This document shows positions 1 to 64,000 of a stretch of 64,000 nucleotides of DNA, piece by piece; positions within the stretch are counted from its first letter, which is position 1; every line of letters starts with the position of its first letter. Origin of the DNA: Brachypterus glaber (taxonomy: Eukaryota; Arthropoda; Insecta; Coleoptera; Kateretidae); assembly GCA_958510825.1 (NCBI GenBank), contig OY294047.1:5270001-5334000 (forward strand), read 5' to 3'. The notes beneath the pieces are model-generated. The model was not told the origin of the DNA. It saw only the letters and a program-made list of their open reading frames with translations, and made no database searches. A program made the position numbers and the translations under genes.

Positions 1-62
1 CACAGCCTCGCATAACACGCATAGTACATAAGAATGCGATGTCATGATTGACTTGATGTGCA
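1..62. repeat. Fragment of hairpin MITE family
   Basis: This edge fragment matches one arm of the hairpin element seen in full at 43943-44087 and, split by a SINE, at 53690-54085. The shared words include the AAGAATGCGATG and TTGATGTG blocks. The rest of the element lies off the left edge or is lost. It has no coding content. Confidence 0.55.
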
Positions 63-295
63 TATCTACATGCCTTTACCTAAAATATATGTTGAAGTTT
101 ACCTATATACGTAGTATCTACATAATAAAATAAATTAGGAAAAATGTAAAGAAAAAGATCTGCTGGAATGATTTTGTTTATATTTGCTTAAATTAAGTTG
201 TGTTTAAGCAAATATTAAAAAAAAATCAGTGGACGGAAAAAATTAATGGAAAAAAATGTGATTATGAATTACATATTATGTAATACAGTATATTC

Positions 296-1112
296 AACAA
301 GAGCGTGTCTTCAATACTTTTTTTTGTATGAAAGGTATTTATTTATTAATTTTTTACATTAACGTATATAAAAAATGCTATTTCTCTCCCTAAGTACACG
401 GGGAAATCTCCGTTGTTATCCAGAATAGCTTGAAACCTGTTTGGCATACTTTCTGCGTATTTTACTGTCAACGACCTCCATTTATCACGAATGGCTGCTC
501 CGAGCTGATTTAAATTCAGCAGTTTTGTTTCTTCAAGTTTGGACTTCAAACACGTTTTTGATAAGATTTGCATTCGGTGGTTGTGAAGGCCAAAGTAACG
601 TTGTGATAACGTCGACTGCGGTGTTTTGGATCGTTGTCGTTTTGAAATATCCAATCTTTGTTTTTGGATCTAAACATCCTTTTTACTGACTTTATAAGTC
701 CACGCTGATAAATTTTTAAAGCTTTCTTCAAATTCTCAGTAAACAACTTTAGGCAAGAAAATCCACGTTCTGAAAAGCATCCCCAAATATGAATTTTTAC
801 GGTTTACCTAACTGTGCGCTGGACCAAATGCATTTCACAGTAAGATCAAGCATTTAGACTTCTTAATCACTTTTGATGCATTGGCGACCTTTAATTTAGG
901 TCCTCACGGACTCAGGCACAAAAAGACAGCGGCGGACCACCTCAAATCTCTTGGCGTAAATATGATTTTCTTTAACTTGTTCTCGTCACAATTCAACTAC
1001 TACGGTAGCAAATCAGTGCTACAGAAACAGTACAGAGATAGGAGAATTACGCTAAAAAATATGGCGGAGATGCCTTTTGAATTTTTTGAATAATCAAAGA
1101 CACGCTCCTGTT
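296..1112 (-). mobile_element. Dead Tc1-like DNA transposon
   Basis: Imperfect terminal inverted repeats of about 22 bp lie at 296-317 and 1091-1112, sharing GAGCGTGTCTT. The minus strand between them holds the C-terminal half of a Tc1/mariner-type transposase broken over at least three frames: a WGCF-like block near 780, a DNDPKH block near 620 (second catalytic Asp region), a WPSQPPNAN-like block near 590, and a C-terminal SMPNRFQAI block ending at the stop at 346. The N-terminal helix-turn-helix half is missing or unrecognisable. Frameshifts and internal loss show it is inactive. No intact TA target duplication is visible. Confidence 0.8.
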
Positions 1113-1188
1113 AAACAGACTGTAACTTTAGGGCTTGTTTTATATTAATTTCGAATTATTTATTTTTAGTAGTCCACTTTACACAATG
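1113..1188. promoter_or_regulatory. 3' end region of exon A with poly(A) signal
   Basis: On the minus strand an AATAAA hexamer (plus-strand TTTATT near 1160) follows the exon A stop at a short distance. The dead Tc1-like element starts only about 75 bp beyond the stop, so the 3' UTR is probably short or runs into the transposon. The poly(A) call rests on the hexamer alone. Confidence 0.4.
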
Positions 1189-1448
1189 CTAATTACTATT
1201 TCTTCTAATGTAAACAATTTTAGAAGAAAGTGCGTTTGTTGGCCTTCCCATCATATGCAAAAGATGATTATGGCTATGATGAACTTCTATTATATTCCCA
1301 TATGAGAATAAAGAGGCTTTACATTTGTGCTTTACGTGATCCTTACACCTCCAACGGGTTTTATGAGGTTCTTTTAGATGAACTATATATTCGTAATTTT
1401 CCAGAGATAGCTTAGGATGCTTTAACCCAGGAAGTATATAAACTGTGC
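1189..1448 (-). CDS. mod(mdg4): FLYWCH terminal exon A (mod(mdg4)-like)
   Basis: Alternative 3' coding exon for one FLYWCH zinc finger. The acceptor TTTTTAG ends at 1449; the exon opens with GC, completing a phase-1 codon (Gly if the donor ends in G), then runs 85 codons to its own stop. Counting the junction residue as 1, the finger has W33, C35, C43, H60 and H62, with KHPK at 10-13. The tail after the finger ends IVYIRRNSN. AATAAA on the minus strand lies about 25 bp past the stop. By analogy with Drosophila mod(mdg4), this tail would give one isoform of a BTB chromatin protein its own specificity. It is the most divergent of the left group (CKDHVKHKC in place of the usual aromatic Y/F pair) but intact. 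Confidence 0.82.
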
Positions 1449-1869
1449 CTAAAAATATATAAATTAGCATGAATTATTTTGTTTAGGCTCGAACTAGTAA
1501 CATGCTTTTAAAATGACTGAATTACAAAACAATGCAATTTTCCTTTAATTATATACAGCAACTTATACATTTTTTTGTTACAAACGTCGGTGAGAATCAA
1601 ACAACAAAAAACAAATGTGTGGTATTGAAAATGAGATTTCCTAAAAATGGAAACATTAGGAAAGGAGACCAGGTAAAATGGCCCGTTTATGGCATTTTGG
1701 ATGGAACGTAAGATCTATATATTTTTAAAAAAAGTAGTGGTAGGCTAACTAAACCGTGCCAAATTTACCCTCAAAATCAGAAGGGAACCATTTATAAAAT
1801 TTTGCTGAAAATTGGGTTATACAAAGCAATTTCATAACATTAAAAAAAAAACTTTCCATGAATCTCATC

Positions 1870-2291
1870 TTAAAATCGCCCTAGATCGCGGCTCCAGTCA
1901 TTCCGCCCTTGAGACGTCCCTGGCTGATTTAAATGCATCCCTGACCGATTTAGATACGTTGAATTTTTTTCTGGATCATTTAAAATTGTTGGAAAGTTTG
2001 TCAGAGAGGTCAGCCCTTCTGATACCTCTGGGTTTGGATTATTCCTTATAATGTTAACAGTTTGTCTAAAAAATTTATCAAATTTTTTATTCTTTAACAG
2101 CGGCGGGTGATTATGTGTATGGTTCACTTTTAGAGTTTTCCCATAAGTCATCAGTGTTGATTTGCATTTTGTTTTAAAATAACCATTGCATCTCCATCTT
2201 GTTTTGTCTTCTGACTTTAGATAAATTGTGTAATCATTTTCGTCCAGAACTATTTTTGGGTTTTTTGCTCCAGGGATAAAGTAAACGGTTC
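1870..2291 (-). CDS. mod(mdg4): FLYWCH terminal exon B, long tail
   Basis: Alternative 3' exon with a FLYWCH finger and the longest tail of the array. The acceptor ATTTTAG ends at 2292; the exon opens with GA in phase 1 and codes 139 residues to a stop at 1870. Finger residues are W33, C35, C43, H60 and H62, with AKNPKIVL at 9-16 and the loop MTYGKTLKV. After the finger comes VNIIRN, then about 50 further residues rich in Ser, Thr, Asn and Pro, without recognisable fold. Splicing rather than an ATG sets the start: an internal ATG at 2149-2151 exists but would remove the first half of the finger. The nearest relatives in the window are exons C and D. No close poly(A) hexamer was seen. Confidence 0.85.
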
Positions 2292-2396
2292 CTAAAATTA
2301 TATTGTTAGAGAAACAGTTTTTATTGTATTAAGTAATGTAATATAAAGATTGAAAAACAATTATAATAAAAAATTTAATAAAGGTTTTATTATACC

Positions 2397-2530
2397 TAGT
2401 AGTAGAGGGAACCACCGGCTAATACTGACTTTCGAATCAGTTTATAGGGAGTGTCCGCTTAACTTACCGCCTTAGCCAAATTTAAATTATTATTTAAATG
2501 AAAAAGGCAAATCGGCGCCAGTAAGAATCG
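2397..2530 (-). mobile_element. tRNA-derived SINE fragment
   Basis: Reverse-oriented copy of the SINE at 36888-37170 and 53726-53965. It shares the ends of the body (CTAGTAGTAGAGGGAACCAC, the GGAGTGTCCGCTT block) and the GGCGCCAGTAAGAATCGAAC block that contains box B. The tRNA-like head is partly missing. It sits about 100 bp upstream of exon B in the direction of transcription. Confidence 0.7.
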
Positions 2531-4086
2531 AACATATACTTAACAAGTTTGTTTGGACTTTAAGTACTTTATTTGTTCTTTAATTCTTAAACTTACCTAC
2601 GAGTAGCGCATTACGTGATATGTGTGATAATTCAAGAAATCATTTTTTTATGGAATCACTCTAAAAAATTAAAAATAAATGTCCCCCTGCGGCAATTATC
2701 TGACACTAACTGTGCTCGATATAGTACTTTCCATTACTGTCCACTTTTTGGTTAAGTAATGTCAACTTACCTAGTTGGTAGTGAGAAAAGTTTTTTTTGT
2801 ACTAATGCGAAAAGTAAAATAGTCAAAGTTTATTGGTCAGTTGATGGATACCAAAATTTAACATTAAAACTCAAACGTCAAGTCTTTTGTCAAAAATACA
2901 AAGGACATGGCACAATTTATAGGGAGTTTTGGCCCTCGGTGAAATTCGCTAAATTTTTTATATGTTTTAGTTTATACTTTTTTAAAAGGAATTAGGAACG
3001 TTTCAAGCACTTTGTATGTACAGTTTTTTTTCTATAAGGAAAATAAAAAAATATTTTTGCCCTACACTCCTCATAAAAATATTTTTCTAGTAGGCATTGT
3101 TTCGTTTGACAACTTGTCAGTGAAGGATATTCTGACGTATTTTTGAAGGTTTTTAGACTAAATTGTCAGTTTTATTGGGAAAAAGTAATGAAATACATAT
3201 TGAAATTGGACAGAATAATTAAATAAGATGAAGAAAAGTGCAACAGAAATACTTCTTAAGGACTAAATTAGTGAAATAAGTGAAATAAGTTATTTGCTAA
3301 CCTGGTAAAAAGTACTAAAACGTATATAAAATTGAACTAAAGAATGAAATAAGAAGAAAAGCAGAATATAAATACGTTTTAAGGGATTCGTTTGTAAAAT
3401 AATAAGCGATTTTAATGCCGAAAGTGTATCCCTTATTTTTTGTACGGCAAAAAAAAACAATTATTTCCAAAATTCTACATAGAAGAAATTGAATATGTGT
3501 TTTTGTAATATAATGTACTGGAACCCATGTTAAAACTCCAGAACTTAATAAAATAATAAAATAAGAAGTAAAACAGAACAGAAAAACTAAGTTGAAAGTG
3601 AAATACTGTGTTTCTACATAGAATAAATTATCCAATATAACTATCATACCGAGGGCTTCATAACAGGGCTGTATCAACCGTGTTAACATGTAGCAGATAT
3701 GCCCCTATGTTATGAAGCCCTCGATATGATTTAAAATATGAACACTAAAAAAAAGGATCAAGAATCAAGAAAATGCATCTTTAGATTATATTTTAAGCCA
3801 AATTCTCTTATTTTTGGACTAGCATTTCTTATGAACCTAATAACTGGCGCGGGTCTTTGAATGGAAATCCGCGCTCTTCATTTAAGATGTTAGCCATAAA
3901 ATAAGAGAATATGGTGTTGTACTTATCAAAAGACATAATATAATTATAATTTTTTAACAAGATATAAATTATAAAAATTATTAACAAAACTTAGGTGTTT
4001 ATCTTTTTAAAATATCAAATTACGCATTCCATATACTATTACACAGTAAATGGTATATAAATAGTACATTGATTTTCCCAAATAAT

Positions 4087-4179
4087 TTAAAAAAATCAAA
4101 AAACAAAAAAAAAATCAAAAAACAAAAAAAAAATCAAAAAACAAAAAAAAAATCAAAAAACAAAAAAAAAATTAAAAAA
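4087..4179. repeat. 20-bp A-rich tandem repeat
   Basis: About four and a half copies of a 20-base unit of the form AAAAAATCAAAAAACAAAAA. It borders the plus-strand arm of the inverted duplication and may mark a slippage or repair junction. Confidence 0.85.
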
Positions 4180-4210
4180 ATGTATTTATGAATGCCAGAA
4201 TTTACATTCC

Positions 4211-4842
4211 TGCCCCGAATGGGAGGAAATGAAAACAAACAACAGATAGTTTTAGCAAGAAGGGATAATAATAATTTGCCTAATATGCAAATACAAAACA
4301 ATGTAAGAATTTGCTTTAATTGCAATCAATCTATTATAGATGAAACTGCAGCAGTTGAGGCAGATCCTACTCGCCTCAGGTTAAATGCGAACTTGCAGCT
4401 ACTGCAACGTCACATATTTGTTCGAGGAATATCTGCATTTCTGGTCCTCGGATAATATAGGGCTTATTGATAAAACGTAGCCCATGTAATAATTCTTTAT
4501 TAAGGAAGCCTCTATGGTCCAAATGTAATGGACAACATCTTACATTTTCAGGAATGTAAATTCTAGCGTGAATAAATACATTGGCTCTGCATTCTAAGGA
4601 TAAGCTATGCACATTATTTTCAGCATTACAAACAAGGCATGCCCGACTTCCTCTCTGATTCACTACATTTAACCTGAGGCGAGTAGGATCTGCGTCAACT
4701 GCTGCAATTTCATCTATAATGGATTGATTGCAATTAAAGCAAATTCTTACATCGTTTTGTATTTGCATATTAGGCAAGTTATTATTATCCCTTCTTGCTA
4801 AAGCTATCTGCTGTTTGTTTTCATTTCCTCCCATTCGGGGCA
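4211..4842. repeat. Inverted duplication (177-bp arms)
   Basis: Plus-strand 4211-4387 is repeated in reverse at 4666-4842 with only scattered differences. The right arm is part of the minus-strand zinc-rich ORF; the left arm is a copy of the same codons on the other strand. The reversed copy cuts the ORF off just before its stop at 4376, so the reading frame ends in foreign-phase sequence. The result is a long hairpin with a spacer of about 280 bp. Confidence 0.8.
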
Positions 4843-4909
4843 TCTGCTGTTGACCACCTTGACGGTTGCATACAAAGCAATTTACTTGAAAAAAGGCTCT
4901 AAAAGCCAT
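4376..4909 (-). CDS. Zinc-rich N-terminal part of transposon protein
   Basis: An ORF of 177 codons with ATG start inside the 2.3-kb TIR element. Visible features: CFVC at residues 16-19, an Asn/Gln-rich stretch, a second pair ICFNCNQ, then CLVC, then CRANVF, IYIPENVRCCPLH and a short leucine-rich tail. Paired Cys/His of this spacing suggest two or more zinc-binding sites in a DNA-binding module. I recall similar Cys-pair modules in front of DDE transposases in insect genomes, but cannot verify this here. No DDE domain follows: the frame runs into the inverted duplication and ends with SSHLT. It is probably the surviving front end of a transposase-like gene, not a host gene. Confidence 0.5.
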   Translation of the reverse strand: MAFRAFFQVNCFVCNRQGGQQQMPRMGGNENKQQIALARRDNNNLPNMQIQNDVRICFNCNQSIIDEIAAVDADPTRLRLNVVNQRGSRACLVCNAENNVHSLSLECRANVFIHARIYIPENVRCCPLHLDHRGFLNKELLHGLRFINKPYIIRGPEMQIFLEQICDVAVAASSHLT

Positions 4910-5752
4910 GCTAAATTAATTTTATATTACTAATAATATATAAAAAAATTGACAGACATCAGTTTGACTTATACCAATCAAGCTTTTTTCTTAATCATTA
5001 AGCTAATTAAACTTATTTTTATGAGGAGTTTGGGGCAAAAATATTTTTTTATTTTCGTTATAGAAAAAAAACTGTACATACAAAGTGCTTGAAACGTTCC
5101 TAATTCCTTTTTAAAAAGCATAAACTAAAACATATAAAAAATTTAGCGAATTTCACCGAGGGCCAAAATTCCCTATAAATTGTGCCATGTCCTTTATTTA
5201 TTATCATATTACAATCAAATGAAAAATTATGTGATACACAGATGAAGATTATCTTTAATGATTTTAATAATTTTTTATGTAGGTAAATTATAAATTTGAA
5301 ACATTAATATATTAAAAGTTTCTTTGTAATATAAAATTTAATATAATTTTAATCAATAACACTGCTCTACAAAAAAAGATTTTTTTTTATTTTCCACGGA
5401 CCTTTTAGTTGCGTCTGGCTATATTTGATGCGCTGATTTCAGAACCACTTTTCGTTTTTCTCTATCAGCTCGTTTTATTCAGATATAGCTCACAGTATTT
5501 TTTTTGCTTATAGTTGTATTAAAAAAAAATAAGGTCTAATTAATTTGTTTTTGCCGTGGATCGATTCCCTATTAATGGGACTCTGCCAAAAAAAGCGGAT
5601 TTAAAATATCTTTATTCGTTTGTTTTTTATAGGCTTCTAAATTCAAAAAATGAGATTTTTCGTAGATACTTTTTCCGAAATAAGGGCATCAAATATAGGC
5701 AGATGCAACTAAAATGGTCTCGGCAAATTATTGAGTGTATACCAGTGTAATA

Positions 5753-5829
5753 CTGCCGTGCTAGGCTGAAAGTTCCTATCTACATAGGTTTAACATACCA
5801 AGGTAGGACCTTTCAGCTTAGCAAGGCAG
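5753..5829. mobile_element. 77-bp palindromic mini-element
   Basis: A near-perfect small palindrome: CTGCCGTGCTAGGCTGAAAG at one end and its complement form at the other. A second copy in another repeat at 18505-18582, absent from the matching site near 52388, shows that it moves as a unit. It has no coding capacity. Confidence 0.7.
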
Positions 5830-5858
5830 AATAGGTGCACTTTGATTTCAATATAATA

Positions 5859-7183
5859 CAGGGTCATCAGTAACTGCCATGCCAAAATTTAAGAGGTGAC
5901 TTTGCATCCAAAAATATGAAAAAAAGTTTCTATAAAGGTTAGTCCGGAAATGAGCCCTAAGAGAGCTACGGCCCTTCAAAGATGCCGTATTGAATGGGAA
6001 ACAAAAAAAAGCATCAACAAAATTTTAATGCTGCAGGGTGATTCTTCATTTAAAACTAAACAAAAAAAGTATTCTTCACCAAAACACCTAAATTTAATAT
6101 TAAAGGAGTAATAGTCTTTTAAAAAGTAACGTTTTTGGTGGCACAAAATGTTTCCCCTTAATTGCACTGTTTTTGAAAACAGTGTTACACTATATGATAT
6201 TTTTTATGTATTTTTACTCAAGAAATCTACATTTTTTACAAAAAATCCAAAAAAAGTACACAAAAAAAAGTTTGGGGCAAAAATGTGTTAAGCCTAATAC
6301 ATTTTTCCGTCTAAGGACGCCTCTGGACAAATTAAAAAATAAATTTACATAAACTTATTGCCCTTATTAATACTATTATACATACAAAAGCTCGTCGCTT
6401 TAGCTTAAAGGGTAATAGAGTTATTAATTAAAAAGCTTATTTTTATTACAATTTTAAAGGGATGTAGCTCCCTTAGGGCTCGTTTGCGGACCAACCTTTA
6501 TATGAACTTTTTTTGGTATTTTTCGTTGCAGAATCACCCCTTAAATTTTGACATGCCAGTTATTGATCATAGGGACACCAGATCTATGTCTTAAGTTAGC
6601 AAGGCGACAGACAACGGGAACCGTCAGAAAACATCTGAGGATCGGTTGCCATAGAGAGTTTCTTCAAGGGTTTTACTGCCCATCCTAAACTTAGAAATTA
6701 ATCAAATCGAGCCGTTTTGAAGTTAAATTTTTGCTAAATTGCATCGTCGAAAATGTCAATAGATAACCTAATTTTTTGACGTAAACTTATTATTTGTGTT
6801 TTAAAATAGTGTTTAATCGCAGCAAAACGGTGTTAATCATTAATAAACTTACGTTTTTAAAGAGTTACGCATAATAACGTGTAAGGAAGAAAATTCAATC
6901 GCTACAAAATATTTTTTTCATCTTATTTTAAACAGCTGAGATAATGGACCATTTTTTTTTAATACGAGTTATTTCTGGACAGCCAGGCTGGAATTTCTTC
7001 TTTATCTTGACAAATTAATAAGGTAAATACAATATTGCATGAGTTTATCTATATTCTGAACTAAAATTTTATCATATGATCGATTTTATCAGTATGTGTA
7101 GAACCAATAAAACTTAAAGTAAATGGAATGTTGTCTGTCGCCTTTTTAAGACCTAGATCTAGTGTCCCTAATTGATCGCCCTG
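5859..7183. mobile_element. TA-flanked foldback MITE, interrupted
   Basis: Ends are CAGGGTCATCAGTAACTG and, reversed, CAGGGCGATCAAT, with TA on both sides (5857-5858, 7184-7185). The two halves are inverted copies sharing the GAGCCCTAAG-GAGCTACG, CACCAAAACACC and TTTGGGGCAAAAATGTGTTA blocks. A hAT-like element (6570-7170) is inserted in its right TIR. Relatives: 12514-13235, 37830-38245 and 44555-45395. Confidence 0.75.
6570..7170. mobile_element. hAT-like MITE nested in older MITE
   Basis: Ends TAGGGACACCAGATCTATGT and its inverted counterpart, flanked by 8-bp duplications ATTGATCA (6562-6569) and ATTGATCG (7171-7178). An 8-bp duplication is typical of hAT elements. The interior is AT-rich and noncoding. 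Insertion into the right TIR of the 5859-7183 element gives the relative age. Confidence 0.8.
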
Positions 7184-7213
7184 TATATTGAAATCATACA
7201 TATTATGTACTTT

Positions 7214-7479
7214 TTATTTCGGAACTTCATCATAGATAATATTAACTCGTTCCTTAAACACTTTATCCACTATTTGATCCTTCATCAATGGCCGGTGGTT
7301 ATGTACATGATTGACCTTCACAGTTTTGCCATATGTCACCAGGGTTGATTTGCATTTCGTTTTAAAATAACTTGTACACCGCCATCTTGTTTTATCCTGT
7401 AATTTTTTATATATTACATAACAGTCGTCATCTAGAATAATTTTTGGGTTTTTCACTGCAGGAATGAAGTAAACTGTTC
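7214..7479 (-). CDS. mod(mdg4): FLYWCH terminal exon C
   Basis: Alternative 3' exon. The acceptor ATTTTTAG ends at 7480; the exon opens with GA in phase 1 and codes 87 residues. Finger: VKNPKIIL at 9-16, W33, C35, C43, H60, H62, loop VTYGKTVKV, HNHRPL after the last His. The tail ends VNIIYDEVPK. The stop codon TAA itself overlaps an AATAAA hexamer, so the 3' UTR may be very short. An ATG at residue 9-10 gives a shorter reading frame that lacks the first strand; the spliced start is preferred because every member of the array begins at the same place. Close relative of exon B. Confidence 0.86.
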
Positions 7480-8416
7480 CTAAAAATATTTAATTTGGTT
7501 AATTCTAACTACACGGTAACATAAAATTTGATTTTGCAGTATATCGTACAATTTTAGAAGCTTGGAAAAATAAAAAAAGAAAAATAACTTTGTTAGTTAT
7601 TTATTATTTGGTAATTTAATAAATTTGTCCCAGTGAAATAAAATAAATAACTAGATGAAACGTTGCAAGCACCCTGTCAAAACATCGGCACTATTGTACA
7701 CTAGAGCCATCTAGTTTGCAAATTTCAAACTAGGTGTTTTGTTTGATTTTAAAGTCTGTATCTTTAAAACATTATATTCTAGCAAAAAACTGTATATAAC
7801 ATTTTTTATAGGGCTTAAAAAGGGCTTTTATTTAAAATATATTTTTTTGAAATCGGGTTATAAATATGTGAGATATGCTAAAAAAACCTTTTACTGCTTT
7901 AAACGCCAATATCTCGAAAACAATGCGTTTTAGGAAAACGTTTATAACATTTTTTGACCAATTTAAGATTATCTTTTATATAAGTAAATTAACCAAATAC
8001 AATAATAATTGCCTTAATTATAAACAAAAAACGCTAAAAATAGGAGTTTTACCCTATTTTTACCCCCTTACCCCCAATCGTTTACCCCCAAAATCTAATC
8101 AGTTCTTCGGAATACGATAAGAAACAATATGCAAAAAACCGCAAGTCGATATCTCATGTAGAAATGGAGTTAGAGAGTTTACACCCAGACAGACAAACGG
8201 ACGCACTAAGTGCCGATGTAAATATGATGTCAAAACACAGTGATTTTCTTGAAGACTTTAAGTGCTACCACAGTTTTGTGACGTCACTTCCGTGCACAAT
8301 TTAAATGAGTTGGAAGGCATAAGGATACTTGCATAACTGTAGAGTATTTTTTATATAGATATGGCTTGTGCTCAATCGCTGCTGATAAAGCAGTGCTGAA
8401 CCTTATGTACAATACT
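7480..8416. other. Intronic AT-rich stretch, no gene seen
   Basis: Between exon C's acceptor and the SINE at 8417. Part of it (7730-8210) has long T- and A-rich phrases, AATATCTCGAAAAC and a CCCAGACAGACAAACGGACG word, typical of noncoding interspersed repeats. Open frames at 7739-8120 are low-complexity and have no domain. Confidence 0.4.
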
Positions 8417-8990
8417 GGGGGCGGAGGTGGCTCAGTCGTGAATGCCTCGATCTAGTATTCGTGAGGCCGGGGTTCAATCCGCGGTTGTGAAACAACTTTT
8501 TCACAGAAATAAAATACCGTCGTTTCTCCACCACGTTGGCTTGTGCTGCCGAAGATCTAAGCACACAGTACAGAAAAAGGTTTGCAGTGGATAATGCCGC
8601 ACTAGCACTCGGACCTGTGATACTAAACGGGCGCACCGAAAGGGAGCAGCAAGGTAGCTGTCAGGTCTGTTGGCCGAGCTCACTTTAGGGACTTTCAAGC
8701 AACCAGGATCTGTACTAAGGCTGCAAGCGAATATGATCCTTAAGCAGTTTGGCGCCGGTCCAAGTGCACTGGCAGCCAATAAACTTAAGGATCATAGCCG
8801 CTCACTTAGCCAAAAAAGCCGACAAAACGAGGTTCGGATTACTCTCTAAACTGTAGGTCCCGGGGTACAACAACAAAAATCCTCGTTAGAGTAGAAAAAC
8901 TAGTAACACAGGGGTAGGCAAAAAGGACCAATATGGTCTAGTTGCCAGGCTTGACCTCCCCACCATTACTACTACTACTACTACTATGTA
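8417..8990 (+). mobile_element. tRNA-derived SINE, second family
   Basis: GC-richer island of about 570 bp. The head has a box A-like TGGCTCAGTCG near 8429 and a box B-like GGTTCAATCC near 8471, then a unique body, ending in a (CTA)n tail around 8964-8985. ATGTAC occurs on both sides (8405-8410 and 8985-8990), a possible remnant of a target duplication. Unlike a real tRNA gene, the head does not close an acceptor stem. Open frames on the minus strand here are by-products. Confidence 0.65.
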
Positions 8991-9022
8991 CTGGTAATGG
9001 TAAAATAAAAAAAAACGTGCCC

Positions 9023-9282
9023 TTAAGAATTGCCCGTATTTCTTTCGATGAATACTTTTTTAGCGACCAGATTATTCAGTGAACCTCCATTGGGCGGATG
9101 GTTGTGTTTTCTGTTAATTTGTACGGTTTTTCCTGTCGTAATCAAAGTCACCTTACATTTTGTTTTATAATACCAAGTACATCGCCATCTTGTTTTGTTA
9201 GTTTCTTTTGATATTATGGTAAATTCATTCTGCTCCACTATTATTTTTGGATTTTTCGAACCGTATCCAATATAAATTAAAC
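9023..9282 (-). CDS. mod(mdg4): FLYWCH terminal exon D
   Basis: Alternative 3' exon. The acceptor ATTTTAG ends at 9283; the exon opens with GT in phase 1 and codes 85 residues. Finger: SKNPKIIV at 9-16, W33, C35, C43, H60 and H62 with loop ITTGKTVQI and HNHPPNGG. The tail has VFIERN before the stop. It begins G-L-I-Y rather than G-T-V-Y, as in exon F. The SINE (CTA)n tail lies about 35 bp beyond the stop, so a SINE may supply part of the 3' UTR in antisense. No AATAAA was seen close by. Confidence 0.86.
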
Positions 9283-9305
9283 CTAAAATACAACATTTTT
9301 AATAA

Positions 9306-10100
9306 CACAGGCCCACAAAAAAATATATTTTTCTGAGTCTTGGATTCCAATATGATATTCCTATGTATTTTTTACCGCTGAAACTGAATCCGCAATCCGT
9401 TTAACCCCTACACGTCAGGATTTTGACATAACCTCAAAAAACACCCGAAAAACTACTGAAACCGCTAAAATTATCTATGCCATACCACTGTCACCCTCCT
9501 GTCCCCAAATTACTAATTCTATAACCCCAGAACCCCATAATCCCCTAACCTCATAATACCATAGCCGCATAACCTCAAAACCCCGTAACTTAAATTCTTC
9601 AGTTTTTTTTTGTGGAACATAGTCATAGGTAAGTAACTCTATAACCCCAAAATCCCCTAACACCATAACCTCAAAATCCCTTCACTTCGTAATCCCATAT
9701 ACTATATCCTCTTAATCCCGTTATCCTATTCTGTGGAGAAGTCGGGTTAAAAAAATAATGAAGTAGACCTTGATTCATGACTTCACTCACAAAACTCTTA
9801 TGATTTCGAGAACCGGACTTTTCCAAAGAATATGATGATGGGGTTAAGAGGTTATAATATATAACAAAAAGTGTAATAATGCTTTCCCGTAAAAGTAAAA
9901 AAGTAAAAAATGTTAAAATTGGAAACATAAATACATTTATGAAAAAAATAAAACTAATTATTTTTTGTCACCATACTACTTTTAAAATGGATAACCTCCT
10001 AAACAAAGTTTTGCAAAAAAAAAGATTATTTTCGGTTTTACCAGCTTTATGATAAAATTTTGCAAGACAACGAATTTTAAGCATTGATATAATAAAAATT
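9306..10100. mobile_element. Partial copy of CACAGG-TIR element with satellite insert
   Basis: The left end ACACAGGCCCACAAAAAAA matches the TIR of the 13276-13933 element, and 9990-10060 matches that element's TTGCAAAAAAAAAAGATTATTTTCGG block. Between them is the CCCCATAACC-type degenerate minisatellite (9430-9720). The right TIR is not found nearby; a matching inverted end lies at 26178-26206. Confidence 0.5.
9430..9720. repeat. Degenerate minisatellite, CCCCATAACCTCAAAA-like
   Basis: Roughly 11-16 base phrases of the form AACCCCATAACCTCAAAA recur with much variation. The strand bias (C on plus, G on minus) stands out against the AT-rich surroundings. Frames on the minus strand (9475-9666) read repetitive Gly/Leu/Trp and are not coding. 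Confidence 0.6.
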
Positions 10101-10421
10101 TTATTGTGACAATTAAAAACGTACATCGGTGCAAAATCAATGTAATTTTATTGACATGACGTTCATTTTTTTTTGATATCACGTTAATTTTTGGTTCAGT
10201 GAAGGATAAAAAAAAGGTATACAAATTATATACTTACAATTTTTATTTTTCTATTAAGTACTAGAACAAATAAAAAATTACCTATAGAATCATATCTAAA
10301 AATAAATTATTGTTGTGTTTAAAGGGCAGCTCTTGATAATAAAATTGTAATTTGATGAGGAATCATTTTTTCTACGAATCATGTACATTTTTACATGTGA
10401 CATTCCAATTTTTTATGGATA

Positions 10422-10526
10422 TGAGCGACTTTAGTCCTTAGTGCACTCGAATGATTTTTTGACTTCGCTTCGCATAGTCAAAAAAACTTCATTCTCGTAC
10501 ATTAAGGACTAAAGTCACTTACTCGT
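10422..10526. repeat. Imperfect hairpin element
   Basis: GAGCGACTTTAGTCCTTA pairs with TAAGGACTAAAGTCACTTACTC; the centre has TGACTTCGCTTCGCATAGTCA. Similar hairpins of this style occur at 22350-22480, 18920-19030 and 52700-52840, each with a short CG-containing centre. Function unknown; probably tiny MITEs. Confidence 0.5.
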
Positions 10527-11445
10527 TACGAAAACTACTATAGATAATGCGATTTTACAGTTTAAATGGTATTTTTGTATGCTCTCGTGTAATTCTTTAG
10601 TCTCACTAGCTACACATATTTATATCAAACACTGCCCTGGTATATTACGCACCGAGTACGCGAACCTAGTTTTTAGTGCAGGAGAGTGCGTCTTTTTTTA
10701 CGTGGCGCATCCGAGTAAAAAAGCACTCGATGTGCACTGAAATGGTTTGAGTCGAGGTGCGTATACTATTTTTCCTACGACCTAAACCTAAAAAAAACGC
10801 AAACATCTTAAAATTAGTTTTGTCAATGTGAGGTTATGTTTGACTTTTACTGATTTTCTGACAGCAGGTATGTAAAATCAGCTGATCTTCACTTCCCATC
10901 CGTTGTCATAGGCAATGTATGGGAAATACGCACTAACTACTAACTAGGTCGTAGGAAAAAGCATATTATAGTTATTATGGTGAATTTATCAAAACATATC
11001 ATGATTCTTGTGAAAGTCCTTGGCCAATTTGAAGCAAATAACTTTTATTTTTAGACATGAGAATTATTTGGAAGTTTTTAGAGAGTCAAACTCGGAAGTA
11101 TACATATAAGGTATAACGGGTTATACCTTATTTGTATACCTAGTGGTTATTGTCGGGGATCTTAACATACATTTCAAGATTGTTAATCCTAATGACGAAA
11201 ATGCAACGTCTGCGCAGCAGGGGTTGCATTTTCTCAAGTTTGCGTCGCCATATTCTCGTCTCGAAAACCTGACACTGCAAGTAAAAATGTTTTTTCTTAT
11301 CTTGACATGCAAACAGCTAACAAATACATGTTTTTTCTATGTAATGGGCCAAGGGCAAACACAACACAAATCTAAGCAGAGCATTTTTAAAGGAAATGTG
11401 CTTAGTGCCAAAAACTACATAAGTAACTTGCAAATGATTTAATAT
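10527..11445. other. Intronic stretch, no gene seen
   Basis: Contains a CG-richer imperfect repeat near 10650-10960 (GCACCGAGTACGC, CTAACTAGGTCGTAGG) and at 11130-11260 a segment matching, in reverse, the dispersed repeats at 61306-61485 and 62335-62520 (AATGACGAAAATGCAAC). The open frame at 11143-11442 runs through this repeat and is not taken as a gene. Confidence 0.45.
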
Positions 11446-11690
11446 AATAAAAAAAAATAACAAAAAAAAATTAACTGACTTCTGTCTCTTAAAAGTTAAA
11501 AATTAAAAATAAGTCGGTGCCAATTTAACCATTTCTTAAATTAAATACTTAACATTATTTTTGCTGTTAAACTGTTTTCTGTGAAATTGGCACCGACTTA
11601 TTCTTTTCTTTATTATTACTTTTTAGAGACAGAAGTCGGTTCATTTTTTATTGTTAAAATTTTTAATTTTTTACTTTTTAGAAACACAAC
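11446..11690. repeat. Foldback with GGCACCGACTTA word
   Basis: Inverted arms: the block AACTGACTTCTGTCTCTTA with AAGTCGGTGCCAATTT is repeated in reverse as AAATTGGCACCGACTTA and AGAGACAGAAGTCGGTT. Arms of about 90 bp, spacer of about 65 bp. Noncoding. Confidence 0.7.
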
Positions 11691-12513
11691 TTGTAGATTT
11701 GTAAGGTCATCAAAGCCAAATTATAGTTGTGCTTCCATCTCGGCAAGCTGCTGACGCCACAATTTTTTTAATTTAAATAAATCTAGTAATTATATTTATT
11801 ATATAATAATTATATGTCAGCGCCCAAAAGTCCAACCAACCCTATCTAGATAATCAAGCTTTATTTATTACACAGTTACAGCAAATAAATCTGAAACCCC
11901 AATTCTCACTCGAAAATACAAGCTTTTTAGTGTTAAATCATTAAGTTATGTAGTCGCGCTTAGTACATTTATTTAAAAAAGACTTTGAATCTAAGAACCA
12001 AATTTTGCAATTCTTACATTTCATTGGTTAAAATCTAGCTTGTTAGGATTCTTAATATTATATTTAGCTTAAAAGTAACATAAATATAACCTCTAATTAT
12101 TTAATATTAAGCTAATTTAGTACAATCAAAAATAAATAACAAAATAATAATAATAATTGCCTAAATAATAATTTCCTAAAAAATGTTTTTTTTACAACTT
12201 TTTAAATCGTACAAATACTAACTTTGAAAGTAATCCAACCCTGGCGAAAATCTTAGCCTTTATCCAACACATGTTGCCCGCCAAGCGCTTAAAGAAACGT
12301 TAAATAAAGGGCTAAATGAAAGGGTAAGAGCAATTTGCCTATTTTCAGTACTTTTTTAAGGTCCTAATTCAGGGTTAGAAAAAAGGCTGAGATTTTATCT
12401 ACGAAATAGACTATTTTCATCAAAAAGTTCATTTCAGAATAATTTTTATCATAAATAAAGCAGTGTTCTCTAATTGTTATTACTTCTATATTAAATAATT
12501 AAACATTCAAATA
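11691..12513. other. AT-rich intron, no gene seen
   Basis: Long AT-rich tract. A weak inverted pair near 12240-12400 (CGAAAATCTTAGCCTTTATCC) may be another decayed foldback. I see no exon with FLYWCH or DUF4806 features on either strand. Confidence 0.4.
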
Positions 12514-13235
12514 GGGTAATTAGTAACTGCCATGCCAAAATTTAAGACGTGATTCTACATCAAAAAATATGAAAAAAGTTTCTATAAATGTCGGTCCGGA
12601 AATGAGCCCTAAGGAAGCTACGGGCCTTCGAAGTTGACATACTGAATGGGGATAAAAAAAGCATCAATAAATATTTAATGCCGAAGGGTAATTCTTCATT
12701 TAAAACTGAGAAAAAAAGTATTCTTCACCAAAACACCTAAATTTAATATTAAACGAGTAATAGCCTTTTAAAAAGTAACGTTTTTGGTGGCACAAAATGT
12801 TACTTCTCCTTGATTGCATTATTTTCAAAAAATGGTTGCTCCTACAGTGTTACACTATATAACATGTTTTATGTATTTTTACTCAAGGAATCTATATTAT
12901 TTACAAAAAAATCAAAAAGCATACACATAAAAAAGTTTGGAGCAAGAATGTGTTAAGCCTCACATATTTTATCCGTCTAGGCACGCCTCTGGATAAATTC
13001 AAAAAAATAAATTAACATAAACTTAGCGCCCTTACTAATACTAGTATACATGCAAAAACTCGTCGCTTTAGCTTAAAGGGTACCAGTGTTATTAATTAAA
13101 AACCTTTATTGAAATTTTAAACGGCCGTGGCACCCTTAGGGCTTATATCCGGACCAACCTTTATAGGTACTTTTTTATATTTTTGGATGTAGAATCACCT
13201 CTTAAATTTTAGTATGTCAGTTATTGATCACCTTG
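12514..13235. mobile_element. Foldback MITE, 5859 family
   Basis: Second copy of the 5859-7183 family without the nested hAT element. The left end GGGTAATTAGTAACTGCCATGCC pairs with the right end GACATACTGACC-like sequence before ACCTTGTATA. The internal blocks GAGCCCTAAG-GAAGCTACGG and TTGGAGCAAGAATGTGTTA are shared. The halves are inverted copies. Confidence 0.7.
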
Positions 13236-13275
13236 TATATTGTTGTAATATAATAATAAATATAATAATAAATAG

Positions 13276-13933
13276 CACAGGACCACAAAAAAACAGACTA
13301 TATTTTTTCTACGTATTTTAGGGCTCTAAAAACGAATATGGCAATGAAAAACATTCTGAATCTGAATCTGTTGCATTCAATTGATGGAGGCCGAAAAAAA
13401 AAATCCGCAAGATTTCAAAAAATCACTATTTTAAAAATTGACGACCTCTTAATCGCTTGTTTACCAATTTTGCAAAAAAAAAAGATTATTTTCGGTTTTT
13501 ACCAGCTCTATTATAAAATTGTGCCACTGTGCGAGTGGTTTTGAAACAAATTAGGGATTAAGGGGTCTTTTATTGTCAAATTTAATTGCTACAGCGATTT
13601 GAAATTAACTAGGGTAGACATTTAAAATCTGAAAGTTGTGGCATAAATAATTTTTAATTAAAATATTTAAGAAAATTGTTATAAAAACAAAAAATTTTAA
13701 TTATCGTCTTAAGAGGATGGACCGCATGAAATATAAGTTTCTTGGTTTTAATATATTTTATTTATTATAATTTTTATTTAGAATTTTCATTTTTTTTTTT
13801 TAATCTTGCATATTTTTTTTTTTTTTTTGGTCGAATTTTGAAGGTCAATAATTTTTTTCGTTGCCAAAAATACGTAAAACAAATATAGTCTGGTTTATAA
13901 AAAACTAACTTTATTTTTTTTTGTGGTCCTGTG
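13276..13933. mobile_element. TIR element, CACAGGACCACAAAAAAA ends
   Basis: Inverted ends CACAGGACCACAAAAAAA at 13276 and its complement ending at 13933, with a possible 3-bp TAG duplication. The interior is AT-rich with poly(T) runs. Parts are shared with 9990-10060. The open frame at 13338-13544 is poly-Lys/low complexity and is not believed. Confidence 0.6.
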
Positions 13934-14321
13934 TAGTTAAAAAGGTACAAGAAAATCTAAAACTATACTGGCCCTAACCCGTCAAAAACATTATTTTTAT
14001 TTTTATTTATTTTTATTGTTTAGTATTATTTTTACGTGGTTGGTAAAAGTTTCGTACATGATTTCCCACATATAAGAAATACACTATAAGAGAAAGTCAG
14101 ATACGTGACCGTGAAAAGTATCCAGGACCCGAACCTGTGTTTTGGCTTCTAGGTACGACTGAGCGATGGCGCCAGCTGTATATGAACTTGATTGTTTAGT
14201 GGAAGTGGGGTGAGGGGTAGTATATCTGTCAAAACAATTGAAATTTTACTCGTGAAATTTTACTCGTGATTTGCAATTTATTGTGCTTTTATACCGAACT
14301 TTTATTGTGATGTAATACAAA

Positions 14322-14456
14322 ATGTGTATTGTACCGTTTTGCAAGGATCAGTTAAGTAAACGTCACCGTTTTCCTAGTGATGCAAACTTATTTAATGTGT
14401 GGGTCAAAAACATTAATAGTGCCAAGTTAAATAAAATGACTAAAGGCAGGGACTGA
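14322..14456 (+). pseudogene. THAP zinc-finger fragment
   Basis: 44 codons from ATG to TGA. The start reads MCIVPFC, then KRHRFPSD and a Trp ten residues on (NVWVKN), which is the first half of a THAP domain: the C-x4-C pair, the RFP/Pro block and the conserved Trp. The second C...H pair is absent because the frame enters the tandem repeats and stops. THAP domains bind DNA in P-element and other transposases. Truncation means it cannot bind zinc as a full THAP fold. It might be an exon with the rest lost. Confidence 0.6.
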
Positions 14457-14727
14457 CCCTGTCTTGAAAAGCTTCTTATTATTTTGACTGAGCTATTTAG
14501 GGCAGGGACAGCCCCTACACAAAAAAAACTTATCGATTTGACTGAGCTGTTTAGGGCTGGGACAAATGCCCTAAAAAGCTTCTTACCATTTTTACTGATA
14601 TGTTTAGGGCAGGGATGGCTCCTATCGAAAAGAGCTTATCAGTTTGACTGAGCTAGCCTTAAACAGCTGTTTAGGGCTGGGATAGCCCCTGGCCAGAGAA
14701 GCTTATCGGTTTAACTGATTCATATTG
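14444..14727. repeat. 65-bp tandem repeats
   Basis: Four to five imperfect copies built on GCTTATCRGTTTGACTGAGC and TTTAGGGCAGGGACAGCCCCT. The GGGACAGCCCC core is itself a short palindrome. Lies directly behind the THAP start and may carry subterminal transposase-binding sites. Confidence 0.75.
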
Positions 14728-15349
14728 TTTATCTGTTAAATGTAGGAATACTAATTATAAAAACTTTGCAAATGTGCTCTGCCTTTAGGCAGTATATTCT
14801 GTATGACACTCAATTATATATGAAGGCAAATGTTTACTCCTCATATATATTTATTTATAATAAAAAGTTAACTGTTAAAAGTACGACATAATTGTTTTAA
14901 TTTCCTATTTACGTTTAAAATAAAATATATAAAAATCAAAGCCAAGTGTTTTTTTTTAATTATATAGGTTTATTTAGCAAAAGATAAAATTTCATATTTT
15001 TAAAGTTTAACAAATTTTACATTTAATTAAAATTTCGATTCATATATTGTTATTTTTAATTAATGTGCGGGTTAGATAACCCACTTGTTAGACTTTAAAA
15101 ATTTGTTTTATCTTTTGGTGAATAAACTTAAAGTTTTAAATAAAAATACAGAGCTTTTCCCAATTTTTACAAAATTGATTTGGGAAAGCAATAGTAATCT
15201 TTATTACCGACTTCCGTAGGTTATCTGTATTATCGGCTGTCGTTGACCGTGAATTTAGTGAATTTTAAAAAACAACGGCTAATGGCGGTACAATAGTTTT
15301 CTATCTCTATCATTTGACTTTCTCTTATAGTGTATTTCTTATATGATTT

Positions 15350-15495
15350 CCAAGATTTACAGTAAACTAAGACCAGCTTTTTTTATTTCTGACCAAGGAT
15401 TACACGTAATATAAAATATTTTTTTTTTAGGGGAATCCGTTCTCTTAGGCCGGATAAAGAGGCACATTCTAACTATTTGCATACTCACCGGATCT
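15350..15495 (-). pseudogene. Decayed copy of FLYWCH exon E (1)
   Basis: Matches the 3' part of exon E and its flank: CCAAGGATTACACGTAATATAAA against CCAAGGATTCCGCGTAATATAAA, and TTCTCTTAGGCCGGATAAAGAGGCA against TTCTCATAGACCGGATACGTAGGCA. No W-x-C or Cys block remains and no frame is open. It is the most decayed of three such copies downstream of exon E. Confidence 0.55.
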
Positions 15496-16059
15496 GGGAT
15501 TCAGGTTTAATTAAACCTTTTTCACGGCTACAATATAGTTTATAAAACAAATAGGAAATAGTCTAGGTTTTATATTTACCTATAGTAGTACCTTATAGCT
15601 AATCGCGCTATCCATGGTCCACGGTCTGTAGACTGTATATAGATCATATATAGACATACCTACCTAATTCTTTATTTAGGCAAAATTGTTAAACTTTGGT
15701 AAGGTATTGACTAATAATATTTTTTAGGTAAAGAATATATAGCAGATAAGTATTATTTTAAACGCAATACCTTACCAGCGCATCTAGAAATAGGTGCGCC
15801 TGATAAGAACATTTTAATTTTATTTTCTGTTTTAGATTTTTTATCGATATAAATAATCATTTAGGCGAAATGGCTCAAATTAATAATACTATAAATATAT
15901 AAACGCCTCAAATAAATTATAGATTCTATATAAATAATAAATAAAATAAAATAAATAAAAAGAAAGTTATAAAATACAAATATTCTAAGAATTTTATATT
16001 TTTAGTAGTTAGTAGGTATTAGTATACCTAAATTGTAACTATTTTAAATTTTGTTGATT

Positions 16060-16245
16060 TACTACTTTCACCATTATTTACAGGTTTCTCCCAACTTTTC
16101 GGGAATTTCGTAATATAAAACTTTCGGGGAAACCTATTCTCCTAGACCGGATAGGTAGGCAAATGGTTATGTTCCTGGTTAACCTTAACAGTTTTCTCCG
16201 TAAGTTATAACGGTAACATTTTATTTACTCTTAAGGAGGTACAAT
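16060..16245 (-). pseudogene. Decayed copy of FLYWCH exon E (2)
   Basis: Good match to 17215-17385: the ACCGGATAGGTAGGCAAATGG-TTATGTTCCTGGTTAACC block codes the H-x-H end of the finger, and AGTTATAACGGTAACATTT the stretch after the second Cys. The upstream half with W-x-C and the acceptor are lost, and indels break the frame. It lies about 1.1 kb 3' of intact exon E. Confidence 0.75.
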
Positions 16246-16354
16246 TAAAATTTATAAATAAGAAAATTGATCCAAAATACTTGGAAAATTGCCTAAGGTT
16301 TTTATACTTATAGTAATAAATAGGTATAAATAGGCAACTATTTTTAATTTTGCT

Positions 16355-17183
16355 GATTTTATACTTTTCCCATTATTTACAGGATTCCTAATTCTCCCAA
16401 CTTTGCAGGAATTTTGTAATATAAAACTGTCGGGGAAACCTCGTAGACAGGATAGGTAGGCAAATAGTTATATTCCTAGTTAACCTTAGGGGCTGTCCAT
16501 ATATTACGTAACGCGCCTAGGGGGGGGTCAGAGAAATTGTTACAGTTTGTGACAGGGGGGAGGGGGGGTCTAGGTAAACTTTACGTAACGGAATTTAATA
16601 AATTTAATGTTTATTTCCTAAGCTTGGCAGATGTATTTTTATTTCAACATAAATTACTATTTAGTGGCCCATAATTCCCTTTTTCACACAAAAATTGACG
16701 AAATGATGCATATTTAAATAATATTGTAATCAGTTGACATTGATATTAAGAAAAAATCTTACGGCCCTGTTCTTGCGTGATCTGTGATCTTGCCGATGAA
16801 TCATCGGCGTGATACGTTTTCGCGCAGAATGTGTACTCAGAGAACATCAATGTGTGTACTATTTTGTGTACCTGTGCAATATACTTGTTATATATGTGTG
16901 ATATTGATTTTGAATATTTTTTTAAACTTTGAGTGATTTTTTCGTGTAATTTTTTTTTCGGGGTTATGTTATACTATATTTTAGGTTCATGTTTGTTTTG
17001 TCGAGAAAAATGAATCAATAGTGAGAATACAGTTATTGCGAAACAAAATTTTTATATTGTTACGCGTTACACAGGGGGGGGGATGTTGGTAAATGTTACA
17101 GTTTGTTACACAGGGGGGGAGGGGGTCAATTTTTTTGAAAAATTGCGTTACGTAATATATGGACAGCCCCTTAACAGTTTTAT
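16355..17183 (-). pseudogene. Decayed copy of FLYWCH exon E (3), split by MITE
   Basis: Third copy: 16380-16488 has CAACTTTGCAGGAATTTTGTAATATAAA, GACAGGATAGGTAGGCAAATAG and the TTCCTAGTTAACC block; the match continues as TTAACAGTTTTA at 17171-17183 after the inserted MITE at 16489-17170. Compared with copy 2 and exon E it lacks an open frame. The paralogous empty sites give the exact insertion point. Confidence 0.7.
16489..17170. mobile_element. PIF/Harbinger-like MITE, TTA duplication
   Basis: 682 bp with inverted ends GGGGCTGTCCATATATTACG-TAACGC, flanked by TTA on both sides (16486-16488 and 17171-17173). The unoccupied site GGTTAACCTTAACAG in copy 2 and exon E confirms a 3-bp duplication, typical of PIF/Harbinger. 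G-rich blocks lie just inside both ends. A related, truncated element lies at 28606-29012. Confidence 0.85.
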
Positions 17184-17189
17184 AGGTTT

Positions 17190-17506
17190 TTAATTTTGCT
17201 GATTTTCTAGTTTTCCCATAAATCCGGTAACAGGTTTTCTAGTTCTGACAACTTTCCAAGGATTCCGCGTAATATAAACTTGCTGCGGAAACCTATTCTC
17301 ATAGACCGGATACGTAGGCAAATGGTTATGTTCCTGGTTAACCTTAACAGTTTTTCCGTAAGTTATAAGGGTAACATTGCATTTGCTCTTAAAATATTGG
17401 GTACATCTCCATCTTGTTCTATTTCCCTGTTTTGTGTTTATGGTAAAATCGTTGTCGTCCAATAGGATTTTTGGATTTTTGGTTCCAGCAGCTATATATA
17501 TTATAC
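17190..17506 (-). CDS. mod(mdg4): FLYWCH terminal exon E
   Basis: Alternative 3' exon. The acceptor TTTTTTTAG ends at 17507; the exon opens with GT in phase 1 and codes 104 residues. Finger: TKNPKILL at 9-16, W33, C35, C43, H60, H62, loop ITYGKTVKV and HNHLPT. The tail carries QQVYITRNPW and then about 25 more residues rich in Lys, Thr and Gly, ending ENQQN. Three decayed relatives lie just 3' of it and the PIF-like MITE ends only 20 bp past its stop, so its 3' UTR must run into the MITE. No close AATAAA was seen. The frame is intact despite the degraded surroundings, which suggests it is kept by selection. Confidence 0.85.
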
Positions 17507-17737
17507 CTAAAAAAATATGTGTTAGTAACATATAAAAATATATTTATTTAAAAATATAATCAAATCATACTTAACAAATAACTGAGTAGCATATAACTAA
17601 ATAATATAAGATTAGCACATGAGGCAAATAAAATAAATATAAATATATCATTACATTATTAAAATTTATTTATAAAATAAAATATTATACGTTAAATCAA
17701 TATTCTCTAAAAAAAGTATATAATTTATATTTTAACA

Positions 17738-17876
17738 TATGAGACTGCTAGAATCAGATCGGCCTAACCCACTTTCCTGGTTTTGGATTTAATAATATGG
17801 AAAATATATATAGGCCAGAACAAAAAAAACAGACAAGTATCAAGTGGGTTAGGCCGTTCTGGTTATTGGCTCATAT
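17738..17876. repeat. Palindrome with GGCCTAACCCACTT arms
   Basis: ATATGAGACTGCTAGAATCAGATCGGCCTAACCCACTT pairs imperfectly with AAGTGGGTTAGGCCGTTCTGGTTATTGGCTCATAT. Spacer of about 60 bp. A small MITE-like hairpin about 230 bp upstream of exon E in the direction of transcription. Confidence 0.6.
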
Positions 17877-18435
17877 TTTCTAAATCATTACAGTTTAAAA
17901 GTAAAGTCCAAAAGTCCACCCTCTTAACTTTGGAACGCGTTGACGAGTCGACTTAAAACTTGAAATGCTTAGTTAAGATAAATCAAACTATATGTTTGCA
18001 TATATTTGGTATTTTTATCTTTAAAACGTGGGCAGAGGTCTTGTGTTACATCATTTTAAATATTTTAAAATTCTCTATCAAGCATATATTTTTAATTTAC
18101 TCATTTTTCAAATTTTCTTTAATTATTTATGATAAATGATTAGTTTCATGCTGTGTACTTTTAAACTTATTTTAAATTATATAAATAAAAAATAAAAAAA
18201 AAACTTGAAAAAATGTTTAAAAAAATAAAAAATATAGGTACTATAGTATATTTGCACATCCAATATTCGAATCTGTTATTCACTGTGCGATTTTTAATTT
18301 ACTATCTTGCTTGAAGAAACAGACCATAGTCGACTAGAGAATTTAATTTGCTTTAAAAAATCCCTCCAATTTAGCCTTGGCCAGAATTTAAAAGCCTAGA
18401 ATATCAAATATATACCAAAAGATAACTTTTTGATA

Positions 18436-19041
18436 TTTTTTTATTTTGCGTCTCTTATAAGCTCATAATCACACGCATTTTGCTTGTTCTTATAGGCCCA
18501 TAAGACTACCTTGCTAAGCTGAAAGGTGCTATCTGTATATGTTAAACCTATGTAGATAGGACCTTTTAGCTTAGCACGACAGAAGAGGTCTCTACTTTTT
18601 TTTCTTTTGGGTTGGCAACAGACAAAAGTCTATCTCTTGACGTTTGCCGTGCAATTGTGAACGTCGGTTTAAAGTTTAATTTTCTACAAAATTTTGTGTT
18701 TAGGTTATGCTTTACTGTGTTAAAATTGTGGCTTGGTTACTTGCAGTGGAAAGGAGAAGAAATGACTATAAAATATATCAAAATAATATTCGTTCTTAGA
18801 ATTTTAAACATGGCGAAAACTGTAATGCCAATTCGAAACAAAAATCCCTAATTATCATTAATTTAAATGTAAGTTTTTTTAAATTTTAGAGCAAAATATA
18901 AAAAATTGTATAAAGCACTCGTTTCATAACACGTTTTTAGAACACTAGTACTTTAGAAAACTCACTGCAAGCGGCTCGTTTTCTAAACTTTTACTCGTGC
19001 GCTAAAAACGTATGTTATGAAACTAGTACTTTAATATACTA
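18436..19041. repeat. Dispersed repeat, copy 1
   Basis: About 600 bp aligned with 52326-52845: TCTTATAAGCTCATAATCACACGCATTTTGC, the GGGTTGGCAA, TTGACGTTTGCCGTGC and TTTAAAGTTTAATTTTCTACAAAATTTTGTGTTTAG blocks, ending in the hairpin CACTCGTTTCATAACACGTTTTTAG...CTAGTACTTTAATATACTAT. It contains the inserted 78-bp palindrome at 18505-18582. The plus-strand frame at 18612-18851 is a by-product. Confidence 0.75.
18505..18582. mobile_element. 78-bp palindromic mini-element, copy 2
   Basis: Same palindrome as 5753-5829 (CTTGCTAAGCTGAAAGGTGC and its inverse). The site without it is seen in the paralogous repeat near 52388 (CCCATAAGAGG), giving AAGA on both sides of the insert as a likely target duplication. 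Confidence 0.75.
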
Positions 19042-19829
19042 TTAGTTTACGTGTTCCAAATTTGAAGTTGTCATCTCAATTCGTTTAAAAGTTAAAAGCG
19101 GTGCGGGTGATTTTTGAACCACTTTGCATAAAAACATATTGTACGAGACACATATTAAAAATTATATCTTTTAATTCAGTTCGTTTACAATTATATTGAA
19201 GTAAAAATGACAATTTTTCCTGTCAACATTCACTTTCTTTTAAGAAGAATGAAGGACAATGGATACGGTAATATAGTGGAATATTTTATAAAAAGGCTTC
19301 CAGTGGAAGCCATATCTCTTTCAAATAAATCAATCGAGAATTTTATCCTAAGAAATTTGGGTATTTCACTAGAGTTAATTGTAATGTCACGAATACAGAG
19401 ACATAATTCTACAGCACATTTTATTATAAGTTATAAATATTCTTATGAGTTATAAACAACGAACTAATAACTTCTCTCTAGAATAGGCATTTCATTCGTT
19501 AAAACTGACAAAAACGTCGAAAACATACTTGCACATCTTTGTTCTAACAAATATACCAGTTACTGGTAATTGTTATTGTTCAGCCTGAATATACCTACTA
19601 TTTGTTTACAAACAAACCGAGATGTTGGCGATACTTTATTTTAACGGTATGCGTATTCTAGAAAGAAGAGTTATTAGTAGGTTGTATATAAATGACAATT
19701 TAAAACGTAACGTTAAAGTGCTTAATTAAACATTTCGTTTGAAAATGTGCTCTCATGTAATTTTTGTAACAAATAATCATTTTTACCAGATTTTTATGTC
19801 TCCACAATTTTCCTTGACCGAAAATGCCA

Positions 19830-20080
19830 CTACTCTTTGATAATATGAACAATTTGTGAAAGTAAATCATCACAATTAATATTAGGGGGTGCATGATTAT
19901 GGGATTCGCTTCCAACCTTAGCTATTCTCTCAAAGGTTTGCAATCTTGCTTTGCATTTCGTCCTGTAGTACGATGAACACTTCCAGTAGGTTTTTCCAGA
20001 TTTTCTTGCGTTTATTTCATATTCAAACCTATTTAAAATTATTTTTGGATTTTTTCGACCAGCATTAAAATAAATTAACC
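19830..20080 (-). CDS. mod(mdg4): FLYWCH terminal exon F
   Basis: Alternative 3' exon without any usable ATG, found by its motif. The acceptor ATTTTAG ends at 20081; the exon opens with GG in phase 1 and codes 82 residues to TAG at 19830. Finger: RKNPKIIL at 9-16, an aromatic-rich YYWKC-type core with W33, C35 and C43, then SHNH with H61 and H63 (one residue longer than the others in the loop). The tail ends IVHIIKE. It resembles exon D at its start (G-L-I-Y) but has TYWKC instead of TRWRC, closer to the general FLYWCH consensus. No AATAAA close to the stop. An overlapping minus-strand frame at 19700-19915 is a shadow. Confidence 0.84.
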
Positions 20081-20133
20081 CTAAAATATCTAAATGTTAT
20101 GTTCTGTTTTTAAAGTTGATTTATAAATTATTT

Positions 20134-20960
20134 CACTGAGATAAATTTTTACATCCAAGTGCATGGGTAATTTACTTGCAGCTGCTGCTGATGTGAATTT
20201 ACACTCGAAGCGTTAATATAAATGCGGTGTGTAATATATTTTTACATCCAGTGTTTAAAGTTTACACCAACGCGTAAATATACTTTTTAGCTAAAACCCT
20301 TCAATTTATTTAAAAAAAAAGAATAACCATTTTGTTATTTTTCTATTTATGAATAGTGTTTTATGGAAAAACTAAGCAACAGAAAAATAAAACTTATATT
20401 CGTAATCAGCGCTACAAAAAGTACCAATATAAAATAAAAACAGAAAACATACACAAGTCTTAACAACTCAAAATTTGCAGGCCAGTGTTACCGCCTAAAT
20501 AAGTAAAATATTATAAAATATGTATGTTTTAAGGATATTGTATTAATCACACTTTTTAAATATTTACTTTTAATCAACACTTACCAATTATTTCTTTGAA
20601 AAATCTAGCACACACAAAATTATACGTACGACAGCCACCAGACTCGATGAAGCAGGAATTCTGGCTTCTCGAGTCACGTGACTAGCTTAACGCCCGCAAT
20701 TGGCTGGCTTGTACATCAGAAGTGTGATTTTTACACTTCGGGTGTATTGTTGCTAAAGGTATGTTTATAAAAATACACTTTCTTGAGCTCCGAGTGTATT
20801 GTTGCAGAAGGTATGGATGTAAAAATACACACTCTAGGTCAAAATCACCTCACCTGTGTAGTGTCACATCAATGTTGATGTACATTTATATAATGGTGTA
20901 AAATTTACACATTTATAGAGTGTATTTTTTTACACCTTTTCAATGTAATTTCTTTCAGTG
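20134..20960. mobile_element. MITE with CACTGARANAAATT ends
   Basis: Inverted ends CACTGAGATAAATTTTTACATC and CAATGTAATTTCTTTCAGTG. The interior repeats the phrase GTGTAAAATTTACAC and TTTACATC many times, and two direct copies of GTGTATTGTTGC-AAAGGTATG lie near 20740-20820. Located about 50 bp upstream of exon F's acceptor. Its ends resemble those of 36293-36741 (CACTGTAAAAAATAAAT), so the two may be related. Confidence 0.6.
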
Positions 20961-21129
20961 TACATTTGGTTTTTTATTATTTACAGGGTTATTTAAAAAC
21001 AGGCTTGACAAAAACCAGGTCCTAATGTTATTCCAATCCGGGAATTTATCTATACTTTTACATATTACAAAAGCTTCACCTTTTTAAAATATATTTTTAG
21101 TCTTTTTTTCATTTAATAAAAATGTATAA

Positions 21130-21676
21130 TAGTCCTCGGGCCCACGCTCAGTAGAATTTTTGTGATTACCTCACCGTTATATGAGTTCTTTGTGTCCAAT
21201 CGAACAACTTCTTACATAAAAAAATTCTCGGTAGTGGGGCGCTTTTTTTTTGGGATCAACCCTTAACTTTAGGGTGTCCGACAACGGTATTGTCCGAAAA
21301 TTTTTGTCGGTTGAGGTTACCACTTGATTTTAAATATTTTTATTAAACGATCCTGAAAAAATCTGCTGTGAGGTGCTAAGGTGCTAGGTACCCTTGACAT
21401 GGTAAAGTTATGACGTCATAAAATTTAGCACCTCATAGCTAATTTTTTCAGGATCGTTTAATAAAAATATTTAAAATCAAGTGGTAACCTTGTCCGACAA
21501 AAATTTTCGGCCATTGTCGGATGCCCTAAAGTTAACATTTGGTCCCAAAAAAAAAACGCCCGCTACCGAAAATTTTCTATATAAGGTGTTGTTCTACTGG
21601 ACATAAAGAACACATATGCAAAGTCTCAGCGGTGAGGTAATCACAAAAATTCTACTGGGCGTGGGCCCGAGGACTA
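21130..21676. mobile_element. Foldback element, TAGTCCTCGGGCCCACGC ends
   Basis: Nearly the whole element is an inverted repeat with arms of about 240 bp: TAGTCCTCGGGCCCACGC, GTGATTACCTCACCG, CCTAAAGTTAA, TTGTCGGA and CGATCCTGAAAAAAT occur in mirror order. The spacer near 21370-21430 is short. Flanked by TAA on both sides (possible 3-bp duplication). Noncoding. Confidence 0.8.
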
Positions 21677-23670
21677 TAACTTTTATATACATTTTTTTAT
21701 TATACTTTAAAACATTCCCCCTGGAATTTTGGAAAGTGTATGATTTAGAGTAGGCACGTTAGCTGCCGAATACAGCTCTTACTTACTAATTCTTTAGTTT
21801 TATATTTTATTTTTAAAGTATTTACCAACATTGTTAAAACATTTAGTTCCATTAAACTAATCTTTCAAAGCTTTTTGTAGCATTTTATTTAAACTAATTA
21901 AAGGATCTAAGTCATAAAAATAAAGGATTAAAAGGACTATGGGGGGTTATACAATAGCGTACCTTTTATTTAGCCGTTAAGGTAAGTTTATAACCAACAA
22001 ATAGCCATAGTGATTTTAGTTCTGTATTTCATTTTTGATCCTAAACCGCTATACGATTTTTTTTATTTTTAAAAGAAGAATCACAGTTTAAAATGTATTT
22101 TTTGTATTAACTAATTAAGTGCTAGCTTACATATTATCTACCGTTGTCAAGGCTTGTTTACGTTGACAACTAATACAATCAGTGAACTCATTTATTATTG
22201 ACCGTTGTTAAGCATTGTTTATTGACGACGGTCAATAATGAAAAAAATTAAGACAACTGCTAACTTTTTCCAACTTGTCAAACTGATAACTATGTCAAAA
22301 TAGTTTTTAAACTACATTAGTAAATAATATTTGGAGTAGTAGAAAAAATGGTATATGCACCACGTATGCGAACTGTCTTAAGTGTTCTCGACTGATTTTT
22401 CGCCTCGACTCCGTCTCAGCAAAAAAACTTCAGTCTCGAACACTAAAGAGTTAGTTCACATACCAGGTGCATAATATACTACTGTATTACTATTTCTAGC
22501 TTACTATGTAGGTATGAATTAACTGGTTAAGAAAAATATATATTTCTTTTTAAAATACTATTATTATTTTATTAACATCACAATAGAACTGAGCTCTTTT
22601 TCTCCCTCACAAATTAATTAATTAATTAAGTAAATTGATTAATGTTATTCTAAACAATTTTATTTATTTACTTGAAATGTTTATAATATTTAAAAAATGA
22701 CTATATATTTCTTACGTATCTTTGGGCCTTGAAATAAAAAATGAGATTTAAAAATCTCGCCTACTTGCATTTGGACAATCAAGCTTTATATTGCTTTCCC
22801 ATTTTGAAAATTTTCAAAATTTCGAAAATTTTTATTTTTTTTGCTTATTTGTGCATTTTGTAACGTTTTATGTCGATATAAATCAATTTTAAGCAAAAAA
22901 AAAAATTCGCTCGGTTGTTTTGTCGTTCTGTCCGGGACATTTCGTATCCACAATAACTTAAGAAAGTTTTAAGCTATAGACTTGAAATTTGGCATACAGG
23001 TATGTTACTAAAAGTTCTCGCTCGGGATTGTTTTTGGTAAACACTGGGGTGGGGCAAGTTGGGTAAATGGGGTAAATACAATAATTTTTCACAAAAATTT
23101 TAAAATTGCTATATAGGGGTTTTTTAGGTTGCTGAAATTGAATATGACAATTAAAAAATTAACCAAATTCCACCCCCACAGGGGTGAGGGGGTAAATATT
23201 TTAAAATATTTTTAATATTTAATCTAACGCGCGGATGTGAAAAATGGGAAGGAGATTTTACTGGGCAGTGTATTTTTAAAGTTCCATACTATTTAATTCT
23301 AATAGTTTTGCCCGAAAACACTCAGTAAGTCAAGAATAGGGTTATCAGAAAAAAGATACAGAGCATTTAAGTTGGTGAATTAGGCATCATATTCAAAAAA
23401 TTATTAGTTTTCCAGTTGATTTCGAAAAATGGAAAAAAAAAATTAAAAATTTTGCACATTTTCAAAATGCGTCTTTGCACATAACTATGCAAAAAAATCG
23501 CTCAGGGTGGAAATATGAAGCTAAGCTTTCCAAACGAACCCTTTTTGATTACAAAAAAAAAACATTAGGCATTTCATTGCAAGGTCAAACTACCGTTCGT
23601 CTGTACTACATTATTTATTGTCAAATTTGGTTTCAGCGCCCAAATACAAGTAAGAAAAGTATAGTTTGCA
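21677..23670. other. Intron with hairpin and interspersed-repeat debris
   Basis: Holds a small hairpin at 22350-22480 (TATGCACCACGTATGCGAAC, mirrored by GTTCACATACCAGGTGCATA) and, at 22740-23690, a noncoding interspersed repeat with GTCGTTCTGTCCGGGACATTTCG and GGTAAACACTGGGGTGGGGC. A pair of TTGTCAAGGCTTGTTTACGTTGAC-type inverted words occurs near 22150-22240. No coding exon seen. The frame at 23475-23696 is low complexity. Confidence 0.4.
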
Positions 23671-24220
23671 TGGCTAGGCTTAAAAATTTTAAATGAAAAG
23701 TCAAACCAACCAGGATTTTTTGATTTTAGGTTGTTTTAGGGACATTTTCAAACAGTCTTTGATAAAAATTGAAATCGCTCAGGAAACCGTTTTTAAATAG
23801 TCATTCTTCTTCTTCTTCTTTTTCAAGTTTTTCCTGACATGGCAATAGCGAGTTTTTTCTATGACACAACCTATAGCATAGGTACTACCCATGATACTCA
23901 ATATAATCACGACCATTCACACGCCTATTTTGTTAATGTCCAAAATTACGGTCGTCTTATTTTAGACATTAATAAAGTAGTCTGAATGGTCGTGATTATA
24001 TTGAGTATCATGGGTAGTACATATGCTATAGGTTGTGTCATAGAAAAAACTCCGTATTGTGATGTCAGGGAAAATTTGAAGAAGAATTACTTTATTTAAA
24101 AACGGCTTCGTAAGAGATTTCTATTTTTGTCAAAAACTGTTTGGAAATGTCCCAAAAGCAACCTAAAATCAAAAAATCTGGTGTGGTTTGACTTTTCATT
24201 TAAATTTTTTAAGGCTAGCC
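23671..24220. mobile_element. Foldback element, GGCTAGGCTTAAAAA ends
   Basis: About 550 bp with arms of about 240 bp: TGGCTAGGCTTAAAAATTTTAAATG, AAGTCAAACC, TCAAAAAATC, ACCTATAGCATA and ATGATACTCAATATAATCACGACCATTC recur in reverse. The centre is near 23940. A truncated, re-invaded relative lies at 39005-39725. Confidence 0.8.
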
Positions 24221-24278
24221 GTGTCTAGATAATTGGACCTAATTTTTTTTACTATTTAGTCTCAGTACTAACTATTAA

Positions 24279-25117
24279 ACAGAGATGGGTCGTGACAGCG
24301 ATTTTGAAGAACTGTCACTAACCGTGACAGAGACAAAATCACGGCGACAAAGACACCTGGACAAATCACAGCTCCTTTTTCCTTTTTTACAAAATATTTT
24401 ATTTTTCAACTCTAATTTTATTTGTGTGCAACTGCTACTATCGATACAAGAAATATAAAAATTATTAATTATATTTTTATTTAAGAAGTCAGCTAGAAGC
24501 AATCACCTTGTTTACAATCTATAATATACGTACACTGTAAAAAGCAAACTAAATATTCAGTTACAAATGTATAGGAATTTATGATCCTATACAAATGTAC
24601 TTTAATTTTTGTTAAAAACAGTATAATTTTTTGTAATTTTATTGAATTGGAATCGCGCGCATATGAAAACTTAATTATTTATAGTATTAGTGGGTAAATT
24701 AAGATATTGCCTATAAAAAAATTGACCTGCGAGGCGTCAGCCAAGCAGGTTAATTTTCGAGAGGGCAATATCGGTTTACCCATGAGTGCCATACAAGGTT
24801 TTATCCAATAAATAGCTTAGGAATTCATATTTTTATTTAAAATTGTAATGACATTTACATGAAAATAATTTGACAAGTGACAGTTGAGTGGGTAAAATAA
24901 ATAATTATCCCCTCAATAAAGTAAAAGCCACGCGGGGGTTATTATTGAGTTTATCTATTTAAAATAAAGCTGGTATTGGATAAAGGTTATTTTTAGTCAC
25001 TATCAAAATCACTATTCCGATGTCACGGTGACTTTTTTTGACAACGGAACTACCAGTTCCGGTTCCGTCTAAGTAGCCGTGACAAAATCAGTGACAGTGA
25101 TGTCACGACCCATCTCT
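24279..25117. mobile_element. hAT-like MITE with nested repeat
   Basis: Ends ACAGAGATGGGTCGTGACAG and TGTCACGACCCATCTCT, flanked by 8-bp duplications ACTATTAA (24271-24278 and 25118-25125), the hAT hallmark. GTGACAG words recur inside both ends. The centre, 24684-24990, is another repeat also present at 47325-47640. Confidence 0.85.
24684..24990. repeat. Dispersed repeat nested in hAT-like MITE
   Basis: Matches 47325-47640 over its length: GTGGGTAAATTAAGATATTGCC, GACCTGCGAGGCGTCAGCCAAGCAGGTTAATTTT, GAGGGCAATATCGGTTTACCCATGAGTGCC and AAGCCACGCGGGGGTTATTATTGAG. It contains two hairpins (CCTGCGAGGCG...CAAGCAGG; GGCAATATC...GATATTGCC). Classification unknown. Confidence 0.75.
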
Positions 25118-25182
25118 ACTATTAATATATTTAAAAATGATTTTGCATGCATTCAATTTTTTGAATTTTGAATTTTTTGAAT

Positions 25183-25485
25183 ATCATCATGTTAGTTTCT
25201 TAACCTTGCACATCGTCGTATCAAAACAACAAGGTTCTATCCGACATTATGAGAATACAGTAAGTGTCAATATATTTTGTACTATAAATTTTAAACGCTT
25301 TAACTTATTAATTTAAAATTTTGTATAAATAACGGATAAAATGCAATCAATATCCATAAAAAGTTTTAACTCATCAAGATAAAGCATTTTAACCTTGTTA
25401 TACAAAATATACCGACAGTCACTGTAATTTCACAATGTCAGATAGAACCATGTTGTTCTGACACGACCACATGATGACTACATAC
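25183..25485. repeat. Foldback with AACAAGGTTCTATC arms
   Basis: CATCATGT, CGTCGTATCAAAACAACAAGGTTCTATCCGACATT and ACAGTAAGTGTC are mirrored by GACAGTCACTGT, AATGTCAGATAGAACCATGTTGTTCTGACACGACC and ACATGATG. Arms of about 110 bp with some mismatches. Noncoding. Confidence 0.6.
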
Positions 25486-26650
25486 AAACTCCAATTAATT
25501 ATTCCAATACAAAGTTACTATATAGTAATAACAGTACTAATGGTAATAGTACTAATTAGAATAAATGTTATAAGGATGATTATCACTAAATAAACTAAGC
25601 CGTTCTGTCGTTTTTATTGGCCAAAAAGAAAGATGGCTTCTCAGCTGGCCAATAAAGAGGACAGAATGGCTTAGTTTAGTATAGGAGTTTGTATAGGTTA
25701 TAGTTATAAGTTATCATGTACAGAATTTATTAGTGCATAGAACTGAGCTGAAAAAACAACACGGCGATGTGTAAACAAGAATCAGTTAAATTTTTATCTA
25801 CTGGTTTAGACAAATTTTCTAGAATACAGAATTTTCATTAGTAATACATAATCCTACTTATATCCAATTTAATTGGATTACACCGGTTCACCTGACCACA
25901 AATAAGAAAGATCTAAATACGTTAAATTTTATTAATATTGAATAAAAATAGGCTAATAAAAAATTGCCTTAATTTTGCATTTTAGTTGATATTTTGTTAT
26001 AATATTACATTATCAGGCTTGTTATATCAAAGAACGAGAAAACTGGTATATATTCGATTTTCCGGTATATATTCGAGACGAAAATATCCCGTCGTTATGG
26101 TAATGCCTTGTTGTTTATTAGTTGAAGCCGATATTATGATAGTTGAAAAAAAATAGTCTGGTTAATAGTAATTGACCTAATTTTTTTGTGGGCCTGTGTT
26201 ATTTATTTTGTATCATATTAAATATAATACTTATCACTATATTTTTGGCACATAGTTACGAATAATACTTACGTCTTTTTTATCAGTTCAATTCATTTAA
26301 AATATTATTAAACCTAACAATTAAATTATAAAAAATAAATATTACAAACTATTAGCATTTAAAAAATATTCATAGATATAAAACAATATATTTTTTTATA
26401 AACAATATAAAACCTATGTTCTATAAAAAAATAAGTAAAAATAAATTAAAATTATTAAATATTTTTAAATATTTGATTATTTAAAAAATGTTATTTAGTA
26501 AAAATAAAGTTTAAAAATTTTAATTATAATTATCTCGAAAACCAGATATAGTTTTATATAGCTTTTAAAATAAAAATTGATTCTACACATAGAACCTTTA
26601 AATAAAGCTAATTAAAACCACGAATATAACTGTCAACAAATAACGATATA
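25486..26650. other. AT-rich intron with small palindromes
   Basis: Contains a small palindrome at 25587-25679 (AAACTAAGCCGTTCTGTCGTTTTTATTGGCCA mirrored), an inverted match of 25490-25520 with 52205-52260, and at 26178-26206 the end TTTTTTTGTGGGCCTGTGTTA, the partner type of the CACAGGCCC end at 9306. No coding exon seen. Confidence 0.4.
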
Positions 26651-27363
26651 CAGAGCGGTCCAAAAGTCACCCCCCCTCTTAACTTTTGAACCAGTTGAGA
26701 TATCGACTTCAAATTTGGAACTTTTAAATAAGACAACTTAAGCTATCTTTTAGCATATATTTGATACTTTCAGCTCTTAAAATGTGGGCGGGGGGGCATG
26801 GGGGCACATTTTTTTAAATGGAAAGGGGGGTCGTGTAATACATCATTTTAAAGCTTATAAAATTCTCCATTTAACTCCATATTTCTAAATTAAAAAAAAA
26901 TGGGTTTAAAATGGGGTTGAAAATGGGTATTAATGTCAAAATTCCTATAGAAAAAAACAAATAATTTTTTTAAAAATGCCTAATTTCATCATAAAAAAAT
27001 GTTAATTATACTTTTAAACTAATTTTAGTTGACATAAATAAAAATTTATAAAAAAAACTTAAAAAATCGAATGTTTTAGCACAAAAAATTGAAAAATCAA
27101 AACCTTAAAAAACATTTTTAAAAAAATTAAAAATTTTATTTTAAATAGAGAATTTTATAAGCTTTAAAATGATGTATCACACGACCCCCTTTTCCATTTA
27201 AAAAAATGACCCCCATGCCCCCCTGCCCACATTTTAAGAGCTGAAAGTATTAAATATATGCTAAAAGATAGTTTAAGTTATCTTATTTAAAAGTTCCAAA
27301 TTTGAAGTCGATATCTCAACTGATTTAAAAGTTAAAAGGGGGGGTGAGTTTTGGACCGCACTG
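26651..27363. mobile_element. TA foldback element, GCGGTCCAAAAGTCACC ends
   Basis: 713 bp, ends CAGAGCGGTCCAAAAGTCACCCCCCC and GGGGGGTGAGTTTTGGACCGCACTG, TA on both sides. Both arms run for over 250 bp (CTTTTAGCATATATTTGATACTTTCAGCTCTTAAAATGTGGGCGGG and AAATGGAAAGGGGGGTCGTGTAATACATCATTTTAAAGC mirrored). Sister copy 58620-59328; decayed copy 17885-19115. Confidence 0.88.
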
Positions 27364-27774
27364 TATTTGTTTCTGTAGAAACAAGATTATATGTTATTAA
27401 GGAAAAATCTTAATTTTGGGATACCGTTCAAATACGATTCGTAAATTTCACTAGAAAATATTAGTTTTAAAGGTCCCCATTTAGGGACTGGTATATGCCA
27501 GCAAATAACTGTTTCATTAGTTATTTATTTAAAAGATGAAACAGTAATACAGTAAATTAAATATTAGGGGAATTTTTATCTACCTATTATACATGAGATC
27601 AATAATACATATCTATAATTATTTTGATGTTTTTGTTTTATCATACCATATAAATTAATAACTTTAGTATAGTTTTGCAATAATCAAAATTTTTGAATAG
27701 TTTTTGTAGGTTTGATGTCTCATCCACTAGTTGGGTCTCCAAATAATTGGGAGTAAAGACGGGAGACTTATATC
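27364..27774. other. AT-rich intron, nothing recognised
   Basis: About 400 bp without exon, repeat or clear palindrome that I can identify on either strand. Confidence 0.4.
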
Positions 27775-28255
27775 CCTACTCTCAATTTACCCTATTTCTA
27801 ACATCCCTATTCCATAACATCCCTATTCCACAACTGTGTTCCGTAATATCTCTGCTCCATAACATCTCTACTCCCCAACAACTCTACTCCGCACTATATG
27901 CACTCGATTAGCCACTTGTCTTAACTCAAAATATTTGTCAATCTAAGTCATTGTCAAATATGAATTTAGTTTATTAATTACTTAATAATAATTAGTAAAT
28001 GAGTATGCGTACAATTGAGTTTTAGAATAATACATTTGTGTTTGTTCTAGATTTGAATTTAAAGACGAACGTTTTCTAGGAAAAAAAATAAAATAATCTA
28101 GAAGTGGCTAATAAAGTGCATATAGTGTGGAGTAGAGTTATTGGGAAGTAGAGTTGTTATGGAGTAGAGATGTTAGGGAGTAGGATTGTTGTGGAGTAGG
28201 GATGTTATGGAGTAGGTATGTTAGGAAGTAGGGAAATTGAGAGTAGAGATGTTAG
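27775..28255. mobile_element. Foldback with minisatellite arms
   Basis: The arms consist of a 15-16 bp minisatellite: CTATTCCATAACATCC-type units on the left (27780-27900) and GGAGTAGGGATGTTAT-type units on the right (28125-28250), in opposite orientation. The centre has GCACTCGATTAGCCACTTGT mirrored near 28105. AAAGACG followed by a G/A-rich word is found on both sides, a possible target duplication. TIRs made of tandem repeats recall Foldback (FB) elements. Confidence 0.7.
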
Positions 28256-28267
28256 TCTGCCCTAAAG

Positions 28268-28497
28268 ACGAGGGAAACAGAAATACGTCCAAATATAGCT
28301 GGACAAGTTGTCCAGGTCAACAATAAAACATATCTGAAAAAAGAGGACACAAAGAAATTAGGATACGTTATCAAAAGAAAGGCTGCGTCTTTTAATAGGC
28401 TCCTAAAATCAGAAAGAAGTACTATGTTAAATAGTTTTAAATGTAATTTCAAAAAACAGTTTCATTTATTTACTGTTCTAGTAATGCACATAAGATA
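28268..28497 (+). CDS. Short open frame of unknown origin
   Basis: About 75 codons open on the plus strand without an early ATG, ending at TAA near 28497. The residues look like real protein rather than AT noise: RPNIAGQVVQVNNKTYLKK then DTKKLGYVIKRKAASFNRLL. Basic and amphipathic. It directly abuts the right end of the minisatellite foldback, as if that element had inserted into an older coding sequence. No domain recognised; could be a transposon gene fragment or a plus-strand exon. Splice sites were not identified with confidence. Confidence 0.3.
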
Positions 28498-28605
28498 AAT
28501 CAAAAACACCTTAAACAAATTAGTGATGGAAAATTTTAGGTTAACTGGACATAATGAAATAAATTCATGTTTTTTTCAAGCATAAGGATTTTTGTACTTA
28601 CGTTA

Positions 28606-29012
28606 GGGGTCGTCCATAAAATACGTCACACTTTTTTAGGTGATTTTAGACCCACCCCTACGTCACACATTATCACAAAGTCTTGACCCCCCCATTGTGA
28701 CGTCAGAATCTAATTTTAGAAAAATATTTGTTCTTGCGATGGTAGAGAAGCAGTTAATTTGCGCTATTTGTTTTGATTTATCGGGATACGCTTTACCATA
28801 AGCTTCATAGAGGTTATTGTACAAAGAACCGAAATCCGACATGACTGTCTTTGATATTCAACTTTTATAGAGAAATATAACACTGCGAATTCACAGTTTG
28901 TCAGTGGTTCTACTTATGAGAAAGTAAAAAAGTTATTTTGAGTAGGTCAATAAAATTTTTGGTGTGACGTCACACTGTACCAAGCCCCCCATGTCACAAT
29001 TCATCACAAAAG
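28606..29012. mobile_element. Truncated PIF/Harbinger-like MITE
   Basis: The left end GGGGTCGTCCATAAAATACG-TCACAC follows TTA and is of the same type as the 16489-17170 ends. Near the right side GTGTGACGTCACACTGTACCAAGCCCCCCATGTCACAATTCATCACA mirrors the inner left block. The outermost right TIR is missing. Confidence 0.65.
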
Positions 29013-29019
29013 CCTGTTT

Positions 29020-29610
29020 CTGCAGTTCACGTGATGCACGAAGTGCCTACTCTAGTTCACCTCACTTACCTTCGGTAAACTACCACCAGTGAGCCAGTGT
29101 TTTTCGATACATAAATAAAACTTCTTAACATCTTAGAATACGGAAATCATCCGTTACAGCAAGTGTATTATACAAGACAATTTAGATCACCCAAACCCCC
29201 TCATCTCAAACTTTCTAGATTACGATCACGAAATCCACTACACTCACAAAATGATCAAAAACGTCCTCAACCAATAATGGTACCCACCAATCCAGGACAG
29301 ATGCATTTCCAGCATCAGTGAGCTAGTCTCACTGCTCCCGCACCTCCCTATTCCACTCTTTCTCATCCCCCACCTACCCCTCTCACCGCCCCCATCGCCA
29401 ATTCATGACAGATGCAACTCCAGCATCAGTGAGCAGACACTCACACCCCCAATTATCCATTCAAACTAATTCTATTTTAGACAAATGAGCCATAGGCACT
29501 GAGCCTGTCTCTTAAAGATCCAAACAAACTACTGATGATGATCTTAGAACACATTTTCTTAAGAACCTCGACTTGAGACTGAGCTACAAGAACTAAAATG
29601 TGGCGCTTTA
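29020..29610. repeat. C-rich tract, possible LINE 3' UTR
   Basis: Unusually C-rich on the plus strand for this window (CCCACCTACCCCTCTCACCGCCCCC). Two direct copies of GACAGATGCA-TTCCAGCATCAGTGAGC occur near 29305 and 29410. A short TGATGATGAT run follows near 29533. C-rich 3' UTRs with simple tails are common in non-LTR retrotransposons; no ORF supports it here. Confidence 0.3.
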
Positions 29611-29959
29611 TAGATATTCACTATTAGTTCTGTTTCAAGGTTTTTTGGGGTTTCTCAGTGAATTTTTCTTAATTTTTCTCTACTCTGCCAACCAAGGGTA
29701 GTTTACTTTTTCATAAATGAAAATTGATAACAGCAAAATAATCAAAACTCTAAAACTTATTCAAACCTTTTTGAGGTGGAACCGTACCATTTTCAGTTTA
29801 TTTTACATTATATCCATTACCTAATTAAAAAGTTAAATTATAATAATAGATATAATTAATATTAATTATAGCGATATCTAAAATTATTTAGATATCACTA
29901 TTAATTATATCATCATTAATTTGTCCATCACTATAATAAGTAGATAAAAATTCCATTAT
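29611..29959. other. 3' flank of exon G with AT palindrome
   Basis: Region beyond the exon G stop in the direction of transcription. An AT palindrome at 29840-29915 (TATAATTAATATTAATTATAGCGATATC / GATATCACTATTAATTATAT) lies within 120 bp of the stop. No AATAAA close to the stop; no other exon seen. Confidence 0.4.
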
Positions 29960-30246
29960 TCATAAGTAATCTTGTAAAGAATAAGTTGTAGCCCTTTTTT
30001 TGTTAATAGTGACATTTTGAAATTCCAATTTTGACAGTTCGTAACCAGCTCCATTTGGTGGATGGTTATGTTCTCCTCTGGTGGTTACGTTATCTCCGCT
30101 GGTCCAAATCCACGATCTGCATTTGGTTTTTTTGTAAGAACAACATTTCCAAATACTTTTGTCTGAATATTTTTTGTTCAAAGTGTACGTGTTGGAATCA
30201 AATATTATTTTTGGATGTTTTATTGACACATCAAAATGTATTTTTC
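29960..30246 (-). CDS. mod(mdg4): FLYWCH terminal exon G
   Basis: Alternative 3' exon. The acceptor TTTTAG ends at 30247; the exon opens with GA in phase 1 and codes 94 residues. Start GKIHFDVS, KHPKIIF at 10-16, W33, C35 (with a second Cys at 36), C43, H60 and H62 in GEHNHPPNG. The tail has FQNVTINKKRA and ends LQDYL. It opens the second subclass of the array (GKI-F-D-x-S, KHP in place of KNP, CRSxVWTSG after the second Cys), shared with exons H, I and J. It lacks the common R/Y before W (SIWKC). Frame intact. Confidence 0.86.
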
Positions 30247-30249
30247 CTA

Positions 30250-31169
30250 AAACTAAAAATTATTTACGTTTTGGTTTTTATTTACGATGGTTTGTATACG
30301 TACTAACATTGAGAAGCTGGATGCATAACTAAAAAGAAAAAAAAATACACGACCACTACTGACTAATTATTTAGATAAGTTACTTAAAAACACTTAGTAA
30401 TATCATACAATAATACATGGACGAAATTTGGTTTGGACTGTTTAATAAATTTGAGAAAAAAAAATTGAAAAATTTTCAAAAAAAAAATATTTTACAAGCC
30501 GTTTTTTTTTATATTTTGATGACGATTACAAAATGTTTACTAAACATTTTTTAGGACCAATATGTTAAGTGTACACTTATTCATTTAATTATTTTGTAAA
30601 ACTTTGATCAAAACGGTTTGATGAAACAATTTGAAAATTTACAGGGCTCTTGTGGACATTGAACTGTAAAAATTACACTTGATATTAGTCGTTTCATCAA
30701 AATTTGTAAATAAGCAGTAGGTTTTCTAAAAAAACGCAAAAAGTCAATTTTTTAGTGGATGAGAAAAATCATGGTAAGCCCTTGATGAGATATCGAAGAT
30801 CAAAAACAAAAGGATCCTTTTTCATTTAAAGTCAGATACCTCAGGGAAAAATCGACGTAGAGAGAATAAAAAAAGCAAATTATAGCTGAATAAACAAGCT
30901 AACTAAAAAGGCCAATGCATTGGTTTAACTGAGAAAAAAATTCCCAATCGGTGGACCCAAAAAAAATTAAAAAAAATTGGAAATTTATTGTCTCGCGCTA
31001 TTTTTTATGATTACGCAATAACCCACAAAAAAAATTTTGGCAAAAGATCTCGAAACTAGAAACCTAAAGCTTCATTTTTTTTTAAATCTTCTACCATTTT
31101 TTACCCTTTCAAAAATCACTAAAAAGTTTGGTGTTTTTTTGCTCCTTTAATTTTTTTCAGTAGTGTATA
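30250..31169. other. AT-rich intron, no gene seen
   Basis: Upstream intron of exon G. Long A/T runs (30460-30510, 31080-31165) and a phrase GATGAGATATCGAAGATCAAAAAC typical of insect interspersed repeats. No exon features on either strand; the frame at 30031-30306 is antisense to exon G. Confidence 0.4.
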
Positions 31170-32328
31170 CAGGGTGTATTTGAAATAGGGTAGGAAATTT
31201 TAACAGGTGATTCTACATAATAAAATATGACAAAAAGTTCCTATAAACATATGTCTAAAAATGCGTCATAAGGGAGCTACGCCCCTTTGAAATTTTCTAA
31301 AAAAATCGGTTTTTATTTAATAACTCAGGAACCCTCTGGAATATATTAACGAGGTTTTGCACGTGAATTAATCCTAATAAGGCCCATCTTTGTATGTCAT
31401 TTTCACGTACTTATTTAAACCAGGGGTGTGCGAAACGGGGGGGCCTTATTAGTTTTTTGTTCCAAACTTTTTTGCAATTTTATTTGTGAAATATGATTTC
31501 TCAGGTCAAAATACATAAAAAAGGTACTCTTGTTGTAATACTCTAGGATTAACCGTTTTCGAGAAAAGTTCATTTGAAGGTGAAATTTCACCGTTCGAGG
31601 ATGAAAAATTAAATACTAAAATGTCGAAAACCAAAATTTTAATAATGCAATGTTATTCTACATCAAAAGCTAAGAATAAAAGTTTCCATACATGTAGGTC
31701 GAAAAAACGCTTTTAAACCTACCATAGCCCTTTAAAAATGGTGCATATTTAGGAGACCATAGCTCCATTAGGATTGATTTTTGGAAGTACCTGTATATGA
31801 GGTTTTTTTCTTAGTTTTTAATGTACATTCGCCTTGCATCATTAAAATTTTGGTTTTCAACATTTTAGTATATTATTTTTCGTCCTCGAACCGTGGAATT
31901 TCACCTTCAAATGAATTTTTCTCGAAAACGGTTAATCCTACAGTATTACAACAAGAGTACCTTTTTATGTATTTTGACCTGAGGAATCATATTTTAAAAA
32001 TAAAATTGCAAAAAAGTTACACAGAAAAAAGTTTGGGACATAAAACTGATAAGCCCCACCCGTTTCGCACACCCCTGGTTGAAATAAGTACATGAAAATA
32101 ACACATAAAAACGGGCCTTGGTAGGATTAGTTGATGTGCAAAACCTCGTTGATATATCTCAAAGGGTTCCTGAGTTATTAAATAAAAACCGATTTTTTTA
32201 GCCACTTTCAAAGGGGCGTAGCTCCCTTATGACGCATTTTTAGACATATGTTTATAGGAACTTTTTGTCATATTTTATGATGTAGAATCACCTGTTAAAA
32301 TTTCCTACCCTATTTCAAATACACCGTG
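31170..32328. mobile_element. 1.16-kb TA foldback element
   Basis: Ends CAGGGTGTATTTGAAATAGGGTAGG and CCTACCCTATTTCAAATACACCGTG, TA on both sides. Arms of over 500 bp mirror each other (GTGATTCTACATAATAAAATATGAC, GCGTCATAAGGGAGCTACG, CAGGGGTGTGCGAAACGG, AACCGTTTTCGAGAAAA). Its inner phrases (GATTCTACAT, GGGAGCTACG) are shared with the 5859 family, so the two are probably related. A fragment lies at 45440-45760. The frame at 31781-32095 is antisense to the arm's own copy. Confidence 0.85.
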
Positions 32329-32339
32329 TATAATATAAC

Positions 32340-32550
32340 AAATAATTTTGGTTAAAAAAAAATGTTGCCTTTTTTATATTGAAAATATTAAGTAGTAAAA
32401 ATGGTTTTGAAATAAACTATGATTAGTACGTTGTTTTTAAGACGCGTAATTAAAACTGCAGAGGATATCATCATGATGAGTGTAAGTGTAAGATTGATTT
32501 TTATAATCAAACTTCGCCATTTTGATGTAATTATATGTCAAATAAAGTCG

Positions 32551-32608
<58 letters not shown>

Positions 32609-32640
32609 TAGCGCGAACTGAAAAATGGCCAAGTTAAACC
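32340..32640 (+). repeat. Repeat tail with (TTA)n microsatellite
   Basis: A pure (TTA)n run of about 19 units at 32552-32608 follows AATAAAGTCG. This order resembles the 3' end of a non-LTR retrotransposon or SINE with a simple tail, but no coding remnant precedes it. Confidence 0.5.
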
Positions 32641-32658
32641 TATTTTTATTTTTATTTA

Positions 32659-33561
32659 GAGGAAATGCGCCTAATTTCGGATGGTTTCCAAATTTCGGAT
32701 AGTAGTGTATTTAAGATACTGTCTGCAAAGGTAAACAGAAACCTACTTTTATGTGAAGCCAAAAGTCAAACTAAATCCGTCCTGTAATATGATAACGGTA
32801 GAGCTTCTCCCCTTTAAATGGCAGCACAAATCGTTTATATTGCAAATGGCAGTTTTGTGCTCAGTTGCATTATTATGCTTGTTTATTTTATAAATAATCG
32901 TTATAAAAGTTCGTGATTCTGTCTTGGGAAAGTTATAATGTTAGTTAAGTTGATCCACTATTCATAATTAAGCAATTTGAAAACGTAAACATTCTACAAA
33001 TTTCTAATCTCAAAAGCAAAAAGTTGCCTAATTTCGGATAGACCATTTTTGTGCATTTGATTCCCAATTTCGGATATCCGCAAGGTAATTATTATTCAGG
33101 ATAACCAACCATTAATTATTTTTTTTATAATGATACAACAAACTAAGATAAACAATTTTGAAAAAACGAAAATTACCTAAGATACGAAGATATTCGAAAT
33201 TGGGAATCTAAAATTATAGTTCCTATAGTATTTCGTAGAAAATCGCTTAATGATTAAATTACGACTTAAATGTGAAGGAATAACAAGAAACATAAGCAAT
33301 GGGATCCAGATCTACTCTTGAAAATTTTTTTCGGATATGTCCGAAATTAGGAGCCCTTTTTTAAATGCACAAAAATGCGCTGATTTTTTTTAACCGTGTT
33401 TTTTGGAAAAAATAAACTGTAATAAAATTAGTTTTATAATAAATCATGGTTCGCTATAATAAGTTGTATCTGGTTATATAAAAAAAAATATTAAAAAGTA
33501 ATACCGAGTATTAAATATTGAATACATTGTAAATGGTATCCGAAATTAGGCGACTTTCCTC
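32659..33561. mobile_element. TA MITE with iterated AATTTCGGAT word
   Basis: Ends GAGGAAATGCGCCTAATTTCGG and CCGAAATTAGGCGACTTTCCTC with TA outside. The word AATTTCGGAT or its complement recurs at least eight times, clustered toward both ends. Noncoding. Same layout as 35071-35896 and 55803-56657. Confidence 0.75.
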
Positions 33562-33751
33562 TATTTATTTACACAATTACAATTTTTTTTTTTTTGATTT
33601 ATATGCATGTTATCAACCTTAAATTAATATATACATTTTTGATAACCTGTCTCATAAACTAGGTTTTTTGGTGATCAAGTTATCTCAGCATCTTGGGTAA
33701 ATACTGTTCCTTATTTAAAGTTTGATAATTTCACGGTACTATGGAGCAGTT

Positions 33752-34381
33752 GGGCTTTTTACTGATTTAACAAAAACACAAGCACACGAAGAAAAAAGGT
33801 CTTGTCCACCAGACGAGACAAATAATTCTATATGTTTTGGGGGTCGCTGAATCCCAATCCGGGGTGGGTTTGACTAGGTCAGATCACATTTCGTTCCTAA
33901 CCTCAAAAAACTAATGAAAGTTGAAACACTTTTCATCACTTTTTTGAGTTTAGAAAAGAACTGACCGAGTCGAACCAACTCCAGATTCGGATTCAGCAAC
34001 CCCAAAAACGTATATAAATGTTTGTCTCGTCTGGTGGACAAGACATTTTTTTTTTCGTGGTCCAGTTCACTGGCACACGAAAAAAAGTTCTTGTCCATCA
34101 GACGAAACAAACATTTCTATACGTTTTTGGGGTCGCTGTATCCGAATCCGTGGGTGGTTTGACTCGGACGCATTTCGTTAATATATTCAAAAAAGTGATT
34201 AAAGTTGATACATTTTACCACTTTTTTGAGATTAGGAACGAAATGCGATCTGACCGATCCAAACCAACCCCAGATTCGGATTTAGCGACCTCAAAAACGT
34301 ATAGAAATGTTACGTCTGGTGGACAAGACTTTTTTTTTTTCGTGTGCTTGTGTTTTTGTTGAATCAGTAAAAGTAGTTGGG
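33752..34381. mobile_element. Foldback with repeated inverted blocks
   Basis: Ends GGGCTTTTTACTGATTTAAC and GAATCAGTAAAAGTAGTTGGG mirror each other. The block CTTGTCCACCAGACGAGACAAA with the GGGTCGCTGAATCC block occurs four times in alternating orientation (near 33805, 34025, 34095 and 34320), so it is a double hairpin. The three overlapping open frames here are by-products. Confidence 0.75.
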
Positions 34382-34603
34382 CGGGGATCAAAAAATATTT
34401 AAGTAACCTCAAATTTGGTATGCAAGCATAGTATTTCAATTGAAACAACAAACGGGGGTACATATGAAAAAATAAAAAACAAAAATGAGCCAAATGAGCT
34501 TTAAAAATCGACAAGGAATAACTTTCTGGCAGCAGATATGGTGATGCATTTCATTCCAGCCGAACCGTACCCAGACCGTTCAATATGAAACAAAAGTGTA
34601 TGT

Positions 34604-34926
34604 TTAGTTTATAAAATTATTCAAGAAATTATTAATATTATTTTGGGCATCTTGCATTTTGTTTTCTCTAGTAATATAAAAATCTTTGCACATTAATTTT
34701 GCACAGTCCAAGCGTTTTTTAGTTGGTTCGTGGTTATGTTCGTTTAAAATTGTGGCCATGTTTCCACTTGTCCAGACTCGTGACCTGCATTTTGCTTTGT
34801 AATATCCTGAACATATCCAGAAGGTTTTATCTGGTAGTTTTCTGTTTATTGAATATGAATAATACTTTTCGTTATCATTGATTATTATATTTGGATGTTT
34901 TTTGGATACATCAAAGTAAATTTTAC
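34604..34926 (-). CDS. mod(mdg4): FLYWCH terminal exon H
   Basis: Alternative 3' exon found by motif, as it has no early ATG. The acceptor ATTTTAG ends at 34927; the exon opens with GT in phase 1 and codes 106 residues to TAA. Start GKIYFDVSKKHPNIII; a four-residue insertion (KYYSYS) before the core shifts the finger to W37, C39, C47, H64 and H66. RSRVWTSGNMATILNEHNH is shared with exon I. The tail has KDFYITREN and then an Asn-rich end (NNINNFLNN). Exons H and I are close paralogs about 6.4 kb apart, so this is a fairly recent duplication whose tails diverged most. Confidence 0.84.
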
Positions 34927-35070
34927 CTAAAATATGGTTTACGTTAATTTTATTTAAAAACGAATAATATGTACATGAACATATTAAAACAAAATAAAAA
35001 ATAAAAATTTATAAGTTTTTATTGTAAAACTGATCTGAATGGTTAAAAGTTTCAATTTTTCGTAATATTA

Positions 35071-35896
35071 GGGGAAGTCAGGGTTTACTGGGCCACAGGG
35101 TTAACTGGTCCACCTGCATTTTATCAAGTTTGTTTATTAGTATAGGCGCATTAGAGCAAATTCTAGTGATATTTAGTTAGTAGTATTGTTTAAAGTATTA
35201 TGGCGGACCGTGTTGCCCACGTGTAAGTTGTAGTAAAGAAAGTTAATTTTTTTCGATGAAAAGTAGGTATATACCTTAAATTTTATTTTTTAATTAATAC
35301 TTTATTATTAATAGGAGGATCTAGACTAATATTTTACCTAAAATACTGAGAATTTTGTTAATTATTCTGCATAATTGCCGCCTTTTAATATCTTATTAAG
35401 TATTCAAATTTTATGATTTCATTCAACGGTTTCACTCAGGGTTGACTAGTTCGGGGTTAACTGGACATGGTCAAAATCACTTATGTCAATATTAATTAGT
35501 TCGAGGTTAACTGGACCATGTCCAGTTAACCACGGACCAATTAATCCTGAGATATATCTAATATTTAACATATTATGTTGTCTATTTTTATGTTAGAATT
35601 AAATTTCATTTGATTTTAAATCGTTTTTATTCACAATAATTACAATACAATATATTTTTGTTAGTGGACCAGTTAACCCTTAACCAGTTAACCCTTAACC
35701 ATTTAACTGGTCCAGCGGGGTTAACTGCTTTATCGTTAATAACTTTTTTTATATAAATAATATTTGTCTGAAGTATTAATATGTTCTAACTATAGTAATA
35801 ATCTACCTTTTGATATAGAAAATATTTGAATATTGTTCACAGTTTTTTCAAAAAGTCGATATGAAAAAAAGCTGCTCAGTTAACCCCGACTTCTCC
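35071..35896. mobile_element. TA MITE with iterated GTTAACTGG word
   Basis: Ends GGGGAAGTCAGGGTTTACTGG and CAGTTAACCCCGACTTCTCC, TA outside. GGTTAACTGG or its complement recurs about ten times, including near-tandem AACCAGTTAACCCTTAACC at 35665-35710. Noncoding. Confidence 0.8.
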
Positions 35897-36292
35897 TACA
35901 TATTATGACAAAATATGATTGGCCTTGTAGTACTAATATATGTTTAGTATTTTTTCTACTACACAATTAAGTGCTAGCTTATATATTATAAAAACTGTTG
36001 TCACTGATTTGTTCACTGATTTGCGTTGTTGGAGACATAATGGACATAACATTTTCTCTATTTTGTATAATATACATATTATGTATTTATTTTTTTTACG
36101 GGTCACCGTATTTTTTTTAACATCTTTTTTATTTTTTTCTCGGTCATAGCCCTTTTTTTTTATTTTTTTTTGTACTCACTTAGAGAATGTAACTATTCCC
36201 TTATTCTTAAATAAGGCATTTATATACTTATACAATGTATAATATAATATACATACATCTATTTTTGATATATTTTAACCTGACTTGTCATA

Positions 36293-36741
36293 CACTGTAA
36301 AAAATAAATCGAATCATAGGTAATGGGTTGCCATGCAGATACAAGTAAAATTTACAAGATTTTACATGTAATTTTACAATTTTATATGAATATTACATCT
36401 TAATTACATGTAATATTTATATAAAATTAAAAAATTACGATTTTATATCTATCAAATTGTAAAATTACATGTAAAATCTCGTACTTGTCTCTGCATGGAA
36501 ACACCTTACCTATGACATGACATGTAAATTTACATATTTATTTTTTACAGTGAACTTTCTTAAATTTACTAGATTTTACATGTAATTTTACATATAATGT
36601 GCATATAAAATTTTTAAATAACACGTAAAATTGTAAAATTACATGTAAAATTGTAAAATTACATGTAAAATCTAGTAAATTTTACATTTGCATTGAATTT
36701 ATGTGCAGAATCGTGTAATTATATATTTATTTTTTACAGTG
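36293..36741. mobile_element. TA MITE, CACTGTAAAAAATAAAT ends
   Basis: Ends CACTGTAAAAAATAAATCG and ATATATTTATTTTTTACAGTG, TA outside. The interior is packed with the word TTTTACATGTAATTTTA in both orientations, with an inner copy of the right end at 36535-36552. Noncoding. Confidence 0.75.
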
Positions 36742-36887
36742 TATCTATTTTATATATATAGTAACGTGACCAATAAACATCTAATCTAAACTAAACTAAA
36801 TATTAAAATGCATATTTTCATTTAATTGGGTTTATTTTGAAAATTATATTTTTATTGGGATATTAAAAAAGTTAATATTCCAATGTA

Positions 36888-37170
36888 TGGGAGGATTGGT
36901 GTTTTTATGGGAGGATTGGTGTAGTGGACTACCGCGTCTTACTTGACTAGTTTACTACCCAAAATAGCGTGAGTTCGATTCTCACCGGCGTCGATTTCCC
37001 TTTTCAGTTAATTAATAATTGAAATTTGGCGAAGTCGTAAATGAAGCGGATACTCCGTATAAATTGGTTCGAAAGTCAATTAAATCCGGTGGTTCCCTCT
37101 ACTACTAGCCCACACAAGTCCTGGACTTAGGGGATGCTTAATTAAGTACCAGGTTAAACAAAAATGTAAA
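36888..37170 (+). mobile_element. tRNA-derived SINE
   Basis: Head with box A TGGTGTAGTGG (36898) and box B AGTTCGATTCTC (36970), then the body TTGGCGAAGTCGTAAATGAAGCGGA and CCGGTGGTTCCCTCTACTACTAGCCC, ending AAATGTAAATGTAAATTAAA. The most complete of three copies (also 2397-2530 and 53726-53965). It sits about 50 bp past the 3' end of DUF4806 unit 1. Confidence 0.8.
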
Positions 37171-37216
37171 TGTAAATTAAATGTTAATTTAAAATGTTCT
37201 GATTGACGATTTGTAA

Positions 37217-37600
37217 TCATAATGAATCTTCTTCCTCTTCCATATCATTATTATCTGTGTCCTCGTTAGTCTTGTCCTTACTGCTTCCTTTTTTAATTCG
37301 TTTCTGTTCTAGGGCAATGTTCGTTTTGGCATGTTTCAGAACACCGTATTTGAAAAATTTTTCTGTTTTTTCTTTACACCACCTGGAGTCCGCTTTAGAT
37401 ACCAACTCATTCAAAAAGGCTAGTATTCCCTCCAAAGATTGAAAACATTCCTTTTTTTCCAGACCCTTAGTTCTGGAAATGCCAGTCCAGGAATAAGTCA
37501 ATAAAACTTCTTTTGTAAAAAGTTTATTTATAATTTTTTTAGCAATAATTTTTCCTTCTTCATCTCCACTTGTTCCGCCGATTTTTACATAAGTTGAAAA
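37217..37600 (-). CDS. DUF4806 unit 1, last exon
   Basis: Terminal exon of a DUF4806-type module. The acceptor TATTTTTAG ends at 37601; phase 0; 127 codons then TAA. Residues 7-9 are the GG-containing strand (VKIGGTSGDEEG), followed by a helix IIAKKIINKLFTKEVL, then the signature YSWTGI, a Lys/Glu stretch, a helix LEGILAFLNELVSKA, and WCKEKTEKFFKYGVLKHAK, equivalent to the C-terminal WLR-A helix of the family. A charged, low-complexity tail ends MEEEEDSL. In unit 2 the same region is split over two exons, here fused. Function of DUF4806 is unknown; the domain is widespread in insect proteins. Pairs with 38619-38857. Confidence 0.75.
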   Translation of the reverse strand, partial: FSTYVKIGGTSGDEEGKIIAKKIINKLFTKEVLLTYSWTGISRTKGLEKKECFQSLEGILAFLNELVSKADSRWCKEKTEKFFKYGVLKHAKTNIALEQKRIKKGSSKDKTNEDTDNNDMEEEEDSL

Positions 37601-37829
37601 CTAAAAATACATATTGTTCATATTAATTTTACAAAAAGTGTAAAGAATCTTTTTAAAGTAAACTAAAAATTTTTATAGTGGAGATGTAAAAGAGGAGATT
37701 TATAACAGAGTACTACTCGGAGAGTAGATATGTCTAAGAAAGGATATGTAAAAGAGAAGAGATGTAAAAGAGTGAAAATATTACAGATTAGATATACACA
37801 TTGTTTACAGCCTTTTGGCGAAAAATAAT

Positions 37830-38245
37830 TGGTATGATTCTACATCACAAAATATGAAAAACCAACAAAGGTTCATATGTCCGAAAATTAGCCCTAAGGG
37901 AGCTACGTCCCTTCAACGATGGACATATTGAGTGGGGAACAAAAAAACAACACCAATAAAATTGTAATTTAACAAAAAAATCAAAAAAATACACATAAAA
38001 AAGTTTGAGGCAAAAATGTGTTAAGCCTCATACATTTTTTCCGTATAGACACGCCTCTAAATAACACAAACTAATTGCCTTTATTTATACTAGCATACAT
38101 GCAAAACCTGGTCGCTCTAGCTCAAAGGGTACCAGTGTTATTAATTAAAAACCTTATTTTTAGTACAATTTTAAAGGGTCTTAACTCTCTTAGGGTTCGT
38201 TTCCTATGCTGGTTTTTCACGTTTTGTTATGTAGAATCACCCCTT
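37830..38245. mobile_element. Fragment of 5859-family foldback in intron
   Basis: Lies in the intron between the two unit-1 exons. Shares GATTCTACATCACAAAATATGAAAAA, GAGCCCTAAG-type GAGCTACGTCCCTTCAACG, GTTTGAGGCAAAAATGTGTTAAGCC and ATGCAAAACCTGGTCGCT. The outer ends are lost. It accounts for the frame at 38075-38296. Confidence 0.65.
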
Positions 38246-38618
38246 TATTTTGCGCACGAAAAACTGCAAAACAAAGTTGTCGAAAGGTATAGGTAGAATC
38301 ACAACAACTTAAACGGACATTACAAAATATTACCTAAATATCAACAAAACAAATTCAATAAACAACAAATTTAAATTAAAAAAAAATTGAAAAATGGAAA
38401 AATTTTGAAATAAATTTATTTTGAAAATAGTTTTTTTAATTTTTTTATTTTTAAGTTTAACCCCCATACCTTTTTTGTTTTTGGAGGAGTAACTTTCAAA
38501 ATTGGTAGAATTGAACATTAGAATAAAAACAATTTTTCCCGAAAAAGTTACGTTAACCGGAATTTTTAAAATAAGGGGGGGTGATCCATGGTGTTGTTAT
38601 ATCCGGTATAAAACTTAC

Positions 38619-38857
38619 CATGTTATTTTTAAACTCTGGTTTAGTCAATTCCTTGTTAAACTTCAGAATGTCTTCGGTATTATTCATTGGAAATTGGAAT
38701 GGATTTTCTAGATTATCTTCGATTTCTTCTAAATTATCATCTGTGGATACAGAGCCACAATTCTTTTCCATAGTTTTTTGAAGTTGATTAAGTTTGTTTA
38801 AAAATTGTTTAAACATAGCGTTTTGAGCTTGAGATATTTTCCTAATTTGCAATTGTA
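38619..38857 (-). CDS. DUF4806 unit 1, upstream exon
   Basis: Internal exon: acceptor AATTTTAG ends at 38858, first two bases TA complete a phase-1 codon, 79 codons, donor ATG|GTAAGT at 38619/38618 in phase 0, matching the next exon at 37600. The residues start with a coiled-coil-like stretch (QIRKISQAQNAMFKQFLNK), an acidic patch, then FQFPMNNTEDILKFNKEL, the P-x-x-x-E-x-hydrophobic-L pattern before DUF4806 domains. No equivalent of the unit-2 first exon (59340-59480) was found between here and exon I, so the upstream partner must be a more distant phase-1 exon, perhaps the common one or 59340-59480. Confidence 0.7.
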
Positions 38858-39004
38858 CTAAAATTATTATTATTAAATTAAAAATCTACATTATAAAAGC
38901 AATTTATTGCAAACAAAAAGAATTTCAATTAAATTACACAGCAGCATATAATTTGTTTTAATTTTCACGGGAGATACTGACTGTTTACGCCTTGCCTTAA
39001 ACAA

Positions 39005-39725
39005 AGTTAAATGGAAAATCAAACCCCCCAGATTTTTTGATTTTTGGTTGTTTTTGGGACATTTCCAAACAGTTTTTGACAAAAATTGAAATAGCTCACG
39101 AAGCCGTTTTTAAATAATGTAATTTTTCTTCTTCTTCAAATTTTTCCTGACATCCTGACATCACAATACGGAGTTTTTTCTATGACACCCTACAGCATAG
39201 GTACTACCCATGATACTCAGTAGTAATATCATAAGTGCATGTTGAATTATCGATAATTTTTTTACTGTATTAAAAAAATATTTTGCTTGGCAATCGTTTG
39301 AGTGCATTTTTCCGAGTGCAGGTCGAGGAATTTAGACGAAAAATGTTCGAGGGATATTTTATGCTTGAGATTATTCCAATAAAATAGTTTTTATCACATA
39401 TATTAGCATTTAAATAAAGATCATTGCTGTTTTTGTAATAAAATATGCATTTATATTGCTTACCAATAAAAATAAATCAACTAAAGGTAAACTTCACAAA
39501 TTAAAAACACATTTTGCAAAAATATAACGTTTATTAAGATGTCAGTGACTGTCAGTTTCTTGTTTCCATAGTAACCAAGTGATAATTGCATATGTGCAAA
39601 AATTATCAGATTCATTTTGATCTGATTAGTCAAGAAACTGAAAATGCAACATTTTGATCATGAAATAGTCAATATAACCACACCCATTCACACGCCTACC
39701 TTGTTAATGTTCAAAATAACACGAC
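39005..39725. mobile_element. Truncated 23671-family foldback, re-invaded
   Basis: The left arm (AAATGGAAAATCAAACC to ATGATACTCAGTA, 39010-39222) and the continuation (GTCAATATAACCACACCCATTC, 39668-39725) match 23671-24220. Between them 39223-39667 is unrelated AT-rich sequence, an insertion dated later than the foldback. The right arm is missing. Confidence 0.6.
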
Positions 39726-39820
39726 CGTGCATTTTTATATTTATATATTAGTTATTTATTAGTTTTTTAGAAATTATTAGGGAGTATGGACATTTTACGA
39801 TTTTTTCCTAAACTGTTTTT

Positions 39821-40656
39821 TTTTGGAGAAAGCATCATGATCAGTAGCCGGCGTATTTCCAGTTGTAGTCCAGTCTTCAGGTCAATAAAAGAGACTTTAC
39901 CTGGAAATAATTCAGGGAGTTTTGATTTTCGGTTTATTGGGTAGGGTTAATGGCCGCAAATAAAAAAACAATTTTGCGACGTTGAACTCGATTTGGAACT
40001 GTCATTTTTTCAACGTGTTTTTCACAAAAAACGGATTTTTAAAGTATTTCTTAAACGTTACACTATACGCTTTTATATTTTTAATGTGTTTTTCGAAAAA
40101 CCGAAATAGTTCTTTATCGTCGGTTAGGCATGCCCCTGAGAACATTTTGGGTGAAAATTAAAAAAATCTATCTGGCACTTTTCGGAAAATTATTTTTTTT
40201 TTTAATAATTTATTTCGAGTTAACCGATTTTCGATTGAATCACCATTGTATTAAGCATAAAAAAAACCTTCCTAACCGAGTCATAAAGAAAAATCTAAAA
40301 CCCTACAGTGTAACGTTTAAGGCGGTGCCGTGAATTAGCTATAAGTCGTACAAAAAAAATATATGACACAAAAAATGTTGGAGATTTAGTCCTCTTTATT
40401 TTCATATCAAAAGTTTTTTGTTCTAGGATGCACCGATCTTGAGATATTTTAAAAAGTCTGTTTTTTGTAAAAAATAAGTTAAAAAAGTTACAGTTCCAAA
40501 TCGAATTCAATGTCGCAAAATTATTTATTTGCGGCCTTAAGCCCTACCTAATAAACCAAAAATCTAAACTCCCTGAATTATTTCCAGGTAAAGCCTCTTT
40601 TATTAACTTAAAAACTGGTCTATAACTGGAAATACGCCGGGTACTGTCATGATGGA
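39821..40656. mobile_element. Foldback element, CGGCGTATTTCCAGTT ends
   Basis: AAGCATCATGATCAGTAGCCGGCGTATTTCCAGTTGTAGTCC at the left is mirrored by GGTCTATAACTGGAAATACGCCGGGTACTGTCATGATGGATTATTC. Further mirrored blocks: AATTATTTCCAGGTAAAG, TTATTGGGTAGGG and TTTGCGGCC. Arms of about 250 bp. Frames inside (40130-40333, 40295-40510) are low complexity. Confidence 0.75.
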
Positions 40657-40730
40657 TTATTCTTGACAATATCCTTAACATAATAATAATATTTCCTATA
40701 TGATGCTTCTTGAAATTTATTTATAAATGT

Positions 40731-40962
40731 GATAAACACTCGGAAATGAAGCAAATAAAAACTTTATTGCATTAAATAATCATGCCAACGTTTCACCTAA
40801 AATTTAGTCTTCTTCATGTTTTTCATGTTTTTGTTTAATTTGTTTGTTTTAATGCACATTTAATAATTTAGCCCTGAAGAAGCCTAAATATTAGGTGAAA
40901 CGTTGGCATGATTATGTAATGAAATAAAGTTTCTTTATTTGCTTCATTTCCGAGTGTTTATA
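40731..40962. repeat. Foldback just 3' of exon I
   Basis: GATAAACACTCGGAAATGAAGCAAATAAA...CATGCCAACGTTTCACCTAA is mirrored by TTAGGTGAAACGTTGGCATG...GCTTCATTTCCGAGTGTTTAT. Arms of about 95 bp. Lies 45 bp past the exon I stop, so it would be in that isoform's 3' UTR unless the transcript ends at the AATAAA close to the stop. Confidence 0.8.
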
Positions 40963-41005
40963 ACAAATAACCCTAAATATCCTTAACTTTATTTGATCAG
41001 TTTAT

Positions 41006-41286
41006 TTAAATTCTTGAATCTAGTTTGCGGACAATACTGAAATCTCTGCATATTAATTGTGCACAATCCCAGCGTTTTTTAGTTGGCTCGTGGTTATGTT
41101 CGTTTAAAATTGTTGCCATGTTTCCACTTGTCCAGACTCTGGATCGGCATTTTGTTTTATGATAACTTGAACATATCCAAAAAGTTTTTTCTGGTAGCTT
41201 TCTATTTATTGAGTACGAATAATAGTTTTCTTTATCATTGATAATTATATTTGGATGTTTCTTGGATACATCGAAGTAAATTTTAC
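41006..41286 (-). CDS. mod(mdg4): FLYWCH terminal exon I
   Basis: Alternative 3' exon. The acceptor ATTTTAG ends at 41287; the exon opens with GT in phase 1 and codes 92 residues. Same start as exon H (GKIYFDVSKKHPNIII) with the four-residue insertion (NYYSYS), finger W37, C39, C47, H64, H66, and the same RSRVWTSGNMATILNEHNH stretch. The tail CRDFSIVRKLDSRI is shorter than in exon H. Upstream ATG codons that extend the frame to 41338 fall in the intron and are ignored. Two AATAAA hexamers on the minus strand lie within 25 bp past the stop. Confidence 0.87.
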
Positions 41287-41408
41287 CTAAAATATTCACT
41301 GTGTCATCCAAATGAAAAAAATTAAAACTGCATAACAATGCAAACTGTAATTTTACTATAGGTTTCAGCTAATTAAAAAATCATTAGTTACTAATTAGCT
41401 AATAAAAT

Positions 41409-42662
41409 TAGTGTTGCCGCCTAAAGCGATAGTTATCGCCAATAAATACCTCTCGTATCGCAACTACGATGCAATAGTTGAAAAATTATCGTCTCGCACA
41501 AACGATAACGAGAGGCCTCTCGTTATCGCCTACCTCTCGCCTACCTCTCGCGATAACGATACTTATCGTTCCAGCGTAAAAGTTGAATATTTCAGCCATC
41601 TAATATTAGTTAAAGGATTTCGACACAAACGTCATTATTTAATTTTTGAATTTAATAATGCAAATATATTCTTTAGTAGGCATTATGCATCATATATTAG
41701 CACATAATAAAAGGCTTTTATCTTTTAAAATCGTATCCAAGGCAGGAACCTCTTCAACATTGTCCTATTTTTATAGTAGATACAAAAACATGAACTCCTG
41801 GCAGATGCACTAAGTACCTAACTAGGACTATAGTAAGTACGGTAGTATTTGACTAATACGAGGGGTAATTTAAAAGAAGGCAAAAATTTCAGATCTGGTG
41901 CTAAACATCAATTTTAAAAGTGTTTATATATTTTGCTTTCCCATGTTTACTTTCTCATAAAGAAAAAGGAAAAAAATAATATAAAATTACATCTGCATCC
42001 CAAATTTTAAATCTCTAGCTTAAAGCTTTCTTAAGTCTTAAGACAGACCGACAAACATATTTTTTTGATTATTTTAATTTTTCTCGACCTTTCAGGAAAA
42101 CATAAGGTGAATTAGGCAAAAAAAAATGTTTAATTTGTTTTCTATGACAATAATTTTTTATGAGAAAGTAAACATGGGAAAGCAAAATATATAAACAATG
42201 TTAAAATTGATGTTTAGCACTCAAATCCTACAAAACCCAGATCTGGAATTTTTGCCTTCTTTTAAATTACCCCTCGTATTAGTCAAATACTACCTACTTA
42301 CTATAATCCTAGTTAGGTACTTAGTGCACCTGCCAGGAGTTTATATTTGTGTATCTGCTTTGCCTTGTGTAATGTGTTAATGCATAATGCCTATTAAAGA
42401 ATATATTTGCATTTTAAAAATCATTAAATTCAAAAATTAAATAATGACGTTTGTGTCAAATATTTTTATCTGATTTTAGGTGGCTTCAACATTCGACTGT
42501 CTCTGACTGTACGATAGTTATCGCTCTCGCGTCGGTCTCGTTACGGGCGAGAGGCCTCTCGTTATCGTTACAACGATACGATATTTTTTCACCTCTCTCT
42601 ATCGTTCTGTCCAACGATAACGAGACGATAGCGAGACGATAGGCCTTAGTCGGCAACACTAA
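41409..42662. mobile_element. 1.25-kb foldback, GTGTTGCCG ends
   Basis: Ends TTAGTGTTGCCGCCTAAAGCGATAG and GGCCTTAGTCGGCAACACTAA. Almost the whole element is an inverted repeat: ATTATTTAATTTTTGAATTTAATAATG, GTAGGCATTATGCAT, CACTAAGTACCTAACTAGGA and AATACGAGGGGTAATTTAAAAGAAGG are mirrored. CTCTCGTTATCG words repeat near both ends. Sits about 120 bp upstream of exon I's acceptor. Frames inside are by-products. Confidence 0.85.
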
Positions 42663-42737
42663 ATAAAAATAAAAAAGATTCTTCGAATTTAGCGAGCTTT
42701 TAATACACTGAGAGCTCATTGCCATAGTTTTTGCTTA

Positions 42738-42795
42738 TATTGAACCCCACGAAAGTTTATCAGATGTTTTTTGATATATCAAAGTAAGTTTATAA
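42738..42795 (-). pseudogene. Remnant of FLYWCH exon start
   Basis: Minus strand reads AACTTACTTTGATATATCAAAAAACATC, close to the GTAAAATTTACTTTGA-x-TCAAAAAACATCC start of exons H, I and J, but with an in-frame stop and no downstream Trp/Cys block. Probably the last trace of another second-subclass exon cut off by the 41409-42662 element. Confidence 0.45.
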
Positions 42796-43071
42796 TAGTA
42801 ATATTCTTTGTGTTGATTCAATTGAAAAAACACCGAATTAAATTTCTTAGAATACAAAGTTTTAAGTAAGAAAACTACAATGAATTTTAGAAATCAACAT
42901 AGGAACTGAATCCAGTTTTAAAACTAAAGGACCGTGTGTCATTATCCAAACAACTTTTAAATTTTCAGGTTATTTGGATAGGATAATCTAATAAGCAAAA
43001 CGTAATCGAAATATGTGGTCGGCAAAATATCCTCCGGGGGCTCGCAAAAAAGAACTTCAAAAACTATTTTT

Positions 43072-43829
43072 GGGTGAGTTTTATTTATGGCCACCCCCAA
43101 TATTAAGAGTAATGTTCATTCGATAAAAACGAAACTTGGGTGAGTTATATAAGTTAATATTGGCTATAAAATGGCGGATTTTTTTTTGTCTAACTTCCGG
43201 TTTTGCCGGCATAAATGTGTTTTTTTTTTTAAATGGAACACGCTGTAAATTTTCACATTTTTTAATTCAGCTGATAATTCTATGTATTAACTATTTTTTT
43301 ATACTTTTTTTTTCGTTTTCATGTTTATATTATAAAAACGAGATACACATAATTTACCTTGTTTTTACTTACTTAACCTTAAAAATATATAAAACTAACA
43401 TTCAAATAAAAATTGGATCAGTGACAGCGAATTAGAGCTAAAAACGGTTCTTTTTGCACTGAAATACTACTTTTGTATAGCCCTGTAAACTTTATTTGTA
43501 GAGTATTTTTCCGCAATTTTTCTTATACCCAATTTATGATTTACTTTGTAAACAAGTAAAAAAAAAGTAAATTATGTGTTTCGTATTTATATCAATCATT
43601 TTTTTATACATAGAATTTTTGGCTGAATTCAAAAATGTAAAAAATTACAGGGTGTTCCATTTAAAAAAACCATATTTATGCTACTTCCGGCGAAACCGGA
43701 AGTGAAAAAAAAAATAAATACGCCCTTTTATAGCCAATGTAAAATTATGTAACTCACCCAAGTTTGGTTTTTATCGAATGAAGATTACCTACTATTCATT
43801 TTGGAGGTGGCCATAAATAAAACTCACCC
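43072..43829. mobile_element. Foldback element, GGGTGAGTTTTATTTATGGCCA ends
   Basis: The ends and inner blocks (ATTCGATAAAAACGAAACTTGGGTGAGTTA, TTGGCTATAAAA, ACTTCCGGTTTTGCCGG, TGGAACACG-type) are mirrored at the right. Arms of about 250 bp and an AT-rich centre. The frame at 43136-43435 is Phe/Ile-rich noise. Confidence 0.8.
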
Positions 43830-43942
43830 GGTATTAAACTACACATTACTAACTAAAATTTCAAAACAATGTTTTTTTTTCAAAAATTCTTTTTTCAAGT
43901 TTAAGTGCCATAACAGTATCGACATGAAACTCCGTTTAGTAC

Positions 43943-44087
43943 GGGCATATCCACAGGCTCCCATAACAACATAGTACATAAGAATGCGATGCCGTGATTG
44001 GCTTGATGTGCCGCCATGTATCTTGTAAGCCAATCACGGCACCGCATTCTTATGTTTTAAGTTCTTATGCAAGCTTCTGGATAGGCC
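43943..44087. mobile_element. 145-bp hairpin MITE
   Basis: CATAAGAATGCGATGCCGTGATTGGCTTGATGTG is mirrored by GTAAGCCAATCACGGCACCGCATTCTTATG, with outer ends GGGCATATCCACAGGCT and AGCTTCTGGATAGGCC. About 100 bp past the exon J stop. Same family as 1-62 and 53690-54085. Confidence 0.8.
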
Positions 44088-44185
44088 TTAAATTATAATA
44101 AGTGTATAGTTACTTAAAAAATTAGTTATTAAAATTTTAATTTTGGATTGGCCCTCGGTAAATGAATACGCAGATCCGAGCTCTG

Positions 44186-44442
44186 CTAATAATTTTTAGT
44201 AATTTTAAACACTTTAAAAGGTAAATTTGTAAAATCTCCGTTTGTAAATTTTGGATGGTGGTTATGTTCATCTGTGATTGTCGCCATGTTTCCCTGTGTC
44301 CATACTCTCGATTTACATTTTGTCTTATGGTATGTTGAACAAATCCAAAACGTTTTGTTGGGCAATTTTCTGTTTATGGTGTAAGTATTGTTGTTCAGTA
44401 TAATTTTAGGATGTTTTTTTGATGCGTCAAAGTAAATTTTAC
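44186..44442 (-). CDS. mod(mdg4): FLYWCH terminal exon J
   Basis: Alternative 3' exon found by motif. The acceptor ATTTTTAG ends at 44443; the exon opens with GT in phase 1 and codes 84 residues to TAG. Start GKIYFDASKKHPKIIL, finger W33, C35, C43, H60 and H62, SRVWTQGNMATITDEHNHHP. The tail has LPFKVFKITKNY. It lacks the four-residue insertion of exons H and I but otherwise belongs with them. The hairpin MITE lies about 100 bp past the stop. No AATAAA was seen immediately after the stop. Confidence 0.84.
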
Positions 44443-44554
44443 CTAAAAATATTTTATATTAACAAATATATTTTATTTATTGTTATATTATTACTTACAC
44501 AGGATTTTTGAAATCGCTACACTACTTTTAAAAGTCCAAAGCAATAAAATTTTA

Positions 44555-45395
44555 ATGCTCCAGTGTAATTCTTCATTTAAAACTAAGCAAAAAAGTATTC
44601 TTCACCGAAATATCCAAAGAACTTTTACCTCAAGAAGGAACATGTTTGAAGCGACAACCAACTACGGTGAGGGGCCGGTGGGGAGTGACTATTGTTTACA
44701 CTTAGTACACGTAAAGAGAGAGAAAGAATGTGTAAATTCACAGTCTAATGTCGTAAAATGACTGACAGGGGTACAGTGTTGCCGATTGGAAACATATACT
44801 TTGGATATTTTATTGTAAATTTTAAGAAACATTAGTTCTGTATGAGTTTTATATGAACTAGTAGTTTAATTTTAATAGATTTAAATATACAATATTATTA
44901 AACATAATTATAGTATACACAATAAAGTTTGTTACATTTTTAATTTAAGTATAATGATTTGAATTCATGATAAGGTGGAAACTACGCCACATCGCTACTA
45001 GGTAGCCTGAAAATCGACTAGCGACATCTACATTTTACACTACATCACGTTTCTGTTAGTAAATAAACAAACAAAAAGATGACACATTCATAAACATTGG
45101 TCTGAAATTACTTCTTTAGGTAAAAGTTCTTTGGAAATATCTAAATTTGATATTAAAGGAGTAATAGCCAAAGTAAAATTTTTGGTGGCACAAAATGGTA
45201 CTTCCTCTTAAATGCATTTGTTTAAACGGTTGCTTCTACAGTACAGTGTTACACTACATGACATTTTTTTATGAAATCAATATTTTTTACAAAAAATAAA
45301 AAAAATACACATAAAAAAGTTTGGGCAAAAATGTGTTACCCTCACACATTTTATCCGTCTAGGCACGCCTCTGGATAAATTCAAAAAAATTATTA
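44555..45395. mobile_element. 5859-family fragment with insertion
   Basis: 44555-44620 (GTAATTCTTCATTTAAAACTAAGC, AAGTATTCTTCACCG) and 45130-45395 (TAAAGGAGTAATAGCC, TTTTTGGTGGCACAAAATG, AGGCACGCCTCTGGATAAATTC) belong to the 5859 family. About 500 bp of other sequence sits between, bordered by mirrored AAAGAACTTTTACCT words. The frame at 44480-44761 crosses this junction and is not a gene. Confidence 0.55.
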
Positions 45396-46500
45396 ATTAT
45401 TGTTTGAAACTCCAACAATTCGGTATTTATTTAATAAATCGGTAAACCTTTGAGCTATAGCAAAGAATTTTTTCATGTGAGTTATCCTTAATGCGTCATA
45501 TCACTCTATTCTATTTCAATATCGTTATTTTAACCAGAGCCGTATAAAAGGGCCTTATTAGATTTTTGCCCCAAACTTTTTTCTGTGTAACTTTTTTGTA
45601 GTTTAACTATTAGAATATAATTCCTCGCTTAAAAATAGATAAATAGGTACTCCTGTTGTAATACTTCAGGATTAACCGTTGTCTAGAAAAATGGAATTAA
45701 TTAGATAAAATTTAGGGTATCGAGGACGAACAATTAAACACTAAACAGTTATATTTTTTTTATTTATATTATTTCTATTATATTTATTTTTTATTTATTT
45801 TATTTATTACCTAAAGTATATTTTTAATTTATTTATTTTGTAGCTCTGTATTTAGGATCACTTCGATACCACCAAGCAACAAAGCCGTAACTCATATATT
45901 GTCATTTTTCATGACAGCTAAATTTCCAAAATATTTTTTTTTTGTTATTTTTTGTGGGTAAATGATTAAAGTGGAAAATGAAGTCATGTGAATCATCATT
46001 TGAAAGCTTATAAAATTCTCTATTTAACTGTTTCAGTATTGTTTGTTTATTTATTGTTTGTTTCTGATAATATTCAAGTTTAGAATTTCTTACTTTAGTG
46101 ATTTTAGGTAAACTTTTGGTTAAAATGGCCTGTGGAGAAATCTGAGTAGTACCACCATGTGTGTCTTTTCTCAAGGCGTTTACCTATGAGTATAACTCAA
46201 AATGGGACTAACTTGAGTTACATCCTTGTTGCATGGGAGTGACGACTTCATCTGGACTTACTTTGTTCTTTAGTTTTTGGCTTTCTGTTTTTGCCGCAAA
46301 AACCAAAGCATAAAGGAAGCTTAGATTAAGTTACCGTTATTAAGATGAATGGGGACTTGAGCTTAACTTTGTAAAGCCTAAAGTAAGAAAATTTTCTTTT
46401 TACCTATTTAATCCTGGTTTATTAAACCCCAATACAAAGTACACAGAAAATAATAACAACCACCATTTGTTTCAATAAAAATGTTTCTATGATAATTAAA
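45396..46500. other. Intron with 31170-family fragment
   Basis: 45440-45760 matches the inner part of the 31170-32328 element (GGGCCTTATTAG, CCCCAAACTTTTT, AATACTTCAGGATTAACCGTT). 45750-45840 is a T/A-rich simple repeat. The minus-strand frame at 45902-46174 contains a translated 26651-family phrase (AATAGAGAATTTTATAAGCTTT) and is treated as repeat-derived. Confidence 0.45.
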
Positions 46501-46504
46501 TACA

Positions 46505-47085
46505 GCCTGTTCCAGAACTCTCATACAGAAATTTGAGGGTATATTAAAAACCCTCTGTAAAATATGAAAAAAATCTAAAAAAAAACATATTCGTTCAATT
46601 GAAAAATAAGAACGCTTTAAGTGGACCAATACTGTTTTTGATGTTAAATTACCTTTAAAAGTTGAATTTGTAGAAGTAAATTTAATTCTTGCAGGTACAT
46701 ATTTTGTAGGTTGACATGGTGATTAATGTGACATAAATATTTATTAATGTCAAAAACCCACCGCCAGATGGAGTGACCCTATAAAAATAGAATATTGGAT
46801 AGCCTCTGTCGGTTTTGTCAAAATATAATAAAGTAAAAAGATTCTAAAGCTGTAAGTCTCAAACAATGCACGCGCCAACAATTAAAATGCAACCATAGTT
46901 ACTAATAAGTAGGGAAAACTAATTTGTAGGTAATTTAACATCAGCAACAGGATTGGTCAGATTAAATAGCTTCCTTCTTAATTAGTATTGAAGATGGATT
47001 TTTTTTGAATTTTTTTTTATATTTTCCAGAGGGTTTTTAATATACCCTCTGTAGGCGAGTTCTGGAACAGGCTCTATGTAATAAA
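46505..47085. repeat. Foldback, TTCCAGAACTC arms
   Basis: GCCTGTTCCAGAACTCTCATACAG...GAGGGTATATTAAAAACCCTCTGTAAAATATGAAAAA is mirrored by TATTTTCCAGAGGGTTTTTAATATACCCTCTGTAGGCGAGTTCTGGAACAGGC. The inner GAGGGTATATTAAAAACCCTC is a palindrome by itself. Spacer of about 430 bp. Confidence 0.65.
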
Positions 47086-47324
47086 CTTTACTTAGATAAT
47101 AATTGTCATAATTATTATTATCATAATTATTATGAAAGAACAAAAAACTCATTTTTTGAATATTCTGAGAAACTTTATTAAAAACGTTACCAAAAAATGC
47201 AACTTCAAACAAATTTCATTGCGAAAAAAAATGGCTGGTATTATATTTATTCAAACATAAGCAGCTTTGATAAAGCATTAAATTTAAAGTATGAGGCAAA
47301 GATATAATAGTTATTTATGGTACT

Positions 47325-47640
47325 AGTGAGTAAAGTAAGATATTGCCCATGAGAAAATTAACCTGCGAGGCGTTAGCCAAGCAGGTTAATTTTCTAGAGG
47401 GCAATATCGGTTTACCCATGAGTGCCATACAAGGTTTTATCCAATAAATAGCATAGAAATTCATATTTTTATTAAAAATTTTAATGACATTTACAAGAAA
47501 ATAATTTGAGAAGTGACAGTTGAGTGGGTAAAATAAATAATTATCCACTCAATAAAGTAAAAGCCACGCGGGGGTTATTATTGAGTTTATCTATTTAAAA
47601 TAAAGCTGGTAATTGTCTCATTATCTGTATGTATTGGATA
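47325..47640. repeat. Dispersed repeat, copy 2
   Basis: Same sequence as 24684-24990, here inserted in the first unit of the FLYWCH tandem array between the junction phrase and the 3' end of exon K. One end differs: TTGTCTCATTATCTGTATG is present here and absent in the other copy. Confidence 0.78.
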
Positions 47641-47676
47641 AAGGATTTTTATTTACTTTATCAGTATGATACTTTT

Positions 47677-47945
47677 TTAACTTTTTTCTGGAATGTTTTT
47701 CTTATTAATTAATACAATTTGATAAGGCAGTTTTGATAAACCAATGTTTGGTGCATTTGCTGGATGGTTGTGTCTGTTTGTTATTGTCACAGTGTTATCA
47801 GCATGACATACTCTAGATCTACACCTTTTTTTAGTGTACGAAGCACAGGTCCAAAATGATTTATCTGGTCGTTTTCTGTTGATCCGATAGGCGTTGTTCT
47901 CCACTATTATTTTTGGCCCTCGTTGTTCAAAAAAATACAACTTTC
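47677..47945 (-). CDS. mod(mdg4): FLYWCH terminal exon K
   Basis: Alternative 3' exon. The acceptor TTGTAG ends at 47946; the exon opens with GA in phase 1 and codes 88 residues. Third subclass: start GKLYFFEQRGPKIIV (one residue shorter), finger W32, C34, C42, H59 and H61, CRSRVCHADNTVTITNRHNHPAN. The tail has KLPYQIVLINKKNIPEKS. TTG near the start could be read as an initiator but the acceptor and phase make a spliced start more likely. AATAAA (plus TTTATT) lies about 20 bp past the stop. The oldest copy of the tandem trio. Confidence 0.87.
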
Positions 47946-48214
47946 CTACAACTAATTTTTCTATTAGATTTTTTTATAGCAATTTATTGTAGGTATATTT
48001 TTTACGTCGTAGTATTATAGTATATACAAAGTATAAAAAAGAATTAACAAAAAAATTATTTTTCATTATAAAATTAGTATACACATGGTAGAAGAAGTTT
48101 TAGTTGTTTTTTTATTATTAAAGCTTATGGCTAAATTTTTGAATTAATATATCTCGGCAACAAAGCATTACATTTAAAGTGCGAGGCAAAGATATAAAGT
48201 AAATTTTTTATACT

Positions 48215-48504
48215 TTATGAGTATGATACTTTATTTAACTTTTTTTTCGGGATGTCTTTCTTATTAATTAATACAATTTGGTAAGGCAGTTTTGATAAAC
48301 CAATGTTTGGTGCATTCGGTGAATGGTTGTGTCTGTTTGTTATTGTCACAGTGTCATCAGCATGACATACTCTAGATCTACACCTTGTTTTAGTGTACGA
48401 AGCACAGTTCCAAAATGATTTATCTGGTCGTTTTCTGTTAATCCGATAGGCGTTGTTCTCCAATAATATTTTTGATCCTCGTTGTTCAAAAAAATACAAC
48501 TTTC
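48215..48504 (-). CDS. mod(mdg4): FLYWCH terminal exon L
   Basis: Second copy of the tandem trio. The acceptor TTGTAG ends at 48505; GA in phase 1; 95 residues. Finger W32, C34, C42, H59 and H61; differs from K mainly in RGSKILLE, SFWNC and HNHSPN. The tail reads INKKDIPKKKLNKV and ends SYS: a frame difference after DIP makes it longer than K. The encoded protein is identical to exon M, so the two tails would be functionally the same. The AATAAA (plus TTTATT) overlaps the end of the coding sequence. Confidence 0.87.
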
Positions 48505-48773
48505 CTACAACTATTTTTTCTATTAGATTTTTTTATAGCAATTTATTGTAGGTATATTTTTTACGTCGTAGTATTATAGTATATACAAAGTATAAAAAAG
48601 AATTAACAAAAAATTTATTTTTCATTATAAAATTAGTATACACATGGTAGAAGAAGTTTTAGTTGTTTTTTTATTATTAAAGCTTATGGCTAAATTTTTG
48701 AATTAATATATCTCGGCAACAAAGCATTACATTTAAAGTGCGAGGCAAAGATATAAAGTAAATTTTTTATACT

Positions 48774-49063
48774 TTATGAGTATGATACTTTATTTAACTT
48801 TTTTTTTGGGATGTCTTTCTTATTAATTAATACAATTTGGTAAGGCAGTTTTGATAAACCAATGTTTGGTGCATTCGGTGAATGGTTGTGTCTGTTTGTT
48901 ATTGTCACAGTGTCATCAGCATGACATACTCTAGATCTACACCTTGTTTTAGTGTACGAAGCACAGTTCCAAAATGATTTATCTGGTCGTTTTCTGTTAA
49001 TCCGATAGGCGTTGTTCTCCAATAATATTTTTGATCCTCGTTGTTCAAAAAAATACAACTTTC
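48774..49063 (-). CDS. mod(mdg4): FLYWCH terminal exon M
   Basis: Third copy of the trio and nearest the expected promoter side. The acceptor TTGTAG ends at 49064; GA in phase 1; 95 residues identical to exon L, with only silent or near-silent differences at DNA level (for instance a C/T in the T-run near 48802). An upstream in-frame ATG at 49098-49100 lies in the intron and is ignored. Identical neighbours suggest a very recent duplication, gene conversion, or an assembly duplicate. Confidence 0.86.
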
Positions 49064-49309
49064 CTACAACTATTTTTTTATTAGATTTTTTTATAGTCAT
49101 TTATTTTATTGTAGGTATATTTTTTATGTAGTATATTATACTGCCCTCTACGCTAGAAAGCAGTAACTCTATTTGTCGCCTCTGATGTAATATTTTGAAA
49201 ACGCTGCTATGCGACAAATGGAGTAGGGCAGTATACTATAGTAGCATATAGAAAGCATAAAAAAGAATTAACACAAATCTTATTTTTTATTAGAAAATGG
49301 ACTTACATA

Positions 49310-49756
49310 CAGGGCCGTAGCTTTGGGGGGGATGGGGGGAGCCTTCCCTCCCCCACCTATCTTGAAATCAAAAAAGTTGCATATTTCATGGATTAAAAAC
49401 ATAAAAGTTGCATTTCATGGGTTAAAAAAATAAAATAATAAATTTTTAATTTTGGGAAAAAAAGTTTTAAATTTTATGGCTTAAAAATATAAAAGTTGGG
49501 ATTTTTAAACCTTAGAATAAAACAATTTGCATATTTCATGGATTAAAAATATAAAAGTTGCATATTTTTTCTAGGGTGGGACCTTTTTTTTTAATTTTAG
49601 TCAGGAACTTTTTTTTTTGAGTTTTGATAAAGGGTGGGACCTTTTTTTTAGTCATCAACTTTTTTTTGTCGAGGAAAAAAGTTGTGTTTTTAGGCTAAAA
49701 AAAGTTGTAATTTTTGACCTCCTCCCCCCCAACAAATCTCCTTCGATACGGCCCTG
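49310..49756. mobile_element. hAT-like MITE, CAGGGCCGTAG ends
   Basis: Ends CAGGGCCGTAGCTTTGGGGGG and CTTCGATACGGCCCTG with perfect 8-bp duplications CTTACATA (49302-49309 and 49757-49764). The interior repeats GTTGCATATTTCATGGATTAAAAA and GGTGGGACC-TTTTTTTT phrases. Sister element 53015-53434. Confidence 0.9.
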
Positions 49757-49764
49757 CTTACATA

Positions 49765-51082
49765 TGTACTGTATACACATGGTGAACGAAATTTCAGTAG
49801 ATTTTCTAATATAAACGATTTATATTTAAATAACTAAAATGTTTTAAAATAACTTTTATTACTTAAAACTATTTATACTAAGAAAATTTTATTTACCAAA
49901 TAAAAAAAAATCACATAAATTCAAAAACTAAAATTTAACTTTTTCAAATATAAAATAACTACGGATTTATTCTACTCTTGGCACTGAAGAGGGCCAGCAG
50001 CCCGAAACTGTCAGTCTACCAATATCACTCTGTACGATGATTAGAAAATAGATTGATGGAATAATAAATTAATATTTTTATAATTTTGTCTGAAATTTAA
50101 AATTTATGTCCTTATAAAATATATAGTTTGAAGTTAGCAAAAAAAATTTTTTTTAAATGGCTGTGTGAGCTTTTTTGCTGGTGCAGATGATTTCTGGACT
50201 CCAAAATAAAACGAAATGGATTCTTATTAATTATCGTACTGTTTATCGCAGGAACTAGAATTATATATATTTTTTTAAACAATTGCGTAAGTTATAAACA
50301 ATTAAATTTGAAAAAAAAGGTCTAAAAATTCTAAAGTCCGCCATTTTGTTTCTTTTCTTTATAAAAAAATATAATTTTATGAAAAAAAAAACAAAATGGA
50401 GGAATTTTTCGACCTTTTTTTTTTCAAGCTCAATTGTTTACAACTTACACAATTGTTTAAAAAAATATATATAATTCTAGTTCCTGCGATAACCAGTAAC
50501 ATATTTAACAAGAATCCATTTAGTTTTTTTGTTTTCAGATTACCTGGAGTCGAGAAATCACCTGCGCCAGAAAAAAAGTTCACGCCGCCATCTTGAAATA
50601 GTTCTCATTAAAAAAAGATTTTTTTTTGTAACTATATTTTATGTATAAGAAAGCCCTACAATAAAATATAATTTTTTCTACGAAAAAAAAATCTTTTAAA
50701 AAATGGTCAAATCCACCAGAAACCTCCCTTAAGTTAAGTAATTGGTGCAACAGAAAATCACACCTCCTCAGATCTCTTCTTGATACGTAATATTGTAAAT
50801 AACCTGATATTATAAGGACGTTCAAAAACGACAAAATATAAAAAACAATCATTTTGTCTTCCTTAAAACCTCAAGGTTTAAAACCAAGGGACAATAGATC
50901 TGATTCAGTAGTTAGCCAAGCGCGCCTTAGTAACCTAAGATCTAGTGCCCTCAAGGAGACCCTGGAAATGAATATAAAATCATAAAATTTCTGTCCTTGT
51001 TTTAATTTCTTTAGTTTACTTAAGGATAAGATTAAAATAAGTTCAAAATGTTAAATTTTTTAATGAGAAAAAGAAGAAAAAA
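49765..51082. other. Intergenic/intronic stretch with foldback
   Basis: Includes a foldback at 50218-50510 (TTTATCGCAGGAACTAGAATTATATATATTTTTTTAAAC mirrored by GTTTAAAAAAATATATATAATTCTAGTTCCTGCGATAA; arms about 130 bp). The remainder, 50520-51080, is AT-rich and holds the 3' flank of DUF4806 unit 2. No other exon seen. Confidence 0.5.
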
Positions 51083-51204
51083 TTAATGTCTTCTAAGCTT
51101 TCTTCCTCCATCACGATCAAAGGCATTACGTAACCAACTTTTGATTACGTTCTCAATTTCTAACTGACTCGCACTGGCAGCACATTGGTTTTTTCGAACA
51201 GCAG
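51083..51204 (-). CDS. DUF4806 unit 2, exon 4 (last)
   Basis: Terminal exon: acceptor TTTTTTTAG ends at 51205; first two bases CT complete the phase-1 codon left by exon 3 (A|CT, Thr), then 39 codons and TAA. It reads AVRKNQC, then SASQLEIENVIKSWLRNA and FDRDGGRKLRRH. The helix ending WLR-A plus D-R is the usual C-terminal helix of DUF4806 proteins. Highly basic at the end. Phase agreement with exon 3 and the family match make the splice model convincing. Confidence 0.8.
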
Positions 51205-52325
51205 CTAAAAAAATAATGTAATAATAATATCTACAGTCTCAACATTAAGTGGCGGTCCTGGAAAACTCATATCAATTTGTAACTGAAATTCAGTCAAAAG
51301 TTATGATAATATCCAAATGTACTTTAACTTTTGTTAAAAACGCCAGTTCTAAAGTATGTACTTTAATATTTAAGGACGGACATGAAATGTGTGTTTTTAA
51401 CAAAAATTAAAGTACAATAATAGGATAATAGCTTCGTATTTCCTATCCATTTTTAACTAAATATTTAGTTTACTTTTTAAAGTGGAAGAAAATTAGGTAT
51501 AAACAATACACAATATTGCCAAAGTAGCCCTTTCACTGACGGAACTAGTCAAAAAACAACTTTTTAAAGGTTCTTCTGCTTAAAATAAATATTTATTTTT
51601 AGGTCAAATTAATATAATCTTTTAATTTTAGCGGTTTTCTTTTTCAGTTAGTCAATTTTGTAGAGTTTGATTTTTTTATCGAGCAATGTCATGATAAAAA
51701 TTTAGTCAAACCGAATAATTTAAATTTTTAACTAATTCTCCTAAAAATCAGTGTTGCAGCTTGTAGAAAAATAAAACAGCAACAGTGCAAAAATGCCAAC
51801 TAACAAAGAATACGTGAAATTAACTTTGACCAATAGCATTTATTAAATATTATATCTGTAGGTATAGTTCTCCAATCGTTACACATTAGGACCGAATCCG
51901 TCAATTGCAAATGGCGACTTTTGTATGTTTTATTTTCAGCGTGCGCAGCAAAACGAGCAGATATTTAGGAGAACGCCCGGTTGTGCTTTGCATTGGATAT
52001 TGTGAGCCAATCATAATAGAAGTTTTCTACGACATTTTAATAATGGCGCACGAACAAAGTAATCAGGCTCCATCGAAAGGGCATGCGCCTTTAAATGATT
52101 GGTTAGAAAACAACTCAACTTAATATCGTCGTGGTACTTTCTCTACCTCGTATCTTAAAAAAATATATTTTAGTTTTTTTGGTACTAACCAGTTCTGTCA
52201 TGTACCTACAAAGTTACCTGTGTTGGAATAATTAATTGGAGTTTGTAACTATGACTCATAGTTACATAGTCTATGAGTCATCATGTAGAGAAATGACAAA
52301 TGCAAAAAACTGAAAATCAATTTTT
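51205..52325. other. Intron 3 of DUF4806 unit 2, left part
   Basis: Holds a foldback-like pair near 51310-51415 (AATGTACTTTAACTTTTGTTAAAAAC and GTTTTTAACAAAAATTAAAGTAC) whose words recur at 24590-24620. The plus-strand frame at 51905-52123 has no domain and no supporting splice sites. TAACTATGACTCATAGTTACATAG at 52246-52270 is a short palindrome. Confidence 0.4.
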
Positions 52326-52845
52326 CTATTTTGCGACTCTTATAAGCTCACAATCACACGCATTTTGCGTGTTCTTATAGACCCATAAGAGGTTAGTACT
52401 TTTTTTTCTTTCGGGTTGGCAAGAGAACTAAATAATATAGCTTGACGTTTTCCGTGCAAATGCCAACGTCGCTTTAAAGTTTAATTTTCTACAAAATTTT
52501 GTGTTTAGTTTATTTTTTACCGTGTTAAAATTGTGGCTTAGTTACTTGCAGTGAAAAAGAGAAGAGAGGACTATAAAATATATCAAAATATTAGTTGTTC
52601 TTAGAATTTTAAACATGGTATAAACTTGAATGCCAGCGCCAAACAAAAATCTCTAAATCAGTCATCAATTTAAATGTATGTTTTTTATAATTTTAAATAG
52701 AAAAAATTGTATAAAGCACTCGTTTCATAATACGTTTTTAGCGCTCTAGTACTTTAGAAAACCCCGCCGAAAGCGGCTTGTTTTCTAAACTTGAACTCGT
52801 GCGCTTAAAACGTTGGTTATGAAGCTAGTACTTTAATATACTATT
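52326..52845. repeat. Dispersed repeat, copy 2 of 18436 family
   Basis: Aligned with 18436-19041 and serves as the empty site for the 78-bp palindromic insert (CCCATAAGAGG at about 52382-52392). The end is the hairpin CACTCGTTTCATAATACGTTTTTAG...CTAGTACTTTAATATACTAT. Confidence 0.75.
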
Positions 52846-53014
52846 TTACGACTATACACAGCGTTTTTTAAGAAATTGTACTAAGAGTGCCAAATATTAA
52901 ATAAACTTGTAAATGATTAATTATAAAAAAAGTTATAATTTGCGAACGATTAGCTAATATATAACGTAGGTATTTAAAGTGATAATCTTCATTTATTAAA
53001 AAGTGATAGCAAAT

Positions 53015-53434
53015 CAGGGCCGTAACTAGGGGGGACAGGGGGGCTAAGCCCCCCCAGGCCTTGATTTGAGCCTCCCCTGGCGTTTTCGCTGAGCCTCCCT
53101 TGCATTTTTTAAGTCACCCACCTTTGGGCTCCAATTTTTTTTTCGCAGGGGCACCAAGTTTGGTAGAAACCGTCAGGGACGAAGCTTTTTTTTAAGGTCA
53201 TTTTTGGGGCATCAATTTTTTTTTGCAGGGGCTCCAAACCTTTAGGGACAAACCTTTGTATCTTGAAGGTAATTTTAAAAGCGCCCAGTTTTTTTTTTTT
53301 TTTTTGAAGGGGCGCTATGTTTGGTAGAAACAGTCAGGAACAAAGCTTTCTTTTAAGTTTAGGTTGAAATCGTCAGGGACATAGTTTTTTTTTGAAGGAT
53401 TGCCCCCTAGATTTTTTTTCTGGTTACGGCCCTG
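53015..53434. mobile_element. hAT-like MITE, CAGGGCCGTAACT ends
   Basis: Ends CAGGGCCGTAACTAGGGGGG and CTGGTTACGGCCCTG with perfect 8-bp duplications TAGCAAAT (53007-53014 and 53435-53442). The interior has direct repeats of GGGGC-CCAA(A/G)TTTGGTAGAAAC-GTCAGGGAC. In intron 3 of DUF4806 unit 2. Confidence 0.9.
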
Positions 53435-53689
53435 TAGCAAATAAACGTGGACATACAAAACTAGTAGTTCTGGGTGCTGGCAAAGAAACCGGATACAGGA
53501 ACTGGCGATTTAAAAATAATATGATTTAAATGTACTTTAAAACGTAAAAAAATATTCAAATGAATATGGTCACCAGCTCTTAAAATATAAATATGTATAG
53601 AAAAAAGAGAGACGAACGGGAAGGCCTTTCTTGGAATAAGCCTAAAATGTGCATTGTATTTTATAAAGACTTTCACTTTCGGGTTTAAG

Positions 53690-54085
53690 TGCCTATTCAC
53701 AGGCTGGCATAAGAACATAAAACATAATGGGGGGATTGGTGTAGTGGTCCACCGCGTCTGCACATGGCAAGTCTACTAGCCAACTAGCGTGAGTTCGATC
53801 CTCACTGGCGCCGATTTGCCTTTTTTAGTTTATTAATAATTTAAATTTGGCGAAGGCGTAAGTGAAGCGGACACTCCCTATAACAACTGGTTCGAGAGTC
53901 AGTAAAAAGCCGGTGGTTCTCTCTACTACTAGCCCACATAAGTAGAATAGTACGAGGTTAAACAAAACAAAATAAAACAATAACAATGCGATGCCGTGAT
54001 CAGCTCGATGTGTCGGCATGTATCTTGTAAGCCAATCACGGCATCGTATTCTTATCTTTTATGTTCTTCTTCTATATAGGCCTTA
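53690..54085. mobile_element. Hairpin MITE split by a SINE
   Basis: The outer parts match 43943-44087: GTGCCTATTCACAGGCTGGCATAAGAACATAAAACATAA on the left, AATGCGATGCCGTGATCAGCTCGATGTG and its mirror GTAAGCCAATCACGGCATCG on the right, ending ATAGGCCTTAAA. The SINE at 53726-53965 interrupts the left arm. Confidence 0.75.
53726..53965 (+). mobile_element. tRNA-derived SINE inside hairpin MITE
   Basis: Same family as 36888-37170: box A TGGTGTAGTGG (53739), box B AGTTCGATCCTC (53791), body TTGGCGAAGGCGTAAGTGAAGCGGACACTCCC and CCGGTGGTTCTCTCTACTACTAGCCC. ATAAAACATAA and ATAAAACAATAA on the two sides look like the target duplication. Confidence 0.78.
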
Positions 54086-54170
54086 AACCGTGTTAATCAC
54101 TTTTTACTTTTTGACGTTTCGTCTCTTACTACTTAAAATTTAAAATGGTGTATTTTAGTTTTAAACTTAC

Positions 54171-54333
54171 TTGTTATTAATTGAATAACATTTTTGTAAT
54201 CTTTAAATGCAGTTTTATTATTTCTTCCCATCCAGTTCATTTCCTTGGCTAAATCGTTGGTCATAATTGTTGACATAACTCGTCTGGTGCAATTATACAC
54301 ATCTGTGCCTCCAACATATTTAAATTTATCGCA
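54171..54333 (-). CDS. DUF4806 unit 2, exon 3
   Basis: Internal exon: acceptor TTTTTAG ends at 54334, phase 0 start, 54 codons plus one base, donor ACAA|GTAAGT at 54171/54170 (phase 1). It reads KYVGGTDVYNCTRRVMS, then MTNDLAKEMNWMGRNNKTAF and KDYKNVIQLI. This is the heart of DUF4806: the V-GG strand, the helix, N-W-x-G-R, and K-x-A-F. The equivalent in unit 1 reads VKIGG and YSWTG. In phase with exons 2 and 4. Confidence 0.82.
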
Positions 54334-54365
54334 CTAAAAATATTTTAATAATTTTTAATAATAAA

Positions 54366-55763
54366 TAGAGATCGGATTTTACCAAGTCGTGACGTCAAAA
54401 AGTCAAAATCCATAGCCGGGTACAAAAGAATAATAATTTTATAAAAATGTTTTATAACTTATCAAACTACTACATTTACAAAGAAAAATATATAAATATG
54501 AAAATCCCCTAGCGTTTCTATTTAAGTAAAAAAAAAATAAAAAAAAAACATAACAGATCCGAAAATCATGAATTAGTTGGACTTTTAAATAATCCAAATT
54601 TTATTTAATAGTATTGTAACATGGTGGCTGGGTATTACTTTTATCAAGTTAAAAATCTGCCTGGCCAATCCTTTTCTATTCGCAATAACAGCTGACGTGA
54701 CGTTTATAACTTGTGAAAAATGTTTTTAAAAATTTCTTCAAAATTATTATTTTTACCCTAATCTTTTTTTTTTTCATATTATAAATAAAATACTAAATTA
54801 CACAACTAAAACTTATAGTGTTTGTAGAAAAAACAAACTACCGACCAAATCTTTTTGTGTTTTATTCAATTTGTGAAGAGGTGACTGGAAGATTAAATCT
54901 ATTTGAAATCGTTATAAACATGTACTCTGCAGAGATCTAAAAGCTCTAAACTTGTTTCCGTATGCGTGCGACGAAATAATTGAGATGTAAGATCAAGCAT
55001 GTAACATGTACGTTATTTTATTGGTTAGAATAACGCGCATGCGGAAACGAGGTTTTTATTGCAAGGAAATCGAATCATTTCGTTTGACTTAGCAATGCGA
55101 ATTAATTTATTTTTTTGCTCTAACTTTTTCGTTTGGGCCTAATCTAATATTCATTTGTCACCGTTCATTTTATTAGTTAAATCCCTTAATAAAATGTTCG
55201 TAAAACCATTACTTACTACGGTTAAATCGTGGATTGAAGATTATCCAGAACTAGAGTTCGACGGCAATATTTTACACTGCACATTTTGTAAAAAAGACAA
55301 CATGGGAAAGAAAAACTAATATTTTAAGACATGTGAACACAAAAACCCATAAAGAAGATGATAAGCAAGGAGAATTTAATATTTAAAGTAAGTAAAAAAA
55401 TATTAAATTAATTTTAATCACAAGTTATAAAAGTCACGTGACCTTTTATTGCGAATAAAAAAAGATTGGCCAGGCAGATTTTTTTTTACCTGGTAAAAGT
55501 AATACCCTGCCACCATACCACAATACTATAAAATTAAATTTGAATTATTAAAGAGCCCAACTAAATCGTAGTTTTCAGATTTGTTATTTTTTTTTAATTT
55601 TCTTTTACTTAAAACGTTATAGGATTTTCATAATATTTATATAATTTTCTTTAGTAATGTAGTAGTTTGGCAACATATTAAACATTTTTATAAAATTAAT
55701 ATGAATTTGTTGTTATTGTACCCCGCTATGCCTTCTAACGTCACGACTCCCTAAAATCCGATG
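54366..55763. mobile_element. TIR element carrying BED-like finger fragment
   Basis: In intron 2 of DUF4806 unit 2. Ends AGATCGGATTTTACCAAGTCGTGACGTC and CTAACGTCACGACTCCCTAAAATCCGAT. Inner mirrored blocks include AAAATCTGCCTGGCCAATC with GATTGGCCAGGCAGATTTTT, GTAATACCCTGCCACCAT and AACTTATCAAACTACTACAT. The single-stranded centre, 54850-55430, holds the finger ORF at 55194-55319. Confidence 0.7.
55194..55319 (+). pseudogene. BED-like zinc-finger fragment of transposase
   Basis: 41 codons from ATG: MFVKPLLTTVKSWIEDYPEL, then LHCTFCKKDNMG and a stop. One base frame change downstream, RHVNTKTHKED follows, supplying the two His of a C-x2-C ... H-x5-H finger of the BED/hAT N-terminal kind. So the finger is split by a frameshift and the transposase body is absent. 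Sits in the centre of the foldback, as in a nonautonomous element that kept one exon. Confidence 0.55.
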
Positions 55764-55802
55764 TATAATAATAAAGTTTAAGACTCTTTTAACTTGTGTG
55801 TA

Positions 55803-56657
55803 GGGGAACCTGTTGTACCTAGACCCTATTTTTACATTTCGTGATGCAAAAAATAGGCAAATGGAACGAACTTTTTAAAATATAGCCTATTATTTTTTAT
55901 CGTGTTTTAGGCTTGATAGTTATATTTTTAAATTTTCCTAAATTAATTTTTTATATTTTTTAATCATTTATTTAGGATCGAGGTACAACAGGGGCTTTGT
56001 ACCTAGGACCGGCAGGGGTTGTACCTTGGACACAGATATTTTAGTTAAAATATATGTACAACTTGATTATTTAACATTAGCTCTACTGCGCTTCTTAGTT
56101 TCTTTGTCAGGGTGAGCCCTCTTTTTACCATGCTTACTCCGTGGCAGCTTTAGACAGCTTAAAAAATATTTTAGTTGTACCTCGAGTTACAACTAAAATA
56201 TTTTTGTAGTTATCTAAAGATGCCACAGAGTATCGATCGAACCCATCAAAAGTACAACGTGTTGTACGTCAAACCCGTTCAAGGTACATTTTACACATTA
56301 AGTCCAAGATACAACTATAGGTAGCGATACCAAAAACAATTCGTATATTTTTTTAGGTTAGAGTTAAACTTTCCATACATTTTATACTTTAATAACGTAT
56401 TTCAACAAAAAATAAATATACTGGATGTAAAGAAAACTAAAAGGTCTCAGCGAAAATACTTACTTTTCAATGTAAAATATTAGTTACCGGAATAACACAC
56501 ACACGCTTGCCGACATTGTTTTCGAATAAACTGAAAATAACAATCTATCGGATGATTAATAAACTACCACAGTCGATTTGGAGAAATTATTCCAGGAAAT
56601 TGGAAATTTAAGTGTAGGTTCTAGGTACAAATTGATCCAAGGTACAACAGTTTCCCC
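55803..56657. mobile_element. TA MITE with iterated GGTACAAC word
   Basis: In intron 2 of DUF4806 unit 2. Ends GGGGAACCTGTTGTACCTAG and GGTACAACAGTTTCCCC, TA outside. GGTACAAC or GTTGTACC-like words recur ten or more times. Same layout as 32659-33561 and 35071-35896. Noncoding. Confidence 0.8.
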
Positions 56658-56764
56658 TACATATTTTGATAACACTAAAAAACAAGACACGATTTGTCTT
56701 AGGGGAATTGCCCTGTATAAAAAATAAATTCCAAAAATTTTAGTTAAATATTTTAAATACTTAC

Positions 56765-56973
56765 CAAAGCTCCAAAAGCTTCAGGTGAAGTTTGTAAAAA
56801 GTTATTCAGGTTTTCTAAATCTTGCAAATTCTCCAATTTTTCAATGTCCGTAGTAGGAATTTCATCAAACCCATTATTCGGTGTATTCAACATTAAAAAC
56901 TTCAAATACTCAGAATTCTTTTTCATTGATCTATTTAATTTCAGAAGCAATTCTAAAAATTTTAAATTATTTC
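56765..56973 (-). CDS. DUF4806 unit 2, exon 2
   Basis: Internal exon: acceptor AATTGCAG ends at 56974; first two bases GA complete the phase-1 codon from exon 1 (A|GA, Arg); 69 codons; donor TTG|GTAAGT at 56765/56764, phase 0. It reads NNLKFLELLLKLNRSMKKN (coiled-coil-like), then DEIPTTDIEKLENLQDLENL and NFLQTSPEAF: the IPTT-x-x-x-x-L-E pattern seen just before the GG strand in DUF4806 proteins, matching FPMNNTEDIL of unit 1. A TTTTAG further in is a weaker alternative acceptor that would remove seven residues. Confidence 0.78.
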
Positions 56974-57007
56974 CTGCAATTATTTTTTTGATGTACAATG
57001 TATACTA

Positions 57008-58000
57008 GGGTGGAGCGATTTTTTTTCTCAGTCAAATAGCACTATGTACCAAAAGTTGCCTAAATTATAGCATATAACCTGTAATTTTTTCAGGATTTTT
57101 TGGAAGTCGTCTTGATTTAAGAAATTTTAGAAAATTGTTGAATAGACCAATAATGCTTTTTATGCTTTAATTATAATTATGCAGCAATGCTCTTATAAGT
57201 ATAATATTTCAAGATTCAGTTTTAGCAACCTCAAAAACACTTATATACAAATTTTCAAGAAAATATCGAAGATATTTCAAAATAAACCATAGAAAAAATG
57301 TTATCTCTCCAAAATATAAATTTATTGTCTATTAAACAAACATTACAGCGACAATTGTTTCGACTTTTTTAACATAAAGTCATTTTCAAGCTACAAATAA
57401 TGAAAAATTAGGTTGAAAATGGTACAATTCCTTTTAGAAAAACTTACTTTTTAAATTTATAAACAAAATACTTGAGTACACATTATTATTTTGTTTATAA
57501 ATTTAAAAAGTAAGTTTTTCTAAAAGGAATTGTACCATTTTCAACCTAATTTTTCATTATTTGTAGCTTGAAAATGACTTTATGTTAAAAAAGTCGAAAC
57601 AATTGTCGCTGTAATGTTTGTTTAATAGACAATAAATTTATATTTTGGAGAGATAACATTTTTTCTATGGTTTATTTAAATCAACTCCAATCAATATGAG
57701 TAAGGATCAAGAATTTCTTAATTATATTTCAAAATATTTACCCCCTCATCCCCGAGGGGTTGGAGTTAGATTTTTTTTATTGTCAGATTCGATGTCAGCA
57801 ACCTCAAAAACCCCTATAATTATTTATTAATTTTCAAATTTTTGTAAAAAAATATTTCTTAAATTCTGAGGCCCCCGCGGGGAATCAAAACGACTTCCAG
57901 AAAAATTGAAAAAAAAAATACTGGTTATGTTCTATAATACAGGCAACTTTTGGTACATAGTGCTATATGATTGGGCGAAAAAAAAATTTTCGCTCCACCC
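57008..58000. mobile_element. TA foldback element with perfect inner palindrome
   Basis: Ends GGGTGGAGCGATTTTTTT and TCGCTCCACCC with TA outside (57006-57007, 58001-58002). Outer arms mirror AGCACTATGTACCAAAAGTTGCCT and CCAGAAAAAT-GACTTCC blocks. The centre is the 191-bp palindrome at 57280-57677. Lies in intron 1 of DUF4806 unit 2, only about 35 bp upstream of exon 2's acceptor in the direction of transcription. Confidence 0.82.
57280..57677. repeat. 191-bp perfect inverted repeat, 16-bp spacer
   Basis: Left arm 57280-57470, spacer 57471-57486 (CTTGAGTACACATTAT), right arm 57487-57677. I find no mismatch by eye over 191 bp. Outside the arms the match stops at once. RNA copies in either direction would fold into a 191-bp duplex. 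Confidence 0.92.
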
Positions 58001-58164
58001 TAATGTAACTAATATAAGGGCCTATCCCACAAAAAAAATTCCAGTGATATTTTATTCTTAATATTAATTTTATTTTAATAGTGTTTGACTTTTTAGATCG
58101 TTTTATGTAGATTTCAACAAAAAAAACTTGAAATAAGGCCCTAAACAATACCCTTAATTATCAA

Positions 58165-58450
58165 AAGGGCCTTACCCACAAATTTCTTATAAGGTTGTTT
58201 TTGCATAAAATCTTCTCTTTGCTAGTCTTAAATAGGTTCATAAGCCTTTTTTAATTAAAAATAGTTAACGGCAAATATTTGGGTGGGGCAAAAAAAGCAA
58301 ATTATTAAAAAAGCCTTACCTACCCGTTTATTATAAGATTGTTTTTTTATAAAATCTTGTCTTTTCTAGTTTTAAAGAGGTTCATATACTTTTTTTAAAT
58401 AAGAATAGTTAAAGGTAATTATTTGGTTGGGGCAAAAAAACATTATTAAA
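58165..58450. repeat. Two tandem units of about 143 bp
   Basis: GCCTTACCCACAAATTTCTTATAAGGTTGTTTTTGCATAAAATCTTCTCTTTGCTAG recurs diverged at 58311 as GCCTTACCTACCCGTTTATTATAAGATTG. GGGGCAAAAAAA marks the end of each unit. A third, weaker start is GGGCCTATCCCAC at 58018. Noncoding. Confidence 0.7.
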
Positions 58451-58619
58451 ATTTGCACCCCAAACCTTATTTTCCAATGTATTTTTTGCCAGTTCTAGTA
58501 ACATATTAGGAATTTTTATTAACGAACGATAAAGTACGTTAAGTAGTACCCATTTCAAGCAAAACTCGTATTTCGCAAAAAATGAGGGTTAGGCCCATAT
58601 GTTAGTTGCACTCTTCTTA

Positions 58620-59328
58620 CAGTGCGGTCCAAAAGTCACCACACCCCCCCCCCCCCTTTGAACGAGATATCTACTTCAAATTTAGAACTCTTAAATAAGA
58701 CAACTTAAACTATCTTTTAGCATATATTTGATATTTTTAGCTCTTAAAATATCGGCAGGGGGCATGGGGGGACATTTTTTTTAAATGGAAAGGGGGGTCG
58801 TGTGATACATCATTTTAAAGCTTATAAAATTCTCTATTTAAACTAATATTTTTAAATTTTTAAAAAATGTTTTTTAAGGTTTAGATTTTTCAATTTTTTG
58901 TGCTAAAACATTCGATTTTTTAAGTTTTTTTTATAAATTTTTATTTATGTCAACTAAAATTAGTTTAAAAGTACAATTAACATTTTTTTATGATGAAATT
59001 AGGCATTTTTAAAAAATTATTTGTTTTTTTTAGAGGAATTTTGACATTAATACCCATTTTCACCCCCATTTTAAACCCATTTTTTTTTAATTTAAAAATA
59101 TAGAGTTAAATGGAGAATTTTATAAGCTTTAAAATGATGTATTGCACGACACCCCTTTCATTTAAAAAAATGTGCCCCCATGCCCCCCTGCCCACATTTT
59201 AAGAGCTGAAAGTATTAAATATATGCTTTAGGATAGTTTAAGTTGTCTTATTTAAAAGTTCCAAATTTGAAGTCGATATCTCAACTGGTTCAAAAGTTAA
59301 GAGGGGGGGTGACTTTTGGACCGCTGTG
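58620..59328. mobile_element. TA foldback, sister of 26651-27363
   Basis: Ends CAGTGCGGTCCAAAAGTCACC and GGTGACTTTTGGACCGCTGTG, TA outside. Body near-identical in words to 26651-27363. The right end lies 11 bp from the splice donor of DUF4806 unit 2 exon 1 (59339), so it fills the start of that intron. Confidence 0.88.
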
Positions 59329-59339
59329 TATATACTTAC

Positions 59340-59480
59340 TATAATTCCTTTCACAAGGATTTTCAGATTTAGGTTGTTTCAGAACTTCATCATCTTCAGA
59401 TTCCAAATCTAGATCGAAAACGGGAAAAGGTGCTACAGTTTTTTCTTTGTACTGTTTCCTCTTTTTTCCTTTATACATAC
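59340..59480 (-). CDS. DUF4806 unit 2, exon 1 (first visible)
   Basis: Exon of 46 codons plus partial codons at both ends. The acceptor CTTTTTAG ends at 59481; the exon opens GT-ATG, so it can be read either from an upstream phase-1 exon (Gly if the donor ends in G) or from its own ATG. It reads MYKGKKRKQYKEKT (basic), then FDLDLESEDDEV (acidic) and PKSENPCERNY; donor TATA|GTAAGTATA at 59340/59339, phase 1, matching exon 2. The acceptor and phase are the same as those of the 14 FLYWCH exons, which suggests a shared upstream exon. Spliced with exons 2-4 it gives about 210 residues. Confidence 0.7.
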
Positions 59481-59814
59481 CTAAAAAGAGAATTAATTCA
59501 ATATTTAATTTTCACATAAAAAATGTAAAGTATAATTTAATAATAATCATAAATCGTTACTTAAAATTAATTTATTATTAAAATTATTCTACAAAATGTG
59601 GACTTAAATAAATCTGTTTTTTATTACGTTTAAAATGCGTTTTGTAGAAAAAAAATCCCTGAAGAATTTTTTTTATTGTACATAGTGCAACGATATGTTT
59701 AACGGATTTTAGGCTTGTTCAAATTTCGTAAAATAACAGTTCATAATAATCGGTAACATGTTTAGAGAACGATTTTCGTGTAATTTTTTTTTAGAATTGG
59801 TTCAGAACTTTTTT

Positions 59815-60755
59815 TAAGGCACACCGTGAATTTTCAGTTGGAAACACCAGCCTGGAAATGATTTTTAGCTCAACTTTCATATAACCCAAGTTTTTTTTTT
59901 CATAATTTAATAATTTAGAGCTTTGGTATCTTTTTAAGACCAAATTTAAAAAAATCTATTGATGCGTTTTTGAGAAAAACGATTTTCATATGTGTTAACA
60001 AAAAAAATATGATTTTAAAAAATTATTTTAGATATTCGGATTTTACGTTTAAAGTGAGAATAAAGTTTTCATAGAAGTTTGAGCTAAATTGCTTTTTAAG
60101 GGAGCTAGCGTACTTTTAAATGGCATTTTTAGAATATTCACATAATCACTTCATATCTCAGTAACGGTTTAACTTATTAACATAAAATTTTAACTGAACT
60201 ATAGAACCAATAAATGTAAATCTAACGTTTTATTAAAATTAAGTTTTTGACCAGGGGTGTCTCATAATTTATATGTAAAACTGTCCCTGCCCCTGGTTAA
60301 ACATTTAATTTTTTTATGTCATAAAATTATAATGTTTATTGGTTGCATACTACAGTAAAAAAAGTCATAAAATTATAATGTTTATTGGTTGCATACTACA
60401 GTAAAAAAAGTCAATAAGTTAAACCGTTCCTAAGTTACGAAGTAAATAATATTCTAAAAATGCCCCTTAAACGTGTTCTAGCTCCCCTAAGAAGCCATTT
60501 AACACAAACGTTCATAGAAACCTTTTGTCTCACTTTTTGACGTAAAATCTGAATATCAAAAAAAAAATAAATATGTCATATTCTTTTTGTTAAAACAAAT
60601 AAAAATCGTTTTTCTCAAAAACGCATCGATAGATTTTTTTTTTAATTTGGTCTAAAAAATATGTCAAAGCTCTAAATAATTAAATTATGAAAAAAAACTT
60701 GGGTTATATGAAAGTTGAGCTAAAAATTGTTTCTAGACCGGTGTGAGGTATTATA
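59815..60755. mobile_element. Foldback with 46-bp duplication
   Basis: AGGCACACCGTG-x-CAGCCTGGAAATGATTTTTAGCTCAACTTTCATATAACCCAAG is mirrored by TTGGGTTATATGAAAGTTGAGCTAAAAATTGTTTCTAGACCGGTGTGAGG. Inner mirrored words: TTTTTGAGAAAAACGATTTT and AAGGGAGCTAGCGTACTTTTAAATGGCATTTTTAGAATATTC. 60318-60409 is an exact 46-bp tandem duplicate. Noncoding. Confidence 0.75.
60318..60409. repeat. Exact 46-bp tandem duplication
   Basis: GTCATAAAATTATAATGTTTATTGG... occurs twice back to back without mismatch (starts 60318 and 60364). A recent local event inside the foldback. Confidence 0.9.
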
Positions 60756-61140
60756 TAAATATTATTAGCGTCAAATTGTAAAATAATAAAGAAGAAATAA
60801 TGCCAATAAAAATTCCCTGTCAAACAGTGTTTTGGATTGGCAGAATTCAAAACTGTTTGGAACTTTTTTACCAACGCGGTTCTGGGAAAACCTAAAACAG
60901 GTCTATATCGAAATCCGAACAAACCTTTTTTATACAGAATGACACAGAATCGATTTATAGAAAATGCGAGAGGTAAAACACTACAAAACTTCGGAGATTT
61001 TTGTGTGACTTTGGAGATTTTCGACACAAAAAATCTAAGACTTTTAACTTTTTCCAGATTTCTGGGAATTCTAAATAATCTTAGAAATTTTGTCAAGAAT
61101 ACAATTTATATATATGTAGTATTTTGTACTGATAAGTGAA
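60756..61140. other. Open frames with no recognised product
   Basis: Frames are open on both strands (60704-61096 minus, 60837-61139 plus). Residues on either strand show no domain, and mirrored phrases (CAAAACTTCGGAGATTTTTG, TTTGGAGATTTTCGACACAAAAAATC) suggest another interspersed repeat. Not taken as a gene. Confidence 0.35.
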
Positions 61141-61510
61141 AATACCTTACCCCTACGATGTATTTTTACCCCACTTTTCTCTAATCTAAAATCGTGCTTA
61201 TTGTTTGCTTTTTAAATTATAAAATATAATTTATTTGTGGATTAATACGTTATAATTAAGAGGTATTTGTATTAAATATAAATTATATTCTCTCCCTAAA
61301 TATCACTTCGTGATAGTAGGTTAGGTACCGGTGCTTTTTTTTTTCAAATTTTACTCATATTAATCCCAATTTTTGGAAAATGCAACTCCTGCTAACGCAG
61401 TCGTTGCATTTTCGTCATTAAGATTAATACTAGTAAAATGTATGTAAAAAACCACCGATACCTAACCTAATATCACTTATGATATTACCCCTGAAAATTT
61501 CAGAGATTCT
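61141..61510. repeat. Dispersed repeat flanking exon N, copy 1
   Basis: Direct match of 62185-62530: ACCTTACCCCTACGATG, TCTCTAATCTAAAATCGT, TTATTTGTGGATTAATACGTTATAATTAAGAG and TTCTCTCCCTAAATATCA. Its second half is a small hairpin, GTAGGTTAGGTACCGGTG mirrored by CACCGATACCTAACCTA, around the AATGCAACTCCTGCTAACGCAGTCGTTGCATT palindrome. Confidence 0.78.
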
Positions 61511-61631
61511 CGAGATATCTGCTGACACTGTTGATTTTTGAAAGAATCCCAAAAATGTATATACGGATAATCAGAAAATTACACTAAATCCATCCATTCA
61601 AATACTGTGTGGATTCCTCTATAAATATTAT

Positions 61632-61894
61632 TTATTTTGAAATTAGAAAATTAACCATTTGAGATGGTAAACTTATGAAATCTTTTGTATTTGTATCTGC
61701 ATAGTGATTATGAAGTTGTTTCGAGAAAACAGCATTATTTCCAGATGTGGTCAATTTGGCTGGACATTTTGTTTTGAAATAGGATGTGCACAACCAACAA
61801 GTTTTATTTGGATGTTTGGTGTTAACGAAATAGGTAAATCCATTTGCTATTATTTGGGGTGAGTTTTTCTTACTCACTTTAAAATATATTTTAC
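61632..61894 (-). CDS. mod(mdg4): FLYWCH terminal exon N
   Basis: Alternative 3' exon. The acceptor TTTTAG ends at 61895; the exon opens with GT in phase 1 and codes 86 residues. Start GKIYFKVSKKNSPQII (one residue longer than most), finger W34, C36, C44, H62 and H64, PAKLTTSGNNAVFSKQLHNH. The tail has LPSQMVNFLISK. The ATG at 61917-61919 lies upstream of the acceptor, in the intron. A plus-strand TTTATT gives AATAAA right at the stop. Flanked on both sides by copies of one dispersed repeat (61141-61510, 62185-62530). Confidence 0.85.
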
Positions 61895-62184
61895 CTAAAA
61901 ATAAATTATTAGTAATCATGGTATAAAAAAATGCAGAAGGTTATACCTATAGTTAAAAAAATCTCTCATCACATATTGTGTATTGATCTTGACAACAAGC
62001 GACACTTTTTGTTTATGTTTACGGGCGAAAAGATGGACTTTGTAGCCCTAGGGCCAAAAAGTTTTTTTGGCCAGCTAACTAAAACTTGTTATTATAAAGA
62101 TTTTTTTTTAATAAAATACTTTACCTTTACTGTAATATTTTTAAAGAAATAAGACCTTTTGTTCACTTATGGTCTTGAAATATA

Positions 62185-62530
62185 CCTTACCCCTACGATG
62201 GTTTTTTTTTACTCCTTTCTCTAATCTAAAATCGTAATATTGTTTGCTTTTTAATTTATAAAATATAATTTATTTGTGGATTAATACGTTATAATTAAGA
62301 GATGTGTGTATTAAATATAAATTGTATTCTCTCCCTAAATATCAATTCGTGATACTACGTTAGGTAACGGTGTTTTTTTTTAAATTTTACTCATATTAAT
62401 CTCAATTTTTGGAAAATGCAACTCCTGCTAAAGCAGTTGTTGCATTTTCGTCATTGGGATTAATATTCGTATACATTATGTAAAAAACCACCGAGACCTA
62501 ACCTAGTATCACTTATGATATTACCCCTGA
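62185..62530. repeat. Dispersed repeat flanking exon N, copy 2
   Basis: Same orientation and order of words as copy 1. Ends 22 bp past the stop of exon O, so it would lie in exon O's 3' UTR. The segment containing exon N may therefore have been duplicated or moved between the two copies. Confidence 0.78.
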
Positions 62531-62552
62531 ATATATTTACATAGAAATAAAC

Positions 62553-62806
62553 TTAGGATCTAGTAACATATAAAAAATTATATGGTAATTTTTCCATTTC
62601 TTCATATGTCATTGGCGGGTCATGATTATGAAGTTTGGTAAATTTTGCAATACTATATTTGGTCATAGCCCGAGCTGGACATTTGGTTCTAGTATACCAA
62701 GTACAACACCAAAAAGTTCTTTCTGCTCTTTTCTTATTCGAGCAATATGTATAACAGTTTGATATTAGCTGCTGAGCTTTCTTTCCAAATGCATAGTAAA
62801 TTTTCT
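62553..62806 (-). CDS. mod(mdg4): FLYWCH terminal exon O, divergent
   Basis: Alternative 3' exon found by motif; no ATG near the start. The acceptor TGTTTTAG ends at 62807; unlike all others the exon opens with AG, so the junction codon would be Glu if the donor ends in G. 83 residues to TAA. Start KIYYAFGKKAQQLI without the usual KNP/KHP, extra Cys at 18 and 22, finger W33, C34-C35, C43, H60 and H62, PARAMTKYS and KLHNHDPP. The tail has LPYNFLYVTRS. A second AG two bases on (TTTTAGAG|AAAATT) would shift the frame and is rejected. It is the exon nearest the presumed common 5' part. Confidence 0.8.
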
Positions 62807-62929
62807 CTAAAACAAAATAAATGCTGCAGCAATTAAATCCTTCTCTATTAAAAACGATAAATTTTGATAATTTGAACGTCGATGATAATTAAAACGGGCA
62901 ACTAACCAGTAACTCTAGTAACAGTAACA

Positions 62930-63560
62930 AAAAATGCCTTGCGCTATTTCTCGATCTAGCCAAGGCATTTGACACTGTAAACTTAGAAATTCTTTTAACT
63001 AGTCTATAGACTAGAGGCAATTGGAGTTCGCGGTTTGGTGCTCAACATTTTCAGGAGTTACTTATCGGAAAGACGACAGGTTGTTAAAATTGATAATTAC
63101 GTTAGTAGCTCCCTTACAGTCACTAGGGGTGTTCCTCAAGGGACTGTTTTGGGGCCAATACTTTTTTTAATTTACATAAATCAGCTAGAAAATTTAAATA
63201 TACCAGCAAAAATTATATCATACGCTGACGACACTGTTGTTATTTTTGTGGGTGACTCCTGGGATGAAGTTTTAGCGAAAGCGGAATTGGGGATGAATGC
63301 TTGGCTGAATGAAAGTCTACTTAGTTTAAATGTTCAAAACACAGTTTTATACATTTTCTCCTACTGTTGTTGGTCAGCCCCTTTTTCAGTGTATAAAAAT
63401 ACACGAGTCTGACTGTTTAGATTTTGAAAAATGTAACTATATTTCTGACAAAAAAGTTACAACGGTTATATACTTATGACTGGTCGTGGATCAACATTTA
63501 AAATGGGATGAACATGTCGCAAGCTTGGATTTTTAAATAAAAAAAATCTAGTGTTTATTT
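62930..63560 (+). pseudogene. Broken non-LTR reverse transcriptase
   Basis: Fragment of a LINE-type reverse transcriptase. In order: LALFLDLAKAFDTVN (RT motif with the first catalytic Asp) near 62940-62985, a short insertion with stop near 63005, then an open stretch 63035-63412 with [35 protein letters not shown] (catalytic Asp pair) and LLSLN, then in other frames a DQHLKWDEHV-like thumb block near 63490. Endonuclease and 5' part are absent. Probably of the Jockey/CR1 group by motif style; inactive. Opposite strand to the host exons. Confidence 0.85.
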
Positions 63561-64000
63561 ACAAAGCTTTTTTAAAATCCTAAAATTTTATACGAAAAAC
63601 TAAAATTTTTTGAAGCTTCTCCGGGGCCCGGGTTCAAGGGGGGCCCGGCGTTGATAGTTTCTTTTGGTTTATAATAAATAGTTTATACTTTATTTTTACT
63701 CCCCCAGAACGATAAGGACACAAAGCGAAGCAAATATGCAGGCTCTTTTCCAAGTGGACCATACAGATTCAAATTCATAAAAATTATACTTAAAAAACCA
63801 AGGTTGTTTTCAACAGATAGGAAGAAGCTAATCTACCCCAATTATAAATAATATACATAATTCAGTCTGTATTTTCGATAAGTAAAAATCTAACAAAAAG
63901 TCCCAATTACCCACCTCAAAATAGTATATCTGCTGAAGCCATCTCTATTCCTGTGCCTTTTTTAGAAATATGTTTTGTCAAAGAACTATTTTTTATTTTG
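63561..64000. other. Right edge, no gene recognised
   Basis: Has a short GC-rich block CCGGGGCCCGGGTTCAAGGGGGGCCCGG at 63620-63647 (two mirrored GGGCCCGG words) and otherwise AT-rich sequence. No BTB domain or phase-1 donor exon recognised here on the minus strand. Confidence 0.4.

Follow-up and report, generated by a model that had tools for sequence, protein, structure and literature searches.

FLYWCH terminal exons of the window

The window, a stretch of 64,000 nucleotides from Brachypterus glaber, contains a series of FLYWCH exons between positions 1189 and 62806, of which 15/15 were recovered by a motif scan on the minus strand and 0 on the plus strand. The sequence-only reading had described 15 minus-strand exons, each with its own stop, and this description was borne out, with an AG acceptor, a phase-1 entry and an in-frame stop observed in 15/15. 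It had also proposed that nine exons shared a very strict finger register (W33, C35, C43, H60 and H62). The strictness was upheld but the count was not, in that the register is exact in 8/15 and the other exons shift by at most four residues in the alignment; the ninth exon (acceptor 20080) departs only at H61/H63. Moreover, the lack of a usable ATG, claimed for four exons, turned out to be more general, as an ATG between acceptor and finger was found in 0/15 window exons. The three window exons scanned against Pfam FLYWCH scored 41-49 bits, with a cut-off of 23.6.

All of these exons lie on the minus strand. Exon 1 (1189..1448), recovered by the motif scan, has its acceptor just above 1448 and ends with a TAG stop. 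Exon 2 (1870..2291), recovered in the same way, presents a long C-terminal tail (140 aa) and is the reciprocal best match of isoforms from at least six other beetle groups, at up to 68% identity. Exon 3 (7214..7479) was assigned by acceptor, phase and stop and by Pfam FLYWCH; its AlphaFold2 model, the only one made, reached a pLDDT of 87.6, and the best PDB match of this model was the 2rpr FLYWCH domain (TM 0.61, probability 1.00, E 0.0055). Acceptor, phase and stop likewise define exons 4 (9023..9282), 5 (17190..17506), 6 (19830..20080), 7 (29960..30246), 8 (34604..34926), 9 (41006..41286) and 10 (44186..44442). Among them, the reciprocal best matches of exons 5 and 6 are the Anoplophora isoforms X28 (68%) and X46 (61%), respectively, the exon 6 protein also being the query of one of five whole-genome protein searches; exons 8 and 9 differ with a dN/dS of 0.15, and exon 10 has reciprocal best matches at 54% and 44% in two further beetle groups. 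Exon 11 (47677..47945), detected by Pfam FLYWCH, is a member of a recent tandem triplet, exon 12 (48215..48504) is a tandem copy placed 559 bases from either neighbour, and exon 13 (48774..49063) encodes the same protein sequence as exon 12. Finally, exon 14 (61632..61894) was recognised by acceptor, phase, stop and Pfam FLYWCH, and exon 15 (62553..62806) carries E as its junction residue.

Extent, junction and evolution of the array

Whole-genome searches (648 Mb) located 156 such FLYWCH exons, all of them on one contig, on the minus strand and within 636 kb (C10:5,022,635-5,658,410). The suspicion that further exons would be found left of position 1 was thus confirmed, with 56 to the left of the window, and another 85 lie to its right. 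Five whole-genome protein searches, each with a single exon as query, returned 143, 144, 99, 108 and 119 matches, every one at C10:5.02-5.66 Mb on the minus strand; among the up to 150 candidates scored per search, none of the five query proteins matched anything outside the array at E <= 1e-3. Inverted exons were not observed in the array (0/156 on the opposite strand); of the other open frames of at least 130 aa, 17 are on the minus and 13 on the plus strand.

The total of 156 comprises 153 places, whose coordinates came from the Pfam search, the first two genome searches, ten of the 99 matches of the third search and local reading, plus three from the fourth genome search (5075807, 5080690 and 5095260); the fifth search added none, the lists being compared by eye. 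The matches at 5271873 and 5272029 represent one exon and were counted once, and that at 5095260 spans only residues 1-52 of an 83-residue query and may be incomplete. Seventy exons were fully read, drawn from 77 open frames at E<1e-5 after seven had been left out, namely five truncated tandem copies (5344832-5346093), a decayed one (5510861) and the second half of a stop-broken exon; four weaker matches were also excluded from this set. Several truncated FLYWCH copies are present in the array, and one of the 70 fully read exons (acceptor 5515875) has a stop inside the finger. Apart from this stop-broken exon, each fully read end-exon contains a single finger domain followed by a stop, and the finger residues W, C, C, H and H are invariant in 69/69 full exons. 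In 52 of these 69 no ATG occurs from the acceptor to the finger, so that such end-exons could be overlooked or given a wrong start by ordinary gene callers.

A phase-1 AG stands in frame ahead of the finger in 156/156 array exons. It was located by script in 70 exons, a one-codon shift being needed in two, and in 33 more by script (27) or re-reading by eye (6). For the remaining 53, of which about 130 bases each were read and whose freedom from inner stops rests on the searches, the script accepted an AG lying between -27 and +9 relative to its expected position, and 49/53 proved to be TTTTAG. Behind the AG, each end-exon opens with two bases that complete the codon for G, D, E, A or V. The junction is exactly TTTTAG in 59/70 fully read exons, whereas an in-phase TTTTAG anywhere in the first 45 codons was present in 11/147 non-FLYWCH control frames of at least 83 aa, which indicates that the array junction is not due to chance.

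Regarding the origin of the array, the nearest paralogue of an exon is its neighbour in 47/69 cases, and 0/500 permutations gave an association as strong. Among the 30 closest exon pairs, dN/dS ranged from 0.06 to 0.63 in 21, one pair showed no protein change and eight had an uncomputable dS, values that serve as a rough guide only because one exon may enter several pairs and dS is often above 1. Tandem duplication would have enlarged the array, and selection would have maintained the fingers.

Common exons, beetle relatives and the second BTB-FLYWCH gene

It had been predicted that common exons would lie beyond position 64000, and three were found on the minus strand, encoding the BTB, a linker and an acidic segment, 415-420 kb to the right of the window. 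This common part is placed 91 kb upstream of the nearest end-exon, on the same strand, and together the three exons provide 261 codons and one G. The expected shared donor was also present, the acidic exon ending in CAAG/gtaggt, with a single G and hence in phase 1. The BTB exon (C10:5754099-5754455, minus; BTB 94.6 bits in a whole-genome BTB search) occurs on the anticipated strand and side but not within the proposed 50 kb; a 50-kb search would miss it, since it lies 420 kb to the right of the window. A motif scan found no BTB in the 50 kb at the right end of the array (5654001-5704000).

The joined protein of 349 aa matched annotated beetle isoforms at up to 74% identity over 98%, under names that include "tramtrack beta isoform X43" and "modifier of mdg4-like", and beetle database proteins called 'modifier of mdg4-like' combine the same BTB common part with a FLYWCH end. 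The junction EGQ followed by G, D, E, A or V is found in 120/120 relatives listed, the best 120 of the search, and is preceded by G (GEGQ) in 113. The genes of Anoplophora, Leptinotarsa, Diabrotica, Rhynchophorus and Tribolium have the BTB, linker, EGQ junction and FLYWCH ends as here, and a beetle isoform is the reciprocal best match of 20/69 exons (41-75% identity). Two matches of short proteins pointed to a weevil, but a tree built from the common part did not single out any family among the beetles it included. End-exons common to several beetle families offer a handle on the function of single fingers. Against the 156 end-exons reported here, isoform labels in other beetles go no higher than X49 (Leptinotarsa) among the best 120 relatives per search, although database labels may be capped or incomplete as a measure of end-exon number; in a published survey of six species, isoforms number at most 41.

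The joined-protein matches and the uniform EGQ junction in relatives identify this, as judged from sequence, as an unusually expanded beetle mod(mdg4)-like locus. The proposal of such a locus was accordingly supported by the common exons, the phase-1 donor, the additional exons and the beetle isoforms joining both parts.

Two other readings of the locus were considered. One takes the exons for remnants of a separate FLYWCH gene array or transposon family rather than alternative ends. A different FLYWCH family is indeed scattered in the genome, with 63 of the 150 Pfam matches scored falling outside the array (two of them from a second BTB-FLYWCH locus); the two scattered copies that were read, each from a different contig, look almost the same at the protein level, and truncated copies occur within the array. 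However, the universal phase-1 entry, the missing start codons of the window exons, the confinement of the five query proteins to the array among the candidates scored and the beetle isoforms that join the same BTB and FLYWCH parts all argue against it, and in the whole-genome protein search the array exons did not match the scattered Pfam FLYWCH copies; this reading is very improbable. The other concerns the second BTB-FLYWCH locus (C10:42.74 Mb, plus strand), which resembles the array in having a BTB exon, a linker exon whose last codon is left at one G and phase-1 FLYWCH exons, and differs in having two FLYWCH exons only among the 150 Pfam matches scored. On this reading the array could be a beetle paralogue, and Drosophila mod(mdg4) might have its true orthologue in this second gene. 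The BTB identities to the fly, 60.2% for the array locus and 59.3% for the second, are a tie, measured against a provisional version of the fly sequence, and relatives of the second gene are named 'modifier of mdg4' in Dendroctonus and Tenebrio. Nevertheless, tens of end-exons occur only at the array locus, whose relatives in several beetles are called 'modifier of mdg4-like' and bear high isoform numbers, whereas the closest listed relatives of the second gene are small genes with low isoform numbers and mostly other names, making the paralogue reading unlikely.

Predicted joining of the common part to the end-exons

From the arrangement of the exons, it is highly probable that 156 end-exons are available downstream of the BTB part and that each splicing event selects a single one of them for the common part. 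One long pre-mRNA, likely cis-spliced, would be the source of the endings. The common part would be joined to an end-exon at the phase-1 junction, with a single end-exon in each mature mRNA; the BTB part may then multimerise and the finger select DNA or a partner, as in fly Mod(mdg4). The predicted pre-mRNA of up to 732 kb would have to traverse other genes, including a same-strand ubiquitin hydrolase, which is a point against this reading.

Joining in cis rather than in trans is the least certain step, only somewhat favoured. Alternatively, at the same mod(mdg4)-like locus, the end-exons would have their own promoters and be trans-spliced to the common part, as in Drosophila, where every mod(mdg4) mRNA is trans-spliced according to PMC12692577, a report that weakens the cis claim. 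PMC4667647 also reports trans-splicing in Lepidoptera and mosquitoes, with donor and acceptor separated by between 950 kb and 1.28 Mb in Aedes, and describes some Anopheles donor/acceptor pairs that lie on one strand and yet are thought to trans-splice; here the donor lies up to 727 kb from an acceptor, and the array encloses other genes. On the other hand, the same paper gives opposite-strand exons for 9/31 fly isoforms, against none of the 156 here, and ordinary cis-splicing for Tribolium. The one-strand layout thus favours cis over fly-type trans-splicing, without proving it, and trans-splicing is a tenable though less than probable alternative. The strict one-strand order makes the choice between the two directly testable in beetles.

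Poly(A) signals were considered as a test of separate 3' ends or of suppressed internal sites and dropped, as AATAAA was flat both ways: it was not enriched after stops (45/67 within 400 bases versus 64% of random places) nor depleted on the sense strand (778 versus 748). ATTAAA was somewhat rarer on the sense strand (477 versus 565), and from these counts neither separate 3' ends nor suppressed sites are clearly readable.

The kind of locus is already known, and its scale is the new part; no locus of comparable size was found in the open-licence literature. It is a tentative proposal, a little short of an even chance, that one gene would yield about 155 different zinc-finger proteins, a single BTB front being cis-spliced to one of about 155 terminal exons that compete for it over up to 730 kb. 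If so, no known gene would have a larger set of mutually exclusive terminal exons, and the locus would serve as a natural test of the way in which polymerase and splicing get past over 100 potential ends; transcribed as predicted, it would provide one chromatin protein with a natural library of about 155 zinc-finger tails. Drosophila mod(mdg4) shares with the array a BTB common part and many FLYWCH 3' exons, one per mRNA, but has more than 30 isoforms, exclusively trans-spliced and from both strands (PMC12692577, PMC4667647). The Danaus plexippus locus is similarly large (550 kb) with many FLYWCH acceptors, and differs in having 24 acceptor genes and no fewer than 40 isoforms, of which 33 come from the strand that does not carry the donor (PMC4667647). 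As noted above, all end-exons of the Brachypterus array share one strand. Dscam1 is a single gene with about a hundred alternative exons; these form clusters of internal cassettes that are used in combination, whereas those of the array are single terminal exons.

End-exons and their common part

The 15 FLYWCH fingers that a motif scan found in the window are minus-strand without exception and cover the same span (1189-62806) as the sequence-only reading had given, and each of the 15 end-exons presented an AG acceptor, a phase-1 entry, a single finger and its own stop. The register W33/C35/C43/H60/H62 (junction residue as 1), which that reading had assigned to nine exons, was exact in eight of the 15, and the lack of a usable ATG, which it had reported for four, extended to all 15 in the stretch between acceptor and finger. 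A cysteine-rich open frame of 179 aa lies between array exons (window 4379-4915, minus), and its Pfam search gave no match at E <= 0.01.

Common exons had also been expected to the right of the window, with a phase-1 donor ending in G, and they were located there. A whole-genome BTB search returned 77 matches, one of which was near the array and on its strand (C10:5754111-5754395; C10 is contig OY294047.1). Three minus-strand coding exons were read from the DNA at this place, a BTB exon (C10:5754099-5754455), a linker exon (C10:5750526-5750820) and an acidic exon (C10:5749438-5749569), which together comprise 261 codons plus the lone G left by the phase-1 donor of the acidic exon (CAAG/gtaggt). 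An in-frame AG giving the matching phase was observed in 156/156 end-exons (70 fully read, a further 33 read 27 by script and six again by eye, and 53 read last), completing the junction residue as G (87 end-exons), D (34), E (23), A (8) or V (4). The acceptor was exactly TTTTAG in 59/70 fully read, 23/27 script-read and 49/53 last-read end-exons; as a control, 11 of 147 other open frames contained this hexamer in phase at some point within codons 1-45. The locus has one front and 156 ends, in a single frame and on a single strand.

Extent and growth of the array

Five array exons were used as protein queries against the 648-Mb genome (E <= 1e-3), yielding at least 143, 144, 99, 108 and 119 matches, and all the matches listed were placed on the minus strand of C10:5,022,635-5,658,410. 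Merging these searches with a Pfam search and local reading gave at least 156 distinct end-exon places, a lower bound, with a median spacing of about 3 kb: 15 inside the window, 85 to its right and 56 to its left, where further exons had been thought possible. The end-exon with acceptor 5515875 is interrupted by a stop, and several truncated finger copies were left out of the count. Five truncated copies of the 3′ half of a finger exon stand in tandem at C10:5344832-5346093 (minus; positions 832-2093 of the DNA piece L002), adjoining an intact exon at 5346374; four of them are near-identical with a 240-bp period, and none of the five has the usual junction.

This kind of locus is already known, and what stands out is its size. 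Excerpts of a published survey of six species give at most 41 isoforms (PMC4667647), and the highest label among the isoform names listed for other beetles is X49, against 156 end-exons here; no report of a similarly large array was found in searches of open-licence papers. Other beetles could hold equally many, under-annotated end-exons.

The farther apart two exons lie in the array, the lower their identity (Spearman -0.36; none of 500 permutations equally strong), and the immediate neighbour was the nearest paralogue for 47 of 69 exons. The W, C, C, H and H were constant in all 69, with many intervening positions freely variable. Among the 30 closest pairs, dN/dS was 0.06-0.63 in 21, the protein was unchanged in one and dS was uncomputable in eight, these ratios being a rough guide because of overlap among the pairs and of dS above 1 in many. 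For one of the window exons, the structure model (pLDDT 87.6) had the FLYWCH domain 2rpr as its best match (TM 0.61, probability 1.00, E 0.0055). The modelled fold runs from residue 2 to a final strand closing at residue 83, out of 88, so a single exon amounts to about one domain.

Splicing in cis or in trans

Each mRNA would join the front to just one end-exon, and the product would be a BTB protein bearing one of about 155 fingers. Drosophila Mod(mdg4) isoforms are described as differing in their C-terminal domain, the 67.2 isoform acting with CP190 at the Su(Hw) insulator (PMC5666082, in part); by analogy, the beetle proteins may have a comparable role.

The layout is suggestive of cis-splicing: none of the 156 end-exons is inverted, while the other long open frames divide into 17 minus and 13 plus, and the survey excerpts attribute opposite-strand exons to 9/31 fly isoforms and cis-splicing to Tribolium (PMC4667647). 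It is only suggestive, because tandem copies are not independent and because the same excerpts describe Anopheles as having donor and acceptors on the same strand, yet as believed to trans-splice. Joining of the end-exons to the front in trans, which we regard as possible though somewhat doubtful, would accord with the trans-spliced origin of all fly mod(mdg4) mRNAs, as stated in part of another source (PMC12692577), and with the other genes nested in the array, including a same-strand ubiquitin carboxyl-terminal hydrolase (C10:5491988-5493073, minus) and an opposite-strand CCDC113/CCDC96-type coiled-coil protein (C10:5437913-5439193, plus). Poly(A) signals did not discriminate between cis and trans. 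The array also encloses a 1054-aa open frame (C10:5471349-5474510, plus), and upstream of the array three similar consecutive frames of about 330 aa (C10:5686434-5694069, minus; DNA pieces L024 and L025) look, by eye, like a mobile element's recombinase.

Beetle relatives and other FLYWCH loci

The joined 349-aa protein matched 3009 proteins, of which the best 120 were examined; all are from named beetles, with identity of at most 74%, and 119 carried both Pfam domains, the relative P0102 having BTB only. In all 120 the common region closes with EGQ followed by G/D/E/A/V (GEGQ in 113), so the junction predicted in Brachypterus glaber matches the one used by beetle gene models. One model, P0017 from Dendroctonus, has two consecutive fingers. 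Reciprocal best matches among these 120 isoforms were obtained for 20 of 69 full exons (identity 41-75%), and the common-part tree placed the genome among the beetles compared, with no finer placement. The relatives are variously named, many 'tramtrack, beta isoform', others 'modifier of mdg4-like' or 'uncharacterized', and are apparently one gene.

A smaller BTB-FLYWCH gene lies at C10:42.74 Mb (42735952-42739106, plus), with the same phase-1 junction as the array locus and at least two FLYWCH end-exons, near 42748.6 and 42754.7 kb; its beetle relatives are small genes with many different names, including 'modifier of mdg4'. Both this gene and the array locus are candidates for the orthologue of fly mod(mdg4). 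The array-exon searches of the genome gave no match to a separate, dispersed FLYWCH family (DNA pieces L117 and L118), which is scattered on C1, C2, C4, C15 and C17, is often accompanied by a 91-aa open frame and perhaps belongs to a transposon.
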